Shown one piece after another: positions 1 to 64,000 of a stretch of 64,000 bases of DNA. Source of the stretch: Bacillus sp. F19. GTDB taxonomy: Bacteria > Bacillota > Bacilli > Bacillales > Bacillaceae. The notes below the pieces were generated by a model. The model saw only the letters and a list, made by a program, of their open reading frames with translations. It was not told the DNA's origin and searched no databases. Location of the stretch: positions 4,676,001 to 4,740,000 of the forward strand of contig CP085710.1 of assembly GCA_023823795.1 (NCBI GenBank). Reading direction: 5' to 3'. Positions within the stretch are counted from its first letter, which is position 1; the number at the start of each line of letters is the position of its first letter. The translations under genes and the position numbers were made by a program.

Positions 1-103
1 GCTCTTCCGGATTTTCTGAAATGAAATAGCTGATATTCAAGCGCTCAAGCGCTTTGCTGACGCTGTACAAATTCCCCATGCCATAATCAATTATTCCGAT
101 CAT
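1..103 (-). CDS. hisH: Imidazole glycerol phosphate synthase glutaminase subunit, N-terminal part
   Basis: Only the first 34 codons are inside the window; the gene runs off the left edge. The visible residues begin [15 protein letters not shown], the characteristic start of HisH class I glutamine amidotransferases, which supply ammonia to HisF in histidine synthesis. The ATG (101-103) follows the hisB stop codon with no gap, as expected for a translationally coupled operon. The catalytic Cys-His-Glu triad lies outside the window and cannot be checked. Confidence 0.9.
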
Positions 104-691
104 TTATAACATTCCCTTCGTGGACGGGACTCCTTTAATCCGAGGGTCAATCGTTGATGCCTCGTCAAGCGCTCTGCCTAAAGCTTTGAAAACCGCTTCA
201 ATCATATGGTGAGTATTGCGGCCGTAGTGGACAATGACATGCAGGTTGATCCGTGCTTCAAGAGCAAACTTCCAAAGAAATTCATGGACAAGCTCCGTAT
301 CAAAGTTTCCTACTGTAGGACTTGGAAACTCGCCTTTCAATTCAAAGTGCGGGCGGTTGCTTAAATCAACTACTACCTGGGCAAGGGCTTCATCCATAGG
401 AACCATTGCCTGACCATAGCGCTTAATACCTCTTTTATCGCCTAATGCTTCTCTGAATGCCTGTCCAAGACAAATGCCGATATCTTCTGTCGTATGATGG
501 CCATCAATCTCCGTATCTCCAATAGCCGCAACAGATAGATTAAATTGGCCATGCTTCGTAAACAGATCAAGCATGTGTGTCAAAAAGGGCACGCCTGTAT
601 TCAATTCGGAAATCCCTTCTCCGTCAATTGAAAGAGACAGGGAGATATCCGTTTCATTAGTTGTTCTTTGCAGACTTGATGATCTTTCCAT
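104..691 (-). CDS. hisB: Imidazoleglycerol-phosphate dehydratase
   Basis: A 195-residue single-domain dehydratase for the sixth step of histidine synthesis (IGP to imidazole acetol phosphate), cytosolic and manganese-dependent in known homologues. The two duplicated metal-binding motifs are present: DGHHTTED at residues 63-70 and RNTHHMIEAVFKALGRAL near 158-174. Length is normal for the monofunctional Gram-positive enzyme; there is no fused histidinol phosphatase domain. It lies 12 bp after hisD and directly abuts hisH, within the minus-strand his operon. Confidence 0.96.
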   Translation of the reverse strand: MERSSSLQRTTNETDISLSLSIDGEGISELNTGVPFLTHMLDLFTKHGQFNLSVAAIGDTEIDGHHTTEDIGICLGQAFREALGDKRGIKRYGQAMVPMDEALAQVVVDLSNRPHFELKGEFPSPTVGNFDTELVHEFLWKFALEARINLHVIVHYGRNTHHMIEAVFKALGRALDEASTIDPRIKGVPSTKGML

Positions 692-703
692 TGTCAGTAC
701 CTC

Positions 704-1972
704 CTATTTTAAGCGCTCTTCAACAGCGCGTGCATGTGCTTCTAAGCCTTCTAAACGTGCGAATGCTGCAATCTTATGTGCTGATTGCTGAAATGCTTGT
801 TCACTGTATGAAATAATGCTGGATTTTTTCACAAAATCATCGACGTTCAGCGGACTTGAAAAACGGGCTGTGCCATTTGTAGGGAGCACATGATTGGGCC
901 CCGCAAAATAGTCTCCGACAGGCTCTGAGCTATATCTTCCGAGGAAAATAGCGCCTGCGTGTCTAATGCTGTTCAGCAGCTCCATCGGATTTTCTGTTAA
1001 CACCTCAAGATGCTCCGGTGCGAGCTCGTTCACGGCGCTAATGGCTTCATTCAGTGACTCTGCCACATAAATAAATCCGAACTGCTCAATCGAAGGGCCT
1101 GCTATCTCTTTTCTCGGAAGAGTCTCAAGCTGACGCGTGACTTCTGTTGATACGGCTTCTGCAAGCTCCATTGAATCTGTTACAAGTACGCTTGAAGCAA
1201 GAACATCATGTTCAGCCTGGGACAGCAGATCGGCTGCCACTTCATTTGCTTTCGCCGTCTCATCTGCTAAAACAACAATTTCACTTGGTCCGGCAATCAT
1301 ATCTATATCGACATCCCCAAATACTTCCCGCTTCGCAAGAGCCACATAGATATTTCCGGGACCAACAATTTTATCAACCGGCCTGATTGTTTCCGTTCCA
1401 TATGCAAGTGCAGCTACCGCCTGGGCACCGCCTGATTTGTAGATTTCCTCTATACCAAGCTCTTTTGCAGCAACTAGTACTCCTGCAGGCAGCGTACCTT
1501 TCCTGTTTGGAGGGGAAATCATAACAATTCGCTTAACCCCTGCCGTTTGTGCAGGAATGACATTCATTAAAACGGATGAAGGATAAGCGGCAGTGCCTCC
1601 AGGTACATATACTCCAACAGCATCAAGAGGAGTGATCTTCTGTCCAAGCATCGTTCCGTCCTCTTTATATGTAATCCAGGACTCACGCTTTTGCTTTTCA
1701 TGAAAAAAACGGATATTTTCTGCTGCTTCCCTGATAATCTCAACTAAGTCCCAATCTAGCTCCTGATAAGCTGCCTCTACTTCCGCTTCTGACACTCTCA
1801 GACTTGATAAACGGACAGAATCGAATTTTTCCGCATAGGCGAAAAGAGAAGCATCCCCTTTTCTCTTAACATCTCCAATGATGTTTTTAACAGCCTCTCT
1901 CTGTGCTTCTGTACCAGAGTCAATCGAACGCTTTAGAGAGGCAAAATTCCCTGATAAGCTTTCAATTCTCAT
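704..1972 (-). CDS. hisD: Histidinol dehydrogenase
   Basis: Catalyses the last two oxidations of histidine synthesis (histidinol to histidine, NAD+-dependent, zinc enzyme). With the ATG at 1972 the protein has 422 residues and starts MRIESLSG. Catalytic Glu320-His321 (APEH) and the zinc ligands Gln252, His255 (SQAEHD), Asp354 (GDYF) and His413 are all in place by comparison with the E. coli enzyme. An upstream in-frame ATG at 2029 would lie deep inside hisG and is rejected; the chosen start overlaps the hisG stop by 11 bp, giving translational coupling. Confidence 0.95.
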
Positions 1973-2609
1973 TCGCTTCTCCCTCCACAACTTCTGATAA
2001 TCGGCTGACCAGTTCATCAATCTGGGCATCCTTCATTCGGTAGCTGACAGGATTGACAATGAGTCTTGAAGTAATGCTGCAAATTCTCTCAAGTTCAACA
2101 AGGCCGTTTTCTTTTAACGTTCTGCCCGTTGAAACAATATCGACAATACGGTCAGCCAAGCCAATTAAAGGAGCAAGCTCAATTGAACCGTTCAGCTTGA
2201 TGATTTCCACCTGTTCCCCCTGCTCGCGGAAATAAGAAGACGCCACACCTGGGTACTTTGTTGCAACCTTTGGGGCAACAACATCTGAGCCGCTCATGTT
2301 AGGCAAGCCAGCAACAGCCAGGTAACAGTCACTTATTTTCAAATCAAGCACCTCATAAACATCACGCTCTTCCTCAAGCATGACATCTTTGCCGGCAATG
2401 CCAATGTCCGCAACCCCATGTTCAACATATGTTGTGACATCCATCGGCTTCGCTAAAATAAAGCGCATGTTTTCTGCCGGAACTTCTAAAATAAGTTTTC
2501 TTGACTTATCGAATTCAGGCGGCAGCTTATATCCCGCTTTTCTGAGCAAGTTTGCTGCTTCATCAAATATTCTTCCTTTCGGCATCGCAATTGTAAGCAT
2601 ATTACCCAT
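1962..2609 (-). CDS. hisG: ATP phosphoribosyltransferase, short catalytic subunit
   Basis: First committed enzyme of histidine synthesis, joining ATP and PRPP. This 215-residue protein is the short HisG form, which lacks the C-terminal regulatory domain and needs HisZ; hisZ is immediately upstream. The PRPP-binding loop [14 protein letters not shown] spans residues 157-170. The start [13 protein letters not shown] matches the family and has an AAAGGAAG ribosome site; the first eight bases overlap the end of hisZ (ATGGGTAA). A longer reading from 2633 lacks a ribosome site. Confidence 0.95.
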
Positions 2610-3777
2610 CCTGCTCTTCCTTTCTCGATCCAATAAAATAAGCTACATCGGCAAACTGCTTTGTATAGGCATCTACATCATTTACTCCGGATATATCCTG
2701 TAAAATCACTCTTTTCCCCTGTCCTCTAAGCTCAGCCGCATACTTCAGAGCCTCTTTTCTTCTTTCCTGACTGTAAAGAACACAATGAATGCAAGGTGTC
2801 TCTTCCTGTTCTCCAAGAGATTCAATCAGCCTGTCTAACCGGATTCCAAAGCCTGTAGCCGCTGCAGGTGTATCAAATCGTTCGAAAAGCTGATTATAAC
2901 GGCCGCCGTTTCCAAGAGGAAAGCCGACATTGCCTGCATAAACCTCAAATAAAACTCCTGTGTAGTAGCTCATATGACTGACAAGATTTAAATCCAGCTT
3001 TACGGATTCCAGCACCCCAAAATCCTGAAGATGTGACCACAGCTTGCCAAGTTCTGCAGCAGCCTCTTTTCCTTCCCTGCTTGAAACCAGGTCGGCAGCA
3101 ACTGCAAGCTGATCCTCTCCGCCTCTCAGCTGCAGAAGCTGAAGCAGCCTTCCTTTATCAATAGACGACAGCGGCAATGACTTTACATGCTCGCGATAGC
3201 CTACATAATTCTTTTCATATAAGTATCTTCTTAAAACATCAGCCCGCTCCTGATTTCCGAGAATCTCTAGAAATAAAGCGTCCGCGAAACCTATATGTCC
3301 GATTGCGACCTTAAAATCCTGAAGACCTGCCTCTTTAAGAACGGCAATCATAAGTGCAATAACCTCTGCATCTCCGCTTGTTGTTGCATCACCGATCAAT
3401 TCAGTCCCAATTTGTTCAAATTCAGCAGGACGTCCGCCTTCACGCTGCTGCGCACGGAACACATTCGCATCATAAGCAAGTCTGAGCGGGTAATTTTCCT
3501 TATAAAATCTAGAAGCCGCTACCCTTGCTATTGGTGCTGTCATATCCGGTCTAAGAACCAGCGTGTGACCTTCCTGATCAAGCAGCTTAAACAGCTGTCC
3601 TTCAAGAATTGCTGACTGAATACCTACCGTATCGTAAAATTCAAGCGTTGGCGTTTCAATAAATTGAAAGCCCCATTTCTCTATTACACCCGTCATTTTT
3701 TGACGAAGCTGTTTTTTTGTTTCATACAATAATGGCAATGTATCTCTCATCCCGAGAGGTTTTTCAAACATAAACAT
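2602..3777 (-). CDS. hisZ: ATP phosphoribosyltransferase regulatory subunit (HisRS paralogue)
   Basis: A 391-residue class II histidyl-tRNA synthetase-like protein without the anticodon-binding domain. In the known HisG-HisZ hetero-octamer it is needed for activity and carries histidine feedback. The start [15 protein letters not shown] is the family start and is preceded by GAGGTG; the open frame extends to 3885 but those residues look like leader. Motif 2-like [16 protein letters not shown] and motif 3-like [12 protein letters not shown] are visible. It is the first gene of the his operon seen here. Confidence 0.94.
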
Positions 3778-3836
3778 GCTGACTTGCACCTCTTTCACAA
3801 AAAGTTCCGAATCCTTTAGTTCGCTAATATAGTAAC

Positions 3837-3865
3837 ATGCTACCAAAATAAAGACGAGTTCGCAA
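3837..3865 (-). promoter_or_regulatory. Possible sigma-A promoter of the his operon
   Basis: Read on the minus strand, TTGCGA (3860-3865) and TAGCAT (3837-3842) are separated by 17 bp, about 60 bp before the hisZ start. Both boxes are imperfect. No T-box or attenuator was recognised in the leader. Confidence 0.3.
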
Positions 3866-4001
3866 GTATGAATATCCCTTATCATTCTCTTTCTTTACCG
3901 AATTTCCTCTAAAAAGAAATGTTTAAACAAACGTTTGATTAGGTTTATTACGATCAAAAGCGGGTAAATAAATAGTATTATTCCCCCAATTAACATAGAA
4001 A

Positions 4002-4034
4002 ACCGGCCAAGCAGTAGTTGGCCGGTCTTTTTTT
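4002..4034 (+). terminator. Orphan intrinsic terminator on the plus strand
   Basis: ACCGGCCAA and TTGGCCGGT form a perfect 9-bp stem with a 7-base loop, followed by CTTTTTTT. The T tract is on the plus strand, but every neighbouring gene is on the minus strand, so it ends no recognised gene. On the minus strand only four T follow the stem. It may end a small plus-strand transcript or insulate the his promoter region. Confidence 0.7.
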
Positions 4035-4069
4035 CGGACAAATTTGTCCTGAGGTCTAAATGCTTGCTG

Positions 4070-4290
4070 GCGAGTTAGAATGGATTATGAGCGAGTTAGA
4101 GAACTGTAAGAGTTTGGAGCGGGGGTTCTGGCAAGCGGATCATTTGGATATCAGCAGGATACTGAATTTTTACGCACGGATGGCTGCCTTGCGAATTGAA
4201 CAATTGGTTTCGAGAGTTGAAACAGAAAATTCGCGAGCTGGCAGTCTGTTTTTGTGAATTGGATGGCGTTTTTTGTGAGTAAGGTCATCG
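4070..4290. repeat. Degenerate 21-bp periodic repeats, inverted relative of the 61-63 kb array
   Basis: GCGAGTTAG-type words start at 4070 and 4091, and TGCGAATTG-type words at 4190, 4211, 4232, 4253 and 4274, all exactly 21 bp apart. They are the reverse complement of the CAATTCGCAA/CAACTCGCAA words in the large array at 61340-63140. The minus-strand translation shows heptads such as QLANFLF, QLSKPIV and QFARQPS, similar in kind to those of the 61 kb array, but no ribosome site was seen. Confidence 0.75.
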
Positions 4291-4460
4291 GGGGATCCTG
4301 CTCGCAACAAAGATCCAATGGCCAAAGGCCGCTAGAAATAAGGCATTTCATGATAAAAATATGAAGATTTTCTCATGTGAAATCTTAAATTAACTCATCA
4401 AACTGCTTTTCCCGAAATTCAGAACCAATTTCCACGAAATGCAATCTATTTTATAAACAA

Positions 4461-4488
4461 AAAGACACCAGCTCTAAAAGCTGGTGTC
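4461..4488 (-). terminator. Terminator overlapping the yvoF stop codon
   Basis: GACACCAGCT (4464-4473) pairs with AGCTGGTGTC (4479-4488) as a 10-bp stem, followed on the minus strand by TTTTTG. The proximal arm encodes the last four residues (Asp-Thr-Ser-Phe) of the acyltransferase and its stop codon lies in the loop. Confidence 0.9.
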
Positions 4489-4989
4489 CCTCCGCAAATC
4501 CATCTCTTCCTTTGAAAAGATAACTCTCATCGGATTTCCGCCTACAAAGGCTCCTGCCGGAACATCTTTATGGACGAGCGTGCCAGCTGAAACAATGGCT
4601 CCGTCTCCGATTTCAACACCCGGCAGAACAGTGGAATTTGCACCGATCATGACTTCGTCACCGATGACAATGTCACCAAGTCTATACTCGCGTATCAAAT
4701 ATTCATGCGCAAGCAGTGTCGTGTTGTAGCCAATCACCGTATTCCGGCCAACTTTGATTTTTTCAGGAAACATCACATCCAGCATAACCATCAGGGCAAA
4801 TGATGTGTGCTTCCCCACCTTCATTCCGAGAAAATTCCGGTACATCCAATTTTTCATTGAAAGAAATGGGGTGTAGCGAGCCAGCTGAATGACAATGAAG
4901 TTGCGGACGACCTTCCAAAATGGGACTGTTTTGTAAACATGCCAAAGCGAATTCGGGCCTTTAACAGGGTATTTCGTTGTTTTTCTCAC
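4474..4989 (-). CDS. yvoF: Left-handed beta-helix (hexapeptide repeat) acyltransferase, YvoF family
   Basis: A 171-residue protein with hexapeptide-repeat turns from about residue 50 to 160 (for example IKVGRNTVIGYNTTLLA and IVIGDEVMIGANSTVLPGV), ending in the FVGGNPMRVI signature of maltose/galactoside-type O-acetyltransferases. The acceptor substrate is unknown. Start is GTG at 4989, two bases after the ppaX stop; MRKTTKYPVKGPNSLWHVY agrees with B. subtilis YvoF. The hprK-lgt-yvoD-ppaX-yvoF order is conserved in B. subtilis. Confidence 0.9.
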   Translation of the reverse strand: MRKTTKYPVKGPNSLWHVYKTVPFWKVVRNFIVIQLARYTPFLSMKNWMYRNFLGMKVGKHTSFALMVMLDVMFPEKIKVGRNTVIGYNTTLLAHEYLIREYRLGDIVIGDEVMIGANSTVLPGVEIGDGAIVSAGTLVHKDVPAGAFVGGNPMRVIFSKEEMDLRRDTSF

Positions 4990-4991
4990 AC

Positions 4992-5633
4992 TTATTCCGC
5001 TCCAAGCACGTTCAGTAAATCACTCATCTTGTTCAGCATGTAGTCAGGTTTAAAGCCTTCTAGATACTCCACGCCTTTTATTGTCCAAGCCACACCGGCC
5101 GTTTTGGTGCCTGCTGCTTTTCCGGAATCAATATCATGGTGGTTATCCCCGACCATAATCGCTTCCTCAGGAGAACTGTTCAGTTTTTCTAAAGCAAGCA
5201 GGACCGGTTCTGGGTGCGGCTTTGCGTTTTTAACATCATCAAGCGTCACGACCGTTTCAAAAAACTGGCCAAGACCCGTGAGCTTAAGACCCATATTCAC
5301 GGTATCACGTATTTTAGTTGTGACAATTCCAAGCTTATAGCCCTTTTCATGCAGTGCCTGGACTGTTTCATAAACCGTTTCAAATTGAGCAACCAATTGA
5401 TCGTGCTGATCATGATTAAACTTCCTGTAGGTGCTGATCATTTCATCAACACGAAGCGGGTCCATTTTTACAAACGTTTCATGAAGGGTAGGTCCGAGAA
5501 ACGGCAGGACGTCCTCGCGTCCATATTGGTTCGGATAATAAAGATTCAGCGTATGCAGGAAAGATTCTATGATTAAATCGTTGGTATTAATTAAAGTTCC
5601 ATCCAAATCAAACAGTACGGTGTTAATTCTCAT
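4992..5633 (-). CDS. ppaX: Pyrophosphatase PpaX (HAD superfamily)
   Basis: A 213-residue HAD phosphatase. Motif [12 protein letters not shown] is at residues 8-18, motif II VTTKIRD is central, and motif [21 protein letters not shown] lies near residue 170. In B. subtilis PpaX hydrolyses the pyrophosphate released when HprK/P dephosphorylates HPr-Ser-P, which fits its position in the hprK cluster. The ATG at 5633 has AAAGGAAG seven bases upstream and overlaps the yvoD stop by 11 bp; a TTG-initiated extension to 5663 is less likely. Confidence 0.93.
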
Positions 5634-6573
5634 AAGTTGCTTCCTTTCTTCTTGTATGTTCAAATCGGCTCCAAATCGCGCCTACTGCCATTGTCAGAAC
5701 GACCGCTGTTACAATCCTGATCAATAACAGCGGCAGAACCGGAATGCCTAGCGGCACGAAAATCAGGGTATCCTCCACCACAGCATGACAGGAGACGAGA
5801 AAAATAAAGGCGAGCGTTAAATCTTTATAGCTGACCCCGTCTTCTTCCGCTGCCTGAATCATGACCCCAGCTCCGTATGCAAGCCCTATCGTTAATCCGG
5901 CTACCATTGTCATGGAGGTGTTTTCATTCATTCCAAGCATCCTTGTAACAGGTGCCATCCATCTCGAAAAAACAGTTAAAAACCCTTTATCTTTAAGCAC
6001 CTGGATGATGATCATCAGCGGGATCACAATTAAGGCGAGCTGCACAATGCCAAGACCTGCTTTCTGAACAGCACTTAAACCAATTTCAACATAGCCGGCC
6101 GGATCGGCTGTATTCTTTGGAATAAACCCATACTGTGCCGTTTCCTGTCCGCCCTGCCATAGTAGATTGATCATAATAGCAGAGCTGACCGCAAGCCCAA
6201 TCCTTACAGCAAGAATGATCCAAAGCTTGATTCCCACCTTTGCAGCAACCGTTGATTCAATAATCAAGTTATGTGAGAACGATAGCATAACAGCTAAAAT
6301 AAACACTTCCTTAACAGATAGATCAAGCGTCAGGATGGCTGCTATCCCGGCATACAAGTTCAGCATGTTCCCAAGTACCAGCGGAATGGCGGCTTCACCT
6401 GATAAACCGAAAATTCCCATGACTGGCTGAATAAGCCTGATCAGCCACGGGAGTACCGGTGTGTGCTGAAGAAGACTCACAATCAAGGTAACCGGAAAAA
6501 TAACCTTGCCAAGCGTCCAAGTTGTTTGAAGCCCTGCCTGAAGTCCTTTTTTTAAACTATTAATCAGAAACAT
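5623..6573 (-). CDS. yvoD: Nucleoside recognition (Gate) domain membrane protein, YvoD family
   Basis: A 316-residue polytopic membrane protein with about eight hydrophobic segments and two internally similar halves, each resembling the Gate/nucleoside-recognition domain found also in SpoIIM-like and ferrous iron transport proteins. The first Gate half is near residues 40-150 ([25 protein letters not shown]), the second near 215-300 ([26 protein letters not shown]). Transported substrate is not known. It sits between lgt (5 bp upstream) and ppaX (overlapping). Confidence 0.87.
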
Positions 6574-6578
6574 CCCCC

Positions 6579-7397
6579 TTACTCGGCTGATTCTAAGTAT
6601 CTTTCATTTGAATATCCTTTGACTCTCCTGATAATTAATACTGCAACTGCAAGCGCAATTAATACTAGAGAAATAACTTGTGCAACCCGCAGCGATTCCG
6701 TCAGCATCAAGCTATCGGTACGCATACCTTCAATGAAAAAGCGTCCGACTGAATACCAGATGATGTAGGTGAGGAAAAGCTCTCCTCTGCGCAAATTGGC
6801 TTTTCTGAGAAGCATAAGTCCGGCAAAGCCTACAAGGCTCCACAAAGATTCATATAAAAACGTCGGGTGATAGTAAGCACCATTAATGTACATTTGATTG
6901 ATGATGAAATCGGGCAGAAACAATCCTTCTAAAAATTGACGGGTTACCTCGCCGCCATGGGCTTCTTGGTTAATAAAGTTTCCCCAGCGGCCGATTGCCT
7001 GCCCAAGGATTATGCTCGGAGCCCCAATATCAGCAATCTTCCAAAAAGAGAGACCTTTCACCTTTGCAAAGATATAGCCTGTTACAAATGCCCCAATTAA
7101 ACCGCCATGAATAGCCAGGCCTCCGTTCCAGATCTTCACAATTTCCCCCGGGTTTTGAGAGTAATAATCCCACTGAAAAATCACATAATAAATACGCGCA
7201 CAAATAATCGCGATTGGAATGGCAAACAGCACTAAATCTACAAACGTATCTTTATGAAGACCTCTGCGCTCACTTTCACGGACAGCAAGCCAAAGACCAA
7301 GCAAAGCTCCTATTCCGATAATCAAGCCATACCAATGCACCTGTATGGGTCCAAGCTCAAGAAAAATCGGATCGATAGGCGTAAAATTTTCCTCCAT
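6579..7397 (-). CDS. lgt: Prolipoprotein diacylglyceryl transferase
   Basis: Membrane enzyme of 272 residues that moves diacylglycerol from phosphatidylglycerol to the lipobox cysteine of prelipoproteins. The Lgt signature [14 protein letters not shown] is at residues 136-149, and [11 protein letters not shown] at 92-102. About seven membrane segments are visible. The ATG at 7397 is preceded by a GGGGGAATAG ribosome site. Its clients in this window include CccB. Order hprK-lgt is as in B. subtilis. Confidence 0.96.
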
Positions 7398-7422
7398 TGT
7401 CTCTATTCCCCCTTAATGATGA

Positions 7423-8358
7423 TTATGCGTCGTCATGCTCAGTATCTGTTATGACATCTGTTAATTTATTTGTAAATTGCTCAGCTGCATTCAGACCCAT
7501 GCGTTTTAATCTGAAGTTCATAGCCGCCACTTCAATGATGACCGCTAAGTTTCGTCCAGGGCGGACGGGAACGGTTAATTTAGGAACATCTGTGTCGATA
7601 ATTTTCATTTTCTCTTCATCAAGGCCCAATCTGTCATATTGCTTCTTAGGATCCCAGATTTCAAGATCAATAATGAGGGTAATCCGTTTATAGCTGCGGA
7701 CTGCGCCTGCTCCAAATAACGTCATTACATTTATGATGCCAAGTCCGCGGATTTCTAGAAGATGCTCAATTAAGTCTGGTGCATTTCCGACCAATGTATC
7801 CTGATCCTCCTGGCGGATCTCGACACAGTCATCTGCAACTAAACGATGGCCGCGCTTTACAAGTTCAAGAGCCGTTTCACTTTTACCGACTCCGCTTTTT
7901 CCGACAATCAGCACTCCTACGCCGTAAACGTCTACTAGAACGCCGTGAACTGCAGTAGTGGGAGCAAGCTTTCCTTCTAAAAAGTTAGTCAGATGACTTG
8001 ATAGGCGGGTTGTTTTTAAAGGTGAACGAAGCAGCGGAACAGACTTTTCTTCTGCAGAGTCTGTTAACTCCTGCGGGATCTCCATTTCGCGTGAAACGAT
8101 AATGGCCGGTGTTGAATCTGTACATAGCTGATCCATCCGGTTTCTCTTTTCCTCATCTGTCAGCTTTTGAAAAAACGTCAGCTCTGTTTTTCCGAGTATT
8201 TGCACGCGTTCTTTCGGGTAATATGTAAAAAAGCCAGCCATTTCAAGCCCTGGGCGGGACAAATCGCTTGTTGTGATGGGACGATTAATTCCTTCTTCCC
8301 CGCTGATCAGCTCTAAATGGAATTTTTCAATTAAATCTTTCGTTCGAACTTTTGCCAT
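7423..8358 (-). CDS. hprK: HPr kinase/phosphorylase
   Basis: A 311-residue bifunctional enzyme that phosphorylates HPr and Crh at Ser46 and reverses the reaction by phosphorolysis, controlling carbon catabolite repression via CcpA. Walker A GKSGVGKS is at residues 153-160, the conserved His at 139, and the HprK signature [11 protein letters not shown] at 201-211. The ATG at 8358 has AAGGAGGAG nine bases upstream; residues upstream in frame are not part of the family. First gene of the hprK-lgt-yvoD-ppaX-yvoF operon. Confidence 0.96.
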
Positions 8359-8566
8359 ACTTCTGCTCCTCCTTTTCCTTTCAAGGGGTACCAATAAAAT
8401 CCTCTCTTATTTTAGCACTTTTACCTTTTAAACGGAAACGGGAATCCTTTCTCATCAATTTAATCTTTCTTCCCTATTTTTTAAAAACATAGGACAATCA
8501 CCGCTACTTATCGCACATACAGCGATATATTAGTAAGGTAAAGACCATTTAATAGGAGGACTGTAC

Positions 8567-9235
8567 GTGAAGATTGCAATTGACGCCGGACACGGTTACA
8601 CAACATCCGGGAAAAGAACGGTAGACGGAATGAGAGAATATGAATTTAATCGTGCTGTAGCAAACGAAATGAGGGACCTTCTCGCAGGATATGAAAACGT
8701 TACAATCCTTTTCACTCATTCAGACACACGTGATGTTCCGCTGAAAGAGAGAACGGATAAGGCCAATGCCGCAAATGCAGATGTGTTTGTATCCATTCAT
8801 GCCAACGCATTTGGAAACGGCACGGTTTGGAATAATGTCAAGGGCATCGAAACATATGCTCACGACTCAAAACCCCAGGAATCCATTGCCCTTGCAGAAG
8901 CGGTTCAGAAAAAGCTGATTAAAAAAACAAAACGGGAGGACCGGGGGGTTAAGCTTGCCAACTTCCATGTCTTGCGGGAGTCTAAAATGACGGCTATTTT
9001 AATTGAGTGCGGCTTTATGACAAATCAAGAAGAAGCGAAGGCTTTAAAATCAGCTGCTTACCGCAAAATTTGTGCACAGGCAATTACTGAAGCACTCTCT
9101 GCTTTTTATAAGCTTAAGAAAAAGCCAGCTCCTACAGCACCTGAACCGGAAAAATTGTACAAAGTACAAGTCGGGGCTTTTAAAGAAAAAGAAAATGCCG
9201 TAGCCCTGGCCAATGAATTAAAAAATAAAGGGTAA
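8567..9235 (+). CDS. N-acetylmuramoyl-L-alanine amidase, CwlC-like, with a cut-short C-terminal repeat
   Basis: Amidase_3 domain at residues 1-182 with zinc ligands His9, Glu24 and His78 and catalytic Glu147 (IECGF). There is no signal peptide, as in the B. subtilis mother-cell lysis enzyme CwlC. Residues 197-222 form one CwlC-type SPOR-like repeat (LYKVQVGAFKEKENA...) that stops at Lys-Gly. The in-frame codons after the TAA read NVIVLYE and then stop again, exactly what the last strand of the repeat should look like, so a Tyr codon has probably become TAA. GTG start at 8567 with AGGAGGA six bases upstream. Confidence 0.88.
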   Translation: MKIAIDAGHGYTTSGKRTVDGMREYEFNRAVANEMRDLLAGYENVTILFTHSDTRDVPLKERTDKANAANADVFVSIHANAFGNGTVWNNVKGIETYAHDSKPQESIALAEAVQKKLIKKTKREDRGVKLANFHVLRESKMTAILIECGFMTNQEEAKALKSAAYRKICAQAITEALSAFYKLKKKPAPTAPEPEKLYKVQVGAFKEKENAVALANELKNKG

Positions 9236-9257
9236 AATGTCATCGTCCTTTACGAAT

Positions 9258-9303
9258 AAAAGAGTAGAGACAGTCTGCATCTTACAACTGTCTCTACTCT
9301 TTT
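9258..9303. terminator. Bidirectional terminator between convergent genes
   Basis: AAAAGAGTAGAGACAGT (9258-9274) pairs with ACTGTCTCTACTCTTTT (9287-9302) over 16-17 bp, with A and T tracts on both sides. It serves the amidase (plus) and the phosphoesterase (minus), whose stop codon lies inside the distal arm. Confidence 0.92.
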
Positions 9304-10196
9304 AATTTTAAAAGAAACCTCTCCTTTGGCAGAAGCTTCTTAGCCCTGAATTTATTCAAGTATGGCGAATAAGTATCAACCTGAATTTCCTTTTGACCTG
9401 CTTTAAAAAACAGAAGACGCATAAAGCCGTTGCCCCCATGCTTTTCAGCCTGATAATTCGCAAGCATCTGAAAAACTCTTTGCTCCTCAGAGATGCGGGT
9501 TTCTAAAAAACCCGTTCCGTAATAGTGACCGGATAAAACCAGTTTCACGTTTGGATTTTTCAAAACGACTTTCTGAAAAAGTTCTTCTCCTGCAGGACTT
9601 CTCTCATTTTTATAGTTCAAATAATCATGAAAAGCTAAAATCGCCGTGTGATTCCGGTAATCCTTCAATACCTTATTCATCCAATTAAGCGCACTGCTTT
9701 TTACATCCCAGCCCATATAAATCATGATATATGGCTGATTGTGGATCTTCAGAAGATCATAGTGGCCGCGATTATTTTCAAAAGAGCCGCCGTAAAACGG
9801 CTGCCGAATAAACCGATGATAGCCGAAATGATCTGTAAACACCTTATAAGGCTGTTCTTTATGAACCAAATCATGGTTCCCTGCCAAAACACCATATGGA
9901 ATCCTCGTCATATCAAGCATTTTCAGTATTTGATCGGTTCTTTCCCATTGCACATCATCATTAGGCCGATCCACAAGATCGCCTGTATGAAAAACATATT
10001 GAATGTTATATTTGTCCCGGTTTTCAATAATCCACTGTATTTGTTTAATCATGATTTCCGGATAGTTTTTTGCGTAATATTGAGTATCTGATAGCCAGAC
10101 AATCGTCGCATCCCCATCTTCAAATGGAAATTTTGCGTGCGCAGGAGTTGTAAATAGACAAAGCAGCAGGACTGCCGCAATAAAAGTTTTTTTCAT
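9294..10196 (-). CDS. Secreted calcineurin-like metallophosphoesterase
   Basis: A 300-residue protein with a signal peptide ([15 protein letters not shown]..., predicted cleavage after AHA near residue 21). Metallophosphoesterase motifs follow: WLSDTQYY near 33, FHTGDLVD near 70, LAGNHDLV near 105, FHDYLNY near 190 and LSGHYYG near 225. This is the set expected for a dinuclear-metal phosphoesterase acting outside the membrane; substrate unknown. Start placed at the ATG 10196 because the signal peptide begins there; upstream in-frame residues are polar leader. Confidence 0.85.
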
Positions 10197-10248
10197 AACC
10201 TTCACCCATTTTTTAGCGTACCCATATAGCGTGTCCTTATGTTCACGA

Positions 10249-10276
10249 TTTACATTTATGATCATTAGTCTATACT
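10249..10276 (+). promoter_or_regulatory. Sigma-A promoter of mscL
   Basis: TTTACA (10249-10254) and TATACT (10271-10276) with a 16-bp spacer, about 33 bp before the mscL start codon. Confidence 0.6.
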
Positions 10277-10308
10277 ATATATGGAAACCAAAACAAGGAG
10301 ACGTACAT

Positions 10309-10698
10309 ATGCTGAAAGAATTTAAAAAGTTTGCCATTAAAGGCAACGTTATTGATCTTGCAGTCGGGGTCATCATCGGTACAGCGTTTGGCAAAATAGT
10401 CACTTCTCTTGTGAATGACATTGTGATGCCGTTGATCGGAATCCTGCTCGGAGGAGTAAATCTTTCGGGGCTCCAGTATACATTTGGAGATGCTCCTTTA
10501 AAATACGGAGTATTTCTGCAGACCGTTCTCGATTTCTTTATCATTGCTTTCTCCGTGTTTTTATTCATTCGATTATTTGAACGGTTTAAACGAAAAGACG
10601 AGCAAAAGCCTGTGCCTACATTAACAAATGAAGAGAAGCTGCTGACAGAAATCCGTGATTTGCTGAAGAAGGATGTACAGCAGGAAAGAGAATATTAG
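10309..10698 (+). CDS. mscL: Large-conductance mechanosensitive channel
   Basis: A 129-residue membrane protein forming the homopentameric emergency channel that opens on hypo-osmotic shock. N-terminal amphipathic helix [13 protein letters not shown], first membrane helix about residues 15-40 with the gating motif [17 protein letters not shown], second about 66-90, and a charged C-terminal bundle ([10 protein letters not shown]). Start at ATG 10309 with AAGGAG; length is typical. A 52-bp repeat array starts only about 10 bp after the stop codon with no conventional terminator between. Confidence 0.96.
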
Positions 10699-10700
10699 AA

Positions 10701-11636
10701 ACAGAAATTTTGGGCACTCGTTTCGGGATACACGCTATTCCAGGTACCCAAAACAGAAATTTGGGGCTCTCGTTTCGGGATACACGCTATTCCAGGTACC
10801 CAAAACAGAAATTTGGGGCACTCATTTCGGGATAAACGCTATTCCTGGTACCCAAAACTGAAAATTGGGGCACTCGTTTCAGGATAAACGCTATTCCTGG
10901 TACCCAAAACAGAAATTTGGGGCTCTCGTTTCGGGATAAACGTTATTCCTGGTACCCAAAACAGAAATTTGGGGTACTCGTTTCGGGATACACGCTATTC
11001 CTGGTACCCAAAACAGAAATTTGGGGCACTCATTTCGGGATAAACGCTATTCCTGGTACCCAAAACTGAAAATTGGGGCACTCGTTTCAGGATACACGCT
11101 ATTCCTGGTACCCAAAACAGAAATTTGGGGCACTCGTTTCGGGATAAACGCTATTCCTGGTACCCAAAACAGAAATTTGGGGCACTCATTTCAGGATAAA
11201 CGCTATTCCTGGTACCCAAAACAGAAATTTGGGGCACTCGTTTCGGGATAAACGCTATTCCAGGTGCCCAAAACAGAAAATTGGGGCACTCGTTTCAGGA
11301 TACACGCTATTCCTGGTACCCAAAACAGAAATTTGGGGCACTCATTTCGGGATAAACGCTATTTCAGGTGCCCAAAACAGAAATTTGGGGCACTCGTTTC
11401 AGGATAAACGCTATTCCTGGTACCCAAAACAAAAATTTGGGGCACTCATTTCGGGATAAACGCTATTCCAGGTACCCAAAACAGAAATTTGGGGCACTCG
11501 TTTCGGGATAAACGCTATTCCAGGTACCCAAAACAGAAATTTTGGGCACTCGTTTCAGGATAAACGCTCTTCCTGGTACCCAAAACAGAAATTTGGGGCA
11601 CTCGTTTCAGGATAAACGCTATTCCAGGTGCCCAAA
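10701..11636. repeat. Tandem array of eighteen 52-bp units (array A)
   Basis: The word GGCACTCGTTTC and its variants start at 10711 and recur every 52 bp (second unit at 10763) through 11597, giving eighteen head-to-tail units with no spacers and a few substitutions each. Every unit can form two hairpins: CGTTT-cgggat-AAACG and CCCAAA-acagaaa-TTTGGG, plus the self-complementary GGTACC. Because 52 is not a multiple of 3, open frames across it repeat only every 156 bp and are judged spurious. Follows mscL directly. Confidence 0.97.
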
Positions 11637-11716
11637 TGCGCAGGCGCCCTGTTCTGACCAAGGATCTAGGCGCTCCGAGCTAGACCAAGGATGCTGGAAA
11701 CTATATAAATTCTGGA
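11637..11716. repeat. Diverged fragments of a dispersed intergenic element
   Basis: After the array the sequence holds GCGCAGGCGCCC and GGCGCTCCGAGCTAGACCAAG, then CTGGAAACTATATAAATTCTGG. A near match to the last piece, TGGAAACTCTATAAATTCTGG, occurs at about 19402-19422, so both look like remnants of one dispersed family. No gene seen. Confidence 0.5.
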
Positions 11717-11718
11717 AC

Positions 11719-11753
11719 AAAAAAGGCAGGATCCATGTGATCCAGCCTTTTTT
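11719..11753. terminator. Bidirectional terminator after yvlD
   Basis: GGCAGGATC (11725-11733) and GATCCAGCC (11739-11747) pair with one mismatch, flanked by A6 and T6. Serves yvlD on the minus strand. Confidence 0.85.
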
Positions 11754-12122
11754 CTATTTCTTTTTACTTTCTCTAAGCGGTTCTATGACGCCTTTTTGAA
11801 TCAGCAAATGAAGCAGCGAAATCACAATAGAAGCTAAGATCGCTGTGCCAAAACCAACAATGTTGAAGGAGTCTCCCATAATCCCCTGCGCGATCATAAG
11901 AGTAATCGCATTGATGACAAACAGGAAAAGTCCAAGCGTCACCACCGTAACCGGCAATGTCAGCAGGATGAGAAAAGGCTTCACTAAAACATTTAAAACA
12001 GATATAAGCAAGCTTGCAAGAATAGCGGCCCCTACACCGCTGATGTAAAACGATTCAAAGTACCCTGATACAACAATCAGTATGAGGGCATTGACCAAAA
12101 TACTGATTGCCCATCTAATCAT
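11754..12122 (-). CDS. yvlD: Phage holin family 4 superfamily membrane protein YvlD
   Basis: A 122-residue protein with four hydrophobic helices (about 4-22, 30-55, 59-80, 90-112), belonging to the YvlD/DUF360 group. In B. subtilis yvlABCD is an envelope-stress operon linked to sigma-W and daptomycin/LiaR-type responses. Start set at ATG 12122 (MIRWAISILVNA), overlapping the yvlC stop by 8 bp (ATGATTAG); the upstream ATG at 12143 would add MREMSLN and cannot be excluded. Confidence 0.88.
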   Translation of the reverse strand: MIRWAISILVNALILIVVSGYFESFYISGVGAAILASLLISVLNVLVKPFLILLTLPVTVVTLGLFLFVINAITLMIAQGIMGDSFNIVGFGTAILASIVISLLHLLIQKGVIEPLRESKKK

Positions 12123-12324
12123 GTTTAATGACATCTCCCTCATTCGGCACGATGAAGATCATAATCAAATAGATAAGACTGAATGGAAAAAAGGCAGTGG
12201 TGATCAGCAAAATCACAAATAAAATCCGGAGCAATGTTACGTCCATGCTTAAGTAATCGGCCAATCCTCCAATGACACCGCCAACCATTTTTTTAGATCT
12301 GGATCTATATAATTTCTTTATCAT
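12115..12324 (-). CDS. yvlC: PspC domain membrane protein YvlC
   Basis: A 69-residue PspC-domain protein: basic N-terminus (MIKKLYRSRSKK), the MVGGVIGGLADYLSMDVTLLRILF signature, and two membrane helices, second at about residues 46-60. PspC proteins are envelope-stress sensors or anchors. Lies 6 bp after yvlB and overlaps yvlD, so the three form one operon. Confidence 0.9.
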   Translation of the reverse strand: MIKKLYRSRSKKMVGGVIGGLADYLSMDVTLLRILFVILLITTAFFPFSLIYLIMIFIVPNEGDVIKHD

Positions 12325-12330
12325 GTTGAA

Positions 12331-13428
12331 TTACCTCTCTTTTAATAGAATGGAGCCTGTTTTAGAATCTGCAAAAACAGACATGGTTTGTTCACCTGCT
12401 GTATTTGATTTGACCCTCAGCTCCTTCTGAATCGTCTCATTCTTCTCAAAAAGCACATCAAGATCTTTTAAATCAGCAGCTACTGAACCTAAATTTGATT
12501 TAAGTTCACCATTGATTTTCACGTTTTCCGGAATATAAACGTCCACGTTCCCAGTAGCCGTTTTCGCATACAGAGTTTGACATCCCACATCCTCAAGCTT
12601 AACGACGATATTTCCATTAAAGCTTTGAACATCAATTCTCTCGCTTTTCCCGTTTAATTGGATGAGCCCATTTATTGTTTCCGCTTCAGTATGGGCTGCC
12701 TCGATGTTTGACAGCCGGATTTGACCATTTGCTGTTTCAGCTTCTATTTTTTCACCCTTGAAATTCAGGACAGAAATAACACCATTTGCCGTTTTCGCAT
12801 TAAAATCCCTTACGTTTAAATCTTCCCCTCTGATTGGCCCATTAAACAGCTTAATTTTAACAAGCTCATACTGCTTTTCTGGAACATACAGGGTCATATT
12901 GATTTTTACTGTTTTCTTTTCAGTGTTAAAACGGAACTTCGAACCGTCCACTGAGCAATCAACATTTTGCATAAAGGTTTCTCTTGCAAGCTCCTGATTC
13001 TCCGCACGGAATACTTTTGCATCACATTCGACGCGAACATCGTTTTGTGTCCATGCCTGCAGATTCACACTTCCGTTGATTAATTGAATATCAAAATCCC
13101 GGATCTCAGCATCCTTGAACTGATAAATGTGCTGAACATTGAGAGAACCGCCAAAGTTTAAATCAAGATCAAGCTCCTTAACCTTCTTCACTGCTGTATC
13201 AATAAAAGTCACAAGCTTTGCAGAAAGAGAAGATTGAGAGGATTTCTCTTTTTCAACAAAAGAATCCTTTGAAAAAACATCTGCAGACAACGACGTCATC
13301 ATTTCGCTTTCTTTATGACTGTATTCCTCTTCCAGCTTTTCAATGAGTGTCAATGCTTCACTTGCCGACAGCTTTCCCTGTTCAACTAAATCCAAAATGC
13401 GTTTTCTTTGGTCCTTCACTTTTTCCAT
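12331..13428 (-). CDS. yvlB: DUF4097 family beta-helix protein YvlB
   Basis: A 365-residue protein. The N-terminal 45 residues (RILDLVEQGKLSASEALTLIEKL) are the SHOCT-like helical segment common in Bacillus envelope-stress proteins; residues 90-360 are a repetitive beta-strand region with recurring words ANGVISVLN, ANGQIRLSN, INGLIQLNG, FNGNIVVKL, TGNVDVYI typical of the DUF4097 head-GIN/adhesin-like right-handed helix. No signal peptide, so probably cytoplasmic. Length equals B. subtilis YvlB. Terminator-separated from yvlA upstream. Confidence 0.9.
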   Translation of the reverse strand: MEKVKDQRKRILDLVEQGKLSASEALTLIEKLEEEYSHKESEMMTSLSADVFSKDSFVEKEKSSQSSLSAKLVTFIDTAVKKVKELDLDLNFGGSLNVQHIYQFKDAEIRDFDIQLINGSVNLQAWTQNDVRVECDAKVFRAENQELARETFMQNVDCSVDGSKFRFNTEKKTVKINMTLYVPEKQYELVKIKLFNGPIRGEDLNVRDFNAKTANGVISVLNFKGEKIEAETANGQIRLSNIEAAHTEAETINGLIQLNGKSERIDVQSFNGNIVVKLEDVGCQTLYAKTATGNVDVYIPENVKINGELKSNLGSVAADLKDLDVLFEKNETIQKELRVKSNTAGEQTMSVFADSKTGSILLKER

Positions 13429-13453
13429 CCCCCAGTACTTGAGTATGTATTTG

Positions 13454-13483
13454 AAAAAAAAGCCTTGAGCAAGAACCCAAAGC
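13454..13483 (-). terminator. Terminator after yvlA
   Basis: On the minus strand GCTTTGGG pairs with CTCAAGGC (8 bp with two G-U pairs), followed by eight T (13454-13461). Confidence 0.65.
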
Positions 13484-13491
13484 CTTTGTGA

Positions 13492-13812
13492 TTAAACCGT
13501 TTTTAAAATTCTAATTCCCTGCACAATGTTATAAATAAATACAACAAGATTCACGATTACAACCAGGATAAAGCCAAAAATTACAACTCCAAATGCAAAA
13601 GCTTCTGGTGAACCAGACATTCCTGCAAATAAAATCATGAAGAACGGTGCAATTATCGTTACGATTGGAATAATATGTGTCAACAATGATTTTTTCGCAT
13701 GCTGCTTCACTTCACGTTCATCAGAGATAAAGAAGACGATAATCGGAAATAAAAACGGTGCGAAAAAAATACTGAAATAGCATAAAGATGAGAGCAATTT
13801 ATTTGTATTCAC
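13492..13812 (-). CDS. yvlA: DUF4870 family membrane protein YvlA
   Basis: A 106-residue protein with three to four membrane helices (about 7-28, 45-65, 70-100) and the DUF4870 features SLCYFSIFFAPFLFPIIVFFIS followed by VKQHAKKSLLTHI. Function unknown; in B. subtilis it heads the yvlABCD envelope-stress cluster, as here. The 64-bp gap to yvlB holds a terminator, so partial read-through or a second promoter would be needed for co-expression. Confidence 0.85.
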   Translation of the reverse strand: MNTNKLLSSLCYFSIFFAPFLFPIIVFFISDEREVKQHAKKSLLTHIIPIVTIIAPFFMILFAGMSGSPEAFAFGVVIFGFILVVIVNLVVFIYNIVQGIRILKTV

Positions 13813-13987
13813 TTTATTTTCAACTCCTTATAACAAGTATACGATTGAGTATGAGAAAAGTTTCATTAAATTTCTATGCAGAGTTCGGATATCAACTCAG
13901 GAATTATCCACCTAATTTTCAATTAATCAATGAGAATTAATGAATCCCCCATAAATCAAAGATTTAAAATTAAAAAGCGTTTACCGC

Positions 13988-14019
13988 AAAAAGACCCTTA
14001 ACTGAATGTGTTAAGGGTC
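13988..14019 (-). terminator. Terminator of uvrBA
   Basis: GACCCTTAAC (13993-14002) pairs perfectly with GTTAAGGGTC (14010-14019); minus-strand T tract at 13988-13992. The remaining 170 bp up to yvlA hold nothing recognised. Confidence 0.92.
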
Positions 14020-14025
14020 CCTCAT

Positions 14026-16902
14026 TTATGCTTTAGCTACAGCTTCTTTTTCTTTGATTGCCTTTTTCATCCGGTCTCGGTCTCTTGTTAGGATAGGCTT
14101 TAAATACTTTCCTGTATAAGAACCTTCTACCTTAGCTACTTGCTCCGGAGTTCCCGTTGCAACGATTTGCCCGCCGTGATCTCCGCCTTCCGGTCCGAGA
14201 TCAATTAGATAATCGGCTGCTTTAATGACATCAAGATTATGCTCAATCACTAAAACAGTATCTCCATTCTCGACGAGACGCTGAAGCACCTTCAGCAGTC
14301 TGGCAATGTCGTCTACATGCAAACCGGTTGTCGGTTCATCCAGAATGTAAAGGGAACGTCCTGTTGAACGGCGATGCAGCTCAGAAGCAAGCTTCACACG
14401 CTGCGCTTCTCCTCCAGACAGCGTTGTTGCAGGCTGACCAAGTGTAATGTATCCGAGGCCTACATCATAAATGGTTTGGAGCTTTCGTCTGATTTTTGGA
14501 ATATTTTCAAAGAATGCCACTGCATCTTCAACGGTCATTTCTAAAATGTCAGCAATGTTTTTGTTTTTGTATTTCACTTCAAGCGTTTCGCGGTTATACC
14601 GTTTTCCATGGCAAACCTCGCATGGCACATAGACGTCAGGAAGGAAATGCATTTCAATCTTGATGATTCCGTCCCCGCGGCATGCCTCGCAGCGTCCGCC
14701 TTTTACGTTAAAGCTAAAACGGCCTTTCTTATAGCCGCGCACCTTCGCTTCATTTGTTGTGGCAAAGACGTCGCGAATGTCATCAAAAACACCTGTATAG
14801 GTCGCAGGGTTGGAGCGGGGTGTCCTTCCGATCGGCGATTGATCAATATCGATCACCTTATCAAGCTCTTCAATTCCTTTAATTTCTTTGTGCTCGCCAG
14901 GCTTCGTTTTTGCTTTGTTCAGCTTCTGAGCAAGAGATTTATGAAGGATTTCGTTTACAAGCGTACTTTTACCAGATCCCGATACGCCTGTAACGGCCAC
15001 AAATGTGCCAAGCGGAAACTTCGTTGAAACGTTTTTCAGGTTATTTTCGCTTGCGCCCTTTATTTCGATGAAACGGCCGTCCGGCTTCCGGCGTTCAACC
15101 GGCAGCGGAATGAATTTTTTGCCTGATAAGTATTGTCCGGTTAATGAATTCTTATCATTCATCACATATTCAGGTGTTCCTTCAGAAATAATCTCCCCTC
15201 CGTGAACCCCTGCACCGGGACCTATATCAATTAAATAATCCGCAGCAAGCATCGTGTCTTCATCATGTTCAACAACAATCAGAGTATTTCCGATATCCCT
15301 CATGCTTTGAAGTGTCTGAATCAGCCTGTCATTGTCACGCTGATGAAGTCCGATAGAAGGCTCGTCAAGTATATATAAAACACCTGTTAATCTTGAACCA
15401 ATCTGTGTAGCAAGCCTGATTCGCTGAGCCTCTCCGCCTGAGAGTGTTCCTGCAGCACGGCCCAAGGACAGGTAATCAAGACCGACATTGTTTAAAAAGC
15501 CAAGTCTCTCTTCAAGCTCTCTTAAAATCAGTCTTGCAATCTGCATTTCTTTTTCTGTCAGGTTGACCTTTTCAAAGAAATCGACTGCTTCATGAACAGA
15601 TAAAGAAGTGACATTTCCAATGTGATTGCCATCAACAAGCACCGATAGGCTTTCCTTTTTTAAACGATGGCCTTTACACTTAGGGCATGCCTGCTGAGCC
15701 ATGTATTTTTCCATCTGCTCGCGGATGTAGTCTGAACTAGTTTCCTTATAGCGGCGCTCTACATTGCGAATGACCCCTTCAAACAGAATATAATTTTCAC
15801 GCACCTGGCCGAAGTCATTTTCATAGCGGAAGTAAATTTCATCGTTTCCGCTGCCGTATAAAACCTTGTCCAGCAAGTGGGATGGGATTTCTTTTACTGG
15901 AACATCCATCGGGATGCCGTAATGATTGCACACAGCCTCAAGCAGCTGAGGATAATATTGAGAGCTTGTCGGCTCCCATGGTGCCAGAGCATGCTGCTTT
16001 AATGATAAATCCTTGTTTGGAAGTACTAAGTCTACATCGACTTCAAGCTTCGTTCCAAGGCCGTCACACTCATTACAGGCGCCAAACGGACTGTTGAAGG
16101 AAAACATTCTCGGTTCCAGCTCGCCGATTGAAAATCCGCAAAGCGGACAAGCGTGATGCTCACTGAAAAGAAGCTCTTCTTCTCCAATCACATCGATCAT
16201 GACTCTGCCTTCGCCAAGGCCAAGTGCTGCTTCAAGGGAATCTGCAAGGCGCGCCGCGATTCCTTCTTTGATGACGATGCGGTCAATCACAACCTCAATA
16301 CTGTGCTTCTTGTTTTTCTCAAGAGTGATCTCATCACCGATCTCCATCATTTCCCCATTTACGCGAACCCTAACATAACCTTGCTTTTTGATATCTTCAA
16401 ACACCTTTGCATGTGTTCCTTTTCGGCCGGAGACAATCGGTGCAAGCACCTGAAGCTTTGTTCGATCAGGATACTCTAAAATCCGGTCGACCATTTGCTC
16501 AATCGTCTGTGATGAGATTTCAATGTCATGATTCGGGCAGGTCGGTCTGCCGACACGCGCAAAAAGAAGTCTCAGGTAGTCATAGATTTCTGTCACGGTT
16601 CCAACCGTTGAACGAGGATTTCGGCTCGTTGTTTTCTGATCTATAGAAATCGCCGGTGAAAGTCCTTCAATTGAATCAACGTCCGGTTTATCCATTTGAC
16701 CAAGAAACTGCCGGGCATAAGCAGAAAGAGATTCAACATATCTGCGCTGGCCTTCTGCATAAATCGTATCAAACGCAAGCGACGATTTTCCTGAACCGGA
16801 TAAGCCAGTCAGAACAACAAGCTTATCCCGCGGAATCGTCACATCTATATTTTTTAAATTGTGAGCCCGCGCACCTTTCACAATAATTTTATCAATAGCC
16901 AT
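14026..16902 (-). CDS. uvrA: UvrABC excinuclease subunit A
   Basis: A 958-residue damage-recognition ATPase of nucleotide excision repair. First Walker A GLSGSGKS is at residues 33-40; two ABC signatures ([13 protein letters not shown] near 490 and [13 protein letters not shown] near 830) mark the tandem ABC modules. Two zinc-finger cysteine clusters are visible: CPLCGF...CNECDG near 253-283 and CEACRGDG...CEVCHGKRY near 740-766. Length equals B. subtilis UvrA. It lies 7 bp after uvrB in one SOS-type operon. Confidence 0.97.
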
Positions 16903-16909
16903 TCTAGTT

Positions 16910-18892
16910 TCATCCTTCCGCTTTTAGCTCTAAAATCAGATCGCGAAGTTCAGCTGCACGCTCGAAGTTCAAGCCTTTTGCTGCCTCTTTCATCTCTGAT
17001 TCCATTTGTCCGATCACCTTTTCGCGTTCTTTCTTCGTCAGCTTGCCGAGCTTTGGAGCTTGTGCATCGAATTCTTCCCCGTCCTCCGGTGCAATCGTAG
17101 CCCGTATACCCTCGCGAATTTTTTTCTGTATCGTTTTTGGCTCAATGCCATGCTTTTTATTAAAAGCCTCCTGCGTTTCACGGCGCCGTTTCGTTTCATT
17201 CAATGCAATTTCCATTGATTTGGTCATTTTGTCAGCATACATAATAACGTGTCCATTTGAGTTTCTTGCCGCACGTCCAATAGTCTGGATCAGCGATCTC
17301 TCAGATCTCAGGAACCCTTCCTTGTCTGCATCCAAGATAGCTACTAAGGACACTTCAGGAATATCAAGACCTTCTCTTAAAAGGTTGATTCCGACTAGAA
17401 CGTCATACTTACCAAGCCGCAGCTCACGGATAATTTCAATCCGCTCAAGTGTTTTGATTTCAGAATGCAGGTAGTTAACTTTGATGCCTATGTCCTTCAG
17501 ATAATCCGTCAGGTCCTCCGACATTTTCTTCGTTAATGTTGTGATAAGGACACGTTCATTGCGTTCTGTCCTTGCCTGAATTTCCCCAATCAGGTCATCG
17601 ATCTGCCCCTGAATCGGTCTCACATCAATTGTCGGGTCAAGAAGTCCTGTCGGGCGAATAATTTGCTGAACCATTTCAGGTGTATGGTCAAGCTCATACG
17701 GGCCAGGAGTAGCCGATACAAACAGGATGTTATTGATATGCTTTTCAAACTCGTCAAATTGAAGCGGACGGTTATCTTTCGCTGAAGGCAGGCGGAACCC
17801 GTGGTCAACGAGAACCTGCTTTCTTGCCTGGTCACCGTTATACATCCCTCTGATCTGAGGCATGGTAACGTGGGACTCATCCACGACAATCATGAAATCT
17901 TCAGGAAAGAAATCAAGCAATGTATAAGGAGTGGAACCTGCCGGGCGAAGCGTCAAGTGTCTTGAGTAGTTTTCAATTCCTGAACAAAAGCCCATTTCCC
18001 GCATCATTTCAAGATCATAGCGGGTACGCTGTTCAAGGCGCTGCGCTTCTAACAGCTTTCCATTCTCATGAAGCACTTTCAGCCGTTCATCAAGCTCTTG
18101 CTCAATATTTGTAATCGCAACCTTCAGCTTTTCCTCGCGGGTTACGAAGTGGGATGCAGGGAAGATGGAGACATGCTCGCGTTCTCCTTTAATTTCGCCT
18201 GTTAAAGCATCCACTTCTCTGATTCGGTCGATTTCATCGCCGAAAAATTCAACCCTGATGCACTGCTCGTCTCTTGAAGCCGGGAAAATCTCCACAACAT
18301 CCCCGCGCACTCTGAATGTCCCGCGTTTAAAGTCGATATCATTTCTTTCATACTGCACATCAACAAGTCTTCTGAGCAGCTGATTGCGTTCAATCTCCAT
18401 GCCGGTCCGAAGAGAAACGACCAGATCACGGTATTCTTCAGGTGAACCCAATCCGTAAATACACGAGACACTCGCGATGATAATGACATCCTTCCGCTCA
18501 AATAAAGAGGCTGTTGCGGAGTGTCTGAGCTTATCTATTTCATCATTAATGCTTGCGTCTTTTTCGATGAATGTATCGGTCTGCGGCACATAGGCCTCCG
18601 GCTGATAGTAATCATAGTAGCTGACGAAGTATTCTACTGCATTATTTGGAAAAAACTCTTTGAATTCACTGTATAATTGTCCTGCCAATGTTTTATTATG
18701 TGCAATAATCAGCGTCGGTTTGTTTACTTCCTGGATGACGTTTGAAACGGTGAACGTCTTCCCTGTACCTGTAGCACCAAGAAGCGTCTGATGCTTCTTC
18801 CCTTCTTTAATGCCCTTGACGAGCTTTTTTATCGCCTCGGGCTGATCGCCCTCTGGCTTATAATTCGAGACTAAATCAAAACGATCGCTCAA
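16910..18892 (-). CDS. uvrB: UvrABC excinuclease subunit B
   Basis: A 660-residue helicase-like protein that takes damage from UvrA and recruits UvrC. Walker A GATGTGKT at residues 39-46, beta-hairpin [12 protein letters not shown] near 92-103, motif II VDESH, motif [11 protein letters not shown], and the C-terminal UVR domain ([25 protein letters not shown]) that contacts UvrC. Start is probably the TTG at 18892, which has GGAGG eight bases upstream and gives a length and start ([11 protein letters not shown]) like homologues; the ATG at 18907 overlaps that ribosome site. Confidence 0.95.
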
Positions 18893-18964
18893 CAGGAGGA
18901 CCTCCATTCATATGTAATCAGTATTTATATTTTACCATAAACAGGTGTGAAATCACCAAAAATA

Positions 18965-18978
18965 CGAACTATAGTTCG
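18965..18978. promoter_or_regulatory. LexA (DinR) SOS box of uvrBA
   Basis: CGAACTATAGTTCG matches the Bacillus SOS consensus CGAAC-N4-GTTCG perfectly and is a full palindrome. It lies 73 bp before the uvrB start, so LexA should repress uvrBA until DNA damage. Confidence 0.93.
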
Positions 18979-19170
18979 CATATTTCTTTCGACATTTTGT
19001 TTTTGATTCTTACATTATCGCCGGATTTTTCTATTTAAATGCCTGACTTATCTATTTCAATACCTTTTTTAGGAGGTTGGTAAACCGATAGCAGCCCAAG
19101 GAAGGGAAGAATGCAGTCCGCTTACTGTTGAAAGTGCTCTTTTTTAGAAAAAGACTATTTCTCATTTCAA

Positions 19171-19285
19171 CAAGCGTGACTTTCCCAACCGATTCCGAGA
19201 CTTTCAAGCTTTATTCCAAGACTTTTAGAATGAATTCCGAGACTTTGCGGATTAATTCCGAGACTTTCCAAAATAATCCCGTACA
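19171..19285. repeat. 21-bp tandem repeats, ATTCCGAGACTTTC type
   Basis: The word ATTCCGAGACTTT and variants start at 19192, 19213, 19234, 19255 and (ATCCCG) 19276, each exactly 21 bp apart; a weaker unit precedes at 19171. The second half of each unit varies. The same word family recurs at 56124-56231. No gene found in this stretch. Confidence 0.9.
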
Positions 19286-19337
19286 AATGTGAACAACTGC
19301 TTTGGCCGGGATATAGTCTCAGATAAGGATCGTAAAG

Positions 19338-19422
19338 CTTTGACTTTTTTCTAGGATTTGTTCTGGCCGGGGAGTTGGGCGATGGAGCCAGTCATAAATG
19401 ATGGAAACTCTATAAATTCTGG
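19338..19422. repeat. Truncated copy of the 145-bp dispersed element
   Basis: TTTGACTTTTTTCTAGGATTTGTTCTGGCC and GGGGAGTTGGGCG parallel the right half of the elements at 49193 and 57258 (GGATTTGTTCTGGCCGAGG, AGTTGGGCGC). The left half and the TTCCGCTTGC end are missing. It continues into TGGAAACTCTATAAATTCTGG shared with 11690-11714. Confidence 0.65.
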
Positions 19423-19425
19423 TGT

Positions 19426-19457
19426 AAAAAAAAACCCGCTCCCAAAGGGAACAGGTT
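19426..19457 (-). terminator. Terminator of csbA
   Basis: Minus strand AACCTGTTCCC pairs with GGGAGCGGGTT (G-U pairs allowed) with a 3-base loop and is followed by nine T. Confidence 0.88.
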
Positions 19458-19463
19458 CAAACC

Positions 19464-19700
19464 TTAATTCGTTTTTTCGCTTGTGCGCCTTGCCATTTTC
19501 GCAGCATACAAAAATCCTGCTGTAACAGATATCACATCTAGAACTATGATAATCCATGATTCCATATACCCTTTCGAATAAGCTGCAGCTAAAAGAGCAA
19601 TGGTCAGGACAGTCGCAACGTAGTGGTTATATGAGACTCTGGCAAACAAAGACAAAATAATAAAAGGCAGAGTCAGGGCCAGTACGGCTTTTATTAACAT
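19464..19700 (-). CDS. csbA: Small membrane protein CsbA
   Basis: A 78-residue protein with two to three membrane helices (about 4-20, 28-42, 50-68) matching B. subtilis CsbA (shared words NHYVA, ALL, KGYxE, LDVxS). In B. subtilis csbA is a sigma-B general stress gene just upstream of uvrBA; function unknown. Here it follows prfC by 15 bp (AGGAG ribosome site) and is separated from uvrB by a terminator and about 570 bp of repeats. Confidence 0.86.
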   Translation of the reverse strand: MLIKAVLALTLPFIILSLFARVSYNHYVATVLTIALLAAAYSKGYMESWIIIVLDVISVTAGFLYAAKMARRTSEKTN

Positions 19701-19715
19701 GGAATCAGCTCCTGC

Positions 19716-21305
19716 TTACTTCTCTGAAGCAGAAAAGCTTTGGTAGTCGTTTTCCTGCAGAAGATCGATAAGTTCAATCTCTTTATGATTTTCTTTAAAA
19801 TGCCTGAAGGTAAAATCATTTTCAAAGAGGACAGCATATTGATCATTGCGGTCGCGCACGAGCAGGCTTCTGGAATCAAAGAAGCGCTTTTCGAATTTTT
19901 CATTGCCGATCCATCTTGGGATGCGGTCGCCCATAGGAACAAATTCGATCTCAACGTTGTACTCGGCTCTCATCCGGTATTCAAACACCTCGTATTGAAG
20001 CTGTCCGACAGCGCCAAGGATGATGTCATCCGTTGAATCCTGACGGAAATACTGGATGGCGCCTTCTTGAACAAGCTGGTCAATTCCTTTACGGAACTGT
20101 TTTGCTTTCATGACGTTTTTCACGCGCACCTTTTTAAACATCTCCGGCGGGAACTGAGGAAGCTCATCATAATGATAGCCTTCTTTTCCAACTGTTAGTG
20201 TATCACCGATTTGATAAACGTTCGGATCATAAATCCCGATGATGTCGCCTGCGAATGCTTCATCAACCGTTTCTCGGTCTTTAGCCATAAACACCTGCGT
20301 CTGATTCAGCTTAAGCGTTTTATTCGTTCTGCTCAGCTGTACGCTCATGCCGCGCTCAAATCGTCCGGAACACACGCGCAGAAAGGCGATGCGGTCACGG
20401 TGGGCAGGGTTCATGTTGGCTTGGATTTTAAAGATATAGCCGGAGAATTCTTCAGTCTCAGGTGCAATAAAGCCCTGATTTGTTCTTCGCGGCTGCGGAG
20501 GAACGGCATACTGTAAAAACACATCAAAAAATGATTTCACACCAAAGTTGGCAAGCGCACTTCCGAAGAAGACAGGCGTTAATTCTCCGCGCTTAACACG
20601 CTCAGCGTCGAACTGGTTGCCCGCTTCCTCAAGCAGCTCCAGTTCATCCTTTGTTTCCAAATAAGTCGGATGGCTGCCAATCTCGCTTGCATCTACTTCA
20701 TCTGAAGGAATAATATCTTCCTGCTCGTTTCCTTTAAACTGAACGACTGTATGCTGTTCACGGTCAATAATTCCAAGGAATCGCTTGCCCATGCCTATCG
20801 GCCAGTTCATCGGATAGGATTCAATGCCAAGTACTTCCTCAATTTCAGAAAGAAGCTCAAGCGGATCTTTTCCTTCGCGGTCCAGCTTATTAATAAATGT
20901 AAAAATAGGGATGCCTCTCATGCGGCAAACTTTGAAAAGCTTGATTGTTTGAGGCTCGACCCCTTTTGTAGAGTCGATGATCATCACTACGCTGTCTACT
21001 GCCGTTAGCGTACGGTATGTGTCTTCACTGAAATCTTCATGTCCAGGAGTGTCCAGAATGTTTACGTGGAAATCATGGTATGGAAAGCTCATAACGCTTG
21101 ATGTAACGGAAATTCCGCGTTTCTTTTCAATTTCCATCCAGTCGGAAGCTGCAAATTTGCCGGTCTTCTTCCCTTTAACCGTACCTGCTTCACGGATGAC
21201 TTTACCGAAATATAATAATTTCTCTGTTAACGTCGTCTTTCCCGCATCCGGATGGGAGATGATGGCGAAAGTCCGTCTCTTTGATATTTCTTTATCTATG
21301 TTCAT
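19716..21305 (-). CDS. prfC: Peptide chain release factor 3 (GTPase)
   Basis: A 529-residue translational GTPase that recycles RF1/RF2 from the ribosome. G1 [10 protein letters not shown] at residues 17-26, switch II DTPGHED near 85-91, G4 NKLD near 138-141, and the RF3-specific C-terminal region with [17 protein letters not shown]3 is not universal among bacilli, so its insertion between the two-component system and csbA is a local difference from B. subtilis. ATG at 21305 with GAGGG nine bases upstream. Confidence 0.94.
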
Positions 21306-21391
21306 TTACATTACCCTCACAAAGTTTACTTCGTTTGAAATATATCACATTTAGAGCAATAGAACAATTTCACTCTGGTCTTTCTCCTGCT

Positions 21392-21478
21392 TTACACCGG
21401 TGCTGTAAAAAAGAGCACATTCACTGCAGCCATCACGACCGCACCGATAATAATAAATGCTGTATCCTTCTTTTTCAT
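21392..21478 (-). CDS. 28-residue hydrophobic peptide, predicted single-helix membrane protein
   Basis: A complete small frame (MKKKDTAFIIIGAV... ending TAPV, TAA stop at 21392) preceded by a strong AGGAGGAG site eight bases before the ATG at 21478. The positive N-terminus followed by a continuous hydrophobic stretch of about 20 residues suggests an N-in membrane helix. It sits between the sensor kinase (stop 21543) and prfC (start 21305) on the same strand. No function is assigned; other possibilities are a regulatory leader peptide for prfC. Confidence 0.65.
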   Translation of the reverse strand: MKKKDTAFIIIGAVVMAAVNVLFFTAPV

Positions 21479-21542
21479 GTTTTTCTCCTCCTGCATTGTT
21501 TTCACATAGTTTATCAAGAAATTATGTCTAAATTATTAACAA

Positions 21543-22955
21543 TTAATAATCATGTTTTTTATCAGGGAATTTCAGGATGAATTTGGTGCCGTGATCCTTC
21601 CTGCTATCAATCACGATTTCTCCCTGATGAAGGTGAACAAGCTGTTTAACAATCGATAATCCCAAACCGAATTCCCCGAATTGATGGCCGGTTCTGGACA
21701 TATCCGCCTTATAAAAACGCTGCCACATTGATTCAACCTCTTTGGGGTCCATCCCGATTCCGGTGTCTTCAATTTCAATAATTGTTTCCTTATATCCTTT
21801 TTTTCCGCGCAGCCAAACGGTCCCGCTCTCTGTAAATTGAATACTGTTTTTTGTAATGTTAATTAAGATTTGAATGAGGCGGTCATAATCAGCATAGACC
21901 ATTATTTCTTCATTTACATCAATCTTTAATTCCACCTGTTTTTCCTCTGCCTGAAAAAATAAATGCTCTTTAATAATTTCAAAAGCCTCCGTAAGCTGAA
22001 TTTCTTCTTTGAATAGCTTCACCTGATTGGAGCGGATTTTTTCATAATCAAGGTTTTCATTCACGAGTCTGATAAGGCGTTTTGCTTCCTGACTGACAAG
22101 CTGAATGCCTTTCTCCTTTTCACCCTCTTCAATCATGTTATTTTTAAGCCCTTCAATTACTCCGCTGATTGTTGTTAAAGGAGTCCTTAATTCATGAGAG
22201 ACATCCGCCATAAATTTTCTTCTTCTATTCTCTAAACTTTCGATTTCCTGATTTGATTGCTTTAGCTGCTCTGCCATATTATTAAAATCGTTTGCAAGCT
22301 CGCCGATTTCATCTATGTTGGACGAGGGCACCGAAATATCGTATTTCCCTTCCGCAATCATTGATGTTGCATTTCGGATCCGCTGAATTCTTTTTACATG
22401 AACATTTGAGAGAAACCAGCTTAACAAAAGAGAAACGGATAAGGAGATTAAAATGGTATATAAAAGATAGCGGTTAATCTCGCTGATTGTCTCTCTGGAA
22501 CCTTTAATCGGCGAAACTAACAGAATTCCTCCTGAAAGATTGCCGTTCTCAATATACGGCAGGGCAACTAAAGAAACCTCTTGGTTAAAGCGTTTGATTT
22601 CATGCTTAACGACGATTCTCTCGCCTTCCTTCAGATTCTGCCATTCTTCTTCTGTCGGCTGAAACCTTGGAGCGTTGCCTGCATATGGATAGAATATCAT
22701 TCCTTTATCATCAAAAAGACTAAACCGTATGCCTCTCGCACTGAGCACATGCTCATACTCTCTCAAAGCACGCTCTCCCCTGTTATTTTGCACGTCTGTT
22801 AAAATTCTGTTGCCATACTGCTCAAGCTCTTCCACCTTGTTATTATAAACAAAGGACTCCGCATATTGGGCTACAACAAGACTTAAGATCATAAAAGCAA
22901 TGATCAGAATGCTGATATGACTTAAAAACAGCTGATAAATATACTTAATTCTCAT
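21543..22955 (-). CDS. Sensor histidine kinase with extracellular domain and HAMP
   Basis: A 470-residue membrane kinase: helix 1 at about 10-31, an extracytoplasmic region 32-160, helix 2 at about 163-185, HAMP to about 235, HisKA with phospho-acceptor His254 (DVSHELRTPLT), N box NITKNSIQF near 352, G1 EIEDTGIGMD near 390 and G2 GLGLSIV near 430. It overlaps its response regulator by 11 bp. The divergent ABC exporter is the likely target. Signal unknown; not matched to a named B. subtilis kinase. Confidence 0.88.
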   Translation of the reverse strand: MRIKYIYQLFLSHISILIIAFMILSLVVAQYAESFVYNNKVEELEQYGNRILTDVQNNRGERALREYEHVLSARGIRFSLFDDKGMIFYPYAGNAPRFQPTEEEWQNLKEGERIVVKHEIKRFNQEVSLVALPYIENGNLSGGILLVSPIKGSRETISEINRYLLYTILISLSVSLLLSWFLSNVHVKRIQRIRNATSMIAEGKYDISVPSSNIDEIGELANDFNNMAEQLKQSNQEIESLENRRRKFMADVSHELRTPLTTISGVIEGLKNNMIEEGEKEKGIQLVSQEAKRLIRLVNENLDYEKIRSNQVKLFKEEIQLTEAFEIIKEHLFFQAEEKQVELKIDVNEEIMVYADYDRLIQILINITKNSIQFTESGTVWLRGKKGYKETIIEIEDTGIGMDPKEVESMWQRFYKADMSRTGHQFGEFGLGLSIVKQLVHLHQGEIVIDSRKDHGTKFILKFPDKKHDY

Positions 22956-23649
22956 TCGGATCTACCGTTTCATCAAACTTATAGCCCACTCCCCATACGG
23001 TATGGAAAAAAGGCCTGGTTTTCGAGCCCAGCTTAGCCCTCAATCGTTTGATATGAACGTCTACCGTTCGTTCATCCCCGTAAAATTGATAGCCCCAAAC
23101 CCGTTCAAGCAGCTGCTCTCGCGAGAAAACCTGCCGGGGATGCTCCACAAAATAATAAAGGAGATCAAATTCTTTTGGCGTTAAGTTTTCTACCTTTTTA
23201 TTTTCAAGCAAGACTTCACGAGTTTGTTTGCTGATTTTAAAATAAGCTGTTTCAAGACTGCCTGTCTCTTTTTTAGGTGCATGCGAGACTGAGTGCCTGC
23301 GGGACACTGCTTTAATCCTCGCCATAAGAGCAAGCGGGCTGAATGGCTTCGTCACATAATCATCGGCTCCCATTTCAAGCCCAAGAACCTGATCAGATTC
23401 GCTGTCCTTTGCTGTCAGCATAATAATCGGAACAGAGCTCTTCTCTTCCCTGATCTTCCTGCAAAGTGTAACCCCATCCATTCCCGGCAGCATCCAATCA
23501 ATAATCAGCACGTCCCAGTCTTCCCGCTTATATGCATTGTAGCCTTCTAGCCCATCATTTATAAAAGCACCCTGGATGCCTTCTTTTGAAAAAAACATTT
23601 CAAGCATCGCACTGACACTCTGATTATCTTCTATCACTAAAACCTTCAT
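22945..23649 (-). CDS. OmpR/PhoB-family response regulator
   Basis: A 234-residue regulator: receiver domain with acidic pocket Glu7-Asp8, phospho-acceptor Asp51 (LIIDWMLPGMDG) and Lys102 (VTKPFSP), then a winged-helix DNA-binding domain (LTPKEFDLLYYF, RTVDVHIKRLRAKLG, VWGVGYKF). Start placed at ATG 23649 (MKVLVIEDN); a TTG five codons upstream is possible. Divergently transcribed from the exporter genes at 23842, with a direct repeat between them that may be its operator. Confidence 0.9.
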   Translation of the reverse strand: MKVLVIEDNQSVSAMLEMFFSKEGIQGAFINDGLEGYNAYKREDWDVLIIDWMLPGMDGVTLCRKIREEKSSVPIIMLTAKDSESDQVLGLEMGADDYVTKPFSPLALMARIKAVSRRHSVSHAPKKETGSLETAYFKISKQTREVLLENKKVENLTPKEFDLLYYFVEHPRQVFSREQLLERVWGYQFYGDERTVDVHIKRLRAKLGSKTRPFFHTVWGVGYKFDETVDPNEN

Positions 23650-23751
23650 ATTTACACCATCCAAAAATATGACTTTCTTTTCAAAGTAAAGTGAATTTCA
23701 ATGTTTCGCAACAGTTTTCTATATTCTTCCCTGTTTTTTAAAGGTTAAGAA

Positions 23752-23770
23752 ATAGTTTGGACATAGTTTG
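23752..23770. promoter_or_regulatory. Direct repeat, candidate operator for the OmpR-type regulator
   Basis: ATAGTTTG occurs at 23752-23759 and 23763-23770, centre to centre 11 bp, in the divergent region between the regulator and the exporter. OmpR-family regulators commonly bind such tandem half sites one helical turn apart. The match is by spacing only. Confidence 0.4.
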
Positions 23771-23841
23771 TTCATTTCTGTCCATTAATCTGTGAAAACA
23801 AGAAAGTTGTCGTATATATTCTAATACTAAGGAGAAACAAA

Positions 23842-25299
23842 ATGAATTTTATGAAACGCGGCTTTTTAAGTGTGAAAGCACATGCAGGAAAAAGTCTGCT
23901 GCAAGTCTTTATTTTTACCGTAATTTGCGTGTTTGTCCTATCAGGGCTTTCGATTCAGTCAGCTGCTGAAAAATCAAGTGTACTTGCGAGAGAGTCGCTT
24001 GGAGGCGATGTGACTCTTAATGCAGACATGGAAAAATTGATGGAACAGCAGCGCAGCGAAAGTACGGAGGAAGGCGCGAGAGTTCGCTATCAGCCTGTTC
24101 CCATTCAGGAAGAATCAGCTGAGGAGCTGACTTCCTATTCACAAGTAAAAGGCTATAATTTCTTATCCTCTACATTCGGAACAGCAGCGGACTTCGAGCC
24201 AATCGAAAATGAATCCACGGATGCTGCAGAAACAGAAGAAGCTGATCCAGGCAGAATGGGAGGCGGGGCAATGGCTGCCGCTGATCTTACACTGCAGGGT
24301 GTCATGTTTACGGATTCTGTCCAATCCTTCTTAAATAGTGAGTCTACTATTGTAGATGGCCGCCACCTGACAGATGAAGATTTAGAGAAAAATGTAACGG
24401 TCATAGAAAAAACACTCGCTGAAGACAATGAGTTAGCAGTTGGCGATAAGGTCACTGTGCAATCAACAGCTGATGAAGAGACATCTTTAGAACTTGAGAT
24501 TGTGGGAATCTACGAAACTGCCTCTGCAGGCTCAGATCTTGGAGGCAGAAACGTCACAGCTATGAATCCATACAACCTGCTTTATGTTCCATATACAGCA
24601 GCCTCCGCTCTTAAGGGAGCTGAGTACGAAGGAACCATTGATCAGGCAGTTTATTACATGAACGATCCTGAGAAAATTGACAGCTTCGTGGCTGAGGCAA
24701 AAGAAAACAGCAGCATCGATTTTGAAACGTTCAAATTGGATGCCAATGATCACACGTATCAGCAAATGATCGGTCCGATTAATAATGTTGCCTCTTTTTC
24801 AAAAGATGTTGTGTATTTAGTAACCATTGCCGGTGCTGTCATTTTAGGACTCATCATTATGATGTCTATACGTGAACGCAAATATGAAATGGGCGTCCTG
24901 CTTGCGATTGGGGAAAAGAAGTGGAAGCTAGTAGGTCAATTCTTGTTTGAAATTTTAATTATCGCTGTTCTGGCTCTTGGCGTTTCATCTGTAACCGGTC
25001 AAGCTGTGGCAAAACATTTCGGAGATCAGCTGCTGTCGCAGGAGATTACTCAAACAGAAGAAACTGCATCAAACCCTGCTTCATTCGGAGGCGGACGAGG
25101 CGGCATGGGAATGGGCGGACCGCTTGGCATGCAGCAGTCTGCTGCAGATCCGATTGATGAGCTTCAAATTGAAGTGACCGGCAAGGACTTAGGCATTCTC
25201 TTTGGCATTGGGCTGTTAATCGCTATTATTTCAGCATTAATTCCAGCTTTATCTGTTTTGAGACTTCAGCCAAAAACCATCTTAACGAAACAAGACTAA
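23842..25299 (+). CDS. MacB/FtsX-like ABC exporter permease
   Basis: A 485-residue permease with helix 1 at about 18-40, a large extracytoplasmic domain 41-320, then helices near 326-345, 368-388 and 452-475, the FtsX-type topology (MSIRERKYEMGVLLAIGEKK, IISALIPALSVLRLQPKTIL). It resembles Vex1/MacB-type exporters. Unusual glycine/methionine-rich stretches occur in extracytoplasmic loops: RMGGGAMAAAD near 133 and GGGRGGMGMGGPLGM near 412. Start ATG with AAGGAG. Substrate unknown; export of a peptide or antibiotic is plausible. Confidence 0.85.
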   Translation: MNFMKRGFLSVKAHAGKSLLQVFIFTVICVFVLSGLSIQSAAEKSSVLARESLGGDVTLNADMEKLMEQQRSESTEEGARVRYQPVPIQEESAEELTSYSQVKGYNFLSSTFGTAADFEPIENESTDAAETEEADPGRMGGGAMAAADLTLQGVMFTDSVQSFLNSESTIVDGRHLTDEDLEKNVTVIEKTLAEDNELAVGDKVTVQSTADEETSLELEIVGIYETASAGSDLGGRNVTAMNPYNLLYVPYTAASALKGAEYEGTIDQAVYYMNDPEKIDSFVAEAKENSSIDFETFKLDANDHTYQQMIGPINNVASFSKDVVYLVTIAGAVILGLIIMMSIRERKYEMGVLLAIGEKKWKLVGQFLFEILIIAVLALGVSSVTGQAVAKHFGDQLLSQEITQTEETASNPASFGGGRGGMGMGGPLGMQQSAADPIDELQIEVTGKDLGILFGIGLLIAIISALIPALSVLRLQPKTILTKQD

Positions 25300-25312
25300 G
25301 GAGGAACACTAC

Positions 25313-26011
25313 ATGACTAATCTGCTGCAATTTGAAAATGTCAGCTACTGGTACCATCTTGAAAATAAAAAACATGTGATTTTGAACGATGTTTCCATTG
25401 GTTTTAACAAAGGAAGCTTCTATACTATTGTCGGACCATCAGGTTCAGGAAAAACAACCTTTCTCGCACTCGCAAGCGCACTTGACGTTGCAAAAGAAGG
25501 CTTCGTTTTATATAAAGGCAAAAACATTAAGAAAATCGGCCTTGCCAATTTTCGCAATAAATATGTATCGATCGTTTTTCAATCCTATAACCTCCTGACT
25601 TATATGACAGCCCTTCAAAATGTCACAACGGCTATGGAGATCACTGGATCGACCCAGCCAAACAAAAATGAATTTGCTTTGCAGATCTTAGAGAAAGTTG
25701 GCATTTCTGAGAAACAAGCAAGACAAAAAGTGCTGACCTTAAGCGGAGGACAGCAGCGGCGCGTCTCCATCGCCAGGGCGCTTTCCTGTCAATCTGAATT
25801 AATCATTGCAGACGAGCCAACGGGGAATTTAGATGAGGACACAGCAAAAGATATCGTCCGGCTTTTTCAAGACCTTGCTCATAAGGAAGGTAAATGCATC
25901 ATCGTGGTTACCCACGATCAAAATATTGCGGCAATCTCAGATGTTACCGTGAAGCTTTCTAAAGGCAGTTTTTATGTGCAGCAGAATAAGAAATTCAATC
26001 ATAGTAAATAA
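25313..26011 (+). CDS. ABC transporter ATP-binding protein, LolD/MacB type
   Basis: A 232-residue ATPase: Walker A GPSGSGKTT near residues 40-48, Q-loop VFQSYNLLTY, signature LSGGQQRRVSIARAL near 139-153, Walker B LIIADEPTGNLD near 158-169, switch His in VVTHDQ. The 13-bp spacing after the permease and GGAGG site show a two-gene operon. Partner of the permease at 23842 and probably controlled by the divergent two-component system. Confidence 0.92.
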   Translation: MTNLLQFENVSYWYHLENKKHVILNDVSIGFNKGSFYTIVGPSGSGKTTFLALASALDVAKEGFVLYKGKNIKKIGLANFRNKYVSIVFQSYNLLTYMTALQNVTTAMEITGSTQPNKNEFALQILEKVGISEKQARQKVLTLSGGQQRRVSIARALSCQSELIIADEPTGNLDEDTAKDIVRLFQDLAHKEGKCIIVVTHDQNIAAISDVTVKLSKGSFYVQQNKKFNHSK

Positions 26012-26017
26012 AAACAT

Positions 26018-26048
26018 ACAAAGCCGGCCCCTTTCGAGCTGGCTTTGT
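26018..26048 (+). terminator. Hairpin after the ABC exporter operon
   Basis: ACAAAGCCGGC pairs with GCTGGCTTTGT (one G-U) across a 9-base loop, 7 bp after the stop. The following T run is poor, so termination may be inefficient. Confidence 0.6.
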
Positions 26049-26101
26049 TAGACTGTTATCGCCACTTCTTGAGCAGGTCTTTGTTTTTTCTGAAACCTGA
26101 T

Positions 26102-26206
26102 TTACTTTCCAAACCAAGGCCATTACTTGCAAGAATGGTCTTTTTACTAGCGAAAACCGCTTAAATACTTTCCGATTTGTCTGATTTACTTTCTTTTTTC
26201 CAGCTG
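26102..26206. repeat. 21-bp tandem repeats, TTACTTTCC type
   Basis: TTACTTTCC, TTACTTGCA, TTACTAGCG, ATACTTTCC and TTACTTTCT start at 26102, 26123, 26144, 26165 and 26186, exactly 21 bp apart; the remaining 12 bases of each unit vary. A looser relative is at 38538-38660. Confidence 0.85.
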
Positions 26207-26249
26207 CCTCCTAAAAAGATCACTCTTTTACTTGGTTGAACCCCCCAGT

Positions 26250-26279
26250 AAAAAAGACTGCAGGAATCTGTCCCGCAGT
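26250..26279 (-). terminator. Terminator of the siderophore-binding protein remnant
   Basis: Minus strand ACTGCGGG pairs with CCTGCAGT (one G-U) and is followed by CTTTTTT. Confidence 0.8.
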
Positions 26280-26286
26280 TTGCTTA

Positions 26287-26883
26287 TTATTGAATAGTTC
26301 CCGCTACTTCCTCCGTCATCCCCGCAACAGATTCCAAACCGCCGCCTGATAGGTACCAATAGTCAGGATCTAAATAAACAATCTTTCCATTTTTATAAGC
26401 TTTCGTATTTTTGACTAAGTCATTTTCCACTACCTGCTTCGCAGAAGATTCTCCGCCGGCAACTGCTCCTCTATCAATTACAAATAGGTAGTCCGGGTCT
26501 TTTTCTGCAATATATTCAAATGAAATGCTTTGTCCGTGTGTAGAAACCTCGATTTTTTCATCGGCTGCTGCGAACCCGAATTCGTCATGGATAATGCCGA
26601 AGCGTGAGCCTGCTCCGTTTGCACTTACCTTGCCGTCATTTGCAAGGATTATTAAGGCTTTTTCATCGCCTGCTGATGCTTTCTCTTTAAGCGCTTTGAT
26701 AGACTCTGCTACTTTCGCAAACTCTTTTTCTGCTTCTTCTTCCTTGCCGAAGATCTCACCTAATGTTGTTACATTTTCTTTAAATGATTCCATGTACTTC
26801 GTTGTATCCACGCCCATGAAAATGGTCGGAGCAATCTTGCTCATTTCTTCATAGGAATCCTGCTGTCTGCCTGAAATAATAAC
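26287..26883 (-). pseudogene. Iron-siderophore-binding protein (YclQ/FatB-like), 5' half lost
   Basis: About 199 codons encode the C-terminal lobe of a periplasmic-binding-fold lipoprotein like B. subtilis YclQ (petrobactin/catecholate uptake): words VIISGRQQDSYEEMSKIAP, GVDTTKYMESF, KISANG-like, STHGQSISFEYI, LFVIDRGAV and WYLSGGGLES are preserved. The reading frame meets a TAA at 26887-26889, where the sequence switches into a 52-bp repeat. Signal peptide, lipobox and roughly the first 110-130 residues are absent and do not reappear beyond the array. An internal ATG at 26844 could start a 185-residue cytosolic fragment, but it would not be exported. Confidence 0.87.
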
Positions 26884-27430
26884 ACATTATGTGCTGCAAA
26901 CTCGATTATGAAGCACTTATCTCGTGTTGGAGCCCACATAAAGTGCTGCAAACTCGATTATGAAGCACTTATCTCGTGTTAGAGCCCACATAAAGTGTTG
27001 CAAACTCGGTTATGAAGCACTTATCTCGTGTCGAAGAACACATTAGGTGCTGCAAACTCGATTATGAAGCACTTATCTCGTGTTGGAGCCCACATAAAGT
27101 GTTGCAAATTCGGTTATGAAGCACTTATCTCTTGTCGAAGAACACATTAGGTGCTGCAAACTCAATTATGAAGCACTTATCTCGTGTTGGAGCCCACATA
27201 AAGTGTTGCAAACTCCGATTATGAAGCACTTATCTCGTGTTGGAGCCCACATAAAGTGTTGCAAACTCCGATTATGAAGCACTTATCTCTTGTCGAAGAA
27301 CACATTAGGTGCTGCAAACTCAATTATGAAGCACTTATCTCGTGTCGAAGAACACATTAGGTGCTGCAAACTCGATTATGAAGCACTTATCTTATGCGGT
27401 AGCCCTTATTATGTGCTACAAACTCGGTTA
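26884..27430. repeat. Tandem array of about eleven 52-bp units (array D)
   Basis: GTGCTGCAAACTCGATTATG and variants start at 26891, 26943, 26995, 27047, 27099, 27151, 27203, 27256, 27309, 27361 and 27413; the period is 52 bp, 53 where an extra C is present. The last copies are degenerate. Two tail types mix: TTGGAGCCCACATAAA and TCGAAGAACACATTAG. Each unit has GTGCT...AGCAC and CACTTAT...ATAAAGTG inverted repeats. No spacers, so not CRISPR. Confidence 0.96.
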
Positions 27431-27666
27431 TGGAATCACCTCATTACTTTGGTAAAGATAATCCTTCTCATTTAATCCTAAAAAAAAGAAGCTCAATCTA
27501 ATAATTATCTGAAGAATAAGAAAACGTATGGAAAATGTTCACAAAGATGCGACATCTTTTTGTCAAATGCTCCCGACTATTACTTTCCAGTACAAATAAC
27601 TGTTAATATGTTAGATAATCAAGTATGTTAGTTGAGTTTGGATTTAAAAAGAAAAGGAGAATTGTA
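27431..27666. other. Region between array D and the heme O synthase
   Basis: AT-rich leader. A short hairpin AAGATG-cga-CATCTT followed by TTT lies near 27546-27562. No confident promoter or additional gene was identified. Confidence 0.4.
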
Positions 27667-28581
27667 ATGAAAAGTACAGAGGTAATCGTAGAGGATTCTC
27701 TTTCTATAAAAAGCATCTTTTCTTGGAGTAATTTTAAAGCTATCGTCAAAGACGGCATTGTGAAGTCAAACCTTCTCGGAATGTTTGCCGGCCTTTCTGT
27801 AGCATTGTCTGTATATAATGTCAGTTTTGTGGATAATATTCTGGTCGTCATTCTTGCTCTTCTAGGTACAGCAGCTGTTGTAGGCGGTGCCGGTGCGATT
27901 AATAACTATTACGACCGCGATATCGATTCTCTTATGAAGCGCACGATGGAGAGACCGACCGTTACAGGGACTATTCATCCCAAGTTTGCTTTATGGCTTG
28001 GCACCGCTCTTTCAATAAGCGGAATTGTGTTTTTGTACCTAATTTCACCTTTAACAGCTTTTATTGGAGCTCTTGGTTTATTTTTATACCTTGTCCCTTA
28101 CACAATGTGGACAAAAAGAAAAACGATTTATAACACAGAGGTAGGAAGCTTATCCGGTGCCATTGCCCCACTAATTGGCTGGGCAGCGATTTCGCCTGAC
28201 TTGTTCCACCCTGCAGCACTTGGACTATTCGTTTTAATGTTTTTATGGCAGCCTCCGCATTTCTATGCGATTGCCATCAGACGTTTAGAAGATTACAAGA
28301 ATGCAAGCGTGCCGATGCTTCCGGTTGTAAAAGGAACACCGCGTGCTAAAATTCAAACAATCGTTTATTTAATTTTGCTGCTTGCATCATCATTCCTGTT
28401 CTTATCGTTCAGCAAAGTCGTCGCTTTCTCCATGTTCGCCCTGACGCTTGCCTGGATGCTTGCCGGGATCATCAGCTTTAAAAAGATGGATGATTACAAA
28501 TGGGCAACGATGATGTTTATCTTCTCACTGAATCATTTAACGATTATTTTCACTATGCTTATTATTGTTTCTTTCCTATAA
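27667..28581 (+). CDS. ctaO: Heme O synthase (protoheme IX farnesyltransferase)
   Basis: A 304-residue UbiA-family prenyltransferase with about nine membrane helices that farnesylates heme B to heme O for terminal oxidases. The first Asp-rich motif NNYYDRDIDSLMKRT near residues 82-96 and RPTVTG next to it are canonical; the second conserved block is RRLEDYKNASVPMLPVV. It stands alone, away from a ctaCDEFG cluster, which suits the second copy (CtaO) of B. subtilis rather than CtaB; that naming is inference. ATG at 27667 with AAGGAGA. Confidence 0.88.
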   Translation: MKSTEVIVEDSLSIKSIFSWSNFKAIVKDGIVKSNLLGMFAGLSVALSVYNVSFVDNILVVILALLGTAAVVGGAGAINNYYDRDIDSLMKRTMERPTVTGTIHPKFALWLGTALSISGIVFLYLISPLTAFIGALGLFLYLVPYTMWTKRKTIYNTEVGSLSGAIAPLIGWAAISPDLFHPAALGLFVLMFLWQPPHFYAIAIRRLEDYKNASVPMLPVVKGTPRAKIQTIVYLILLLASSFLFLSFSKVVAFSMFALTLAWMLAGIISFKKMDDYKWATMMFIFSLNHLTIIFTMLIIVSFL

Positions 28582-28610
28582 AAAAAGTCAGCCCTTCGGC
28601 TGGCTTTTTT
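28580..28610. terminator. Bidirectional terminator
   Basis: GTCAGCC-cttc-GGCTGGC stem with A7 before and T6 after, between convergent ctaO and the RraB-like gene. Confidence 0.92.
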
Positions 28611-28931
28611 CTATTCAGTCATGACGCTCCATCCATCTGCATAGCCGCCAAGCGGCTTGGTAATCGCATCAAGCTTCTTTTGCATGGCCGTAATCTCATT
28701 ATGCTTTAAATGCATCTTAACGGAGCCAAAGCATGTCCATTCTTCAACATCATCGTCATACTCCATCATGAATTTGTAGCCTTTATCAGAGAGTGCCTTT
28801 AAAATGGCTTCTCCGTTCTCCTGATCTGGAACCGCCACATAAAAATCAATCATATGAGGCTTCTTAAAATTAAGACCCTCTTTATACAGCATACTCAGTA
28901 CTTTTCCATCCTCATCCTTTGGAAAATTCAT
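28611..28931 (-). CDS. RraB-family protein (regulator of ribonuclease E activity B-like)
   Basis: A 106-residue protein that begins MNFPKDEDGKVLSML and contains IDFYVAVPDQENGEAILKAL and EEWTCFGSVKMHL, features of the RraB domain (PF06877). In E. coli RraB binds RNase E; bacilli lack a canonical RNase E, so the role here is open. Monocistronic, GGAGG ribosome site, with the shared terminator to ctaO downstream. Confidence 0.75.
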   Translation of the reverse strand: MNFPKDEDGKVLSMLYKEGLNFKKPHMIDFYVAVPDQENGEAILKALSDKGYKFMMEYDDDVEEWTCFGSVKMHLKHNEITAMQKKLDAITKPLGGYADGWSVMTE

Positions 28932-29056
28932 AGTATCTCCTCCTTTTTATAAAAAGTGCATCTTCATTATCTTATAACAACCTGAGATTGCAATCCCCAT
29001 CTAAAGTCTGAGAAAACTTCAATCCAATGATGAATTTTCTCTAAGAATCTTTTCCA

Positions 29057-29062
29057 TATAAT
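29057..29062 (+). promoter_or_regulatory. Probable -10 box of the 52-aa gene
   Basis: A perfect TATAAT at 29057-29062, 27 bp before the start codon. No good -35 box at 17 bp; ATTTTC is the base sequence there. Confidence 0.4.
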
Positions 29063-29088
29063 GAAAGTAACAAAAGGAGGCGGAAACG

Positions 29089-29247
29089 ATGGGTACAAAC
29101 AACTTTTATGTTTTAGAGGAACTGAGAAAATTGCAGCAAGAGGAACTTCATAAACGAATGCAGTTTAACGAAATGTATCAATTATATTCTGATTTACCAA
29201 GGAAGAAAGTATGCGCGGACTTTATTTTATTTAAGATTTGCATATAA
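29089..29247 (+). CDS. Hypothetical 52-residue protein
   Basis: A small frame starting MGTNNFYVLEELRKLQQEEL with a near-perfect AAAGGAGG site seven to eight bases before the ATG, a TATAAT box upstream and a terminator hairpin 7 bp after the stop. The first 35 residues look helical and charged (EELRKLQQEELHKRMQ); the last ten are hydrophobic (CADFILFKICI). I recognise no family. The complete set of signals argues for a real transcribed gene rather than a chance frame. Confidence 0.7.
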   Translation: MGTNNFYVLEELRKLQQEELHKRMQFNEMYQLYSDLPRKKVCADFILFKICI

Positions 29248-29253
29248 AACGAA

Positions 29254-29286
29254 AGCTCAGCCAAAAAACGGCTGAGCTCTGTTTTT
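29254..29286. terminator. Terminator hairpin between convergent genes
   Basis: AGCTCAGCC (29254-29262) pairs with GGCTGAGCT (29270-29278), followed on the plus strand by CTGTTTTT. Confidence 0.88.
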
Positions 29287-30013
29287 ACTTCTTATGGCTA
29301 TCCGCGTAAATAGCCATTGCATCTCTCATATATGCAGCTAACCCTTCACCGAACTTATCAATGTTTTTTGTAAACCGTTCATCATCAACATACATTTGTC
29401 CGAGTCCTTTAAAAGCATCAAGCGAATAATCGCCAAATTCGTTCAGCATTACATACCATTCTCCGATTGCAGCCTGTGACTCTTCAGATGAAGGTGAATC
29501 GTGACGAAGATCTGCAAGCTTTCTATAGAGATTATTAAAATTTTCCTGCATCTCTTTGGTCATGCCTGCTGCTTTTGCGTTAGCCTTATCAACCGCCTCG
29601 TCGCCCCAGCGTTCACGCGCTTCCTGTTCATAAGGATTTTGACTGAAGTCAAAGCCTTCAAATTTTTCTTTCTGTGACATCTCAATTTCTCCTTTCGCAT
29701 GTTTGATAGTTTTCTCAACTGTTGCAATCATCTGATCAAGCCGGTTCCGTTTCTCAAGCAGCATTTTCCTGTGCAGCCTGAGCGCTTCTTCCCGGTCAAA
29801 TGAAGGACTGCTGATGACTTCTTTTATTTTCTTTAAAGGGAACCCAAGCTCTTTAAAAAATAAGATCTGCTGCAGCGTTTCGAGATTTTCATTGGAATAA
29901 AGCCGGTATCCAGAATCAGTTACCTTATCTGGCGTTAACAATCCGATTTCATCATAATGATGCAGTGTGCGCACACTAATTCCAACTAAATCCGCGACTT
30001 CTTTTACTTTCAT
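29285..30013 (-). CDS. MerR-family regulator with TipAS antibiotic-recognition domain
   Basis: A 242-residue protein: winged HTH at residues 1-70 (KEVADLVGISVRTLHHYDEIGLL), dimerisation coiled coil about 75-118, and a C-terminal TipAS domain 125-238 (NPYEQEARERWGDEAVDKA). It is like B. subtilis Mta, a global activator of multidrug-efflux genes. Its own promoter has the 19-bp spacer typical of MerR targets, so autoactivation is likely. No efflux gene is adjacent. ATG at 30013 with GGGAGG. Confidence 0.9.
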   Translation of the reverse strand: MKVKEVADLVGISVRTLHHYDEIGLLTPDKVTDSGYRLYSNENLETLQQILFFKELGFPLKKIKEVISSPSFDREEALRLHRKMLLEKRNRLDQMIATVEKTIKHAKGEIEMSQKEKFEGFDFSQNPYEQEARERWGDEAVDKANAKAAGMTKEMQENFNNLYRKLADLRHDSPSSEESQAAIGEWYVMLNEFGDYSLDAFKGLGQMYVDDERFTKNIDKFGEGLAAYMRDAMAIYADSHKK

Positions 30014-30039
30014 AAGCTGTCAGCCTCCCTTCACCATTT

Positions 30040-30070
30040 ACTTTAAGGTATGACGTTACGTTAGAGTCAA
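30040..30070 (-). promoter_or_regulatory. MerR-type promoter with 19-bp spacer
   Basis: Minus strand TTGACT (30065-30070) and TAAAGT (30040-30045) are 19 bp apart. The spacer contains the near-symmetric core TAACGTAACGTCA. Overlong spacers that need MerR-protein distortion are the hallmark of this family. Confidence 0.75.
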
Positions 30071-30086
30071 CACGTTTTTATTTTCC

Positions 30087-30120
30087 CAAAAAGAAAAGAC
30101 TTTAGCATTATGCTAAAGTC
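30087..30120 (-). terminator. Terminator of minJ
   Basis: GACTTTAGCA and TGCTAAAGTC form a perfect stem (30098-30120); the minus-strand T-rich tract is at 30087-30097. Confidence 0.9.
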
Positions 30121-30127
30121 TAGTTTG

Positions 30128-31306
30128 TCAGACTGCCTCTGTCCCCCACTTCTTCTCATCCTGCACAAACAGAATGCCGAGCTCGTGGTGTTCACCTTTG
30201 TAAACGGCCCCCTGGACATAGCGGATCTCTCCGTTTAAGCCGATGACTTCCATTTTGCAGAAAGCACCGTTAATTTGAAGGGCCTGGTAAAACTCATCGA
30301 CCGTTTTGACAGAGGCTCCATTTGTTTTCATTATGATTTCGCCAACTTCAAGCTCAAGCTTAACCGCAGGTGAATGCGGCAAAATGCCAAGCACCATCAG
30401 GCCATGATCACGCTTTGAGAAATAGAAGGCTGCCGAATTATCATTCATCCGCTGGCGGACGGTCAAGAATTCCCTGCCGATGATGGCAAGCAGGGCTGCG
30501 GCAAATGCAAGCGGCATAAACCAGATGCTTACGACAGCGACAGCAGAAATAATCAATCCAAGCCAGATGACGCGCTTAGACGTGACCATAATACTTTCTT
30601 TAGGCAATGAACCCTGAACTCTTTGATGAAACCCGATGATATACGGAATGAAGACAAAAAGAAACGGCTCATCTCCGATTGTCAGTACCGGCCACCACGA
30701 GAGGCTTTCCGTTAAAGATCCTCCTGGAATGAGTAAAAACAGCGGCAGCATCCATGTGCGATTTGCAACATGATTCCCGATTGGAAGACCCCTGCTGCTT
30801 TTTAATAGAAACGGAGAAGTCTTTATATGAGCTGTCCGATAAGCAAGGACACCCTCCGCAATCATAAGCAGTCCCATTAAAATAGCCAGTAAGGAAAAGC
30901 TTGTCTCATTTAAATCTGGTAAAAAAGAGACAGCATCTGCCTGCATCAAAAGAAATACCAAAAAAATTGTTAATCCCATTGTGTAAGCTGGCGAAAGAAA
31001 GCGCAGCTGAAAAGTAAGAGACAGAATAACAGTCACGGCTGCCAGCATAATAATTGAACCGAGCGGCATCATCATGCCAAATCCAAATGTCACTGCAGAC
31101 AAAAGAAGACCTGTGAGCAGTCCTTTTGAATATGTAAACCGCACTTCTTCATAGATATCTTGAATTCTTGTATGGAAGGATTTACGCTCCCGCTTTATGC
31201 GAATAAATCCAAGCACAAGTGAATAAATAAGGAAAAAATAAACGAGAGGATGGATAAAAAACCTTCCCATTGCCAATAGAAATTCTAGCAACCAGTTTTC
31301 GAGCAA
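30128..31306 (-). CDS. minJ: Cell-division topological factor MinJ
   Basis: A 392-residue polytopic membrane protein with about eight helices in residues 1-285 and a C-terminal cytoplasmic PDZ domain at about 300-385 (GLMVLGILPHSPAVKLELEVG). MinJ bridges DivIVA and MinD at poles and septa in B. subtilis. Location next to swrA and ctpB is the same as B. subtilis yvjD. The start appears to be TTG at 31306 with AAGGTGG about ten bases upstream. Confidence 0.85.
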   Translation of the reverse strand: MLENWLLEFLLAMGRFFIHPLVYFFLIYSLVLGFIRIKRERKSFHTRIQDIYEEVRFTYSKGLLTGLLLSAVTFGFGMMMPLGSIIMLAAVTVILSLTFQLRFLSPAYTMGLTIFLVFLLMQADAVSFLPDLNETSFSLLAILMGLLMIAEGVLAYRTAHIKTSPFLLKSSRGLPIGNHVANRTWMLPLFLLIPGGSLTESLSWWPVLTIGDEPFLFVFIPYIIGFHQRVQGSLPKESIMVTSKRVIWLGLIISAVAVVSIWFMPLAFAAALLAIIGREFLTVRQRMNDNSAAFYFSKRDHGLMVLGILPHSPAVKLELEVGEIIMKTNGASVKTVDEFYQALQINGAFCKMEVIGLNGEIRYVQGAVYKGEHHELGILFVQDEKKWGTEAV

Positions 31307-31408
31307 ACTTCATACACCACCTTGATTGCTTTCGTCAGCTTAGTAGGTAAACGATTAATGCTATTTTATCAGATATAGAATAGGATGAATATCATATTCT
31401 GACCGAGT

Positions 31409-31762
31409 TTACTTTAATTTGCTCCAAAGATGAAAATTCGAAAGTGAAAAATCAAGGAGTGAGTCGTCTACTTTAATATCCAGCACTTCTTCAATCAGCT
31501 GCATAGACCGTTTTATATCCGTGAGGTTTAACGAAAGACGCTTGTAGTTCTCCGTTAAATAGTGAAAGTATTCTTGAACGCAAACTTGATCGATTTCCTG
31601 CAATCTCTTAACATCTGTGTAGTTTGCCAAGTACATGCAGAACAGCTGAACCCATTTGCTGACCTTCGCATGTGAGGAACTTGCAGTTTGTAGTCTTTCT
31701 TTAAATTCTTCTGTCAACTGTCGATAAGTTTGTTCTCTCATCACACTTGCCCTTTTTTTCAA
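31409..31762 (-). CDS. swrA: Swarming motility protein SwrA
   Basis: A 117-residue protein clearly related to B. subtilis SwrA: MKKRASVMRE start, YLANYTDV, and the near-identical C-terminal NLTDIKRSMQLI...DFSLSN.HLW. SwrA acts with DegU to raise fla/che operon transcription. Start is TTG (31760-31762) with GGGGAG a few bases upstream, followed directly by a run of seven A, the same position where B. subtilis carries its phase-variable A tract. The frame is intact here. Neighbours ctpB and minJ match the B. subtilis locus. Confidence 0.9.
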   Translation of the reverse strand: MKKRASVMREQTYRQLTEEFKERLQTASSSHAKVSKWVQLFCMYLANYTDVKRLQEIDQVCVQEYFHYLTENYKRLSLNLTDIKRSMQLIEEVLDIKVDDSLLDFSLSNFHLWSKLK

Positions 31763-31813
31763 TTGATCTCCCCATCTTTCTGTTTTAAGAGTGTGTTGTA
31801 GAACAGTACTTCT

Positions 31814-31842
31814 ATCGTAAAACGTTTATCCCGATTAATCAA
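31814..31842 (-). promoter_or_regulatory. Sigma-A-type promoter of swrA
   Basis: TTGATT (31837-31842) and TACGAT (31814-31819) separated by 17 bp on the minus strand, about 52 bp before the TTG start. Confidence 0.55.
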
Positions 31843-31983
31843 CTAGCTAAAGTTTCATTTTTTTGTGCGCGAAAAGTCTGTACTAATTATAAAAATACGG
31901 AAATCCCTTCCGATTTTCGTCGTTTTCCTCACAAAAAATTAGAAAATCGTCCTAAATGTAGTTATTATGTTAGAAAATTCCAT

Positions 31984-32027
31984 AAAAATAGAGCCAGCTT
32001 ACTAGTTTGCAAGCTGGCTCTATTTTT
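31984..32027 (-). terminator. Terminator of ctpB
   Basis: AAAAATAGAGCCAGCTT (31984-32000) pairs perfectly with AAGCTGGCTCTATTTTT (32011-32027); the ctpB stop codon is at its base. Confidence 0.95.
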
Positions 32028-33489
32028 ATTTAGATAATGTTTCAATCGCTTTTTCAAGCTGAAGATCATGTTTTCCGTCTAAACGCTGCTCAGATACCTT
32101 CTGATTAATGGCTTCTGCTGTTTGAACATCAATATTTCCAGTAGCTGAAAGCTTGTTTTTCTTTTGGAAATCCTTCACTGCTTCAGCCATTTTCTTGCCA
32201 AAATATCCATCTTCTCTGCCTGGGTCATAGCCTAATCCTTTTAAAAGAATTTGCGCTATTTTTATTTGCTCATCATTCATATCTACAGCGAGCGGTTTTT
32301 CAAGCTGAATTGGCGCTGTTGTAAGATGTTTGGGCTGTGAAACCGTAATAGTTGGTTCAACACCTTTTTTATGGATCCAGTTGCCTTCTGGTGTAAGCCA
32401 TTTATAAAGAGTCAGCTTGATGTTGCTGCCGTCCCCCATAGGAACAGCCTGCTGAACAGTGCCTTTTCCAAAAGAGGTCTCTCCAATAATCTCATACTGT
32501 CCGGCTTCCTTTAAGGCTCCTGCTAGAATTTCAGAAGCAGATGCACTTCCTTTATCAATCAGGACTGAAACCGGATAGTCTTTTTTCTCAGTCAAATTAG
32601 AGAAATATCGTTTTTTATCACCATTACGCTCTTCAATTTGAATGTATGGCTGATCCTTGGTCACAAATTGTTTCAGAATTTCTTCCACACTTTGCAAATA
32701 TCCGCCTGGATTCCCTCGAACATCAAGGACAAGTCCTTTGATATTTTTTTGCTCAAGCTTTGTTAATTCCTCTGTGAAATCTTTAGCCGTATCTTCTGAG
32801 AAAGACGTGATTTCAATATAGCCATATTTCGATTTCCCTTTGGTTTTAACAGAGCTGAATACCGTTTCAATCGGAATTTCGTCCCGTGTCACATCAAAGG
32901 TCAGTTTTTCTTTTGAACCAGTCCGAAGCACTTCAATTTTCACCTTTGTTCCTTTTTTTCCGCGGATTTTCAGGACGGTATTGTTGAGGTCACTGCCGGC
33001 TACAGACTCACCATCAATGGTAATAACCTGATCATTCGGCTGCAGTCCTGCTTTTTCTGCCGGTGAATTTTTAAATGGAGAGACGATAATGATTTTGCCG
33101 CCATCCATTCCCACTTCTGCACCGATGCCTTCAAAAGAAGAATCAAGGCTGTCGGAAAATTGCTTGGCTGTTTCTTTATCCATATAGACAGAATAAGGAT
33201 CATCCAGAGTGGTCAGCATGCCTTGAATCGCTCCTTCAAGCAGCTCCTCCTCGTCTACTTCCTCAACATATTTGCTCGAGATTAAGTCATAAGCCTGTTT
33301 CACTTTTTCGAGACCTTCTACTTCTTGATCCCGATCTTGCTTTAATACATCTGTCACAGCAGGAACGGCAAGCTCTTCTGCTTTTGTATCCTGCTGATCA
33401 TGTTCCATAAACTGCATGCCGGCGTACATGCCGCCCGCACCGAGTGCCATTGAGAGAGTCATCATAAGAGCTGTGACTTTTTGCTTCAT
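32026..33489 (-). CDS. ctpB: C-terminal processing serine protease CtpB
   Basis: A 487-residue S41 protease with an N-terminal membrane/signal segment (about 4-25), PDZ domain about 110-190, protease core with Ser317 (GSASASE), Lys342 (GKGT) and Gln346, and a C-terminal peptidoglycan-binding domain (about 410-475). In B. subtilis CtpB cleaves SpoIVFA during sporulation. ATG at 33489 with AAGGAGGA; ten in-frame residues further upstream are not part of the protein. No ribosomal or flagellar link beyond location. Confidence 0.93.
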   Translation of the reverse strand: MKQKVTALMMTLSMALGAGGMYAGMQFMEHDQQDTKAEELAVPAVTDVLKQDRDQEVEGLEKVKQAYDLISSKYVEEVDEEELLEGAIQGMLTTLDDPYSVYMDKETAKQFSDSLDSSFEGIGAEVGMDGGKIIIVSPFKNSPAEKAGLQPNDQVITIDGESVAGSDLNNTVLKIRGKKGTKVKIEVLRTGSKEKLTFDVTRDEIPIETVFSSVKTKGKSKYGYIEITSFSEDTAKDFTEELTKLEQKNIKGLVLDVRGNPGGYLQSVEEILKQFVTKDQPYIQIEERNGDKKRYFSNLTEKKDYPVSVLIDKGSASASEILAGALKEAGQYEIIGETSFGKGTVQQAVPMGDGSNIKLTLYKWLTPEGNWIHKKGVEPTITVSQPKHLTTAPIQLEKPLAVDMNDEQIKIAQILLKGLGYDPGREDGYFGKKMAEAVKDFQKKNKLSATGNIDVQTAEAINQKVSEQRLDGKHDLQLEKAIETLSK

Positions 33490-33670
33490 CTTGTTCCTCC
33501 TTCTAAAGGTTAACTTCATTATGTACGATCTTTACAAATAAACTCGTATCTCTAGTATATGTGAAAAAAGGATAAATCATGTAGGACAAGATGATTTCAC
33601 TTAAAAATAAAGGAACATGAAAAATACAAATTCTCTACAAAACGATTAGTTTATAATTTCCTAAACAACA

Positions 33671-33704
33671 AAAAAACTCCTAAAACATAATGTTTTAGGA
33701 GTTT
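33671..33704 (-). terminator. Terminator of the M23 hydrolase gene
   Basis: AAACTCCTAAAACAT (33674-33688) pairs with ATGTTTTAGGAGTTT (33690-33704); minus-strand T tract follows. Confidence 0.95.
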
Positions 33705-33709
33705 GATTA

Positions 33710-35041
33710 TTATTGTAAGAACTGCATTGGGTCAACTGGGTTTTTCCAAGCACCATCGTGAATTTCAAAATGTAGATGCTTGCCTGTTGAACGGCCAGTG
33801 TTACCCATGATGCCAAGCTGCTGACCTTTGCTGACAGATTGTCCGCTGCTTACATTACGCGCTTCTAAATGCGCATAAACAGTTGTGTATACTTTACCGT
33901 CGATGTTATGTGAAATGAAAACACAGTTTCCATAGCTGCTTGAGTAGTAAGAACGGATAACCGTTCCTGCTGCTGCTGCCACTACTGGTACATTGCTAGC
34001 TCTGTTTGCAATATCAATACCAGCATGCAATTTACCCCAGCGAGTGCCATATCCAGATGTAAATGTACCTTGTGCAGGCCACATGAACATGCCGCCAGTT
34101 ACTGCCGGTGCCGGTGCCGGTTCCGGAGCAGGCGCTGATGATTCATTTGAAGAACTGTTAGATGAAGCTGCTGCTGGCTTTTTAGCCGCTGCTGCTGCTT
34201 GTGCATCAGCTTCCTGCTTAGCACGTGCTGCTGCTTCTGCTGCTTCGCGCTTGCGCTGTTCTTCTGCTTGTTTTTGACGTTCCATTTCTTTTTGAATAGC
34301 TGCTTCCTGTTCTTTTAAGAATGCTGATTCATCTTCTAACTCATAGATTGCTGCTTCTGTTTCCTGATGCTGAGCTTTAACTTGCTCAATTAATTTGCCT
34401 TTTTCTGCTGCTTGCTGTTTTAACTGCTGTTTTAATGTTTCTAACTCAGTTAAAGCTGTTTCAAGCTTCTGAAGCTGGCTACTTAGTTCTGCTTCACTTT
34501 GCTCTAGAAGTTTTTTGTCTTCCTCGTGGGCTTTGATAATTTCTTTATCTGCATCGACAATCGTTGTTACAGCACTTACGCGTGTAACAAGGTCACCGAA
34601 ATCCTGAGCACCTAGTAGCACATCTAAATAGCTTACTACACCGCCGCTCTCCTGAAGAGAACGTACACGGTCCTCTAGAAGTAGATTACGCTTTTTAATA
34701 CGCTCTTTCACTTCTGCAATTTGAACCTTTAATTCATCAATCTTTTGTTTCGTTTCATCGATTTCAGCTTGACGCTCACGGATTTTCTCATTTGTATCCG
34801 CTGTTTGCTTATCAAGTTTTTCAATCTCGCTATTTAAGCTTTTCTCTTTTTCTTCAAGCTTCGATAACTCGCCTTGCTTTTCCTGGATGTTTGAATCTAC
34901 GCCTGAACGCTCATTTTGAATATCTGCTTTTTTCTTTTCAAGGTCATCGTTTGCATAAGCCTTTTCTTGGGTAATTGGAATAATAACAGAGCTTGTCCCT
35001 ATTAAAGCAGCCAACCCAAGTGATAAGATTTTCTTTCTCAC
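33710..35041 (-). CDS. Secreted M23 endopeptidase with long coiled coil (EnvC-like, FtsEX partner candidate)
   Basis: A 443-residue exported protein: signal peptide 1-30 (AYA cleavage), coiled coil about 32-130 and 165-275, Ala/Pro/Ser-rich linker 262-312, and an M23 domain 318-443 with zinc ligands His339, Asp343 and His424 and catalytic His391/His422 (HAGID, YAHLE, KHLHFEIH). Architecture matches FtsEX-activated hydrolases (EnvC, CwlO, PcsB use the same coiled-coil control). It directly follows ftsX, 67 bp away. Unlike EnvC itself the active site is intact. GTG start with GGGAGG. Confidence 0.88.
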   Translation of the reverse strand: MRKKILSLGLAALIGTSSVIIPITQEKAYANDDLEKKKADIQNERSGVDSNIQEKQGELSKLEEKEKSLNSEIEKLDKQTADTNEKIRERQAEIDETKQKIDELKVQIAEVKERIKKRNLLLEDRVRSLQESGGVVSYLDVLLGAQDFGDLVTRVSAVTTIVDADKEIIKAHEEDKKLLEQSEAELSSQLQKLETALTELETLKQQLKQQAAEKGKLIEQVKAQHQETEAAIYELEDESAFLKEQEAAIQKEMERQKQAEEQRKREAAEAAARAKQEADAQAAAAAKKPAAASSNSSSNESSAPAPEPAPAPAVTGGMFMWPAQGTFTSGYGTRWGKLHAGIDIANRASNVPVVAAAAGTVIRSYYSSSYGNCVFISHNIDGKVYTTVYAHLEARNVSSGQSVSKGQQLGIMGNTGRSTGKHLHFEIHDGAWKNPVDPMQFLQ

Positions 35042-35108
35042 TCTCTAGTTCCTCCCTTTATCTATCATCCTCTGAACGAGGAAACCAGCAATCTACCAGA
35101 TTGCCAGT

Positions 35109-35999
35109 TTATACTCTTAAGAACTTTCGGACAGACATTAAACTTCCCCACACTCCGATTAATCCGCCTATTAAGATCAGAATAGCTGATACTTGGAAGA
35201 CGAATGGACTAAACGGCAGTAATTGAACAAATGAACCTGCAACTTTCGGTTCAACCCATGTATATAAATAGTTGTACGTGGCCATTACGAGCACAATCGG
35301 AATAATTGATCCCATAATTCCAAGCATTAAACCTTCAAGGAAGAACGGCCAGCGGATAAACCAGTTTGTTGCACCTACAAGTTTCATAATCTCTATTTCA
35401 TGCCTTCTGGCAAAAATCGTAATTTTAATTGTATTTGAGATAAGGAACATGGCCGTAAAGACTAATCCGATGATTAACCCGATGCCGATGTTTCTTGAGA
35501 TTTCAACAAAATTGAATAGTTTTTCTACTTCTTCTTTACCGTACAGAACTTTATAAGCTCCATTAAAGCCCTCAATCCTCTTCGCGATTTTAGGGGTTTC
35601 ATGCGGATCTTCCGTTTTGATGACAATAACATCATTCAAAGGATTGTTCTGTTCAAAAAGCTGATAAGATTTCCCTTGTTCTCCCATGCTGCTGATCAGG
35701 TTATCAAGTTCTTTTTCCTTTGGTGACAGTTTTGCTGATTTAATTCCGCTGAGGTTATCAATCTTGGTCCTCAGCTGCTTTTGTTCCTCCGGTGTGCTTG
35801 TCACATCTACCAGCACCCGTATTTCAACGTCCTCTTCAACCTTAGAAGCAAAGTTGTTTAAGTTCATCATAATAACCAGGAACGTTCCGACAAGGATTAA
35901 AGTGACAGTTACGGCACTGACTGACGCAAATGTCATCCAGGCATTACGGCTTAAGCTTTTTAACGTTTCTTTGAAGTGACGCCCAAGGGTTCTAATCAT
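35109..35999 (-). CDS. ftsX: Cell-division/autolysin-control ABC permease FtsX
   Basis: A 296-residue permease with four membrane helices (about 22-45, 170-195, 220-245, 265-290) and an extracellular loop 46-165 that contacts hydrolases. Words LSRNAWMTFASVSAVTVTL and HEIEIMKLVGATNWFIRWPF are near-identical to B. subtilis FtsX. ATG at 35999 overlaps the ftsE stop by 8 bp (ATGATTAG). With FtsE it controls peptidoglycan hydrolysis; the next gene is the likely effector. Confidence 0.95.
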   Translation of the reverse strand: MIRTLGRHFKETLKSLSRNAWMTFASVSAVTVTLILVGTFLVIMMNLNNFASKVEEDVEIRVLVDVTSTPEEQKQLRTKIDNLSGIKSAKLSPKEKELDNLISSMGEQGKSYQLFEQNNPLNDVIVIKTEDPHETPKIAKRIEGFNGAYKVLYGKEEVEKLFNFVEISRNIGIGLIIGLVFTAMFLISNTIKITIFARRHEIEIMKLVGATNWFIRWPFFLEGLMLGIMGSIIPIVLVMATYNYLYTWVEPKVAGSFVQLLPFSPFVFQVSAILILIGGLIGVWGSLMSVRKFLRV

Positions 36000-36678
36000 A
36001 AATCCCATACTCCCCTCTAGCCTCGTCACGCACAATCTTTCCATCTTCGATCGCGATGACTCGTTTTTTCATGGTGTTTACTATCTCTCGGTTGTGTGTC
36101 GCCATCACAACAGTCGTTCCTCGATTGTTGATTTCCTCAAAGATGCTCATGATCTCCCAGGAAGTATCGGGGTCAAGATTTCCTGTCGGCTCATCAGCGA
36201 TGACAACCCCAGGATTGTTAATAATTGACCGTGCAATCGAAACGCGCTGCTGTTCTCCTCCTGATAACTCATTAGGGAAAAATCTAGCCTTATGCTTGAG
36301 CTGAACAAGGTCTAAAACGTCCAGCACTCTCTTTTTGATAATTCTAGGATTCTCTCCAATAACTTCAAGAGCAAATGCAATGTTTTCAAATACAGTTAAC
36401 TTAGGCAAAAGTTTAAAGTCCTGAAAAACAACGCCGATGCTTCTTCTTAAATATGGAACTTTCTTTTCCCGCAATTTAGCAAGATTTATTCCATTGATCA
36501 CGATTTTGCCGTCTGTTGGTCTTTCTTCACGGTACATCATTTTAATAAATGTTGATTTACCAGCACCGCTCGGACCGACAACATAAACAAATTCGCCCTG
36601 ATCTATTTTTACATTTATTCCATTAATGGCAAGAACGCCATTTGAATACGTTTTAAAAACGTCTGTCATTTCGATCAT
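35992..36678 (-). CDS. ftsE: ATP-binding protein FtsE
   Basis: A 228-residue ATPase: Walker A GPSGAGKST at about 37-45, Q-loop VFQDFKLLP, signature LSGGEQQRVSIARSI, Walker B VVIADEPTGNLD, switch MATHN. Start MIEMTDVFKTYSNG at ATG 36678 with GGGTGAT; a TTG five codons upstream overlaps that site. Heads the ftsE-ftsX-M23 cluster. Confidence 0.95.
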   Translation of the reverse strand: MIEMTDVFKTYSNGVLAINGINVKIDQGEFVYVVGPSGAGKSTFIKMMYREERPTDGKIVINGINLAKLREKKVPYLRRSIGVVFQDFKLLPKLTVFENIAFALEVIGENPRIIKKRVLDVLDLVQLKHKARFFPNELSGGEQQRVSIARSIINNPGVVIADEPTGNLDPDTSWEIMSIFEEINNRGTTVVMATHNREIVNTMKKRVIAIEDGKIVRDEARGEYGIYD

Positions 36679-36807
36679 ATTTTTATCACCCAAAGCTGTT
36701 TATTTTGTAGATTACGTGGTGTCCGCTGGTTCGTATTGTATTTAAGAGTGTGTATAGGAATATGTATCCAATATTTTCATATATTAATAAGATTACCCAC
36801 AAAAAAT

Positions 36808-36816
36808 ATTATAACA
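36808..36816 (-). promoter_or_regulatory. Extended -10 element, possible ftsEX promoter
   Basis: Minus strand TGTTATAAT combines a TG motif with a perfect TATAAT. A -35 box is not evident. Confidence 0.4.
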
Positions 36817-37077
36817 TCAAAGTTCGGCAAAAATAGACTTAAAAATATTACAGTTTCATTTCAATGTCGTAAATTGTAGAATTTTATCGATTTACAATTG
36901 TTTATGGTTCCAATGTTGGAGGTATTGAAACCGCTTTAATATAAATATTAGAACTTTCCGACTAAAAAGACAATCTATTTTTTAGGGATTAAATAATGGT
37001 AAATTTTTCTGAGTGTCGAAAGGTTTTACTTGCGAATTGGATAGAATTAGGTTAAATGAGAGGAGATAAAAATAAGA

Positions 37078-37103
37078 AAACCAGCCATATTTTTCAGGCT
37101 GGT
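37078..37103 (-). terminator. Terminator of cccB
   Basis: ACCAGCC (37080-37086) pairs with GGCTGGT (37097-37103); minus-strand continuation TTTCTTATTTTT. Confidence 0.85.
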
Positions 37104-37114
37104 CTTTATAGAAG

Positions 37115-37447
37115 TTACTTTTTCTGCGCAAGCCATTCTGCTACCACAGCTGCGTCTGTTTCATTAATAAGACCTGCAGGCATTCCGCCCTGACCTTTGT
37201 TAATGATGCTTTCAATTTTATCTTCATCATATTTAGCGCCTACTTTTTCCAGGCTAGGCGCAGCCCCGCCGCCTTCAAGATTTTGTCCATGACAGCTAAT
37301 GCAGTTTTGCTGTACGATTTCTTCAGCTTTTGCCGTATCCTGAGTTCCTGAATCTTCTTTAGGCTCTTCTCCGGCATTATCTCCGCCTCCGCATGCAGCG
37401 AGCGCAAGAGATGTTCCAAATAATAGTGCGAATAGTTTTGTTTTCAT
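37115..37447 (-). CDS. cccB: Cytochrome c-551 lipoprotein
   Basis: A 110-residue membrane-anchored cytochrome: lipobox LAAC with Cys19 (signal peptide [19 protein letters not shown]), acidic linker, class I heme c motif CISCH (Cys49, Cys52, His53) and distal Met89 (GGMP). It carries electrons on the outer face of the membrane. ATG at 37447 with AGGAGGA. It is downstream of yvjA by 54 bp, as in B. subtilis, and needs Lgt for anchoring. Confidence 0.93.
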
Positions 37448-37501
37448 TGCCAAAATCCTCCTCAAATAAGGATATAAAATACATTTTCTATTATATCCTA
37501 T

Positions 37502-38368
37502 CTACGCCCGCTTGAAACCTTCGCCGAGCACATCAGAAGCATCCATTACAACTACAAACGCAGACGTATCAATGCTTTTTACGAGTTGTTTCAATTTGGT
37601 GAATTCTGTTTGATCAATCACACACATTAAAATCGGCCGCTCATTATCCGTGTAGCCTCCGAAAGCAGATAATTTGGTCACTCCCCTGTCAATTTCACTC
37701 AGAATTGCCTTTTTGACTTCTTCTTCTTGATTGGTAATGATCATCGCCATCTTAGAACGTCCAAGTCCAACTTGAACGATATCAATTGTTTTGCTGGTCA
37801 CATAAAGGCCTACAAGTGCATATAGACCGCGTTCTATATCAAAAACAAAAGCTGCAGTCATCACGATCAGTCCATCTATTAAAGCTACACATGTACCAAG
37901 AGAGAGACCTGTAAACTTATGGATAATCTGTGCCGCAAGATCTGTCCCGCCTGTTGAAGCTTTTCCGCGAAAAACAAGACCGAGACCAAGACCTACGCCG
38001 ATTCCGCCGAAAATGGCGCCAAGCAAAGGATCTGTCGTTGCAGGTTCCATATCTTTCGTTAAAAAGACTACAAAAGGAAGGAAAATGGTTCCTATTAACG
38101 TTTTTAAACCAAATTGCTTTCCAAGGAGCAAAACTCCTGCAATAAATAAAGGAATGTTGAAGGCCCACTGAACATACGCAGGTTCAAATCCAAATAAGAA
38201 ATCTGTAATTGTACTAATGCCGCTGACTCCGCCAGATGCAATGCGTTTAGGCAAGAGAAACAAATTAAAGGCAATGGCAACGATTCCAGAGCCAAGCAAA
38301 ATAAACAAATACGAAGTGCTCTTTTCTAAAGCCGGATTGTAAGTACGAGTGCGTTTACGCTGAAACAT
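37502..38368 (-). CDS. yvjA: YitT-family membrane protein YvjA
   Basis: A 288-residue protein with five to six membrane helices in residues 18-190 (RIASGGVSGIST, KASTGGTDLAAQIIHK are YitT/DUF161 signatures) and a C-terminal cytoplasmic DUF2179 domain (MIITNQEEEVKKAIL...GYTDNERPILMCVI). Function unknown. ATG at 38368 has GGAGGATACAGC upstream; longer in-frame reading is not supported. Confidence 0.9.
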   Translation of the reverse strand: MFQRKRTRTYNPALEKSTSYLFILLGSGIVAIAFNLFLLPKRIASGGVSGISTITDFLFGFEPAYVQWAFNIPLFIAGVLLLGKQFGLKTLIGTIFLPFVVFLTKDMEPATTDPLLGAIFGGIGVGLGLGLVFRGKASTGGTDLAAQIIHKFTGLSLGTCVALIDGLIVMTAAFVFDIERGLYALVGLYVTSKTIDIVQVGLGRSKMAMIITNQEEEVKKAILSEIDRGVTKLSAFGGYTDNERPILMCVIDQTEFTKLKQLVKSIDTSAFVVVMDASDVLGEGFKRA

Positions 38369-38537
38369 GCTGTATCCTCCATCTATGAAAACACTTGTTT
38401 TTTGACATAACCTTTCAGAGTATAGCACCCGTCTGAACAAGCTGTAAATAACAGTGTAATAACGTGCTAAAGAGGTAAAGGGTTGGGATTAGTTTTTGCT
38501 AATGATGATGGATTTAACCATATTTGGTTATAGGAAC

Positions 38538-38660
38538 TTACTTTTGTGAAAAATTTTCGTTATTTAGATAGTGCTTACTTTCCAAATATAGAAAATGTTG
38601 ACTAAAATGACCCTATTACTTGCGAGAATCCATAAAATACTTGCCATTATAAAAGCTTCA
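38538..38660. repeat. Loose 21-bp-like repeats, TTACTTGCG type
   Basis: TTACTTTTG (38538), TTACTTTCC (38575), TTACTTGCG (38616) and ATACTTGCC (38637) resemble the family at 26102; only the last interval is exactly 21 bp and 38575-38616 is 41 bp, so this is a decayed relative. Rest of the 363-bp gap between yvjA and prfB shows nothing else. Confidence 0.5.
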
Positions 38661-38689
38661 CTATCTTTTTTACATTTTTCTCCTAAAAA

Positions 38690-38722
38690 TAAAAAAACGG
38701 ACGCCCTCAAAAGGACAGCCGT
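38690..38722 (-). terminator. Terminator of prfB
   Basis: Minus strand ACGGCTGTCC pairs with GGGCGTCCGT imperfectly (one mismatch, G-U pairs), followed by seven T. Confidence 0.7.
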
Positions 38723-38731
38723 AATATCTTC

Positions 38732-39833
38732 TTATGAAAGTTTAGAACGCAAATATGCATCAATAAATGGATCTAATTCGCCGTCCATGACGCCTTGAAC
38801 GTTACCGCTCTCCGTACTTGTGCGGTGATCTTTTACAAGTGAGTACGGGTGGAATACGTAAGAACGGATTTGAGATCCCCAGCCGATTTCTTTTTGCTCG
38901 CCGCGGATTTCATCAAGCTCTGCCTGCTGCTCATCAAGCTTCAGCTGATAGAGCTTCGCTTGAAGCATTTTCATGGCTCTCTCACGGTTTTTGATCTGTG
39001 AGCGCTCCGTTTGGCATGTTACAACCGTATTGGTTGGAATATGCGTGATACGGACAGCGGAGTCAGTTGTATTGATATGCTGACCGCCGGCACCGCTCGC
39101 ACGGTACGTATCAATTTTCAGGTCCTCTGTGCGGATATCGATGTCGATTTCATCATTGAATTCAGGCATAACTTCGCATGATACAAACGATGTATGACGG
39201 CGGCCTGAAGCATCGAATGGTGAAATACGGACAAGACGGTGAACACCTTTTTCAGCTTTCAAGTAACCGTATGCGTTATGTCCTTTGAAAAGAAGCGTGA
39301 CACTCTTAATGCCTGCTTCGTCTCCAGGCAGATAATCAAGAGTTTCTACCTTGAAGCCTTTCTTTTCGCCCCAGCGAGTATACATGCGGAGCAGCATGGA
39401 ACCCCAGTCCTGTGACTCCGTGCCGCCAGCTCCTGGATGAAGCTCAAGAATCGCATTATTTTTATCATGAGGCTCGTTTAATAGAAGCTGAAGCTCAAAT
39501 TCATTCATAGCCGTAGTCAGCTCAACTACTTCATTTTCAAGCTCAGCGTGAAGCTCAGCATCCGGCTCTTCTTTTAAAAGCTCATGCGTCACTTCAAGAT
39601 TCTCATATGTTTCGTTCATTTCATTGAATTGGTTAACCGCTTCTTTTAAAGAATTGCTTTCATTAATAACGGTCTGTGCTTCATTTTGATTATCCCAGAA
39701 ATTCGGATGGGACATCATTTCATCTAGCTCATCAATACGAGCCTGTTTGCGGTCGAGGTCAAAGAGACCCCCTAAAAGCCGCTAATTTCTTAGCCATTTT
39801 TTCAAGTTCGTTCCGGATTTCTGCTAATTCCAT
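38732..39833 (-). CDS. prfB: Peptide chain release factor 2, programmed +1 frameshift
   Basis: Two frames encode one 366-residue protein. Translation starts at ATG 39833 and reads 24 codons ([20 protein letters not shown] then RGSL) to an in-frame TGA at 39759-39761; a +1 shift continues [18 protein letters not shown] to 38732. The site has the canonical AGGGGG upstream stimulator and CTT TGA C. RF2 recognises UGA/UAA through the SPF motif ([10 protein letters not shown]) and hydrolyses with GGQ ([12 protein letters not shown]). Downstream of secA as in B. subtilis. Confidence 0.97.
39759..39773 (-). promoter_or_regulatory. RF2 autoregulatory frameshift site
   Basis: Minus strand reads AGG GGG TCT CTT TGA C. 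The slippery CTT, poor-context TGA-C and Shine-Dalgarno-like AGGGGG three bases upstream are the conserved elements by which RF2 shortage raises its own synthesis. Confidence 0.96.
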
Positions 39834-39857
39834 AATAATTCTCCTCTAAAATAGGGT

Positions 39858-39884
39858 AAAGAGAGGTGTCTGACACCTCTCTTT
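39858..39884 (-). terminator. Intercistronic hairpin between secA and prfB
   Basis: AAAGAGAGGTGTC (39858-39870) and GACACCTCTCTTT (39872-39884) form a perfect 13-bp inverted repeat 6 bp after the secA stop. On the minus strand only TTTACCC follows, so it is a poor terminator; attenuation or an RNA-processing/stability element is equally possible. Confidence 0.65.
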
Positions 39885-39890
39885 CCTGAT

Positions 39891-42401
39891 TTACATCCCG
39901 CAGCAGTTTTTGTATTTTTTGCCGCTTCCGCATACACATGCTTCATTTCGGCCAATTTCCATCTGCTTTTTAACAGGTTTTTTCTTAGGCGCCTCGTCTC
40001 CCTCTTTCAGGTGAACGGCCTGCTGTGGTTTTGCAACTTCCTCGCGCTCAAGGTTGTTGCGGATTTCTGCTTTCATGATATATTTTGCAGCATCTTCTTC
40101 AATCGATGCAATCATGTTTTCAAACATCGCAAAGCCTTCCATTTGATACTCGCGAAGCGGATCTGTCTGTCCGTAAGCGCGAAGGTGAATACCTTGACGC
40201 AATTGATCCATTGCATCAATATGATCCATCCATTTCGTATCAACCGCGCGAAGCAGTATCACTTTTTCGAATTCGCGCATCTGCTCTTCGCCGAACGCTT
40301 CTTCTTTTTCGCTGTAGCGTACTTTTGTTTTCTCTAACACAAGCTCAGTGATTTCTTCAGATTCTTTCCCTTTGAAATCATTTACCGTGAAGGTACCCTC
40401 TTCAAGAAGATTGGCGTTGAGATAATCAAGCAATCCTTCAAGATTCCATTCCTCAGGAACCTCGTCCTTAGGAGTGTACATGGCAACAACGCGCTCAACT
40501 GTTGATGTAACCATGCTTTCTACGATGCTGCGAAGATTTTCTGAATCGATGACATCAAAGCGCTGCTTGTAAATGACTTCACGCTGCTGTCGGAGAACAT
40601 CGTCATATTGCAGAAGCTGTTTACGTGCATCAAAGTTATTGCCCTCAACACGTTTTTGGGCAGATTCAACCGCACGTGTAACAATTTTACTTTGAATCGG
40701 CTGTGAATCATCCATTCCGAGACGATCCATCATCGCCATCATATTCTCAGAACCGAAGCGTCTCATTAATTCATCTTCCATTGAAAGGTAGAATTGAGTC
40801 ACACCAGGATCTCCCTGACGTCCTGAACGTCCGCGAAGCTGATTATCAATTCGGCGTGATTCGTGGCGTTCTGTACCGATAACAGCTAAACCGCCAAGCT
40901 CTATAACACCAGGTCCAAGCTTAATATCCGTACCGCGTCCAGCCATGTTCGTTGCGATTGTAACGGAACCTTGGTGACCGGCATTCTCGATAATTTCAGC
41001 TTCCCGCTCATGGTTCTTCGCATTCAGAACGTTATGCGGAACGCCTTTTTTCTTCAAAAGCTTTGAAATAAGCTCTGACGTTTCAACAGCAACCGTACCA
41101 ACCAATACCGGCTGACCGGCAAAATAACGCGTCGTTACATCATCCACAACCGCTTTGAACTTGCCTTCCATTGAACGGTATACAAGGTCAGCGCGATCAT
41201 CACGGACAACATCACGGTTAGTAGGAATCGCTACTACCTGCATGTTGTAAATGTTGCGGAATTCCTCTTCTTCCGTTTTCGCTGTACCCGTCATACCAGA
41301 AAGCTTCTCGTACATGCGGAAGTAGTTCTGGAACGTAATCGTTGCAAGCGTCATGCTTTCATTTTGTATCTCAAGACCCTCTTTTGCCTCAATTGCCTGG
41401 TGAAGACCATCGCTGTAGCGGCGGCCTTTCATTAAACGGCCTGTAAACTGGTCAACGATGACAACCTGACCGTCTTCAACTACGTAGTCAACATCATTGT
41501 GCATCACAACATGTGCTCTTAATGCCATATTAATATGATGATTTAATGAAACATGTGTAAGATCAAAAAGGTTTTCAATTTGAAATGCTTTTTCAGCTTT
41601 AGACATACCGTCTTCTGTCAGCTGAACACCTTTTGTTTTTTCATCAAACGTGTAATCCTCGTCACGTTTAAGAGAACGCACAAAACCGTTTGCCTGCACA
41701 TAAAGCATCGTTGACTTTGCAGCAGAACCGGAGATGATAAGCGGCGTACGCGCTTCGTCAATTAAGATGGAGTCAACTTCATCGATTACAGCATAGTGAA
41801 GCGGACGCTGAACCATCTGCTCTTTGTAAAGCACCATGTTATCGCGCAAGTAGTCAAATCCTAATTCATTATTAGTAGAATAAGTTACATCAGCCGCATA
41901 AGCAGCGCGCTTTTCTTCTTTTGAAAGGCCGTTCGTATTTAAGCCTACTGTTAAACCAAGGAACTCATACAGCTTGCCCATTTCAACAGCATCACGGCTT
42001 GCCAAGTATTCATTGACTGTTACAACATGAACGCCTTTTCCAGAAAGAGCATTCAGATAAACAGGCATTGTGGACGTCAGCGTTTTACCTTCCCCTGTCT
42101 TCATCTCAGAGATATTGCCATCATGAAGCGCGATACCCCCCATAAGCTGAACCGGATAAGGGTATAAGCCAAGAACACGCTTTGCAGCTTCACGGACTAC
42201 AGCAAAAGCCTCAGTCAAAAGGTCATCAACGCTCTCACCTTTTGCAATGCGGCCTTTAAACTCCTGTGTTTTCCCCTTTAGATCTTCATCAGAAAGCTTT
42301 TCAATGTCTGATGCTAAAGACTCTATTTGATTAGCCATTTTTTCATATTTATTTAATGCACGTTTGTTAAAATCGAACACCTTATTTAAGATTCCAAGCA
42401 T
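39891..42401 (-). CDS. secA: Preprotein translocase ATPase SecA
   Basis: An 836-residue motor that drives preproteins through SecYEG. Walker [11 protein letters not shown] at about 100-109, DEVD ([15 protein letters not shown]) near 205, GRAGRQGD-like [10 protein letters not shown] in the second nucleotide domain, and the C-terminal zinc-binding tail [19 protein letters not shown] at 42401 with GAGGAG; the twelve in-frame residues upstream are discarded. Followed by prfB. Confidence 0.97.
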
Positions 42402-42584
42402 TTTATACGCTCCTCTGTCTAATGAAGTGCCATACATGAACAGTATTCATGAGAACCCGCTAGAAATTTCAAAACTAATATCTATTTTACCATATATTTA
42501 ATGTTTTCAACAGTATTTCGGGTATGCACAAAAAAAGCATGCCGAAAGTTAAAAAATAATGCCATTAATAATTCAGGACAAAAT

Positions 42585-42618
42585 AAAAATGCAGCCCACT
42601 CATAGAATGGACTGCATT
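42585..42618 (-). terminator. Terminator of hpf
   Basis: AATGCAGCCCA (42588-42598) pairs with TGGACTGCATT (42608-42618) with one G-U; minus strand continues TTTTTATTTT. Confidence 0.9.
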
Positions 42619-42630
42619 GGTTTATTGGTA

Positions 42631-43203
42631 TTATTCAGTTGGTTCAATAATTGCATATTTGCCGTCTTTACGCTGATAAACCACATTAGTAGAATTCGTT
42701 TCAGCATTTGTGAAAACAAAAAAGTTATGGCCCAGCATGTTCATTTGAAGAATCGCTTCCTCACTGTCCATTGGCTTTAAGTTAAAGCGCTTCGTGCGGA
42801 CAACTTCGATGGAGTCATCTTCTTCCTGCATCGGCGGCTGAGCCTGTTCACCCTCTGCCTCAACTGCCCCATTTGTGAACATGAATTTTGCTGAACCCTG
42901 CTCGCGCAATTTTCGGTTTACTTTCGTTTTATGTTTACGGATTTGACGCTCAAGCTTATTTGTCACAAGATCGATGGCAGCGTACATATCCTCATTGTAT
43001 TCCTCAGCACGCAACACTAAATTGGTCATTGGAATCGTTACTTCAATCTTTGATTCTTGATCATTGTAGAATTTTAAATTTACATTTACGTTTGCATCGA
43101 TTGAATCTTCAAAATAGCGTTCTAGCTTGCCGATTTTCTTCTCGACATACTCTCTTAAAGCTGGAGTTACCTCAATGTTTTCGCCTCTGACGTTATAATT
43201 CAA
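42631..43203 (-). CDS. hpf: Long-form ribosome hibernation promoting factor
   Basis: A 190-residue protein with the beta-alpha-beta ribosome-binding domain at 1-105 (MNYNVRGENIEVTPALREYV, RQIRKHKTKVNRKLRE) and the C-terminal dimerisation domain at 130-190 (VVRTKRFNLKPMDSEEAILQMNMLGHNFFVF). It dimerises 70S ribosomes into 100S particles in stress and stationary phase; equivalent to B. subtilis YvyD. Start appears to be TTG at 43203 with GGGGGAG seven bases upstream. Confidence 0.95.
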   Translation of the reverse strand: MNYNVRGENIEVTPALREYVEKKIGKLERYFEDSIDANVNVNLKFYNDQESKIEVTIPMTNLVLRAEEYNEDMYAAIDLVTNKLERQIRKHKTKVNRKLREQGSAKFMFTNGAVEAEGEQAQPPMQEEDDSIEVVRTKRFNLKPMDSEEAILQMNMLGHNFFVFTNAETNSTNVVYQRKDGKYAIIEPTE

Positions 43204-43240
43204 AATGAACTCCCCCTTTTGTTAAGGATATGTAAACCTA

Positions 43241-43274
43241 TTTCTCTCTTTCCCTCTAGTATTCCTGCTCAAAC
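43241..43274 (-). promoter_or_regulatory. Overlapping sigma-B-like and sigma-H-like promoters of hpf
   Basis: Sigma-B-like: GTTTGA (43269-43274), 14 bp, GGGAAA (43249-43254). Sigma-H-like: GCAGGAATA (43260-43268, matching RNAGGAWWW), 12 bp, AGAGAAA (43241-43247, one mismatch to RNNGAAT). In B. subtilis yvyD is transcribed by both sigma factors. Confidence 0.55.
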
Positions 43275-43487
43275 GTTAAAATAATGTTAAAAATATGTGA
43301 AATTTGTTGAAGATTGCGGCTGAATGACTTCCGGAGATGGATGTGAATAGAATATGACGGTGAATCTTTATTTATGCTATAGAAAAAATTCCACCCGGAT
43401 GCAGATGAGATTAATGAAGCAGGTATGGCAATAGGTATGCCTGAACCTCCCTTTTCCATTTGATGAACAATACTGAAAGCTATCCTT

Positions 43488-43808
43488 TTATATATATCTG
43501 AAATGAAAGAGTATCATCCTATTCAATGTAAACGGCTTCAATTCGTCGATGATCTGATCAAATAAAAGAATTTGATTTTGGAGATGCTCATCATCTCTTG
43601 CCAGGTGGAACATGCCGGAATGAGTGGCATCAATTTGAATGAACGCATCAACAAGATCATCCATGACACGCTCGCCTTCTGTGTACTCCATGGATTCAAA
43701 GCTCTGAATCAAATCGTACATGTCCTCCTCAATCCAATTAAGCAGCTCATTATAGGAATAAAAGAGCTCGTATTCACTTTGAGTAAGGGATTTATTTGCG
43801 TTTATCAT
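43488..43808 (-). CDS. Unrecognised small acidic protein coupled to fliT
   Basis: A 106-residue, mostly helical, acidic protein (MINANKSLTQSEYELFYSYN...; DLVDAFIQIDATHSG). Its ATG lies inside the last codons of fliT (17-bp overlap), so it is translated with the flagellar chaperone genes. The tail LNRMILFHFRYI is oddly hydrophobic/basic compared with the rest. I do not recognise a family and B. subtilis has hpf in this position. A flagellar export accessory role is a guess from location. Confidence 0.65.
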   Translation of the reverse strand: MINANKSLTQSEYELFYSYNELLNWIEEDMYDLIQSFESMEYTEGERVMDDLVDAFIQIDATHSGMFHLARDDEHLQNQILLFDQIIDELKPFTLNRMILFHFRYI

Positions 43809-44142
43809 AGTACATGCCGTCGACTGAAGTGCACTGATATGGATTGGCGTATTTTTGATTCGATGCTTTTTGAACCTTGAGATAGGTAATATCGTTTATT
43901 ATTTCCTGCTTCAGCAGATTCAGCTTGTCATGAATAATAGCGTTCCATTCGGTAATTTCTTTGCCAAGCTGTTTTTCCTCATGATTGTACGGAGGCTTTA
44001 GCTGGTTGATCAGGCTGTCACGCTGCTCAATCCACTCCTGGATATTAACGATGTGGCTGTCTCTCATGTCTTTATCTGGTTCACCGTTTACTTCTGACAG
44101 CAGTTGCTTTGTAAGCTGATGCAGTTTGTTTACTTCACTCAC
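43792..44142 (-). CDS. fliT: Flagellar protein FliT
   Basis: A 116-residue helical protein; in B. subtilis FliT is the export chaperone for the cap protein FliD. Start is the GTG at 44142 (MSEVNKLHQLTKQLL), which overlaps the fliS TAG by one base; a longer frame into fliS is rejected. Family identity rests mainly on position after fliD-fliS and on size, as FliT sequences are poorly conserved. Confidence 0.82.
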   Translation of the reverse strand: MSEVNKLHQLTKQLLSEVNGEPDKDMRDSHIVNIQEWIEQRDSLINQLKPPYNHEEKQLGKEITEWNAIIHDKLNLLKQEIINDITYLKVQKASNQKYANPYQCTSVDGMYYDKRK

Positions 44143-44543
44143 TAGACTTGACCGCCTTGTCCGAACTGCTGCTTGCGGGCCGATTGAATCACTTGCTTCC
44201 AAGAATCGCGAAACTCCGTTACATACTCTTCCACTTCAGCAAGAATAGCCAAGTCGTTTGAAATATTGGCTTCTACTAAACGGCGATTCATATATTTATA
44301 CATCGACATCATAGATTCAGATACAGCAGCTTTAGGATTTAACGTAATCATCAGCTCCTGAATAATCCGCTGTGCTTTTTGAAGATTGAGGTTCTTCTCT
44401 TGCGTGTTTTTCAGCTGAATTGCCTGGCGTGCCTGCTTGATAAACTTAAGACAGCCATTATAAAGCATCAGCGTTAATTCGCCAGGTGAAACTGTACTCA
44501 CAGAATTTTGCTGATACGCTTGATAAGGGTTGTTAAGTGCCAT
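44142..44543 (-). CDS. fliS: Flagellin chaperone FliS
   Basis: A 133-residue four-helix protein that binds the C-terminus of flagellin and delivers it to FlhA. Start MALNNPYQAYQQNSV, then SPGELTLMLYNGCLKFIKQA and EVEEYVTEFRDSWKQVIQ, near-identical to B. subtilis FliS. ATG 44543; a TTG two codons earlier is closer to the AAAGGAGT site and is an alternative. Confidence 0.95.
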   Translation of the reverse strand: MALNNPYQAYQQNSVSTVSPGELTLMLYNGCLKFIKQARQAIQLKNTQEKNLNLQKAQRIIQELMITLNPKAAVSESMMSMYKYMNRRLVEANISNDLAILAEVEEYVTEFRDSWKQVIQSARKQQFGQGGQV

Positions 44544-44561
44544 TTTCAATTTACTCCTTTA

Positions 44562-46340
44562 TTAGCCGAATTGCTGCATAAGATAATTCATTTGGTCGTT
44601 TGAACGCTGAATGGCTTTTTCCATCGCCGTGAACTGCGCCCAGTAGCGGTCTTCCACTTGAGTCAAACGGTCTTCAAAACGGATGATTTGATTGTCAATG
44701 GATGAAAGATTTCTTCCGATTGTAAACTGCTGGCTAGTAGAACTAGACGTTCCAGCCTTCGCATTCAGCTTGTCCATCGTTGTTTTTAAGTTGTCATAAA
44801 GGTTTGAGATAATCCCTTTTTCACCGCTTGTCGGCCCATTGCTTGTGAAGAGCTTTTCAACACCTTCAGGGTTTTCTTCAATCGCTTTTTTCAGCTTCGC
44901 TTCATCGATGATTAACTTGCCGCCTTCACGGTAGTTCGAAGTTGTCGAGATGCCAATGTTAGACAAATGAGTGAAGGACGAGCCAGATGCTGATGAAAGA
45001 GTGGAATAAAAGTCCGAACGCATCTGACTGAGCGCACCTGTTAGGATTGAATCTTTTCTGAGCAATCCGCTTTGCGCTTTTTCATCCCATTGCTCCTGCT
45101 GTTTATCAGTTAGAGATTCGCGCTCTTCATCAGACAGCGGCTGATAATCACGGTAGCGTGTTTCATCTGTTTTGGCCTGAATTTTTGCGATTGTTTCATT
45201 ATATAAGGTCACGAACTTTTTAATATTGTCGAAGACGGCGTTCGTGTCGTTTGTGACGTTTATTGATACTGCCGGGTCTGCTGCTGCGAATGTGTCTTTT
45301 AGTGTGAAAGTCACTCCGCTCATCTCGAAAGTGTTGGATGTCCGTTCGGTTGAAAGGCCGTTGATCGTAAATTTTGCGTTCTGGCCGCCCGTCTCCGTTT
45401 CAGCACCAAATCTCAACACATCGTTCAGGAAACCAGCTGAAGTAATGATTTCATTACCATCCGTGTTAAAGTCACCAGTTTCTTTCCTAGTAAGCGTAAT
45501 TTCATCTGAAAATGAATCGTATAAAGCGGTGACACCTAGTTCAGATGAATTGATTTTATTAAAAACGGTATTTAATGATTCTGTTCCCTGTATAAGAAAA
45601 TTTTCTTTTATTTGCCCTTTGGACGTGTGCGTTTGCATGTCAAAGGACATGTAGTTGTCTGTGCTGTCTATTACATAATCTACTTTTATAGTGCTTCCTT
45701 TTTTGATCGGCTCCCCGAATGTAAGAGTCCCGTCACTATCAATCTTTGCTTCTCCAGCCTGCGGTGTTCCTGTTACAAGCGTAAAAGATTTCCCATCTAC
45801 TTTAATAACGGCATCTTTATCGAAGTTTTTAAGAACTTCTCCGCTCTCTAATTTGAGATTAAACGTACTTCCATCTGCATCAGCGGTTATCGTCTGATTT
45901 TTCACGGTACCTGTCTGCCAGTTGAAATTCTGGTTCGCGAAAGAATCTTTCATTTCGTAAAGTGATTTCGACGGATCAACCTTTGACCCAGATGCTGAAA
46001 TCGCACCTGCATTTACCTTTGTTGCAGCTGTCGCCAGTTGGTCGACCTTTGAAATACTGTAAGAAGACTGACTTGCAGCACTTGTGGCAGCCGCTGTCAC
46101 TTTATCAGAATTGGAACTGTTCGTTGAACGTGCATGGTAATTGCTTGTGAGCTTCATATCAAATGTTGCATTACGAAATGCAAATAGCAGGCTGTTCATT
46201 TCACGATAGCCGTCCCGCTGCCATTCAAGCGTTTGTTTATTTTGCTTTAATTTATCAAGCGGCATTCTCTCTGCTTTCATTAGATCGGCTACAAGCGAAT
46301 CAATATCCATTCCGCTTGCTAAACCACCTATTCGAACCAT
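44562..46340 (-). CDS. fliD: Flagellar hook-associated protein 2 (filament cap)
   Basis: A 592-residue cap protein, longer than B. subtilis FliD (498), the extra length lying in the variable central domains (about 130-300). N-terminal FliD_N MVRIGGLASGMDIDSLVADLMKAERMPLDKLKQ and C-terminal FliD_C with the coiled-coil end IIRFEDRLTQVEDRYWAQFTAMEKAI. It caps the growing filament and helps flagellin fold. Second gene of the flaG-fliD-fliS-fliT operon. Confidence 0.95.
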   Translation of the reverse strand: MVRIGGLASGMDIDSLVADLMKAERMPLDKLKQNKQTLEWQRDGYREMNSLLFAFRNATFDMKLTSNYHARSTNSSNSDKVTAAATSAASQSSYSISKVDQLATAATKVNAGAISASGSKVDPSKSLYEMKDSFANQNFNWQTGTVKNQTITADADGSTFNLKLESGEVLKNFDKDAVIKVDGKSFTLVTGTPQAGEAKIDSDGTLTFGEPIKKGSTIKVDYVIDSTDNYMSFDMQTHTSKGQIKENFLIQGTESLNTVFNKINSSELGVTALYDSFSDEITLTRKETGDFNTDGNEIITSAGFLNDVLRFGAETETGGQNAKFTINGLSTERTSNTFEMSGVTFTLKDTFAAADPAVSINVTNDTNAVFDNIKKFVTLYNETIAKIQAKTDETRYRDYQPLSDEERESLTDKQQEQWDEKAQSGLLRKDSILTGALSQMRSDFYSTLSSASGSSFTHLSNIGISTTSNYREGGKLIIDEAKLKKAIEENPEGVEKLFTSNGPTSGEKGIISNLYDNLKTTMDKLNAKAGTSSSTSQQFTIGRNLSSIDNQIIRFEDRLTQVEDRYWAQFTAMEKAIQRSNDQMNYLMQQFG

Positions 46341-46354
46341 GCTGAATCACCTCT

Positions 46355-46684
46355 CTAAATCTTTTTGACTACAACAAATCCTCGAAACAATGTCATCGCT
46401 GCGTACAGATCGAGCATTTTTCTCGACGGGATTTCCCTGACGATTTCTTTTGTTTGATTATCAACAACCGTTACGTAATATTCGTTCAGCTTTTCGTGAA
46501 GCTGGAATTGAATATGTGTATTTACTGGCTGCAGGAAATCGTTAATGCCATTTATGACTTTTTCTAATTCTTCTTTTGGAAATGTGAGTATGTTTTCTTC
46601 TTTATTATGTTCTGGAAGTTTAATATGTTTCGTGTCGATTTCCGAGATGCGCGGACCAGGCTGGGATGACATTTTTTCGATCAT
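46355..46684 (-). CDS. flaG: FlaG family flagellar protein (YvyC)
   Basis: A 109-residue protein with the FlaG domain in the C-terminal two thirds (LQPVNTHIQFQLHEKLNEYYVTVVDNQTKEIVREIPSRKMLD). FlaG influences filament length in several species. GGAGCGA ribosome site; preceded by a sigma-D-type promoter and followed by fliD after 14 bp. Confidence 0.92.
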   Translation of the reverse strand: MIEKMSSQPGPRISEIDTKHIKLPEHNKEENILTFPKEELEKVINGINDFLQPVNTHIQFQLHEKLNEYYVTVVDNQTKEIVREIPSRKMLDLYAAMTLFRGFVVVKKI

Positions 46685-46722
46685 CTTAGCGGGTCGCTCC
46701 TTGGATTTTTGTTCTAATGGTT

Positions 46723-46748
46723 ATATCGGATGGAATATGAAATTTTTA
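46723..46748 (-). promoter_or_regulatory. Sigma-D promoter of flaG-fliDST
   Basis: TAAA (46745-46748), 14 bp, TCCGATAT (46723-46730) on the minus strand, one mismatch to the consensus TAAA-N15-GCCGATAT. Confidence 0.75.
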
Positions 46749-46860
46749 CACTTTATATCAAAATTATTTAAGTTGAAAAAGAGGACAAAAAAAAATAAAA
46801 CTACTATTTCTTCATTTTATTTTATATATAGGAAAACTAATTTTGTATTGCTAATCCTTA

Positions 46861-46894
46861 AATAAAAAAGAAACCCTCTCATGATAAGGGTTCC
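46861..46894 (-). terminator. Terminator of hag
   Basis: GGAACCCT pairs with AGGGTTTC (one G-U), followed on the minus strand by nine T-rich bases. Confidence 0.85.
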
Positions 46895-46911
46895 CTGTGT
46901 TAAAACCAGTA

Positions 46912-47742
46912 TTAACGTAATAATTGTAAAACACCCTGAGGAGACTGGTTTGCTTGAGCTAGCATAGACTGGGATGCTTGAGCAAGGATAGAATTCTTCG
47001 TTTGCTCCATCATTGTCTTAGCCATGTCAGTATCTCTTATGCGAGATTCAGCAGCAGTTAAGTTTTCAGATGTTGTTCCAAGGTTGTTAATCGTATGCTC
47101 TAAACGGTTTTGAACAGCTCCTAAGTTAGAACGGTTTTCAGAAACAGTGTTAATAGCATCTTGAATTTTTGTTAGGTTAGCTTTAGCAGTAGCATTCGTT
47201 CCGTCTAATGCAGCTAAACCAGTAGCGCTTATATCTACATTTAATGTAGCTGCTTTGTTGTCAGTAAGGTTAAGAGTGATTGTTTCATCAGCATTAGCTC
47301 CAACTTGGAACGTTAATGATGCATTTGTTCCATCTAGCAGGTTCTTAGTATTAAATTTTGTTTGAGTTGCAACTTTGTCGATTTGAGAAGACAATTCTAC
47401 TAATTCAGCTTGAATTTTATCTGAATCATCTGTAGTCAATGTTTCGTTAGCTGCTTGAGCAGTTAACTCAGCCATACGCTGTAACATTGAGTGTGTTTCA
47501 TTTAAAGCACCTTCAGCAGTTTGAATTAAAGAAATACCGTCTTGAGCATTGCGAGATGCTTGATCTAATCCACGTACTTGGTTGCGCATTTTTTCAGAAA
47601 TTGCAAGGCCGGCAGCATCATCTGCAGAACGGTTAATTTTCATTCCCGAAGACAATTTCTCCATAGATTTAGCTTGTGCGCTGTTTGCATTTCCTAGCTG
47701 ACGATACGTGTTCATTGCTGAAATATTATGATTAATTCTCAT
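46912..47742 (-). CDS. hag: Flagellin
   Basis: A 276-residue flagellin: conserved D0/D1 N-terminus MRINHNISAMNTYRQLG, LSSGMKINRSADDAAGLAISEKMR, and C-terminus SRIRDTDMAKTMMEQTKNSIL...LQLLR. The central D2/D3 domain is minimal. ATG 47742 with a strong AAGGAGGAA site. Its leader carries a CsrA-type hairpin and a sigma-D promoter, and the gene has its own terminator. Confidence 0.97.
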   Translation of the reverse strand: MRINHNISAMNTYRQLGNANSAQAKSMEKLSSGMKINRSADDAAGLAISEKMRNQVRGLDQASRNAQDGISLIQTAEGALNETHSMLQRMAELTAQAANETLTTDDSDKIQAELVELSSQIDKVATQTKFNTKNLLDGTNASLTFQVGANADETITLNLTDNKAATLNVDISATGLAALDGTNATAKANLTKIQDAINTVSENRSNLGAVQNRLEHTINNLGTTSENLTAAESRIRDTDMAKTMMEQTKNSILAQASQSMLAQANQSPQGVLQLLR

Positions 47743-47777
47743 TTTAAAATTTCCTCCTTGAAATAATTGTAGTAATC

Positions 47778-47789
47778 CACATCCATGTG
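47778..47789 (-). promoter_or_regulatory. Candidate CsrA-binding hairpin in the hag leader
   Basis: CACATGGATGTG is a self-complementary hairpin with GGA at its tip, about 36 bp before the start codon. The second GGA is in the ribosome site AAGGAGGA. This is the two-site layout by which CsrA represses hag in B. subtilis until FliW sequesters it. Confidence 0.7.
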
Positions 47790-47852
47790 AATTCTTATAT
47801 ACTCGCAGTCGCAACGGTCGGCCGCCTGTTGGTTCTGCTTGTTACACTTCTT

Positions 47853-47879
47853 ATATCGACATGTTCCGGAGTTGTTTTA
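47853..47879 (-). promoter_or_regulatory. Sigma-D promoter of hag
   Basis: TAAA (47876-47879), exactly 15 bp, GTCGATAT (47853-47860): one mismatch to the sigma-D consensus. Confidence 0.9.
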
Positions 47880-47902
47880 TAGCATTTAGAAAATATTTCA
47901 TA

Positions 47903-47932
47903 AAAAAACCTTAAGCGAATGTGCTTAAGGTT
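47903..47932 (-). terminator. Terminator of csrA
   Basis: AACCTTAAGC (47907-47916) pairs perfectly with GCTTAAGGTT (47923-47932), then T7 on the minus strand; overlaps the csrA stop. Confidence 0.95.
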
Positions 47933-48149
47933 ATCTGCTCTTTAATTGAGCAAGCATATCTAGAGATGCTTCTGCCGCTTTGTTATTTTCTTCTTGAATG
48001 GAGAGATAGATTTCTTTGCGATGGATATCTACATTTTCAGGAGCACTAATACCGATTTTCACTTGGTCGCCAGCGATAGAGATTACCGTGATCTCAATAT
48101 CTTCGCCAATTTGAATCGCTTCTCCAGTTTTCCTTGTTAAAACAAGCAT
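47931..48149 (-). CDS. csrA: Translational regulator CsrA
   Basis: A 72-residue homodimeric RNA-binding protein ([41 protein letters not shown]). In B. subtilis it blocks hag translation and is antagonised by FliW. Two adjacent ATG codons (48150-48152 and 48147-48149) overlap the fliW TGA; the second gives the canonical MLVL start. Ribosome site GGGAGGGAG. Confidence 0.96.
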
Positions 48150-48577
48150 CATGCTCCCTCCCATAGACAATGTTTAGTTGTATATTCTGTCTTGTTAAGG
48201 ATAAGCTGCTTGCCCAATCTTTTTCCTTTATTTAAAATCAACGGACCTTGTAAATTCGCTGTTGAGTTCGTAAACGGGTCACTGACTGTTAAAATAACGT
48301 ACACTTCGACATCATTCGGAGATTCTATCATTAATAATTCTTTTGAGGATTCATCCAAATCAAATTCATAGTCTTTGAAAAAGAAAAAAGGACTTGTGAC
48401 GACAAATGCGGTGTTTTGCGATTGAATGGATTGCAGGATAAAGAATGAAGAGCCTTCTTCAAGCGGAAGCAAGATAAAGTTCTTTTCTTCTATAAATCCT
48501 GGAATCCCATGTTCAAAGGTGATTTGTTGAGCTTCATCAATCGATATTTCTCCATGATATTTCGTTTGAATTAACAT
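48149..48577 (-). CDS. fliW: Flagellar assembly factor FliW
   Basis: A 142-residue protein ([28 protein letters not shown], then [16 protein letters not shown]-like core, PLILN at about 112). FliW binds flagellin and, when flagellin is exported, allosterically inhibits CsrA, linking hag translation to secretion. It overlaps csrA and follows yviE by 26 bp, the same order as in B. subtilis. Confidence 0.95.
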
Positions 48578-48603
48578 GCTTCACATTCCTTTGTTTTAAT
48601 CTA

Positions 48604-49173
48604 TTAAATCTTTCTGTCTATTGAAACGAAATCTATTTTCAACTGATTTCTCTCAGCGAGTTCCACTTTGACCTCTCCTGCATTATAGTCCATGATCGGC
48701 TTGTTGATTTTGCTCTCAATGATCGGAGCATTTCTCTGCACATCGATTTTCACTTCTGAAGGCCGATAGTCAAGCTTGACGCTGTAATGAGATGGAATAA
48801 ACCCAATGTTAAATTGCTTGATTTCGCGTTCGCTGTTTTTTTTCGCCTGGTCAGTCAGCGGTTTACCGCCATTTTCAATTCTCATCTGTTCATCGCCTTG
48901 CTGGATTCGTCTCGCAATTCCGGAAAGAACGTCCCGGCGCCCCTCGTCTGCTGCTTCTGCAATTCGCTTGGAAATATGCTTTAGATCAACATCTTCCCTG
49001 GCTTTTGTTTGATTAATTGTTAGCTTGCCCGGCGTTGTATGAATGGACAGATCTGCTTTGGGCTGCTGGATGGATAGGTCAGCTTTAGGCTGATGAATTT
49101 CAAGTGAAGCATTGACCGTTTCTAACCCTAGTTTAGCAAATCTGCTTTCTAACCTGATTTGAGGAATGTTCAT
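48604..49173 (-). CDS. yviE: DUF6470 flagellar-locus protein YviE
   Basis: A 189-residue protein with direct repeats near the N-terminus (HQPKADLSIQQPKADLSIH) and several DUF6470 words (IPQIRLES, GFIPSHYSVKLDY, PIMDYNAGEVKVEL). Function unknown; conserved between flgL and fliW in B. subtilis. Ribosome site GGGGGA. Separated from flgL here by a terminator and a 145-bp element. Confidence 0.88.
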   Translation of the reverse strand: MNIPQIRLESRFAKLGLETVNASLEIHQPKADLSIQQPKADLSIHTTPGKLTINQTKAREDVDLKHISKRIAEAADEGRRDVLSGIARRIQQGDEQMRIENGGKPLTDQAKKNSEREIKQFNIGFIPSHYSVKLDYRPSEVKIDVQRNAPIIESKINKPIMDYNAGEVKVELAERNQLKIDFVSIDRKI

Positions 49174-49192
49174 AAATTGTCCCCCTATTTAG

Positions 49193-49339
49193 AAAAGCGT
49201 AAGCGCCCGTTTAGCTCAGGCATGACAGATAAGAATCCGGCAGAAAAGTCCGGTTTTGACTTTTCCTGCGGATTTGTTCCGGCCGAGGAGTTGGGCGCTT
49301 CCGCTTGCCATCAATGCGCAAAATTTTATACTTTCTTAT
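49193..49339. repeat. 145-bp dispersed hairpin element, copy 1
   Basis: Shares long near-identical stretches with 57258-57403 in the same orientation: AAGCGCCCGTTTAGC, AATCCGGCAGAAAAGTCCGG, GAGGAGTTGGGCGCTTCCGC and TTGCCATCAATGCGCAAAA. The centre folds AATCCGGCAGAAAAGTC against GACTTTT..GGATT. The ends carry imperfect inverted AAGCGCC / GGCGCTT words. No coding capacity. Confidence 0.9.
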
Positions 49340-49342
49340 ATC

Positions 49343-49372
49343 TTAAAAAAGCTATCTTATTAAAGATAGCTT
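49343..49372 (-). terminator. Terminator of flgL
   Basis: AAGCTATCTT (49349-49358) pairs with AAGATAGCTT (49363-49372); minus strand continues TTTTAAG. Confidence 0.85.
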
Positions 49373-50252
49373 ATCTTAAAAAGTCCATTAATGTTGGCTG
49401 AATGATTCTTGCGCCGACTGATAACGCAGCCCGATGAATGCTTTCTTGTGCAGTTAAATCCATGATGACCTTCTCTAAATCAGCATCTTCGTTTTCAGAT
49501 AGAATTCGTGTTGAAACAATCTCTTGTTTTCCAACTCGATCTTCAATAAGCTCCAGGCGATTGTATCTGGCTCCGAGTTCTGCACGTTCCGCTGACATTG
49601 AGTCCATTTTACCGTCAAGGTCAGAAAGCAATCCGTCTAATCCAGATGCGTCACCAGAACTTAACGCCTTTTCAATGGAACCTATCACCGCAAATAAGTC
49701 CTCGCTGAAAACATTGTCAGAATTTATATTCGCTTTCAATTGAACACCCTTAGAAACCTCAATTTCAAATGGTGATTTATCAATGTTTACTGTTACTGTT
49801 CCATCAGCGTTAAGTGTAACAGGCGCTTCTTTCGTCTGTGTCCCATTAAAAATATAATTCCCAGCCACTTGCGTATTTGCAGATCCAACCAAATCTTCCT
49901 TCAGCTGCTTCATTTCAGCGCCAATCGCCTTTAAGTCCTCGGGGCTGTTCGTTCCATTTCTGGCCTGAACCATCAGTTCACGCACTCGCTGAAGAACTTG
50001 TGTGCCCTGCTCAATTCCCGCTTCTGAGTTCTCCATCCACTGATAGGCCTCAGAGATGTTGCGCCGGTATTGTTCGACTTCGGTTAAGTTCATGCGATAG
50101 TGCATTCCCTTCATGACGACAACGGGATCATCAGATGGGCGGTTGATTTTCTTGCCGGTTGCGAGCTGGTCCTGGTAGGTGCCCATTTTTTCATAGCTTT
50201 TGCTTAGGTTGCGGAGCGAGTTGCCTGCGAGCATGTTTTGAGTTACGCGCAT
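49371..50252 (-). CDS. flgL: Flagellar hook-associated protein 3
   Basis: A 293-residue flagellin-like junction protein joining hook and filament: N-terminal MRVTQNMLAGNSLRNLSKSY, LATGKKINRPSDDPVVVMKG; C-terminal LTAQESIHRAALSVGARIIQPTLMDFLR. It lies 10 bp after flgK. Length is close to B. subtilis FlgL (298). Confidence 0.96.
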   Translation of the reverse strand: MRVTQNMLAGNSLRNLSKSYEKMGTYQDQLATGKKINRPSDDPVVVMKGMHYRMNLTEVEQYRRNISEAYQWMENSEAGIEQGTQVLQRVRELMVQARNGTNSPEDLKAIGAEMKQLKEDLVGSANTQVAGNYIFNGTQTKEAPVTLNADGTVTVNIDKSPFEIEVSKGVQLKANINSDNVFSEDLFAVIGSIEKALSSGDASGLDGLLSDLDGKMDSMSAERAELGARYNRLELIEDRVGKQEIVSTRILSENEDADLEKVIMDLTAQESIHRAALSVGARIIQPTLMDFLR

Positions 50253-50262
50253 GATTGTTCAC

Positions 50263-51783
50263 CTACCTTCTTAGTCCGTTAATAATTGTATCGAGCATTT
50301 CATCCTGTAATGAAATCATTTTTGCTGAAGCGTTGTATGCGTGTTGGAATTGGATCATGTTTGTCATCTCTTCATCCAGTGATACAGCGCTGACAGATTG
50401 ACGGCGCTTGTCAACTGCAGAACGGAGCACATCGCTGTTGCTTACCAGACGGTTTGCTTCCTGTGCGTCAACAGCCATGCCTCCGATTAAGCTTTCATAG
50501 AAATCCTGGATGGCTGTCGTTTTCCCGCCGATTGTGAAGGTTTGATTTTTTACTTCTGAAAGCGCAAGCGCATTTTTCCCATCACCCATATTGCCGTTTG
50601 AGGATGCGGCAATGTTATCAGTTGAGTCTATGATAGATTGATGAAGGGTTAACATAGACGCTGCATCTTTAGGCGGATCTGTCATGTTAGTAAAATCAAA
50701 AAACGGTGTACTGCTTGCCCCATTTTCTTCAATCCGCTTGATGCTGTACCCCGCTTCCTGAACTTTGTTCACTTCTGTCGCAAAGCTGTATGCCAATTCA
50801 TCAAGCTGCCTAAGCATCTCCGGATACAATCCATTTGCGGAACCGTCTGAACTGTATCCGTAGGAATCTATTAACCCGCGAATTTCGCCGACACTTCCAA
50901 ATTCTTTAACATCTATAGCATTTGAGCCTATCGAAACCGAGTCTACTAATCCATTATCAGAAGAAAATCCGATGCTTAATTCATTGACAGATTTACTCGT
51001 GCCATCTACTAAAGTTCCAAGTGATTTACCGTTAGCATCCATGATTTCAATCGTTACAGTTCCTTCTGCAACAGCAAGCGAGTTTCCTCCGCTTTTTCCG
51101 TTTGAAATTTTGATGTTGGCAAGACCTGATAGCTGATCGAGAAGACGATCGCGTTCGTCGTACAGATCGTTCGCCAGGTAGCCATGCGGTTCGATTTCAG
51201 AAATTTGTTTATTGATGCTGTTAATCTGGTTTGCAAGTGAGTTGATTTCTTTTGTTGATACCACTATTTCACTTTTCAGTTCTCCTTGAACAGCTTTAAG
51301 TGAAGTCGATAAGTATTGAAACGTTTCTGCTACTGCAGCCCCGCGTTCGCGGACAACCGCACGTGCCCCCGCATTTGCAGGATTCAATACGAGATCCTGC
51401 ATGGACTGCCAGAAGCGGTCAAAGCTTTTGGAAAGGCCTGTTTCAGATGGTTCGTTCATGATTTCTTCCATTTTCAAAAGAGAATCAGCACGAGAATCCC
51501 AGTAGCCTACTTTGTTATTTTCGTAGCGGAATTGTGTATCGAGAAAGCTGTCTCTCACCCGCTCGATTGTTCCCGCTTCAACGCCTGTTCCAATTTGGCC
51601 CGGAAACTCAGGGCGGTTCATGGATGGTGCAGGGTATGCCTCAGTCTGCACAAAATTAACACGCTGTCTTGTGTAGCCGGGCGTGTTAGCGTTTGCAATA
51701 TTATGTCCAGTTGTGTTTAAGGCGCTTTGCTGTGTAAACATTCCTCTTTTTGCAATTTCAAGTCCTGAAAAAGTCGAGCGCAT
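50263..51783 (-). CDS. flgK: Flagellar hook-associated protein 1
   Basis: A 506-residue hook-filament junction protein. N-terminal flagellar rod motif STFSGLEIAKRGMFTQQSALNTTGHNIANANTPGYTRQ region and C-terminal Flg_bbr_C (VSLDEEMTNMIQFQHAYNASAKMISLQDEMLDTII). Operon member between flgN and flgL; exported with FlgN help. Confidence 0.96.
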   Translation of the reverse strand: MRSTFSGLEIAKRGMFTQQSALNTTGHNIANANTPGYTRQRVNFVQTEAYPAPSMNRPEFPGQIGTGVEAGTIERVRDSFLDTQFRYENNKVGYWDSRADSLLKMEEIMNEPSETGLSKSFDRFWQSMQDLVLNPANAGARAVVRERGAAVAETFQYLSTSLKAVQGELKSEIVVSTKEINSLANQINSINKQISEIEPHGYLANDLYDERDRLLDQLSGLANIKISNGKSGGNSLAVAEGTVTIEIMDANGKSLGTLVDGTSKSVNELSIGFSSDNGLVDSVSIGSNAIDVKEFGSVGEIRGLIDSYGYSSDGSANGLYPEMLRQLDELAYSFATEVNKVQEAGYSIKRIEENGASSTPFFDFTNMTDPPKDAASMLTLHQSIIDSTDNIAASSNGNMGDGKNALALSEVKNQTFTIGGKTTAIQDFYESLIGGMAVDAQEANRLVSNSDVLRSAVDKRRQSVSAVSLDEEMTNMIQFQHAYNASAKMISLQDEMLDTIINGLRR

Positions 51784-51801
51784 GGTTCATTCCTCCGAGC
51801 A

Positions 51802-52281
51802 TTAGGCTTTTGAGTCAAATAAAGATCTTCGTTTCGGTTCTGAAGCCGTTCTGCCCGGAGGCTTATAGGCTGGAGATTGTTCCTTTGGCATCAGCATGTC
51901 CATTGATAAGGAGACAAACTGCAGGGCCTGGATGGTAAGCTGCTGATTCAGCTTATTGGCGTTCTTCAGCTTTTCCATTACATCTGTTAATGACTGAAAA
52001 AGATCAGAGAATTTTTCTTTATCTGCTCCCTCTGCTTTTTCCATGCATGCCGACAAAGTTAAGTCATCTTCCCGGTTTAAATAGGCCGAAGCAAGAGCGA
52101 TCCGTTCATTTTCCACTTGCTTGATGGCCTGTACATAGATTTGTTCCTGCTTGAGTGTTTGCTGCAACACAGTCAGGTCTTTTGTTTTCAAGGCTTCTGT
52201 TTTTGTTTGCGCTAATTGGTATAGCTGCCGATTCAGCCCGAGCAGCTTCTCAAGCTTTAGAATTAATGACTGTGCTGACAC
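51802..52281 (-). CDS. flgN: FlgN-family export chaperone (YvyG)
   Basis: A 159-residue helical protein (MSAQSLILKLEKLLGLNRQLYQLAQTKTEAL...) typical of FlgN, the chaperone for FlgK and FlgL; the FlgN domain covers about 5-140 and the tail is basic and proline-rich. It lies directly upstream of flgK and 18 bp after flgM. Confidence 0.9.
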   Translation of the reverse strand: MSAQSLILKLEKLLGLNRQLYQLAQTKTEALKTKDLTVLQQTLKQEQIYVQAIKQVENERIALASAYLNREDDLTLSACMEKAEGADKEKFSDLFQSLTDVMEKLKNANKLNQQLTIQALQFVSLSMDMLMPKEQSPAYKPPGRTASEPKRRSLFDSKA

Positions 52282-52299
52282 TGCAAGTCCTCCCGAAAT

Positions 52300-52560
52300 C
52301 TATTTTTGGTAATGTTTGATGATGCTGTTTGCGATAGCTTTTGGATCAATGGAATAGGTGCCGGTTTCTACTTGCTTTTTTATTGCAGCTACCTTTTCTT
52401 GTCGTGCCTGGTCAATGGCATTTTGCTGCTGAAGCTCTTTTGCCTTTGATGATATTTCAACCTTATCCTGCTTTTTAGCCGGCTGCGCTGCTTCCTGCTG
52501 CTTTTCTGCAGTTCGTTTATAAGGATTTATCCCTGCTGAGTTTAAGTGATTAATCTTCAT
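52300..52560 (-). CDS. flgM: Anti-sigma-D factor FlgM
   Basis: An 86-residue protein with an unstructured N-terminal half (MKINHLNSAGINPYKR) and the sigma-binding helical half (DKVEISSKAKELQQQNAIDQARQEKVAAIKKQVETGTYSIDPKAIANSII). It holds sigma-D inactive until the hook is finished. A strong sigma-D promoter lies just upstream, giving the known feedback. Confidence 0.95.
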   Translation of the reverse strand: MKINHLNSAGINPYKRTAEKQQEAAQPAKKQDKVEISSKAKELQQQNAIDQARQEKVAAIKKQVETGTYSIDPKAIANSIIKHYQK

Positions 52561-52600
52561 CCCTTTTCCTCCATTCTTTCGTTCTTTCTCGTTACTTTCT

Positions 52601-52627
52601 ATATCGGCTGAAATTAATTGTTATTAA
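52601..52627 (-). promoter_or_regulatory. Sigma-D promoter of flgM operon
   Basis: A perfect -10 GCCGATAT (52601-52608) with TTAA (52624-52627; consensus TAAA) 15 bp upstream, just after the yvyF stop. Confidence 0.8.
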
Positions 52628-52632
52628 TAAAT

Positions 52633-53049
52633 TTAGTTATTTTCAGGCTGAAAGGTATAGTAGGTCGCCTGCTTCTCTGTGACTTTTTGCCGGCGTTCTT
52701 CTTCCTGTTCTAATTCAAACAGCTGAGTTTTAATGTCTTCCCCGCAAGAAATACAAAGCTTATTTTCTCTGATCAGCTTTCCGCATTTCTGACAATGATA
52801 ACCGAGGTTCGGGAAGTTGGCGAGCTGAATTCTGCCCTGTCTGATAAATTTCAGAATCAGCTCCTCTTCAACTCCCGTATGCTCTTCGACATTTGATAGA
52901 GTTGCTGTTCGATTTTTACTCTGCTTTATAAACCCGTAAACGAATTCGAATTTACGTTCTTCTTCTTTATAACATGCATCACAAACCGTTTTAAATTGTG
53001 TTTTCACAAATAGCTGGTAGCATTCCGGACAGTTCGATAGTTCTCCCAT
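52633..53049 (-). CDS. yvyF: Flagellar operon protein YvyF
   Basis: A 138-residue protein of the TIGR03826 family with two zinc-binding pairs of cysteines: CPECYQLF...CDACY at the N-terminus and CQKCGKLI...CISCGEDI near residues 83-103, and a winged-helix-like middle (LSNVEEHTGVEEELILKFIRQGRI). In B. subtilis it can regulate flagellar genes. It heads the yvyF-flgM-flgN-flgK-flgL order. Confidence 0.9.
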   Translation of the reverse strand: MGELSNCPECYQLFVKTQFKTVCDACYKEEERKFEFVYGFIKQSKNRTATLSNVEEHTGVEEELILKFIRQGRIQLANFPNLGYHCQKCGKLIRENKLCISCGEDIKTQLFELEQEEERRQKVTEKQATYYTFQPENN

Positions 53050-53107
53050 TCGATGATTCTCCTATCATTGTAATATATCTTTACTATCGGAATCAGTTTG
53101 AAAACGT

Positions 53108-53800
53108 TTAGCCTCGAACGAGCGTAAGAGAAGAAACACTTTCAGCACCATGGTCTATAAGCAGTTTGGCTGCGTGTCTGATCGTGGTTCCTGTTGTATA
53201 AATATCGTCAATCAGAAGAAGGTTTTCTCCGGAAAATTCAGAGTTGCTATTTATGAAAAAAACATTTTCAGTCTGCAGGCGTTCGGTTCTTGTTTTCTTA
53301 GATTGTTTTTCTAAGTGAATACGCATGAGAGGTTCGTGAATTGGGGCATGGAGTAAGTCAGCAAGCAAGCGTGCCTGATTGAATCCGCGTTCATAAAGCC
53401 GCTCTTTACTGAGAGGAATGGGGACAAGAAGGGAATTCTTTGAGAAATGCTTAGAGAAGATGTTTTGAAAGGGCTCGTAAAAGAGGTCAGCTAATTGTGC
53501 ATCGCCTCTATATTTGTATCTGGCGATTAAATCTTTCATAAATTCATTGTATTGATAAACAGAATGATTACTCGCAAGGACGCTGCCAAACAGGGGATCT
53601 GCTTGCCATCTTACACAGTCATAGCAAGCTTTTGCCTCAGATTGGGGCCGATCGCACATTGGACATACAGTACCTTCAATCAAACAGAACTTAGATGAAC
53701 AATCAGCACAGCATGCACTCTCTTGTTCATCTAAAAAAAATACGCTTCTCCAGGATACAGCTTTTTCAAGCTCACCCTGGCAAATAAGACATCTGTTCAT
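53108..53800 (-). CDS. comFC: Competence protein ComFC (phosphoribosyltransferase fold)
   Basis: A 230-residue protein: N-terminal zinc-finger cysteines (CLICQGE, CCADCSSKF, CPMCDRP, CYDC) and a type I PRTase domain with ERGFNQARLLADLL and the PRPP loop LLLIDDIYTTGTT at about 192-204. Needed for late steps of DNA uptake/integration with ComFA. ATG overlaps the comFB stop by one base. Confidence 0.93.
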   Translation of the reverse strand: MNRCLICQGELEKAVSWRSVFFLDEQESACCADCSSKFCLIEGTVCPMCDRPQSEAKACYDCVRWQADPLFGSVLASNHSVYQYNEFMKDLIARYKYRGDAQLADLFYEPFQNIFSKHFSKNSLLVPIPLSKERLYERGFNQARLLADLLHAPIHEPLMRIHLEKQSKKTRTERLQTENVFFINSNSEFSGENLLLIDDIYTTGTTIRHAAKLLIDHGAESVSSLTLVRG

Positions 53801-54084
53801 TACTCACCTCTGACATAAGTTTCGCACTTCGGTGTATCGGAGACCATCTTTGCACATTCTGCTAATTTGACAATTAAAGTCGTCATTTGCTGTTTGTCGA
53901 CAAATTCTGCTTTCACATAAGCAACCTTATCCGGGTTGGTTAGGTATCTCGGCTGAATCCTGTTTAAAACAAGGGCAAGCACGTCATTTAAGCATTCCTC
54001 ACACGTACAATTCATCTGCAGAGCAGTCTTATATTCATCTAATAAATCGACCATGATTCGTTCCATCGCATTAACTACCACCGC
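53800..54084 (-). CDS. comFB: Competence protein ComFB
   Basis: A 94-residue protein with the late-competence ComFB domain and cysteines CTCEECLND; it reads MVVNAMERIMVDLLDEYK from the GTG at 54084, preceded by GGGGGT. Homologues bind cyclic di-nucleotides in cyanobacteria; in B. subtilis comFB is dispensable for transformation. It lies between comFA and comFC as in B. subtilis. An ATG 15 bp further upstream is the alternative start. Confidence 0.88.
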   Translation of the reverse strand, partial: AVVVNAMERIMVDLLDEYKTALQMNCTCEECLNDVLALVLNRIQPRYLTNPDKVAYVKAEFVDKQQMTTLIVKLAECAKMVSDTPKCETYVRGE

Positions 54085-54162
54085 TCTACCCCCATCCACA
54101 TTATCTTGTAGATGATTATGCCACAGAAGGAATATGTTGGATAGAAATAATACCTTAAACAG

Positions 54163-55629
54163 TTACAAAGTCACTCTTTTCGCCTCAGCATTCATCATTT
54201 GGATATGCTTTTTGGCACGAATCATCGCTTCTGTTTTACCGTAATGAAAAAATCGCACATCTCCGCTTGGGTGCTTCGCACTTCTGCCGACACGGCCGGC
54301 AATTTGCACCAGCGCACTCTCTGTAAAAACATTGTCCTCTGCTCCCAGCACAGCAACATCAGAATTAGGAATGGTGACTCCTCTTTCTAAAATAGTGGTG
54401 GTAATAATAATGGGAATCACTCCATCTCGGAAGCGCTGAACCTTTTCTTTACGAGCAGGGTCTTCTGCAAAAACCCCTTCTATTAAAGGATCCTGCTTTT
54501 TTAATAGAGCCGTCGTTTCTTCTAATAACGGTATGGATGGAACGAATAGGAAGGCTTGTTTTTTTGATTCCAAATGGGAGGAAATCCATTCTTGAACGTT
54601 TAATGGGAGTTTGTCTTTTTGAAGTGCCCTTTTATAATTCCCGCACCATGAAAAGACAGGTAAAGGAAGCGGATGACCGTGGTATCTTTGAGGGATTTTG
54701 ACTTGATTGGCAATCTTTTTCTTCAGGCTGCTGGAAGGTGTTGCCGTTAAATAGATGAGGGAGCTTTGTTCTTTTCTTGCCCGTCCCGCAGCAAACTGGA
54801 GACTTTGATCAGCTGAGTAAGGAAATGCATCTACTTCATCTATGACCATTAAATCAAACGTTTGTTCAAAACGGAGAAGCTGGTGAGTCGTGGATATGGT
54901 GAGGTTAGCCTGCTTATATCGGTCTTCGCTCCCTCCATATAGAGCAGCAATTTCCGCTTGAGGAAAAACGGACTGAAACCTTGGGGCAAGTTCCAGGACA
55001 ACATCCATGCGCGGCGTTGCGATGCAGACTTGCTTGTTCTCTAATAAAGCTTTTTCAATTCCTTTGAAAAGCATTTCTGTTTTCCCTGCACCGCATACAG
55101 CCCAAATCAGCAAATCGCTTTGATTTTTCAGCGCATGCAGCATTCGGTCTGACCCTTTTTGCTGCTCTCTTGATAGCTTTCCTTCCCAGTGCATCGCCTT
55201 AAATTTTTTATGCTGAATGTGTGATTCAGGACCAGCCCACCTAAGTAATGGCGTGCATTCACTGACTCTTCCCATAAGAATGCAAGAGCGGCAATACGAG
55301 CAATGTTCACCGCACCTTGCACACTTAAAGGAGCCGATCAAGCTTTGATCACTGTTGTTGCAGCGATTGCATCTAAGCCGTTTATTTGTTTTCTCCAAGC
55401 CATACGCATACTCAATATAGCCGTTTTCATAATGCCGGTGTATGATTTCTAACGGAAATGGAATTTCATCTATGAGCAGTTTTCTTCCCTGAAGGTGTTT
55501 TTGGAGGTCATTGGAATATGTAAACGATGGATTGATTTGGCTAACACGGAGGTGATGCTTTGAAATAGGCAATCCTTCTTTGTTATTCTCTGTGGGTTTC
55601 AACAATCCGTTATGTATGTGAAATTTCAT
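54163..55629 (-). CDS. comFA: Competence DEAD/DEXH helicase ComFA
   Basis: A 488-residue ATPase thought to help pull single-stranded DNA into the cell. N-terminal four-cysteine zinc finger (CNRC...CARC...CSYC..C at about 88-118), Walker A AVCGAGKTE near 180, DEVD box (VIDEVDAF) near 262, motif III LTATPS, and motif VI QIAGRVGRS. ATG 55629 overlaps the upstream 58-aa gene by 4 bp (ATGA). With comFB and comFC forms the comF operon. Confidence 0.95.
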   Translation of the reverse strand: MKFHIHNGLLKPTENNKEGLPISKHHLRVSQINPSFTYSNDLQKHLQGRKLLIDEIPFPLEIIHRHYENGYIEYAYGLEKTNKRLRCNRCNNSDQSLIGSFKCARCGEHCSYCRSCILMGRVSECTPLLRWAGPESHIQHKKFKAMHWEGKLSREQQKGSDRMLHALKNQSDLLIWAVCGAGKTEMLFKGIEKALLENKQVCIATPRMDVVLELAPRFQSVFPQAEIAALYGGSEDRYKQANLTISTTHQLLRFEQTFDLMVIDEVDAFPYSADQSLQFAAGRARKEQSSLIYLTATPSSSLKKKIANQVKIPQRYHGHPLPLPVFSWCGNYKRALQKDKLPLNVQEWISSHLESKKQAFLFVPSIPLLEETTALLKKQDPLIEGVFAEDPARKEKVQRFRDGVIPIIITTTILERGVTIPNSDVAVLGAEDNVFTESALVQIAGRVGRSAKHPSGDVRFFHYGKTEAMIRAKKHIQMMNAEAKRVTL

Positions 55630-55802
55630 TCTTCATTGAACTTGATTTTTCTGAATCTTTTTTCCGCACTGATGGGAGTTCGATTTAGTTGTCTTGCAAT
55701 ATCCCGGAATTTAACACCTTGCTTTCTTAAGTCCATTAACTTTTTGTCCTCTAATGTTGTCCAATGACGGTAGGCGCGTTTCTGTAAGTCAATTTCCTGC
55801 AT
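55626..55802 (-). CDS. 58-residue Myb/SANT-like helix-turn-helix protein at the head of the comF operon
   Basis: A short frame with AGAGGAG about eight bases before ATG 55802. The product (MQEIDLQKRAYRHWTTLEDK...; KFRDIARQLNRTPISAEKRF) has the Trp-x-x-x-Glu-Asp and x-IA-x-x-L-x-R-T-x-x-A spacing of a Myb/SANT-like DNA-binding helix set, and is basic. Its TGA overlaps the comFA ATG (ATGA), so the two are translationally coupled. No function is known to me; a DNA-binding role in competence or autoregulation is inference. Confidence 0.75.
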   Translation of the reverse strand: MQEIDLQKRAYRHWTTLEDKKLMDLRKQGVKFRDIARQLNRTPISAEKRFRKIKFNEE

Positions 55803-55838
55803 GTGACCACTCCTCTAGTTTAATAAAGCATTATCTAA

Positions 55839-55867
55839 AGTATGTTAAATTCTGCAGAAATTGTCTA
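55839..55867 (-). promoter_or_regulatory. Probable promoter of the comF operon
   Basis: TAGACA (55862-55867) and CATACT (55839-55844) with a 17-bp spacer, about 37 bp before the 58-aa gene. About 30 bp further upstream GAAAACAAATTTTC (55895-55908) is an A-tract/T-tract dyad loosely like a ComK AT box (AAAA-N5-TTTT), although the spacing is 4. Confidence 0.45.
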
Positions 55868-56123
55868 GTCTTGTCACATTAATTACAAAATGCGGAAAAC
55901 AAATTTTCGGTGCGAATTTCGTTATTTTTTCGTTGATTTTTTAAAATTTGTTGTTTCGACAAGCGAAATAGTATGGAGGTCTCCTATCAAGGAAAAGGCA
56001 CAGAAATCGGAAGCCGTTGAGCCTTGTTTTTGAAGAGAATTAATTATCAATTCTTCATTTTGGCTTTCAATAAAATTATTTTCTCGTGTGGGACACTTTT
56101 ATGAGATCTAAGATTTCCCAAAA

Positions 56124-56231
56124 TAATTCCCGGACTTTCCGATTCCAAGACTTTTCCTATTAATTACGAGACTTTCCGCGTTAATTCCTAGACTTTCCGC
56201 GTTAATTCCGAGACTTTTAGAAATCATTCCT
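56124..56231. repeat. 21-bp tandem repeats, ATTCCGAGACTTTC type
   Basis: ATTCCAAGACTTTT, ATTACGAGACTTTC, ATTCCTAGACTTTC, ATTCCGAGACTTTT and ATTCC start at 56142, 56163, 56184, 56205 and 56226, exactly 21 bp apart; the first unit (56125) is shortened. Same word family and orientation as 19171-19285. The rest of the 55909-56123 gap shows no gene. Confidence 0.92.
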
Positions 56232-56259
56232 CAAAATTGTGAAGAAATGCAGATTCATC

Positions 56260-56305
56260 AAAAAAACTGACCCAAAAAGCAGCATGTTGCAACTTTTTGA
56301 GTCAG
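56260..56305 (-). terminator. Terminator of degV
   Basis: Minus strand CTGACTCAAAAAG pairs with CTTTTTGGGTCAG (one G-U) across a 13-base loop, followed by seven T. Confidence 0.92.
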
Positions 56306-56309
56306 CCTC

Positions 56310-57152
56310 TTATCTCTTATACCACCCAAGTCCTATTGCTCCTTCACCTAAATGCGTGCCGATAACCGGTCCGAAATAGCTGATGGAGTATTCTACATGG
56401 GGATACTTTGCTTCAAGTTCTTCTTTCATTTGCTGAGCTTCATCCGGGCGATTGGCATGAATGATGGCCGCACGCATCGGGTCTCCAGCGCCAGCGACTT
56501 CATCGAAAAGCTCATAAATGCGGTTGATTGCTTTTTTGCGTGTGCGGATTTTTTCAAAAGGGACGATCAGTTTGTCAACAAAATGCAGAATTGGCTTTAC
56601 CTGCAGCAGGCTGCCGATCAGTGCCTGTGCGCCGCTTAAACGTCCGCCGCGCTGAAGATGTGATAAATCATCTACCATGAAATAAGCTTGAATTGATTTT
56701 TTCACTTCGTTTAGACGTGTCATTATTTCCTCAGGTTTAATGCCTTCTGCAGCAAGCTCCGCTGCCTCAATGGCATAAAAACCCTGGACCATGCAGCTGA
56801 CTTCCGAATCGAATGCATAAACATCAATGTTATCGACCATTTGACCTGCTGACACAGCTCCGTTGTAGGTACCACTGATTCCACTTGATAAATGAACACT
56901 GATCACTGCATCATATTCCTTAGAAAGTTCTTCAAATAATTCAACAAATTTGCCAGCAGACGGCTGTGAAGTAGTCGGAAGCTCGCCTCTGTTTCTGACT
57001 TCTTCGTAAAAGTCTGCAGCGGTTATTTCAACTTCCTCCCGGTATACTTCCCCGCCAAAAATCACGCTCAGCGGAATCATCTGAATATTTAACCGCTCAC
57101 GTGTTTCTTTTGGAATATAAGCTGTGCTATCCGTAACTATTGCCGTTTTCAT
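56310..57152 (-). CDS. degV: DegV-family fatty-acid-binding protein
   Basis: A 280-residue protein that binds a long-chain fatty acid (FakB-type fold): N-terminal MKTAIVTDSTAYIP, PTTSQPSAGKFVELFE near 60, HLSSGISGTYNGA near 85-97 and HxGEGAIGLGW-like THLGEGAIGLGWYKR at the end. In firmicutes such proteins present fatty acid to FakA. ATG 57152 with GGAAGG. It follows degU through a terminator and a dispersed element. Confidence 0.92.
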   Translation of the reverse strand: MKTAIVTDSTAYIPKETRERLNIQMIPLSVIFGGEVYREEVEITAADFYEEVRNRGELPTTSQPSAGKFVELFEELSKEYDAVISVHLSSGISGTYNGAVSAGQMVDNIDVYAFDSEVSCMVQGFYAIEAAELAAEGIKPEEIMTRLNEVKKSIQAYFMVDDLSHLQRGGRLSGAQALIGSLLQVKPILHFVDKLIVPFEKIRTRKKAINRIYELFDEVAGAGDPMRAAIIHANRPDEAQQMKEELEAKYPHVEYSISYFGPVIGTHLGEGAIGLGWYKR

Positions 57153-57257
57153 ATATGTACCTTCCTTGTAATCGACTTCTCTTAATGTACTTTTCATTCT
57201 ATAAGATAATGCTTCTAATTTCATTACTTTGTATGTAAATAAATGGTGAAGAAATAA

Positions 57258-57403
57258 GAAAAGTGCAAGCGCCCGTTTAGCGCAGGCAGACAGAGAAGAA
57301 TCCGGCAGAAAAGTCCGGGTTTGACTTTTTGCCGGATTTGTTCTGGCCGAGGAGTTGGGCGCTTCCGCTTGCCATCAATGCGCAAAACTTTATACTTTCT
57401 TAT
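57258..57403. repeat. 145-bp dispersed hairpin element, copy 2
   Basis: Near-identical to 49193-49339. Its central hairpin is the better preserved: AATCCGGCAGAAAAGTC against GACTTTTTGCCGGATT with a one-base bulge. GCAAGCGCC at the left and GGCGCTTCCGCTTGC at the right form imperfect terminal inverted repeats. A further hairpin AAATCCCTG/CAGGGATTT follows at 57414-57443. Confidence 0.9.
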
Positions 57404-57486
57404 TTTTAAATAAATCCCTGCTATCTACTATAACAGGGATTTGCGAGATATAGATATGCAACTTTTAAAAAGCGCCGTGAAAAAGC

Positions 57487-57509
57487 AAAAAACCTGCCGA
57501 AGCAGGTTT
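57487..57509 (-). terminator. Terminator of degSU
   Basis: AAACCTGC-ttcg-GCAGGTTT on the minus strand with a stable UUCG tetraloop, then TTTTG; overlaps the degU stop. Confidence 0.93.
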
Positions 57510-58192
57510 TATCGCACTTCCACCCAGCCGTTTTTGATAGCAACGACTACTGCTTGAGTACGGTCATTTACGTTCATTTTTTGAAGAATGTTGCTTACGT
57601 GATTCTTAACTGTTTTTTCACTGATGAAAAGGGCTTCGCCGATGCCGCGGTTGCTTTTTCCGTCCGCAAGCATTTGCAGCACTTCACATTCACGGCGAGT
57701 TAAAATATGTAATGGGCGTCTGATTTCAGTCGTGATGGTTGTTGTGCCCCCGCCTGATCCGCTTGTAGCAAGACGTCTGAATTCATTCACAAGGTTATGT
57801 GTTACTTTAGGATGCAAGTATGACCCGCCATCAGAAACGACTTTTACAGCTTCGATCAGTGTGTCTGCATCCATTTCTTTTAACAAATAGCCGCGAGCGC
57901 CTGTTTTCAAAGCGTGAGTTACATAGTTCTCATCGTCGTGAATCGACAGGATGATTACTTTTGTTTCTGGATTTGATTCCACCAGCTGTTTTGTAGCTTC
58001 CACGCCGTTTACTTTCGGCATGTTGATGTCCATGATGACAACATCAGGCTTGCTGTCTTCAACGATGGCTAATGCATCTTCGCCGTCATCGCCTTCTGAT
58101 ACAACTTCAAAGCTTGGTTCGAAATCCAAGATTCGTTTAACGCCTTCTCGGAATAATTGGTGATCATCGATAATCGCAATTCTTGTCTTCAT
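57509..58192 (-). CDS. degU: Response regulator DegU
   Basis: A 227-residue NarL/FixJ-type regulator: receiver domain with Asp9-Asp10 and phospho-acceptor Asp55 ([10 protein letters not shown]), Lys104-region LLKEMDAD, and a LuxR-type HTH near 160-222 ([19 protein letters not shown]-like, [17 protein letters not shown]). In B. subtilis it controls exoprotease, competence, motility and biofilm genes; SwrA, present here, modulates it. ATG 58192 with GGGAGG. Confidence 0.96.
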
Positions 58193-58263
58193 GCATACGC
58201 CTCCCATTTTTTATTCTAGTCTATTACACGGTGATGTCGTCAATATGCCTTTGGTCTATTTTT

Positions 58264-59421
58264 TCAGACATTGAGAGGCACCTGTATCATAATGAATGTC
58301 CCAAGACCTATTTTAGAATCGATTGTGATTCGGCCGTTTAAGAGCTCTACACGCTCTCTCATCCCAAGGAGACCGAATGATTTCTTCTGATTTTGCTTCA
58401 TTTCTCTTGTATCGAAGCCTTTTCCGTTATCTTTGATCATCAGAATAATATTATTCTGATTCACCTCAACTTTAACCTGAATCTCACGGGCTTCGGCGTG
58501 CTTTAAAGCATTCGTGACTGCTTCCTGAGCCAGTCTGAATAACGCTACTTCAAAGCGGGGCGGAAGCCTGTTTTCTTCAAAATCGCCGAGGCTTGAAAAT
58601 AAGATACGGGTTTTCCCGTTATACTCTTCGATTGTATAAAGGTACTTTCTGAGGGTTGGTATGAGTCCAAGGTCATCCAGTGCCATTGGCCTTAAATCAT
58701 AAATAATCCTCCGAACCTCATACAGGGCATTGCGGACATTTTGGCGAAGGCTGCGGATTTCTTTAAAACCTTCGTCAGACCCCCGCTCTCTGAAGATCCG
58801 TTCAATCAGCTCTGAACGCATCATCACGTTCGCAAGCATCTGAGCAGGCCCATCGTGAATTTCCCTTGAAACGCGCTTGCGCTCCTCTTCCTGTGCTTCA
58901 ATGATCCTTAGACCAAAAACCTGCTTCTGCTGTGCATCCTCAATCAGCATGCCGACCTGACGAAGATCCTGATGCAGATAATTCAAGACAACAGATATTT
59001 GGCTCACAAGCACCTCTGCCCGTTCAATCGTTTCCTGAAGCCCAAGCAGCCTTCTCTCTAAATCATCCCGCCGATCTCTGAGCTGCTTCTCTTTTTGCTG
59101 AAGCATGGTGAGCTCCACCTGAAGCTTGTGGGCCTTCTCATAGGCTTCCCTGATCTCTTCCTCGCTGAATTGCTTAAAGTGCTTGCTCACCTCAGACAGA
59201 CGCTTTCTGGCAAACCTGGCGTGAACCTCAAGCTTGTCTCCCTGTTCAATCACATCATTAACCTGTATCTTAATTTGTTTTAATTCTTCTACAAGCTCTT
59301 CATATTGCTGACGGGACTGCTCGCCGATCTTAAAAATTTCGCCTTTGCTGCCGTCAACCGTCGCTACCATCTTATCCAGAATTTGATCAAGCACCTTGCA
59401 GTCAAGCTTCTTGGAGTCCAC
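58264..59421 (-). CDS. degS: Sensor histidine kinase DegS
   Basis: A 385-residue cytosolic kinase: long N-terminal coiled-coil sensor domain (residues 25-165), HisKA_3 phospho-acceptor His189 (SREIHDGPAQML), and a HATPase domain 280-385 (EAVTNALKHA, IKDNGKGF, FGLLGMRERVELLNG). No membrane segment, as in B. subtilis DegS. GTG start at 59421 with AGGAGGAG. 71 bp upstream of degU in one operon. Confidence 0.96.
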   Translation of the reverse strand: MDSKKLDCKVLDQILDKMVATVDGSKGEIFKIGEQSRQQYEELVEELKQIKIQVNDVIEQGDKLEVHARFARKRLSEVSKHFKQFSEEEIREAYEKAHKLQVELTMLQQKEKQLRDRRDDLERRLLGLQETIERAEVLVSQISVVLNYLHQDLRQVGMLIEDAQQKQVFGLRIIEAQEEERKRVSREIHDGPAQMLANVMMRSELIERIFRERGSDEGFKEIRSLRQNVRNALYEVRRIIYDLRPMALDDLGLIPTLRKYLYTIEEYNGKTRILFSSLGDFEENRLPPRFEVALFRLAQEAVTNALKHAEAREIQVKVEVNQNNIILMIKDNGKGFDTREMKQNQKKSFGLLGMRERVELLNGRITIDSKIGLGTFIMIQVPLNV

Positions 59422-59483
59422 TATATCTCCTCCACTAATAATGGGTTAAAATAAACTTCACACAATATTCCACAATATAATGA

Positions 59484-59512
59484 TTGAAGTGAAAATTTTG
59501 TCGCTTTATAAT
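59484..59512 (+). promoter_or_regulatory. Sigma-A promoter of yvyE
   Basis: TTGAAG (59484-59489), 17 bp, TATAAT (59507-59512), 61 bp before the start codon; divergent from degS. Confidence 0.75.
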
Positions 59513-59573
59513 ATAAGAATGTGCATTTATAATTCCATTTGCCTTCTATAAGCTTGCAAGGAGGTGTACAAGC

Positions 59574-60209
59574 ATGCTTTCACACTATTATACCGTAAAA
59601 GGATACGGAGAGCATGAAATATCCATTCAGAAATCACGTTTTATTTGTTATATAAACCGCGCAACAACCGAAGAAGAGGCGCAAGCCTTCATTCAGCAGA
59701 TAAAAAAGAAGCATTGGGATGCGACACATAACTGCTCAGCCTATTTAATCGGCGAACACGATCTGATTCAAAAAGCAAATGACGACGGAGAACCAAGCGG
59801 AACCGCCGGCGTGCCTATCCTTGAAGTGCTTAAAAAGAGACAATTAAAAGATACAGTTGCCGTTGTCACCCGTTATTTTGGAGGCATAAAGCTCGGCGCA
59901 GGCGGACTGATCCGCGCATACGGGAGCTCAACCTCTGAAGCCCTGAATGCAATCGGCATTGTCGAGTGTAAGTTAACGCGCGTGATGCATACTAAGATTG
60001 ATTATACATGGCTTGGAAAAGTGGAAAATGAACTCAGAAATTCACACTATCAGCTTAACGAAATTCATTACCTTGATAACGTTGAGGTGGAGACGTTTGT
60101 CGAAGAAGGCCAAAAGGATCAATTCATAGAATGGATGACAGAGCTGACAAATGGCCAGGGTGAAATCATCGAAGGTACTCAAATCTATTTAGAACAGCCA
60201 AAAATTTAA
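59574..60209 (+). CDS. yvyE: YigZ/IMPACT family protein YvyE
   Basis: A 211-residue protein with the UPF0029/IMPACT N-terminal domain (IQKSRFICYINRATTEEEA, DDGEPSGTAGVPIL, VVTRYFGGIKLGAGGLIRAYG) and the DUF1949 C-terminal domain. The family is linked to translation control, exact role unclear. AAGGAGG site. Same position between degS and the LCP gene as in B. subtilis. Confidence 0.92.
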   Translation: MLSHYYTVKGYGEHEISIQKSRFICYINRATTEEEAQAFIQQIKKKHWDATHNCSAYLIGEHDLIQKANDDGEPSGTAGVPILEVLKKRQLKDTVAVVTRYFGGIKLGAGGLIRAYGSSTSEALNAIGIVECKLTRVMHTKIDYTWLGKVENELRNSHYQLNEIHYLDNVEVETFVEEGQKDQFIEWMTELTNGQGEIIEGTQIYLEQPKI

Positions 60210-60228
60210 ACGGACAGAGGAGTAATTT

Positions 60229-61230
60229 ATGAATAGGCAGGAAGTTAAGAAAATAAAGAAAAAGAAGAAAAAAAGCGTTTTTAAACGAATATTATTTTTG
60301 TTCTTCATACTATTTCTATTAGTTGGCGGATATGCAGGCTATGTCTTTTATCAAACCTATCAGGCCGCTAACAATTCATATGATGATTTAGGAAGAGATA
60401 AATCCAAATTGCGCGATGAGGCCGTGAGCATCTCTAACGATCCTGTTTCCATTTTGTTAATGGGGGTTGAAAATTACTCAAGCGGAGGATCCGGCGGACG
60501 GGCTGATACACTTATGGTAGCTACTTTTAATCCAAAGGATCAGACGATGAAATTATTAAGTCTTCCGCGCGATACACGCGTAGAAATCCCAGGTAAAGAA
60601 ACAAAGCGCAAAATCAATTCTGCCTATTCAACTGGCGGAAAAGAACTGACAATTGAAACGGTCGAAGGTTTCTTGGATATTCCAATTGATTATTATGCAA
60701 CAGTTAACTTCGAAGGCTTTAAAAACATCATCGATATCATAGGCGGCATTACAGTGGACGTTCCTTTTGATTTCACACAAAACAGTGATGATCCAAAAGC
60801 CGAAAAACTTGAGTTTACTGAAGGACCAATGAAAATGGATGGAAGATACGCTTTGGCCTATGCAAGAATGAGGCTGCAGGATCCTAACAATGACATTGGC
60901 AGAAATGAAAGACAGCAGCAGGTTGTAAAAGAAGTCATCAATGAGATTGTATCAGCAGGCACTCTTCTGAAGGTTGATCAGCTGACAAGTGAAATTGGAA
61001 AGAACGTAGAAACCAACATGACAATGTCAGAGCTATTAGGTTTTTATAAAAAGTACAACAACTTTAACACGGATAAGATTGAAACTGTGAAGCTTGAAGG
61101 CGTAGGAGAATACATCGGCAACGCCGCTTACTGGATTCCAGATGATACAAGCTTAGAAGAAGTCAAAGACGAGTTAAAAGACCATTTAGAGCTTAAATCA
61201 GCTGAAGACGATAACTTAGACAGCAATTAA
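60229..61230 (+). CDS. tagV: LytR-CpsA-Psr family wall teichoic acid ligase
   Basis: A 333-residue membrane-anchored transferase: very basic N-terminus (KKIKKKKKK), one membrane helix about 19-42, and the extracellular LCP domain about 72-240 with RADTLMVATF, SLPRDTRVEIPG, INSAYS, YARMRLQDPNNDIGRNERQQQV. LCP enzymes move lipid-linked wall polymers to peptidoglycan. Following yvyE and facing tagO, it corresponds to B. subtilis yvhJ (tagV); the paralogue name is inference. Confidence 0.88.
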   Translation: MNRQEVKKIKKKKKKSVFKRILFLFFILFLLVGGYAGYVFYQTYQAANNSYDDLGRDKSKLRDEAVSISNDPVSILLMGVENYSSGGSGGRADTLMVATFNPKDQTMKLLSLPRDTRVEIPGKETKRKINSAYSTGGKELTIETVEGFLDIPIDYYATVNFEGFKNIIDIIGGITVDVPFDFTQNSDDPKAEKLEFTEGPMKMDGRYALAYARMRLQDPNNDIGRNERQQQVVKEVINEIVSAGTLLKVDQLTSEIGKNVETNMTMSELLGFYKKYNNFNTDKIETVKLEGVGEYIGNAAYWIPDDTSLEEVKDELKDHLELKSAEDDNLDSN

Positions 61231-61236
61231 TACCGA

Positions 61237-61275
61237 AAAGCTCCAGCCTTACATGGCTGGAGCTTTCTTTATTTT
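61237..61275 (+). terminator. Terminator of the LCP gene
   Basis: AAAGCTCCAGCC (61237-61248) pairs with GGCTGGAGCTTT (61255-61266), followed by CTTTATTTT. Confidence 0.93.
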
Positions 61276-61339
61276 ATAACAAAGCTTTAGCGAAGAGAGA
61301 ACAGTAAACGACTTTCCTTGCTTTAATGAAAATTTGGCG

Positions 61340-63140
61340 TCAATCCACGCAGAGCACCCAACTCGCAGAAAATGACATTCATTTAGCAAAAAACCTTATC
61401 CAATTCGCAAGAATCCCTGTTCAATTCGCAAAAACGGGCTTCCAACTCGCAAACCTTAATTTCAACGGATAAACTGCATTAAAAATGCCTGTTTTGGCTA
61501 TTTTATCGATGCTGCTGCTGAAAACGAATGATTTTTAGCTGTGTAGGCATCTCCCTCTCGTATATCAGAGCACGCAACTAGCAAAAAACCTTATCCAATT
61601 CGCAAGAATCCATGTTCAATTCGCAAAAACGGGCTTCCAACTCGCAAACCTTACTTTCAACGGATAAACTGCATTAAAATGCCTGTTTTGGCTATTTTAT
61701 CGATGCTGCTGCTGAAAACGAATGATTTTCCGCTGTGTGTAGGCATCTCCCTCCCGTTTCAGAGCACGCAACTAGCAAAAAACGACATTCATTTAGCAAA
61801 AAACCTTATCCAATTCGCAAGAATCCCTGTTCAACTCGCAGAAATGGGCTTCCAACTCGCAAACCTTACTTTCAACGGATAAACTGCATTAAAAATGCCT
61901 GTTTTGGCTATTTTATCGATGTTGCTGCTGAAAACGAATGATTTTCCGCTGTGTGTAGGCATCTCCCTCTCGTTTCAGAGCACGCAACTAGCAAAAAACC
62001 TTATCCAATTCGCAAGAATCCATGTTCAATTCGCAAAAACGGGCTTCCAACTCGCAAACCTTACTTTCAACGGATAAACTGCATTAAAAATGCCTGTTTT
62101 GGCTATTTTATCGATGCTGCTGCTGAAAACGAATGATTTTCCGCTGTGTAGGCATCTCCCTCTCGTATATCAGAGCACGCAACTAGCAAAAAACGACATT
62201 CATTTAGCAAAAAACCTTATCCAATTCGCAAGAATCCATGTTCAATTCGCAAAAACGGGCTTCCAACTCGCAAACCTTACTTTCAACGGATAAAATCCCT
62301 GTTCAACTCGCAGAAATGGGCTTCCAACTCGCAAACCTTACTTTCAACGGATAAACTGCATTAAAAATGCCTGTTTTGGCTATTTTATCGATGTTGCTGC
62401 TGAAAACGAATGATTTTCCGCTGTGTGTAGGCATCTCCCTCTCGTTTCAGAGCACGCAACTAGCAAAAAACGACATTCATTTAGCAAAAAACCTTATCCA
62501 ATTCGCAAGAATCCCTGTTTAACTTGCAAAAATAGGTTTCCAACTCGCAAACCTTACTTTCAACGGATAAACTGCATTAAAATGCCTGTTTTGGCTATTT
62601 TATCGATGCTGCTGCTGAAAACGAATGATTTTCCGCTGTGTGTAGGCATCTCCCTCTCGTTTCAGAGCACGCAACTAGCAAAAAACCTTATCCAATTCGC
62701 AAGAATCCATGTTCAACTCGCAAAAATGGGCTTCCAACTCGCAAACCTTACTTTCAACGGATAAACTGCATTAAAATGCCTGTTTTGGCTATTTTATCGA
62801 TGTTGCTGCTGAAAACGAATGATTTTCCGTTATGTGTAGGCATCTCCCTCTCGTTTCAGATCACATAACTAGCAATAACCGACATTCATTTAGCAAAAAA
62901 CCTTATCCAATTCGCAAGAATCCATGTTCAACTCACAAAAATGGGCTTCCAACTCGCAAACCTTGATTTCAACGGATATACTGGATTAAAATGCCTGTGT
63001 TGACTATTTTATCGATGCCGCTGTGTAGACATCTACCTCTCGTTTCAGAGTACACAACTAGCAAAAAACCTTATCCAACTCGCAAGAATCCCTGTTCAAC
63101 TCTCAGAAATGGGCTTCCAACTCGCTTAAGCTCCATTTCC
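61340..63140. repeat. Complex array: eight long units built from 21-bp sub-repeats
   Basis: The core word TGCCTGTTTTGGCTATTTTA starts at 61486, 61680, 61896, 62091, 62368, 62583, 62777 and (diverged) 62992; spacings are 194, 216, 195, 277, 215, 194 and 215 bp. Between cores lie 21-bp sub-repeats of the form TAGCAA or TCGCAA plus about 15 variable bases; the ~21-bp length difference equals loss of one sub-repeat (GACATTCATTTAGCAAAAAA), and the 277-bp unit has an extra 62 bp. Heptad-like open frames across it lack ribosome sites. Confidence 0.95.
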
Positions 63141-63152
63141 AGTGAAGAAAAC

Positions 63153-63181
63153 AAAAAAACCGCACAGCAGCAGCTATGCGG
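63153..63181 (-). terminator. Terminator of tagO
   Basis: Minus strand CCGCATAG pairs with CTGTGCGG (one G-U), followed by seven T. Confidence 0.92.
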
Positions 63182-63183
63182 AA

Positions 63184-64000
63184 TTAATTATCTTTTTGAG
63201 GCTTTGGCTTAGCCATAAGCTTTCTGAATGCATTTATAAGCGGTTTATGGCCTTCCCCGATTAATCCGACGAGCTCAGCTGTTATCTGGATGAAGAACAG
63301 CAGAATCATCATAATTAAGAGAGCCATCCACATCGTTGCATTTGAGAAAAGAATAGCCGACAGACCAAAGCATGCGCTGAAGAAGTAAATAAGCAGCACG
63401 GACTTTCTGTGGCTGAATCCCATGTCCACTAAACAATAGTGCAAATGAAGCTTATCGGGTGCAGCGATGTTCTGTCTGTTCACCAGTCTTCGCACAATCG
63501 CAAAAAGTGTGTCAAAAATAGGTATAGCCAAAACAATGATCGGAATAATAAAACCGAATAATGTGATGTTTTTAAATAATCCCATTGTCGACAGAATAGA
63601 GATGGAATATCCGAGGAACAGCGCTCCGGTATCTCCCATAAAAATCTTCGCCGGGTAGAAATTGTGAATCAGGAATCCGAGCGTGCTTCCGATCAGAATC
63701 ACACACAGGGATACAACTGCAAATTGAAAATTAGTAAACGCCATGATCAGGATACTGGTCATCGCAATTGATGAAACGCCCGCTGCCAGCCCGTCTAATC
63801 CATCGATCAAATTGATGGCATTTGTGACGCCGACGATCCAGAGAATGGTTACAGGATAGCTCCAATAATCAAGATAGATCAGTCCGAAAAATGGAAGGGT
63901 AATCTTGTTAATAAGCAATCCGGATGAGACAACGACTGCTGCTGCAGCCAACTGCCCTGCAAGCTTATACTTTGCCGAAAGAGTAAAGCGATCATCAAGA
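63184..64000 (-). CDS. tagO: Undecaprenyl-phosphate N-acetylglucosaminyl 1-phosphate transferase, C-terminal part
   Basis: The open frame continues past the right edge; about 271 residues are visible. The MraY/WecA family catalytic region is present: DDRFTLSAKYKL at the visible start, NAINLIDGLDGLAAG, and FMGDTGALFLGY, plus HLHYCLVDMGFSHRK near the C-terminus. At least eight membrane helices. TagO starts wall teichoic acid synthesis, fitting with the LCP ligase on the other side of the repeat array. N-terminus lies outside the window. Confidence 0.93.
   Translation of the reverse strand, partial: LDDRFTLSAKYKLAGQLAAAAVVVSSGLLINKITLPFFGLIYLDYWSYPVTILWIVGVTNAINLIDGLDGLAAGVSSIAMTSILIMAFTNFQFAVVSLCVILIGSTLGFLIHNFYPAKIFMGDTGALFLGYSISILSTMGLFKNITLFGFIIPIIVLAIPIFDTLFAIVRRLVNRQNIAAPDKLHLHYCLVDMGFSHRKSVLLIYFFSACFGLSAILFSNATMWMALLIMMILLFFIQITAELVGLIGEGHKPLINAFRKLMAKPKPQKDN

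Follow-up and report, generated by a model that had tools for sequence, protein, structure and literature searches.

The window, a stretch of 64,000 nucleotides from Bacillus sp. F19, carries arrays with a 21-bp repeat, made of a conserved word (roughly 10-16 bp) and a poorly conserved spacer in alternation, and two tandem arrays of 52 bp. The arrays and their surroundings are given below, with a fold score that measures four copies at one period:

4070..4275, minus strand: degenerate family D array (CAAYTCGCA in gene-sense direction; fold score 1.20), neighboured by the end of gene 4474-4989 (minus) and hisZ (2602-3885, minus)
10699..11636, no strand: 52-bp tandem array, 18.0 copies
19178..19281, minus strand: family C array (AAAGTCTCGGAAT in gene-sense direction; fold score 2.21), neighboured by the end of prfC and the start of uvrB
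26090..26206, minus strand: family A array (GGAAAGTAAAT in gene-sense direction; fold score 0.96), flanked by convergent genes
26883..27432, no strand: 52-bp tandem array, 10.5 copies, with a 156-bp super-unit
56120..56231, minus strand: family C array (fold score 2.16), neighboured by a DegV-type gene (56310-57224, minus) and a helicase-type gene (54163-55629, minus)
61237..61266, plus strand: terminator-like hairpin (consensus match), 3' of a LytR-type gene and directly ahead of the 61-63 kb array
61350..63125, plus strand: composite family D array of 27 words (fold score 1.85), flanked by convergent genes
63160..63181, minus strand: terminator-like hairpin (consensus match) belonging to the convergent gene on the far side of the 61-63 kb array

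A sequence-only reading of this DNA had reported exact 21-bp spacing at 4.2, 19, 26, 56 and 61-63 kb and a 52-bp repeat in two other arrays, and both reports were borne out, the former by regular-expression searches and inspection of the sequence. ATTCCGAGAC-type words lie at 19192, 19213, 19234 and 19255 and again at 56142, 56163, 56184 and 56205 (the regular-expression match at 56143 falls one base into the first word), with an extra word at 56126 that is 16 bp off and out of register. Five TTACTTTCC-type words at 26102, 26123, 26144, 26165 and 26186 are exactly 21 bp apart, yet with a fold score of 0.96 this array does not reach 1.02, the 99% quantile of the shuffles. GCGAGTTAG/TGCGAATTG words occur at 4070 and 4091 and from 4190 on. 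Among the CAAYTYGC words of the 61-63 kb array, 27 in number, 13 of the 26 successive distances are exactly 21 and four more are 42, the 21-bp steps being nested in super-units of about 195-216 bp. Reverse-complementing the word TGCGAATTG at 4190 gives the CAATTCGCA of the latter array, and the 4.2-kb and 61-63-kb families are, judged by these words, one family on opposite strands. The proposal that unrelated families share one period thus stands insofar as the period is common to different sequences, here and in relatives, but not for this pair.

The period in the genome and in published repeats

We scored 523 intergenic regions from 57 stretches of the same genome against the 99.8% quantile of shuffled sequence. 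This threshold was exceeded by 37 regions (1.3 expected), with a period of exactly 21 in 23, of 20 in 3 and of 22 in none, so that by region a 21-bp lag is commoner than its neighbours. When raw 7-mer matches were counted instead (37 stretches), lags 19, 20, 21 and 22 gave 47, 55, 63 and 43, all above the 16-20 of shuffles but raised alike, which is why the four-copy fold score was used; the sharp peak at 21 emerges on counting regions rather than k-mers. Lags 42 and 52 gave 129 and 500 raw matches. In relatives, 25 of 319 intergenic regions in 33 loci passed (0.7 expected), 11 at a period of 21 and 10 at 25, and the 21-bp arrays there are built from other words.

Word counts gave a similar picture. 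Distances between words in families A-D peak at 21, 42 and 63, although the ATTCCGAG family (C) has 31 pairs at 19 bp beside 94 at 21. Across the genome, ATTCCGAGACTTT was counted 105 times and its reversed control once, and CAAYTCGCA pairs with a 10-12 nt gap numbered 37 versus 0. Two further word pairs were scanned over 81 genomes of the family: AAGTAAA pairs in the seven congeners numbered 63 and those of the reversed control 47, but 56 of the 63 are exactly 21 apart (20-22 allowed); GGCTAA pairs were prominent in G076-G078 (30, 51 and 9 versus 5, 6 and 6) and slightly raised in G000 (9 versus 5) and G050 (12 versus 5).

The sequence-only reading knew of no named family with these properties. 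However, Subirana & Messeguer (2021, PMC8161180) have already described Bacillus tandem repeats of constant size, 20-21 or 52 nt, and variable sequence. They note that a length of 20-21 nt corresponds to two turns of the helix, and that in some species the 52- and 21-nt repeats occur together in one genome. That paper, as far as its main text goes, describes the 20-21 nt class from several Bacillus lineages as non-coding, species-specific and keeping a short characteristic sequence, with several families per genome, all of which is also true of the arrays here (families A-D), and the repeat length agrees (of the 37 regions, 23 have a period of 21 and three a period of 20). The 21-bp arrays are therefore members of this class as it is described there; the match is to a class and not to a sequence family, and a match of all families to one known element type, which the sequence-only reading had named as a refuting result, was obtained in the first sense only. 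The B. weihaiensis signal given in that paper, TCGCGG, does resemble the TTCGCGGATAAA words of locus L083. Size and regularity define the published class (SATFIND asks for at least four repeats, of which at least 60% have equal length), whereas the arrays here also include degenerate ones and 19-bp steps; membership was judged here by the four-copy fold score, and the two weak arrays at 4.2 and 26 kb might fall short by SATFIND. The two 52-bp arrays fit the 52-nt repeats (51-53 nt, non-coding), with no difference seen from what is described of them.

The arrays lack RNA structure, with a fold z of -0.22 in sense and -0.09 in antisense orientation for 54 arrays compared to -1.11 for 60 controls, a result compatible with DNA or with unstructured RNA. 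REP/BIME elements are repeats outside genes, often after them, whose unit is palindromic and hairpin-forming; the 54 arrays, with their fold z of -0.22, are no palindromic hairpins. Plasmid iterons are direct repeats, spaced by about two turns, to which the replication initiator protein binds beside a rep gene, whereas the arrays here are scattered over the chromosome and not gathered at one origin. Constant and variable segments alternate as in CRISPR, but the unit is 21 bp, many dispersed loci share the same word, and no Rfam match at gathering score was found within the window. In six loci Rfam gave seven matches, none to an array.

Word constraint and turnover

Within one array words agree and spacers differ. 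We compared their rates of change in orthologous arrays using leave-one-out columns in 32 array-region alignment records, 26 of which had usable columns; regions with a fold score of 0.8-1.02 were placed in neither the array nor the control set. Substitutions affected 62 of 1051 word positions and 138 of 1101 spacer positions (p=1e-7), words being lower in 22 of the 26 alignments, and three non-array controls exhibited little or no difference (p=0.042, 0.49 and 0.24). The contrast was also seen in gap-free alignments only (33/417 versus 55/423, p=0.018) and in those whose gaps did not exceed 2 nt (45/711 versus 104/798, p=1.3e-5). The rate of change of words is thus roughly half that of spacers. 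Their constraint is moderate, as the word rate of 5.9% is near the 5.3% of non-array intergenic flanks.

The arrays also vary among close relatives, some by exactly 21 or 42 bp and others by other sizes or as a whole. Among 15 indels of at least 8 nt in the orthologous alignments, two are exactly 21 and one is exactly 42. The 56-kb array has one 21-bp unit fewer here than in G045 and G050, and the 4.2-kb array is present in G050 and absent from G045. The region orthologous to 10699-11636 measures 1071 bp here, 146 in G045 and 197 in G050, and the 61-63 kb region 1966, 1428 and 1357 bp, respectively.

Such turnover could be neutral, with slippage or recombination duplicating and deleting 21-bp units in poorly constrained spaces, the amplifying machinery setting the period and no reader being involved. 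The 21- and 42-bp indels, the unit difference at 56 kb, the whole loss at 4.2 kb and the fast evolution of array-bearing regions (flank 11.3%) are all consistent with this explanation, but against it stand the words that change half as fast as spacers, the agreement of words where spacers differ, which is not expected of fresh neutral copies, and the direction of words along genes. We consider purely neutral turnover unlikely.

Direction, placement and a possible reader

The strand bias that the sequence-only reading wished to see checked was found: words are gene-sense in 16 of 20 arrays beside codirectional genes in this genome and in 11 of 11 codirectional arrays in genus g4, about 8 of them independent. 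Of the four antisense arrays, two adjoin a missed or broken plus-strand gene and two do not. By a looser criterion, sense and antisense regions number 5:3 for family A, 8:1 for B, 7:3 for C, 1:1 for D and 0:3 for E. When array directions were tallied against GC skew, 24 of 29 pointed with replication, and the gene and replication directions of the words are largely confounded.

The arrays sit in regions without ORFs of at least 120 aa, although shorter chance ORFs cross some. Neither avoidance of divergent spaces (5/40 versus 120/573, p=0.23) nor excess in convergent ones (9/40 versus 78/573, p=0.15) was significant. A terminator-like site lies no more than 90 nt before the first word in 19 of 29 arrays, but closeness to terminators did not exceed that of control windows (9/26 versus 73/274; in relatives, 4/10 versus 24/138), and the predictor gives false positives, having chosen a site by the first word at the 19-kb array; placement near terminators was accordingly dropped. 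Array regions contain a terminator-like site of any placement in 25/26 cases, versus 218/274 in controls (p=0.037), which is a weak difference, as is the A-over-T skew of conserved columns (16 versus 6 in these arrays, 178 versus 151 in controls, 4 versus 2 in relatives).

A function in RNA, with the sense words of readthrough or 3' RNA being bound by an RNA-binding protein or acting as a sponge, would suit the sense direction of most codirectional arrays. The array at 4628609-4629285 has a 70-aa ORF on one side and a terminator-like hairpin on the other, and so is probably inside a transcript; B. coagulans 52-nt satellites are reported as transcribed (PMC8625621), and Subirana & Messeguer propose small RNAs for the repeats (PMC8161180). 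On the other hand, two B-DNA turns have no obvious meaning for single-stranded RNA, the arrays do not fold, a terminator-like site precedes most arrays of the window (partly judged by eye), and D arrays occur between divergent genes (genome positions 678743 and 4897801), making this explanation quite improbable. Slightly less probable still is that words are marks oriented with the replication fork, their direction along genes merely reflecting that most genes also run with it, since, despite the 24 of 29 arrays oriented with replication (including 670611, antisense to its genes), arrays 4115746 and 4627487 follow a plus-strand gene against replication, locus L193 in G077 follows lagging-strand genes, and arrays 4737231 and 4939225 point against replication.

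We tentatively favor, at somewhat less than an even chance, recognition sites phased by two helical turns for a putative factor that would most likely act at the ends of transcription units, a job suggested by the directionality of the arrays and by their location between such units. Each word would be the site of a putative sequence-specific binding factor, and the 21-bp repeat, equal to two B-DNA turns, would put adjacent sites on the same helical face, allowing copies to bind side by side, possibly as a directional nucleoprotein barrier or organiser limiting readthrough. The slower change of words supports the helically phased platform that the sequence-only reading had raised, which we still take to be the best reading. 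The exact period of 21 in 23 of 37 regions, its recurrence with other words in relatives and the gene-wise direction argue for such a platform. Against it stand the confounding with replication, the 4 of 20 antisense arrays, a nearness to terminators not above controls and the moderate word constraint. The 19-bp steps of family C are off helical phase, and the several word families per genome would require several readers or one loose reader. It is rather doubtful, but conceivable, that an undescribed, fast-diversifying family of putative factors reads these directional platforms between transcription units, the word changing per lineage while the two-turn spacing stays fixed.

The published puzzle is a constant repeat size without sequence conservation, with no constraint beyond size stated in the main text of PMC8161180; word constraint in orthologues and gene-wise direction are likewise absent from that main text. 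The slower change of words, their direction along genes and the turnover by 21 bp are added here and give these repeats testable properties. If the platform reading is true, the expected reader would recognise the word, depend on the spacing and perhaps on direction, and act between transcription units.

Period 21 in intergenic DNA

The 5.59-Mb genome of Bacillus sp. F19 (two contigs) contains the window at C1:4676001-4740000, where several unrelated intergenic repeat families with an exact 21-bp period had been claimed. The 21-bp spacings at the places named in the window are real, and the same words were found again across the genome. Distances between words peaked at 21, 42 and 63 in families A to D, with family C showing a 19-bp step as well (31 pairs versus 94 at 21). 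Not all of the families are unrelated, however, since the words of the 4.2-kb array are those of family D read on the opposite strand. Within a single array, the words are alike while the spacers vary.

Words of the 21-bp arrays (A to D: main families of the own genome, reference direction)
Family A: GGMAAGTAAAT
Family B: CGGCTAAATAAAT
Family C: AAAGTCTCGGAAT
Family D: CAAYTCGCA
Relatives, locus L083: TTCGCGGATAAA
Relatives, loci L076, L080 and L092: TCGGTAGTAAA
Relatives, locus L074: GGTTGAATT
Relatives, locus L088: ACGAGAATG

Super-units overlie the 21-bp steps in the family D array at window 61350-63125 (~195-216 bp) and in the GGCTAA arrays of genus g4 (~102 bp; loci L193-L210, genomes G076-G078).

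Periodicity was assessed with a fold test that scored runs of four adjacent copies for every period between 13 and 35. The own-genome sample comprised 57 stretches of 20 kb, with two more, sited on known hits, excluded; it covered some parts of the chromosome more densely than others, and genes were called crudely as ORFs of at least 120 aa. Above the 99.8% shuffle quantile lay 37 of 523 own intergenic regions, versus 1.3 expected per shuffle. Their top period was 21 (23 regions, versus 3 at period 20), followed by 26 in 5, which could be half of 52; periods 16, 17, 19, 24, 27 and 32 accounted for one region each. Among 33 loci of relatives, 25/319 intergenic regions exceeded the same quantile (0.7 expected); period 21 accounted for 11 of them and period 25 for 10, with a single region apiece at 14, 15, 24 and 30. 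Coding regions also passed, mostly at multiples of three: 26 of 31 in the own genome (894 regions; period 21 in 8) and 56 of 59 in relatives (592 regions; period 27 in 25).

These repeats are of the class described in the main text of PMC8161180 (Subirana & Messeguer 2021), a survey of 176 Bacillus genomes with 4029 tandem repeats, of which 781 measure 20-21 nt and 1886 measure 51-53 nt. Those repeats keep their size while their sequence varies; the authors pointed out the two helical turns and proposed nucleoid proteins or small RNAs. The words terminator, orientation, downstream, intergenic and selection never occur in that main text, and array direction or word constraint may have been reported earlier, e.g. 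in its supplements or the same authors' 2020 paper. PMC8625621 reports that 52-nt satellites of B. coagulans are transcribed.

Other repeats were also encountered. Arrays of 25-bp period in Rossellomorea and near relatives (L064, L066, L068, L069, L071, L077, L078 and L081) combine a palindromic word (TGTACCAGGTACA, TGAGCCAGGCTCA, TGTGCCAGGAACA) with a variable spacer of ~11 bp. Several sit directly 3' of a DegV-type gene, and at L067 the arms of a terminator hairpin contain some of their words. Lederbergia and Bacillus sp. IITD106 carry near-perfect 15-bp repeats, CCTGTCCCTCTCGAA and CCTGTCCCCAATGAA, upstream of their DegV-type gene (L080 9785 and L076 9853). The DegV/FakB-type protein of the window is 93% identical to loci of Metabacillus idriensis DSM 19097 and Peribacillus frigoritolerans F-D2. 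In 37 own stretches, intergenic 7-mer matches at lags 122-123 bp numbered 729 and 223, versus 12-17 in shuffled sequence.

Change and turnover between relatives

Two relatives, G045 and G050, carry orthologous arrays in long alignments mostly 93-98% identical to the own genome. The word columns of each unit were set solely from its sister units in that array. Substitutions numbered 62/1051 in words, 138/1101 in spacers and 1815/16016 in same-region flanks. Words changed less than spacers overall (p=1e-7, by Fisher tests that assume independent sites, with some loci counted with both relatives) and in 22 of the 26 alignments, and more in the other 4; non-orthologous copies may have been paired in the large D arrays. 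The same procedure on array-free controls gave 120/2211 versus 774/11737 at period 21 (p=0.042), 127/1892 versus 673/9378 at period 17 (p=0.49) and 131/2266 versus 880/13653 at period 24 (p=0.24).

Because misaligned units might produce the contrast between words and spacers, we restricted the comparison to 14 alignments with zero gaps inside the array or within 30 nt of it; words remained lower (33/417 versus 55/423, p=0.018; lower in 7, higher in 3). Allowing gaps of up to 2 nt (22 alignments) gave 45/711 versus 104/798 (p=1.3e-5; lower in 14, higher in 4). The effect is moderate, with word change (5.9%) close to that of non-array intergenic flanks (5.3%). We read these sequence comparisons as a sign of purifying selection on the words; concerted exchange between units is a less likely source of the effect.

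The arrays also turn over. The 56-kb array is shorter by exactly one 21-bp unit than its counterparts in G045 and G050, the 4.2-kb array is absent in G045 and present in G050, and the region that holds the 18-copy 52-bp array measures 1071 bp in the own genome, 146 in G045 and 197 in G050. Fifteen indels of at least 8 nt lay near 21-bp arrays in 19 locus-relative pairs; two were of 21 nt and one of 42 nt, and the other 12 (8 to 725 nt) were no multiples of 21. At window 26012-26286, both relatives have ~10.4 kb of extra DNA between the flanking genes.

Direction and placement

Twenty-nine own arrays contained three or more A-D words in register; partly picked at known C and D hits, these arrays lay between codirectional (20), convergent (7) or divergent (2) genes. 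Word sense matched gene sense in 16 of the 20 codirectional arrays (two-sided p=0.012), with family directions set post hoc, after the data had been seen. At two exceptions (4115746 and 4627487), the ORF call had overlooked a + strand gene or gene remnant, so the count would be 18/20 (p=0.0004), which is not blind since rereading was limited to the exceptions; 670611 and 1296365 held up as antisense. Under a looser criterion, sense:antisense regions were 5:3 for A, 8:1 for B, 7:3 for C, 1:1 for D and 0:3 for E (GATAA words).

Genus g4 shares its word, GGCTAA, with family B, and here direction was set in advance. Among 18 g4 arrays picked from a word-pair hit list, 11 were codirectional, 4 convergent and 3 divergent, and all 11 codirectional arrays were sense; ~8 are distinct if similar G076/G077 loci are merged by judgement (p=0.0078). 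One like-looking pair from these genomes, L198/L208, is classed as codirectional in one and divergent in the other.

Gene and replication directions are largely confounded, since 24 of 29 own arrays also point with replication. Where the two disagree, 4115746, 4627487 and g4 locus L193 (lagging-strand genes at a GC skew of +0.063) follow genes, and 670611 follows replication. Closeness to an upstream terminator-like site was common for arrays, but about equally so in control windows. At L054 6111-6466, a pair of TPP riboswitches point towards one another, the + strand one preceding a broken + gene that adjoins a family C array.

A putative row of recognition sites

Rival readings would make the arrays neutral minisatellites, or their words RNA-level sites or replication marks. 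The change-resistant word, the two-turn step, the direction mostly along genes and the gain or loss of 21 bp are most simply read as a series of recognition sites for a putative factor, copies of which would bind next to one another along the same face of the DNA, every two helical turns.
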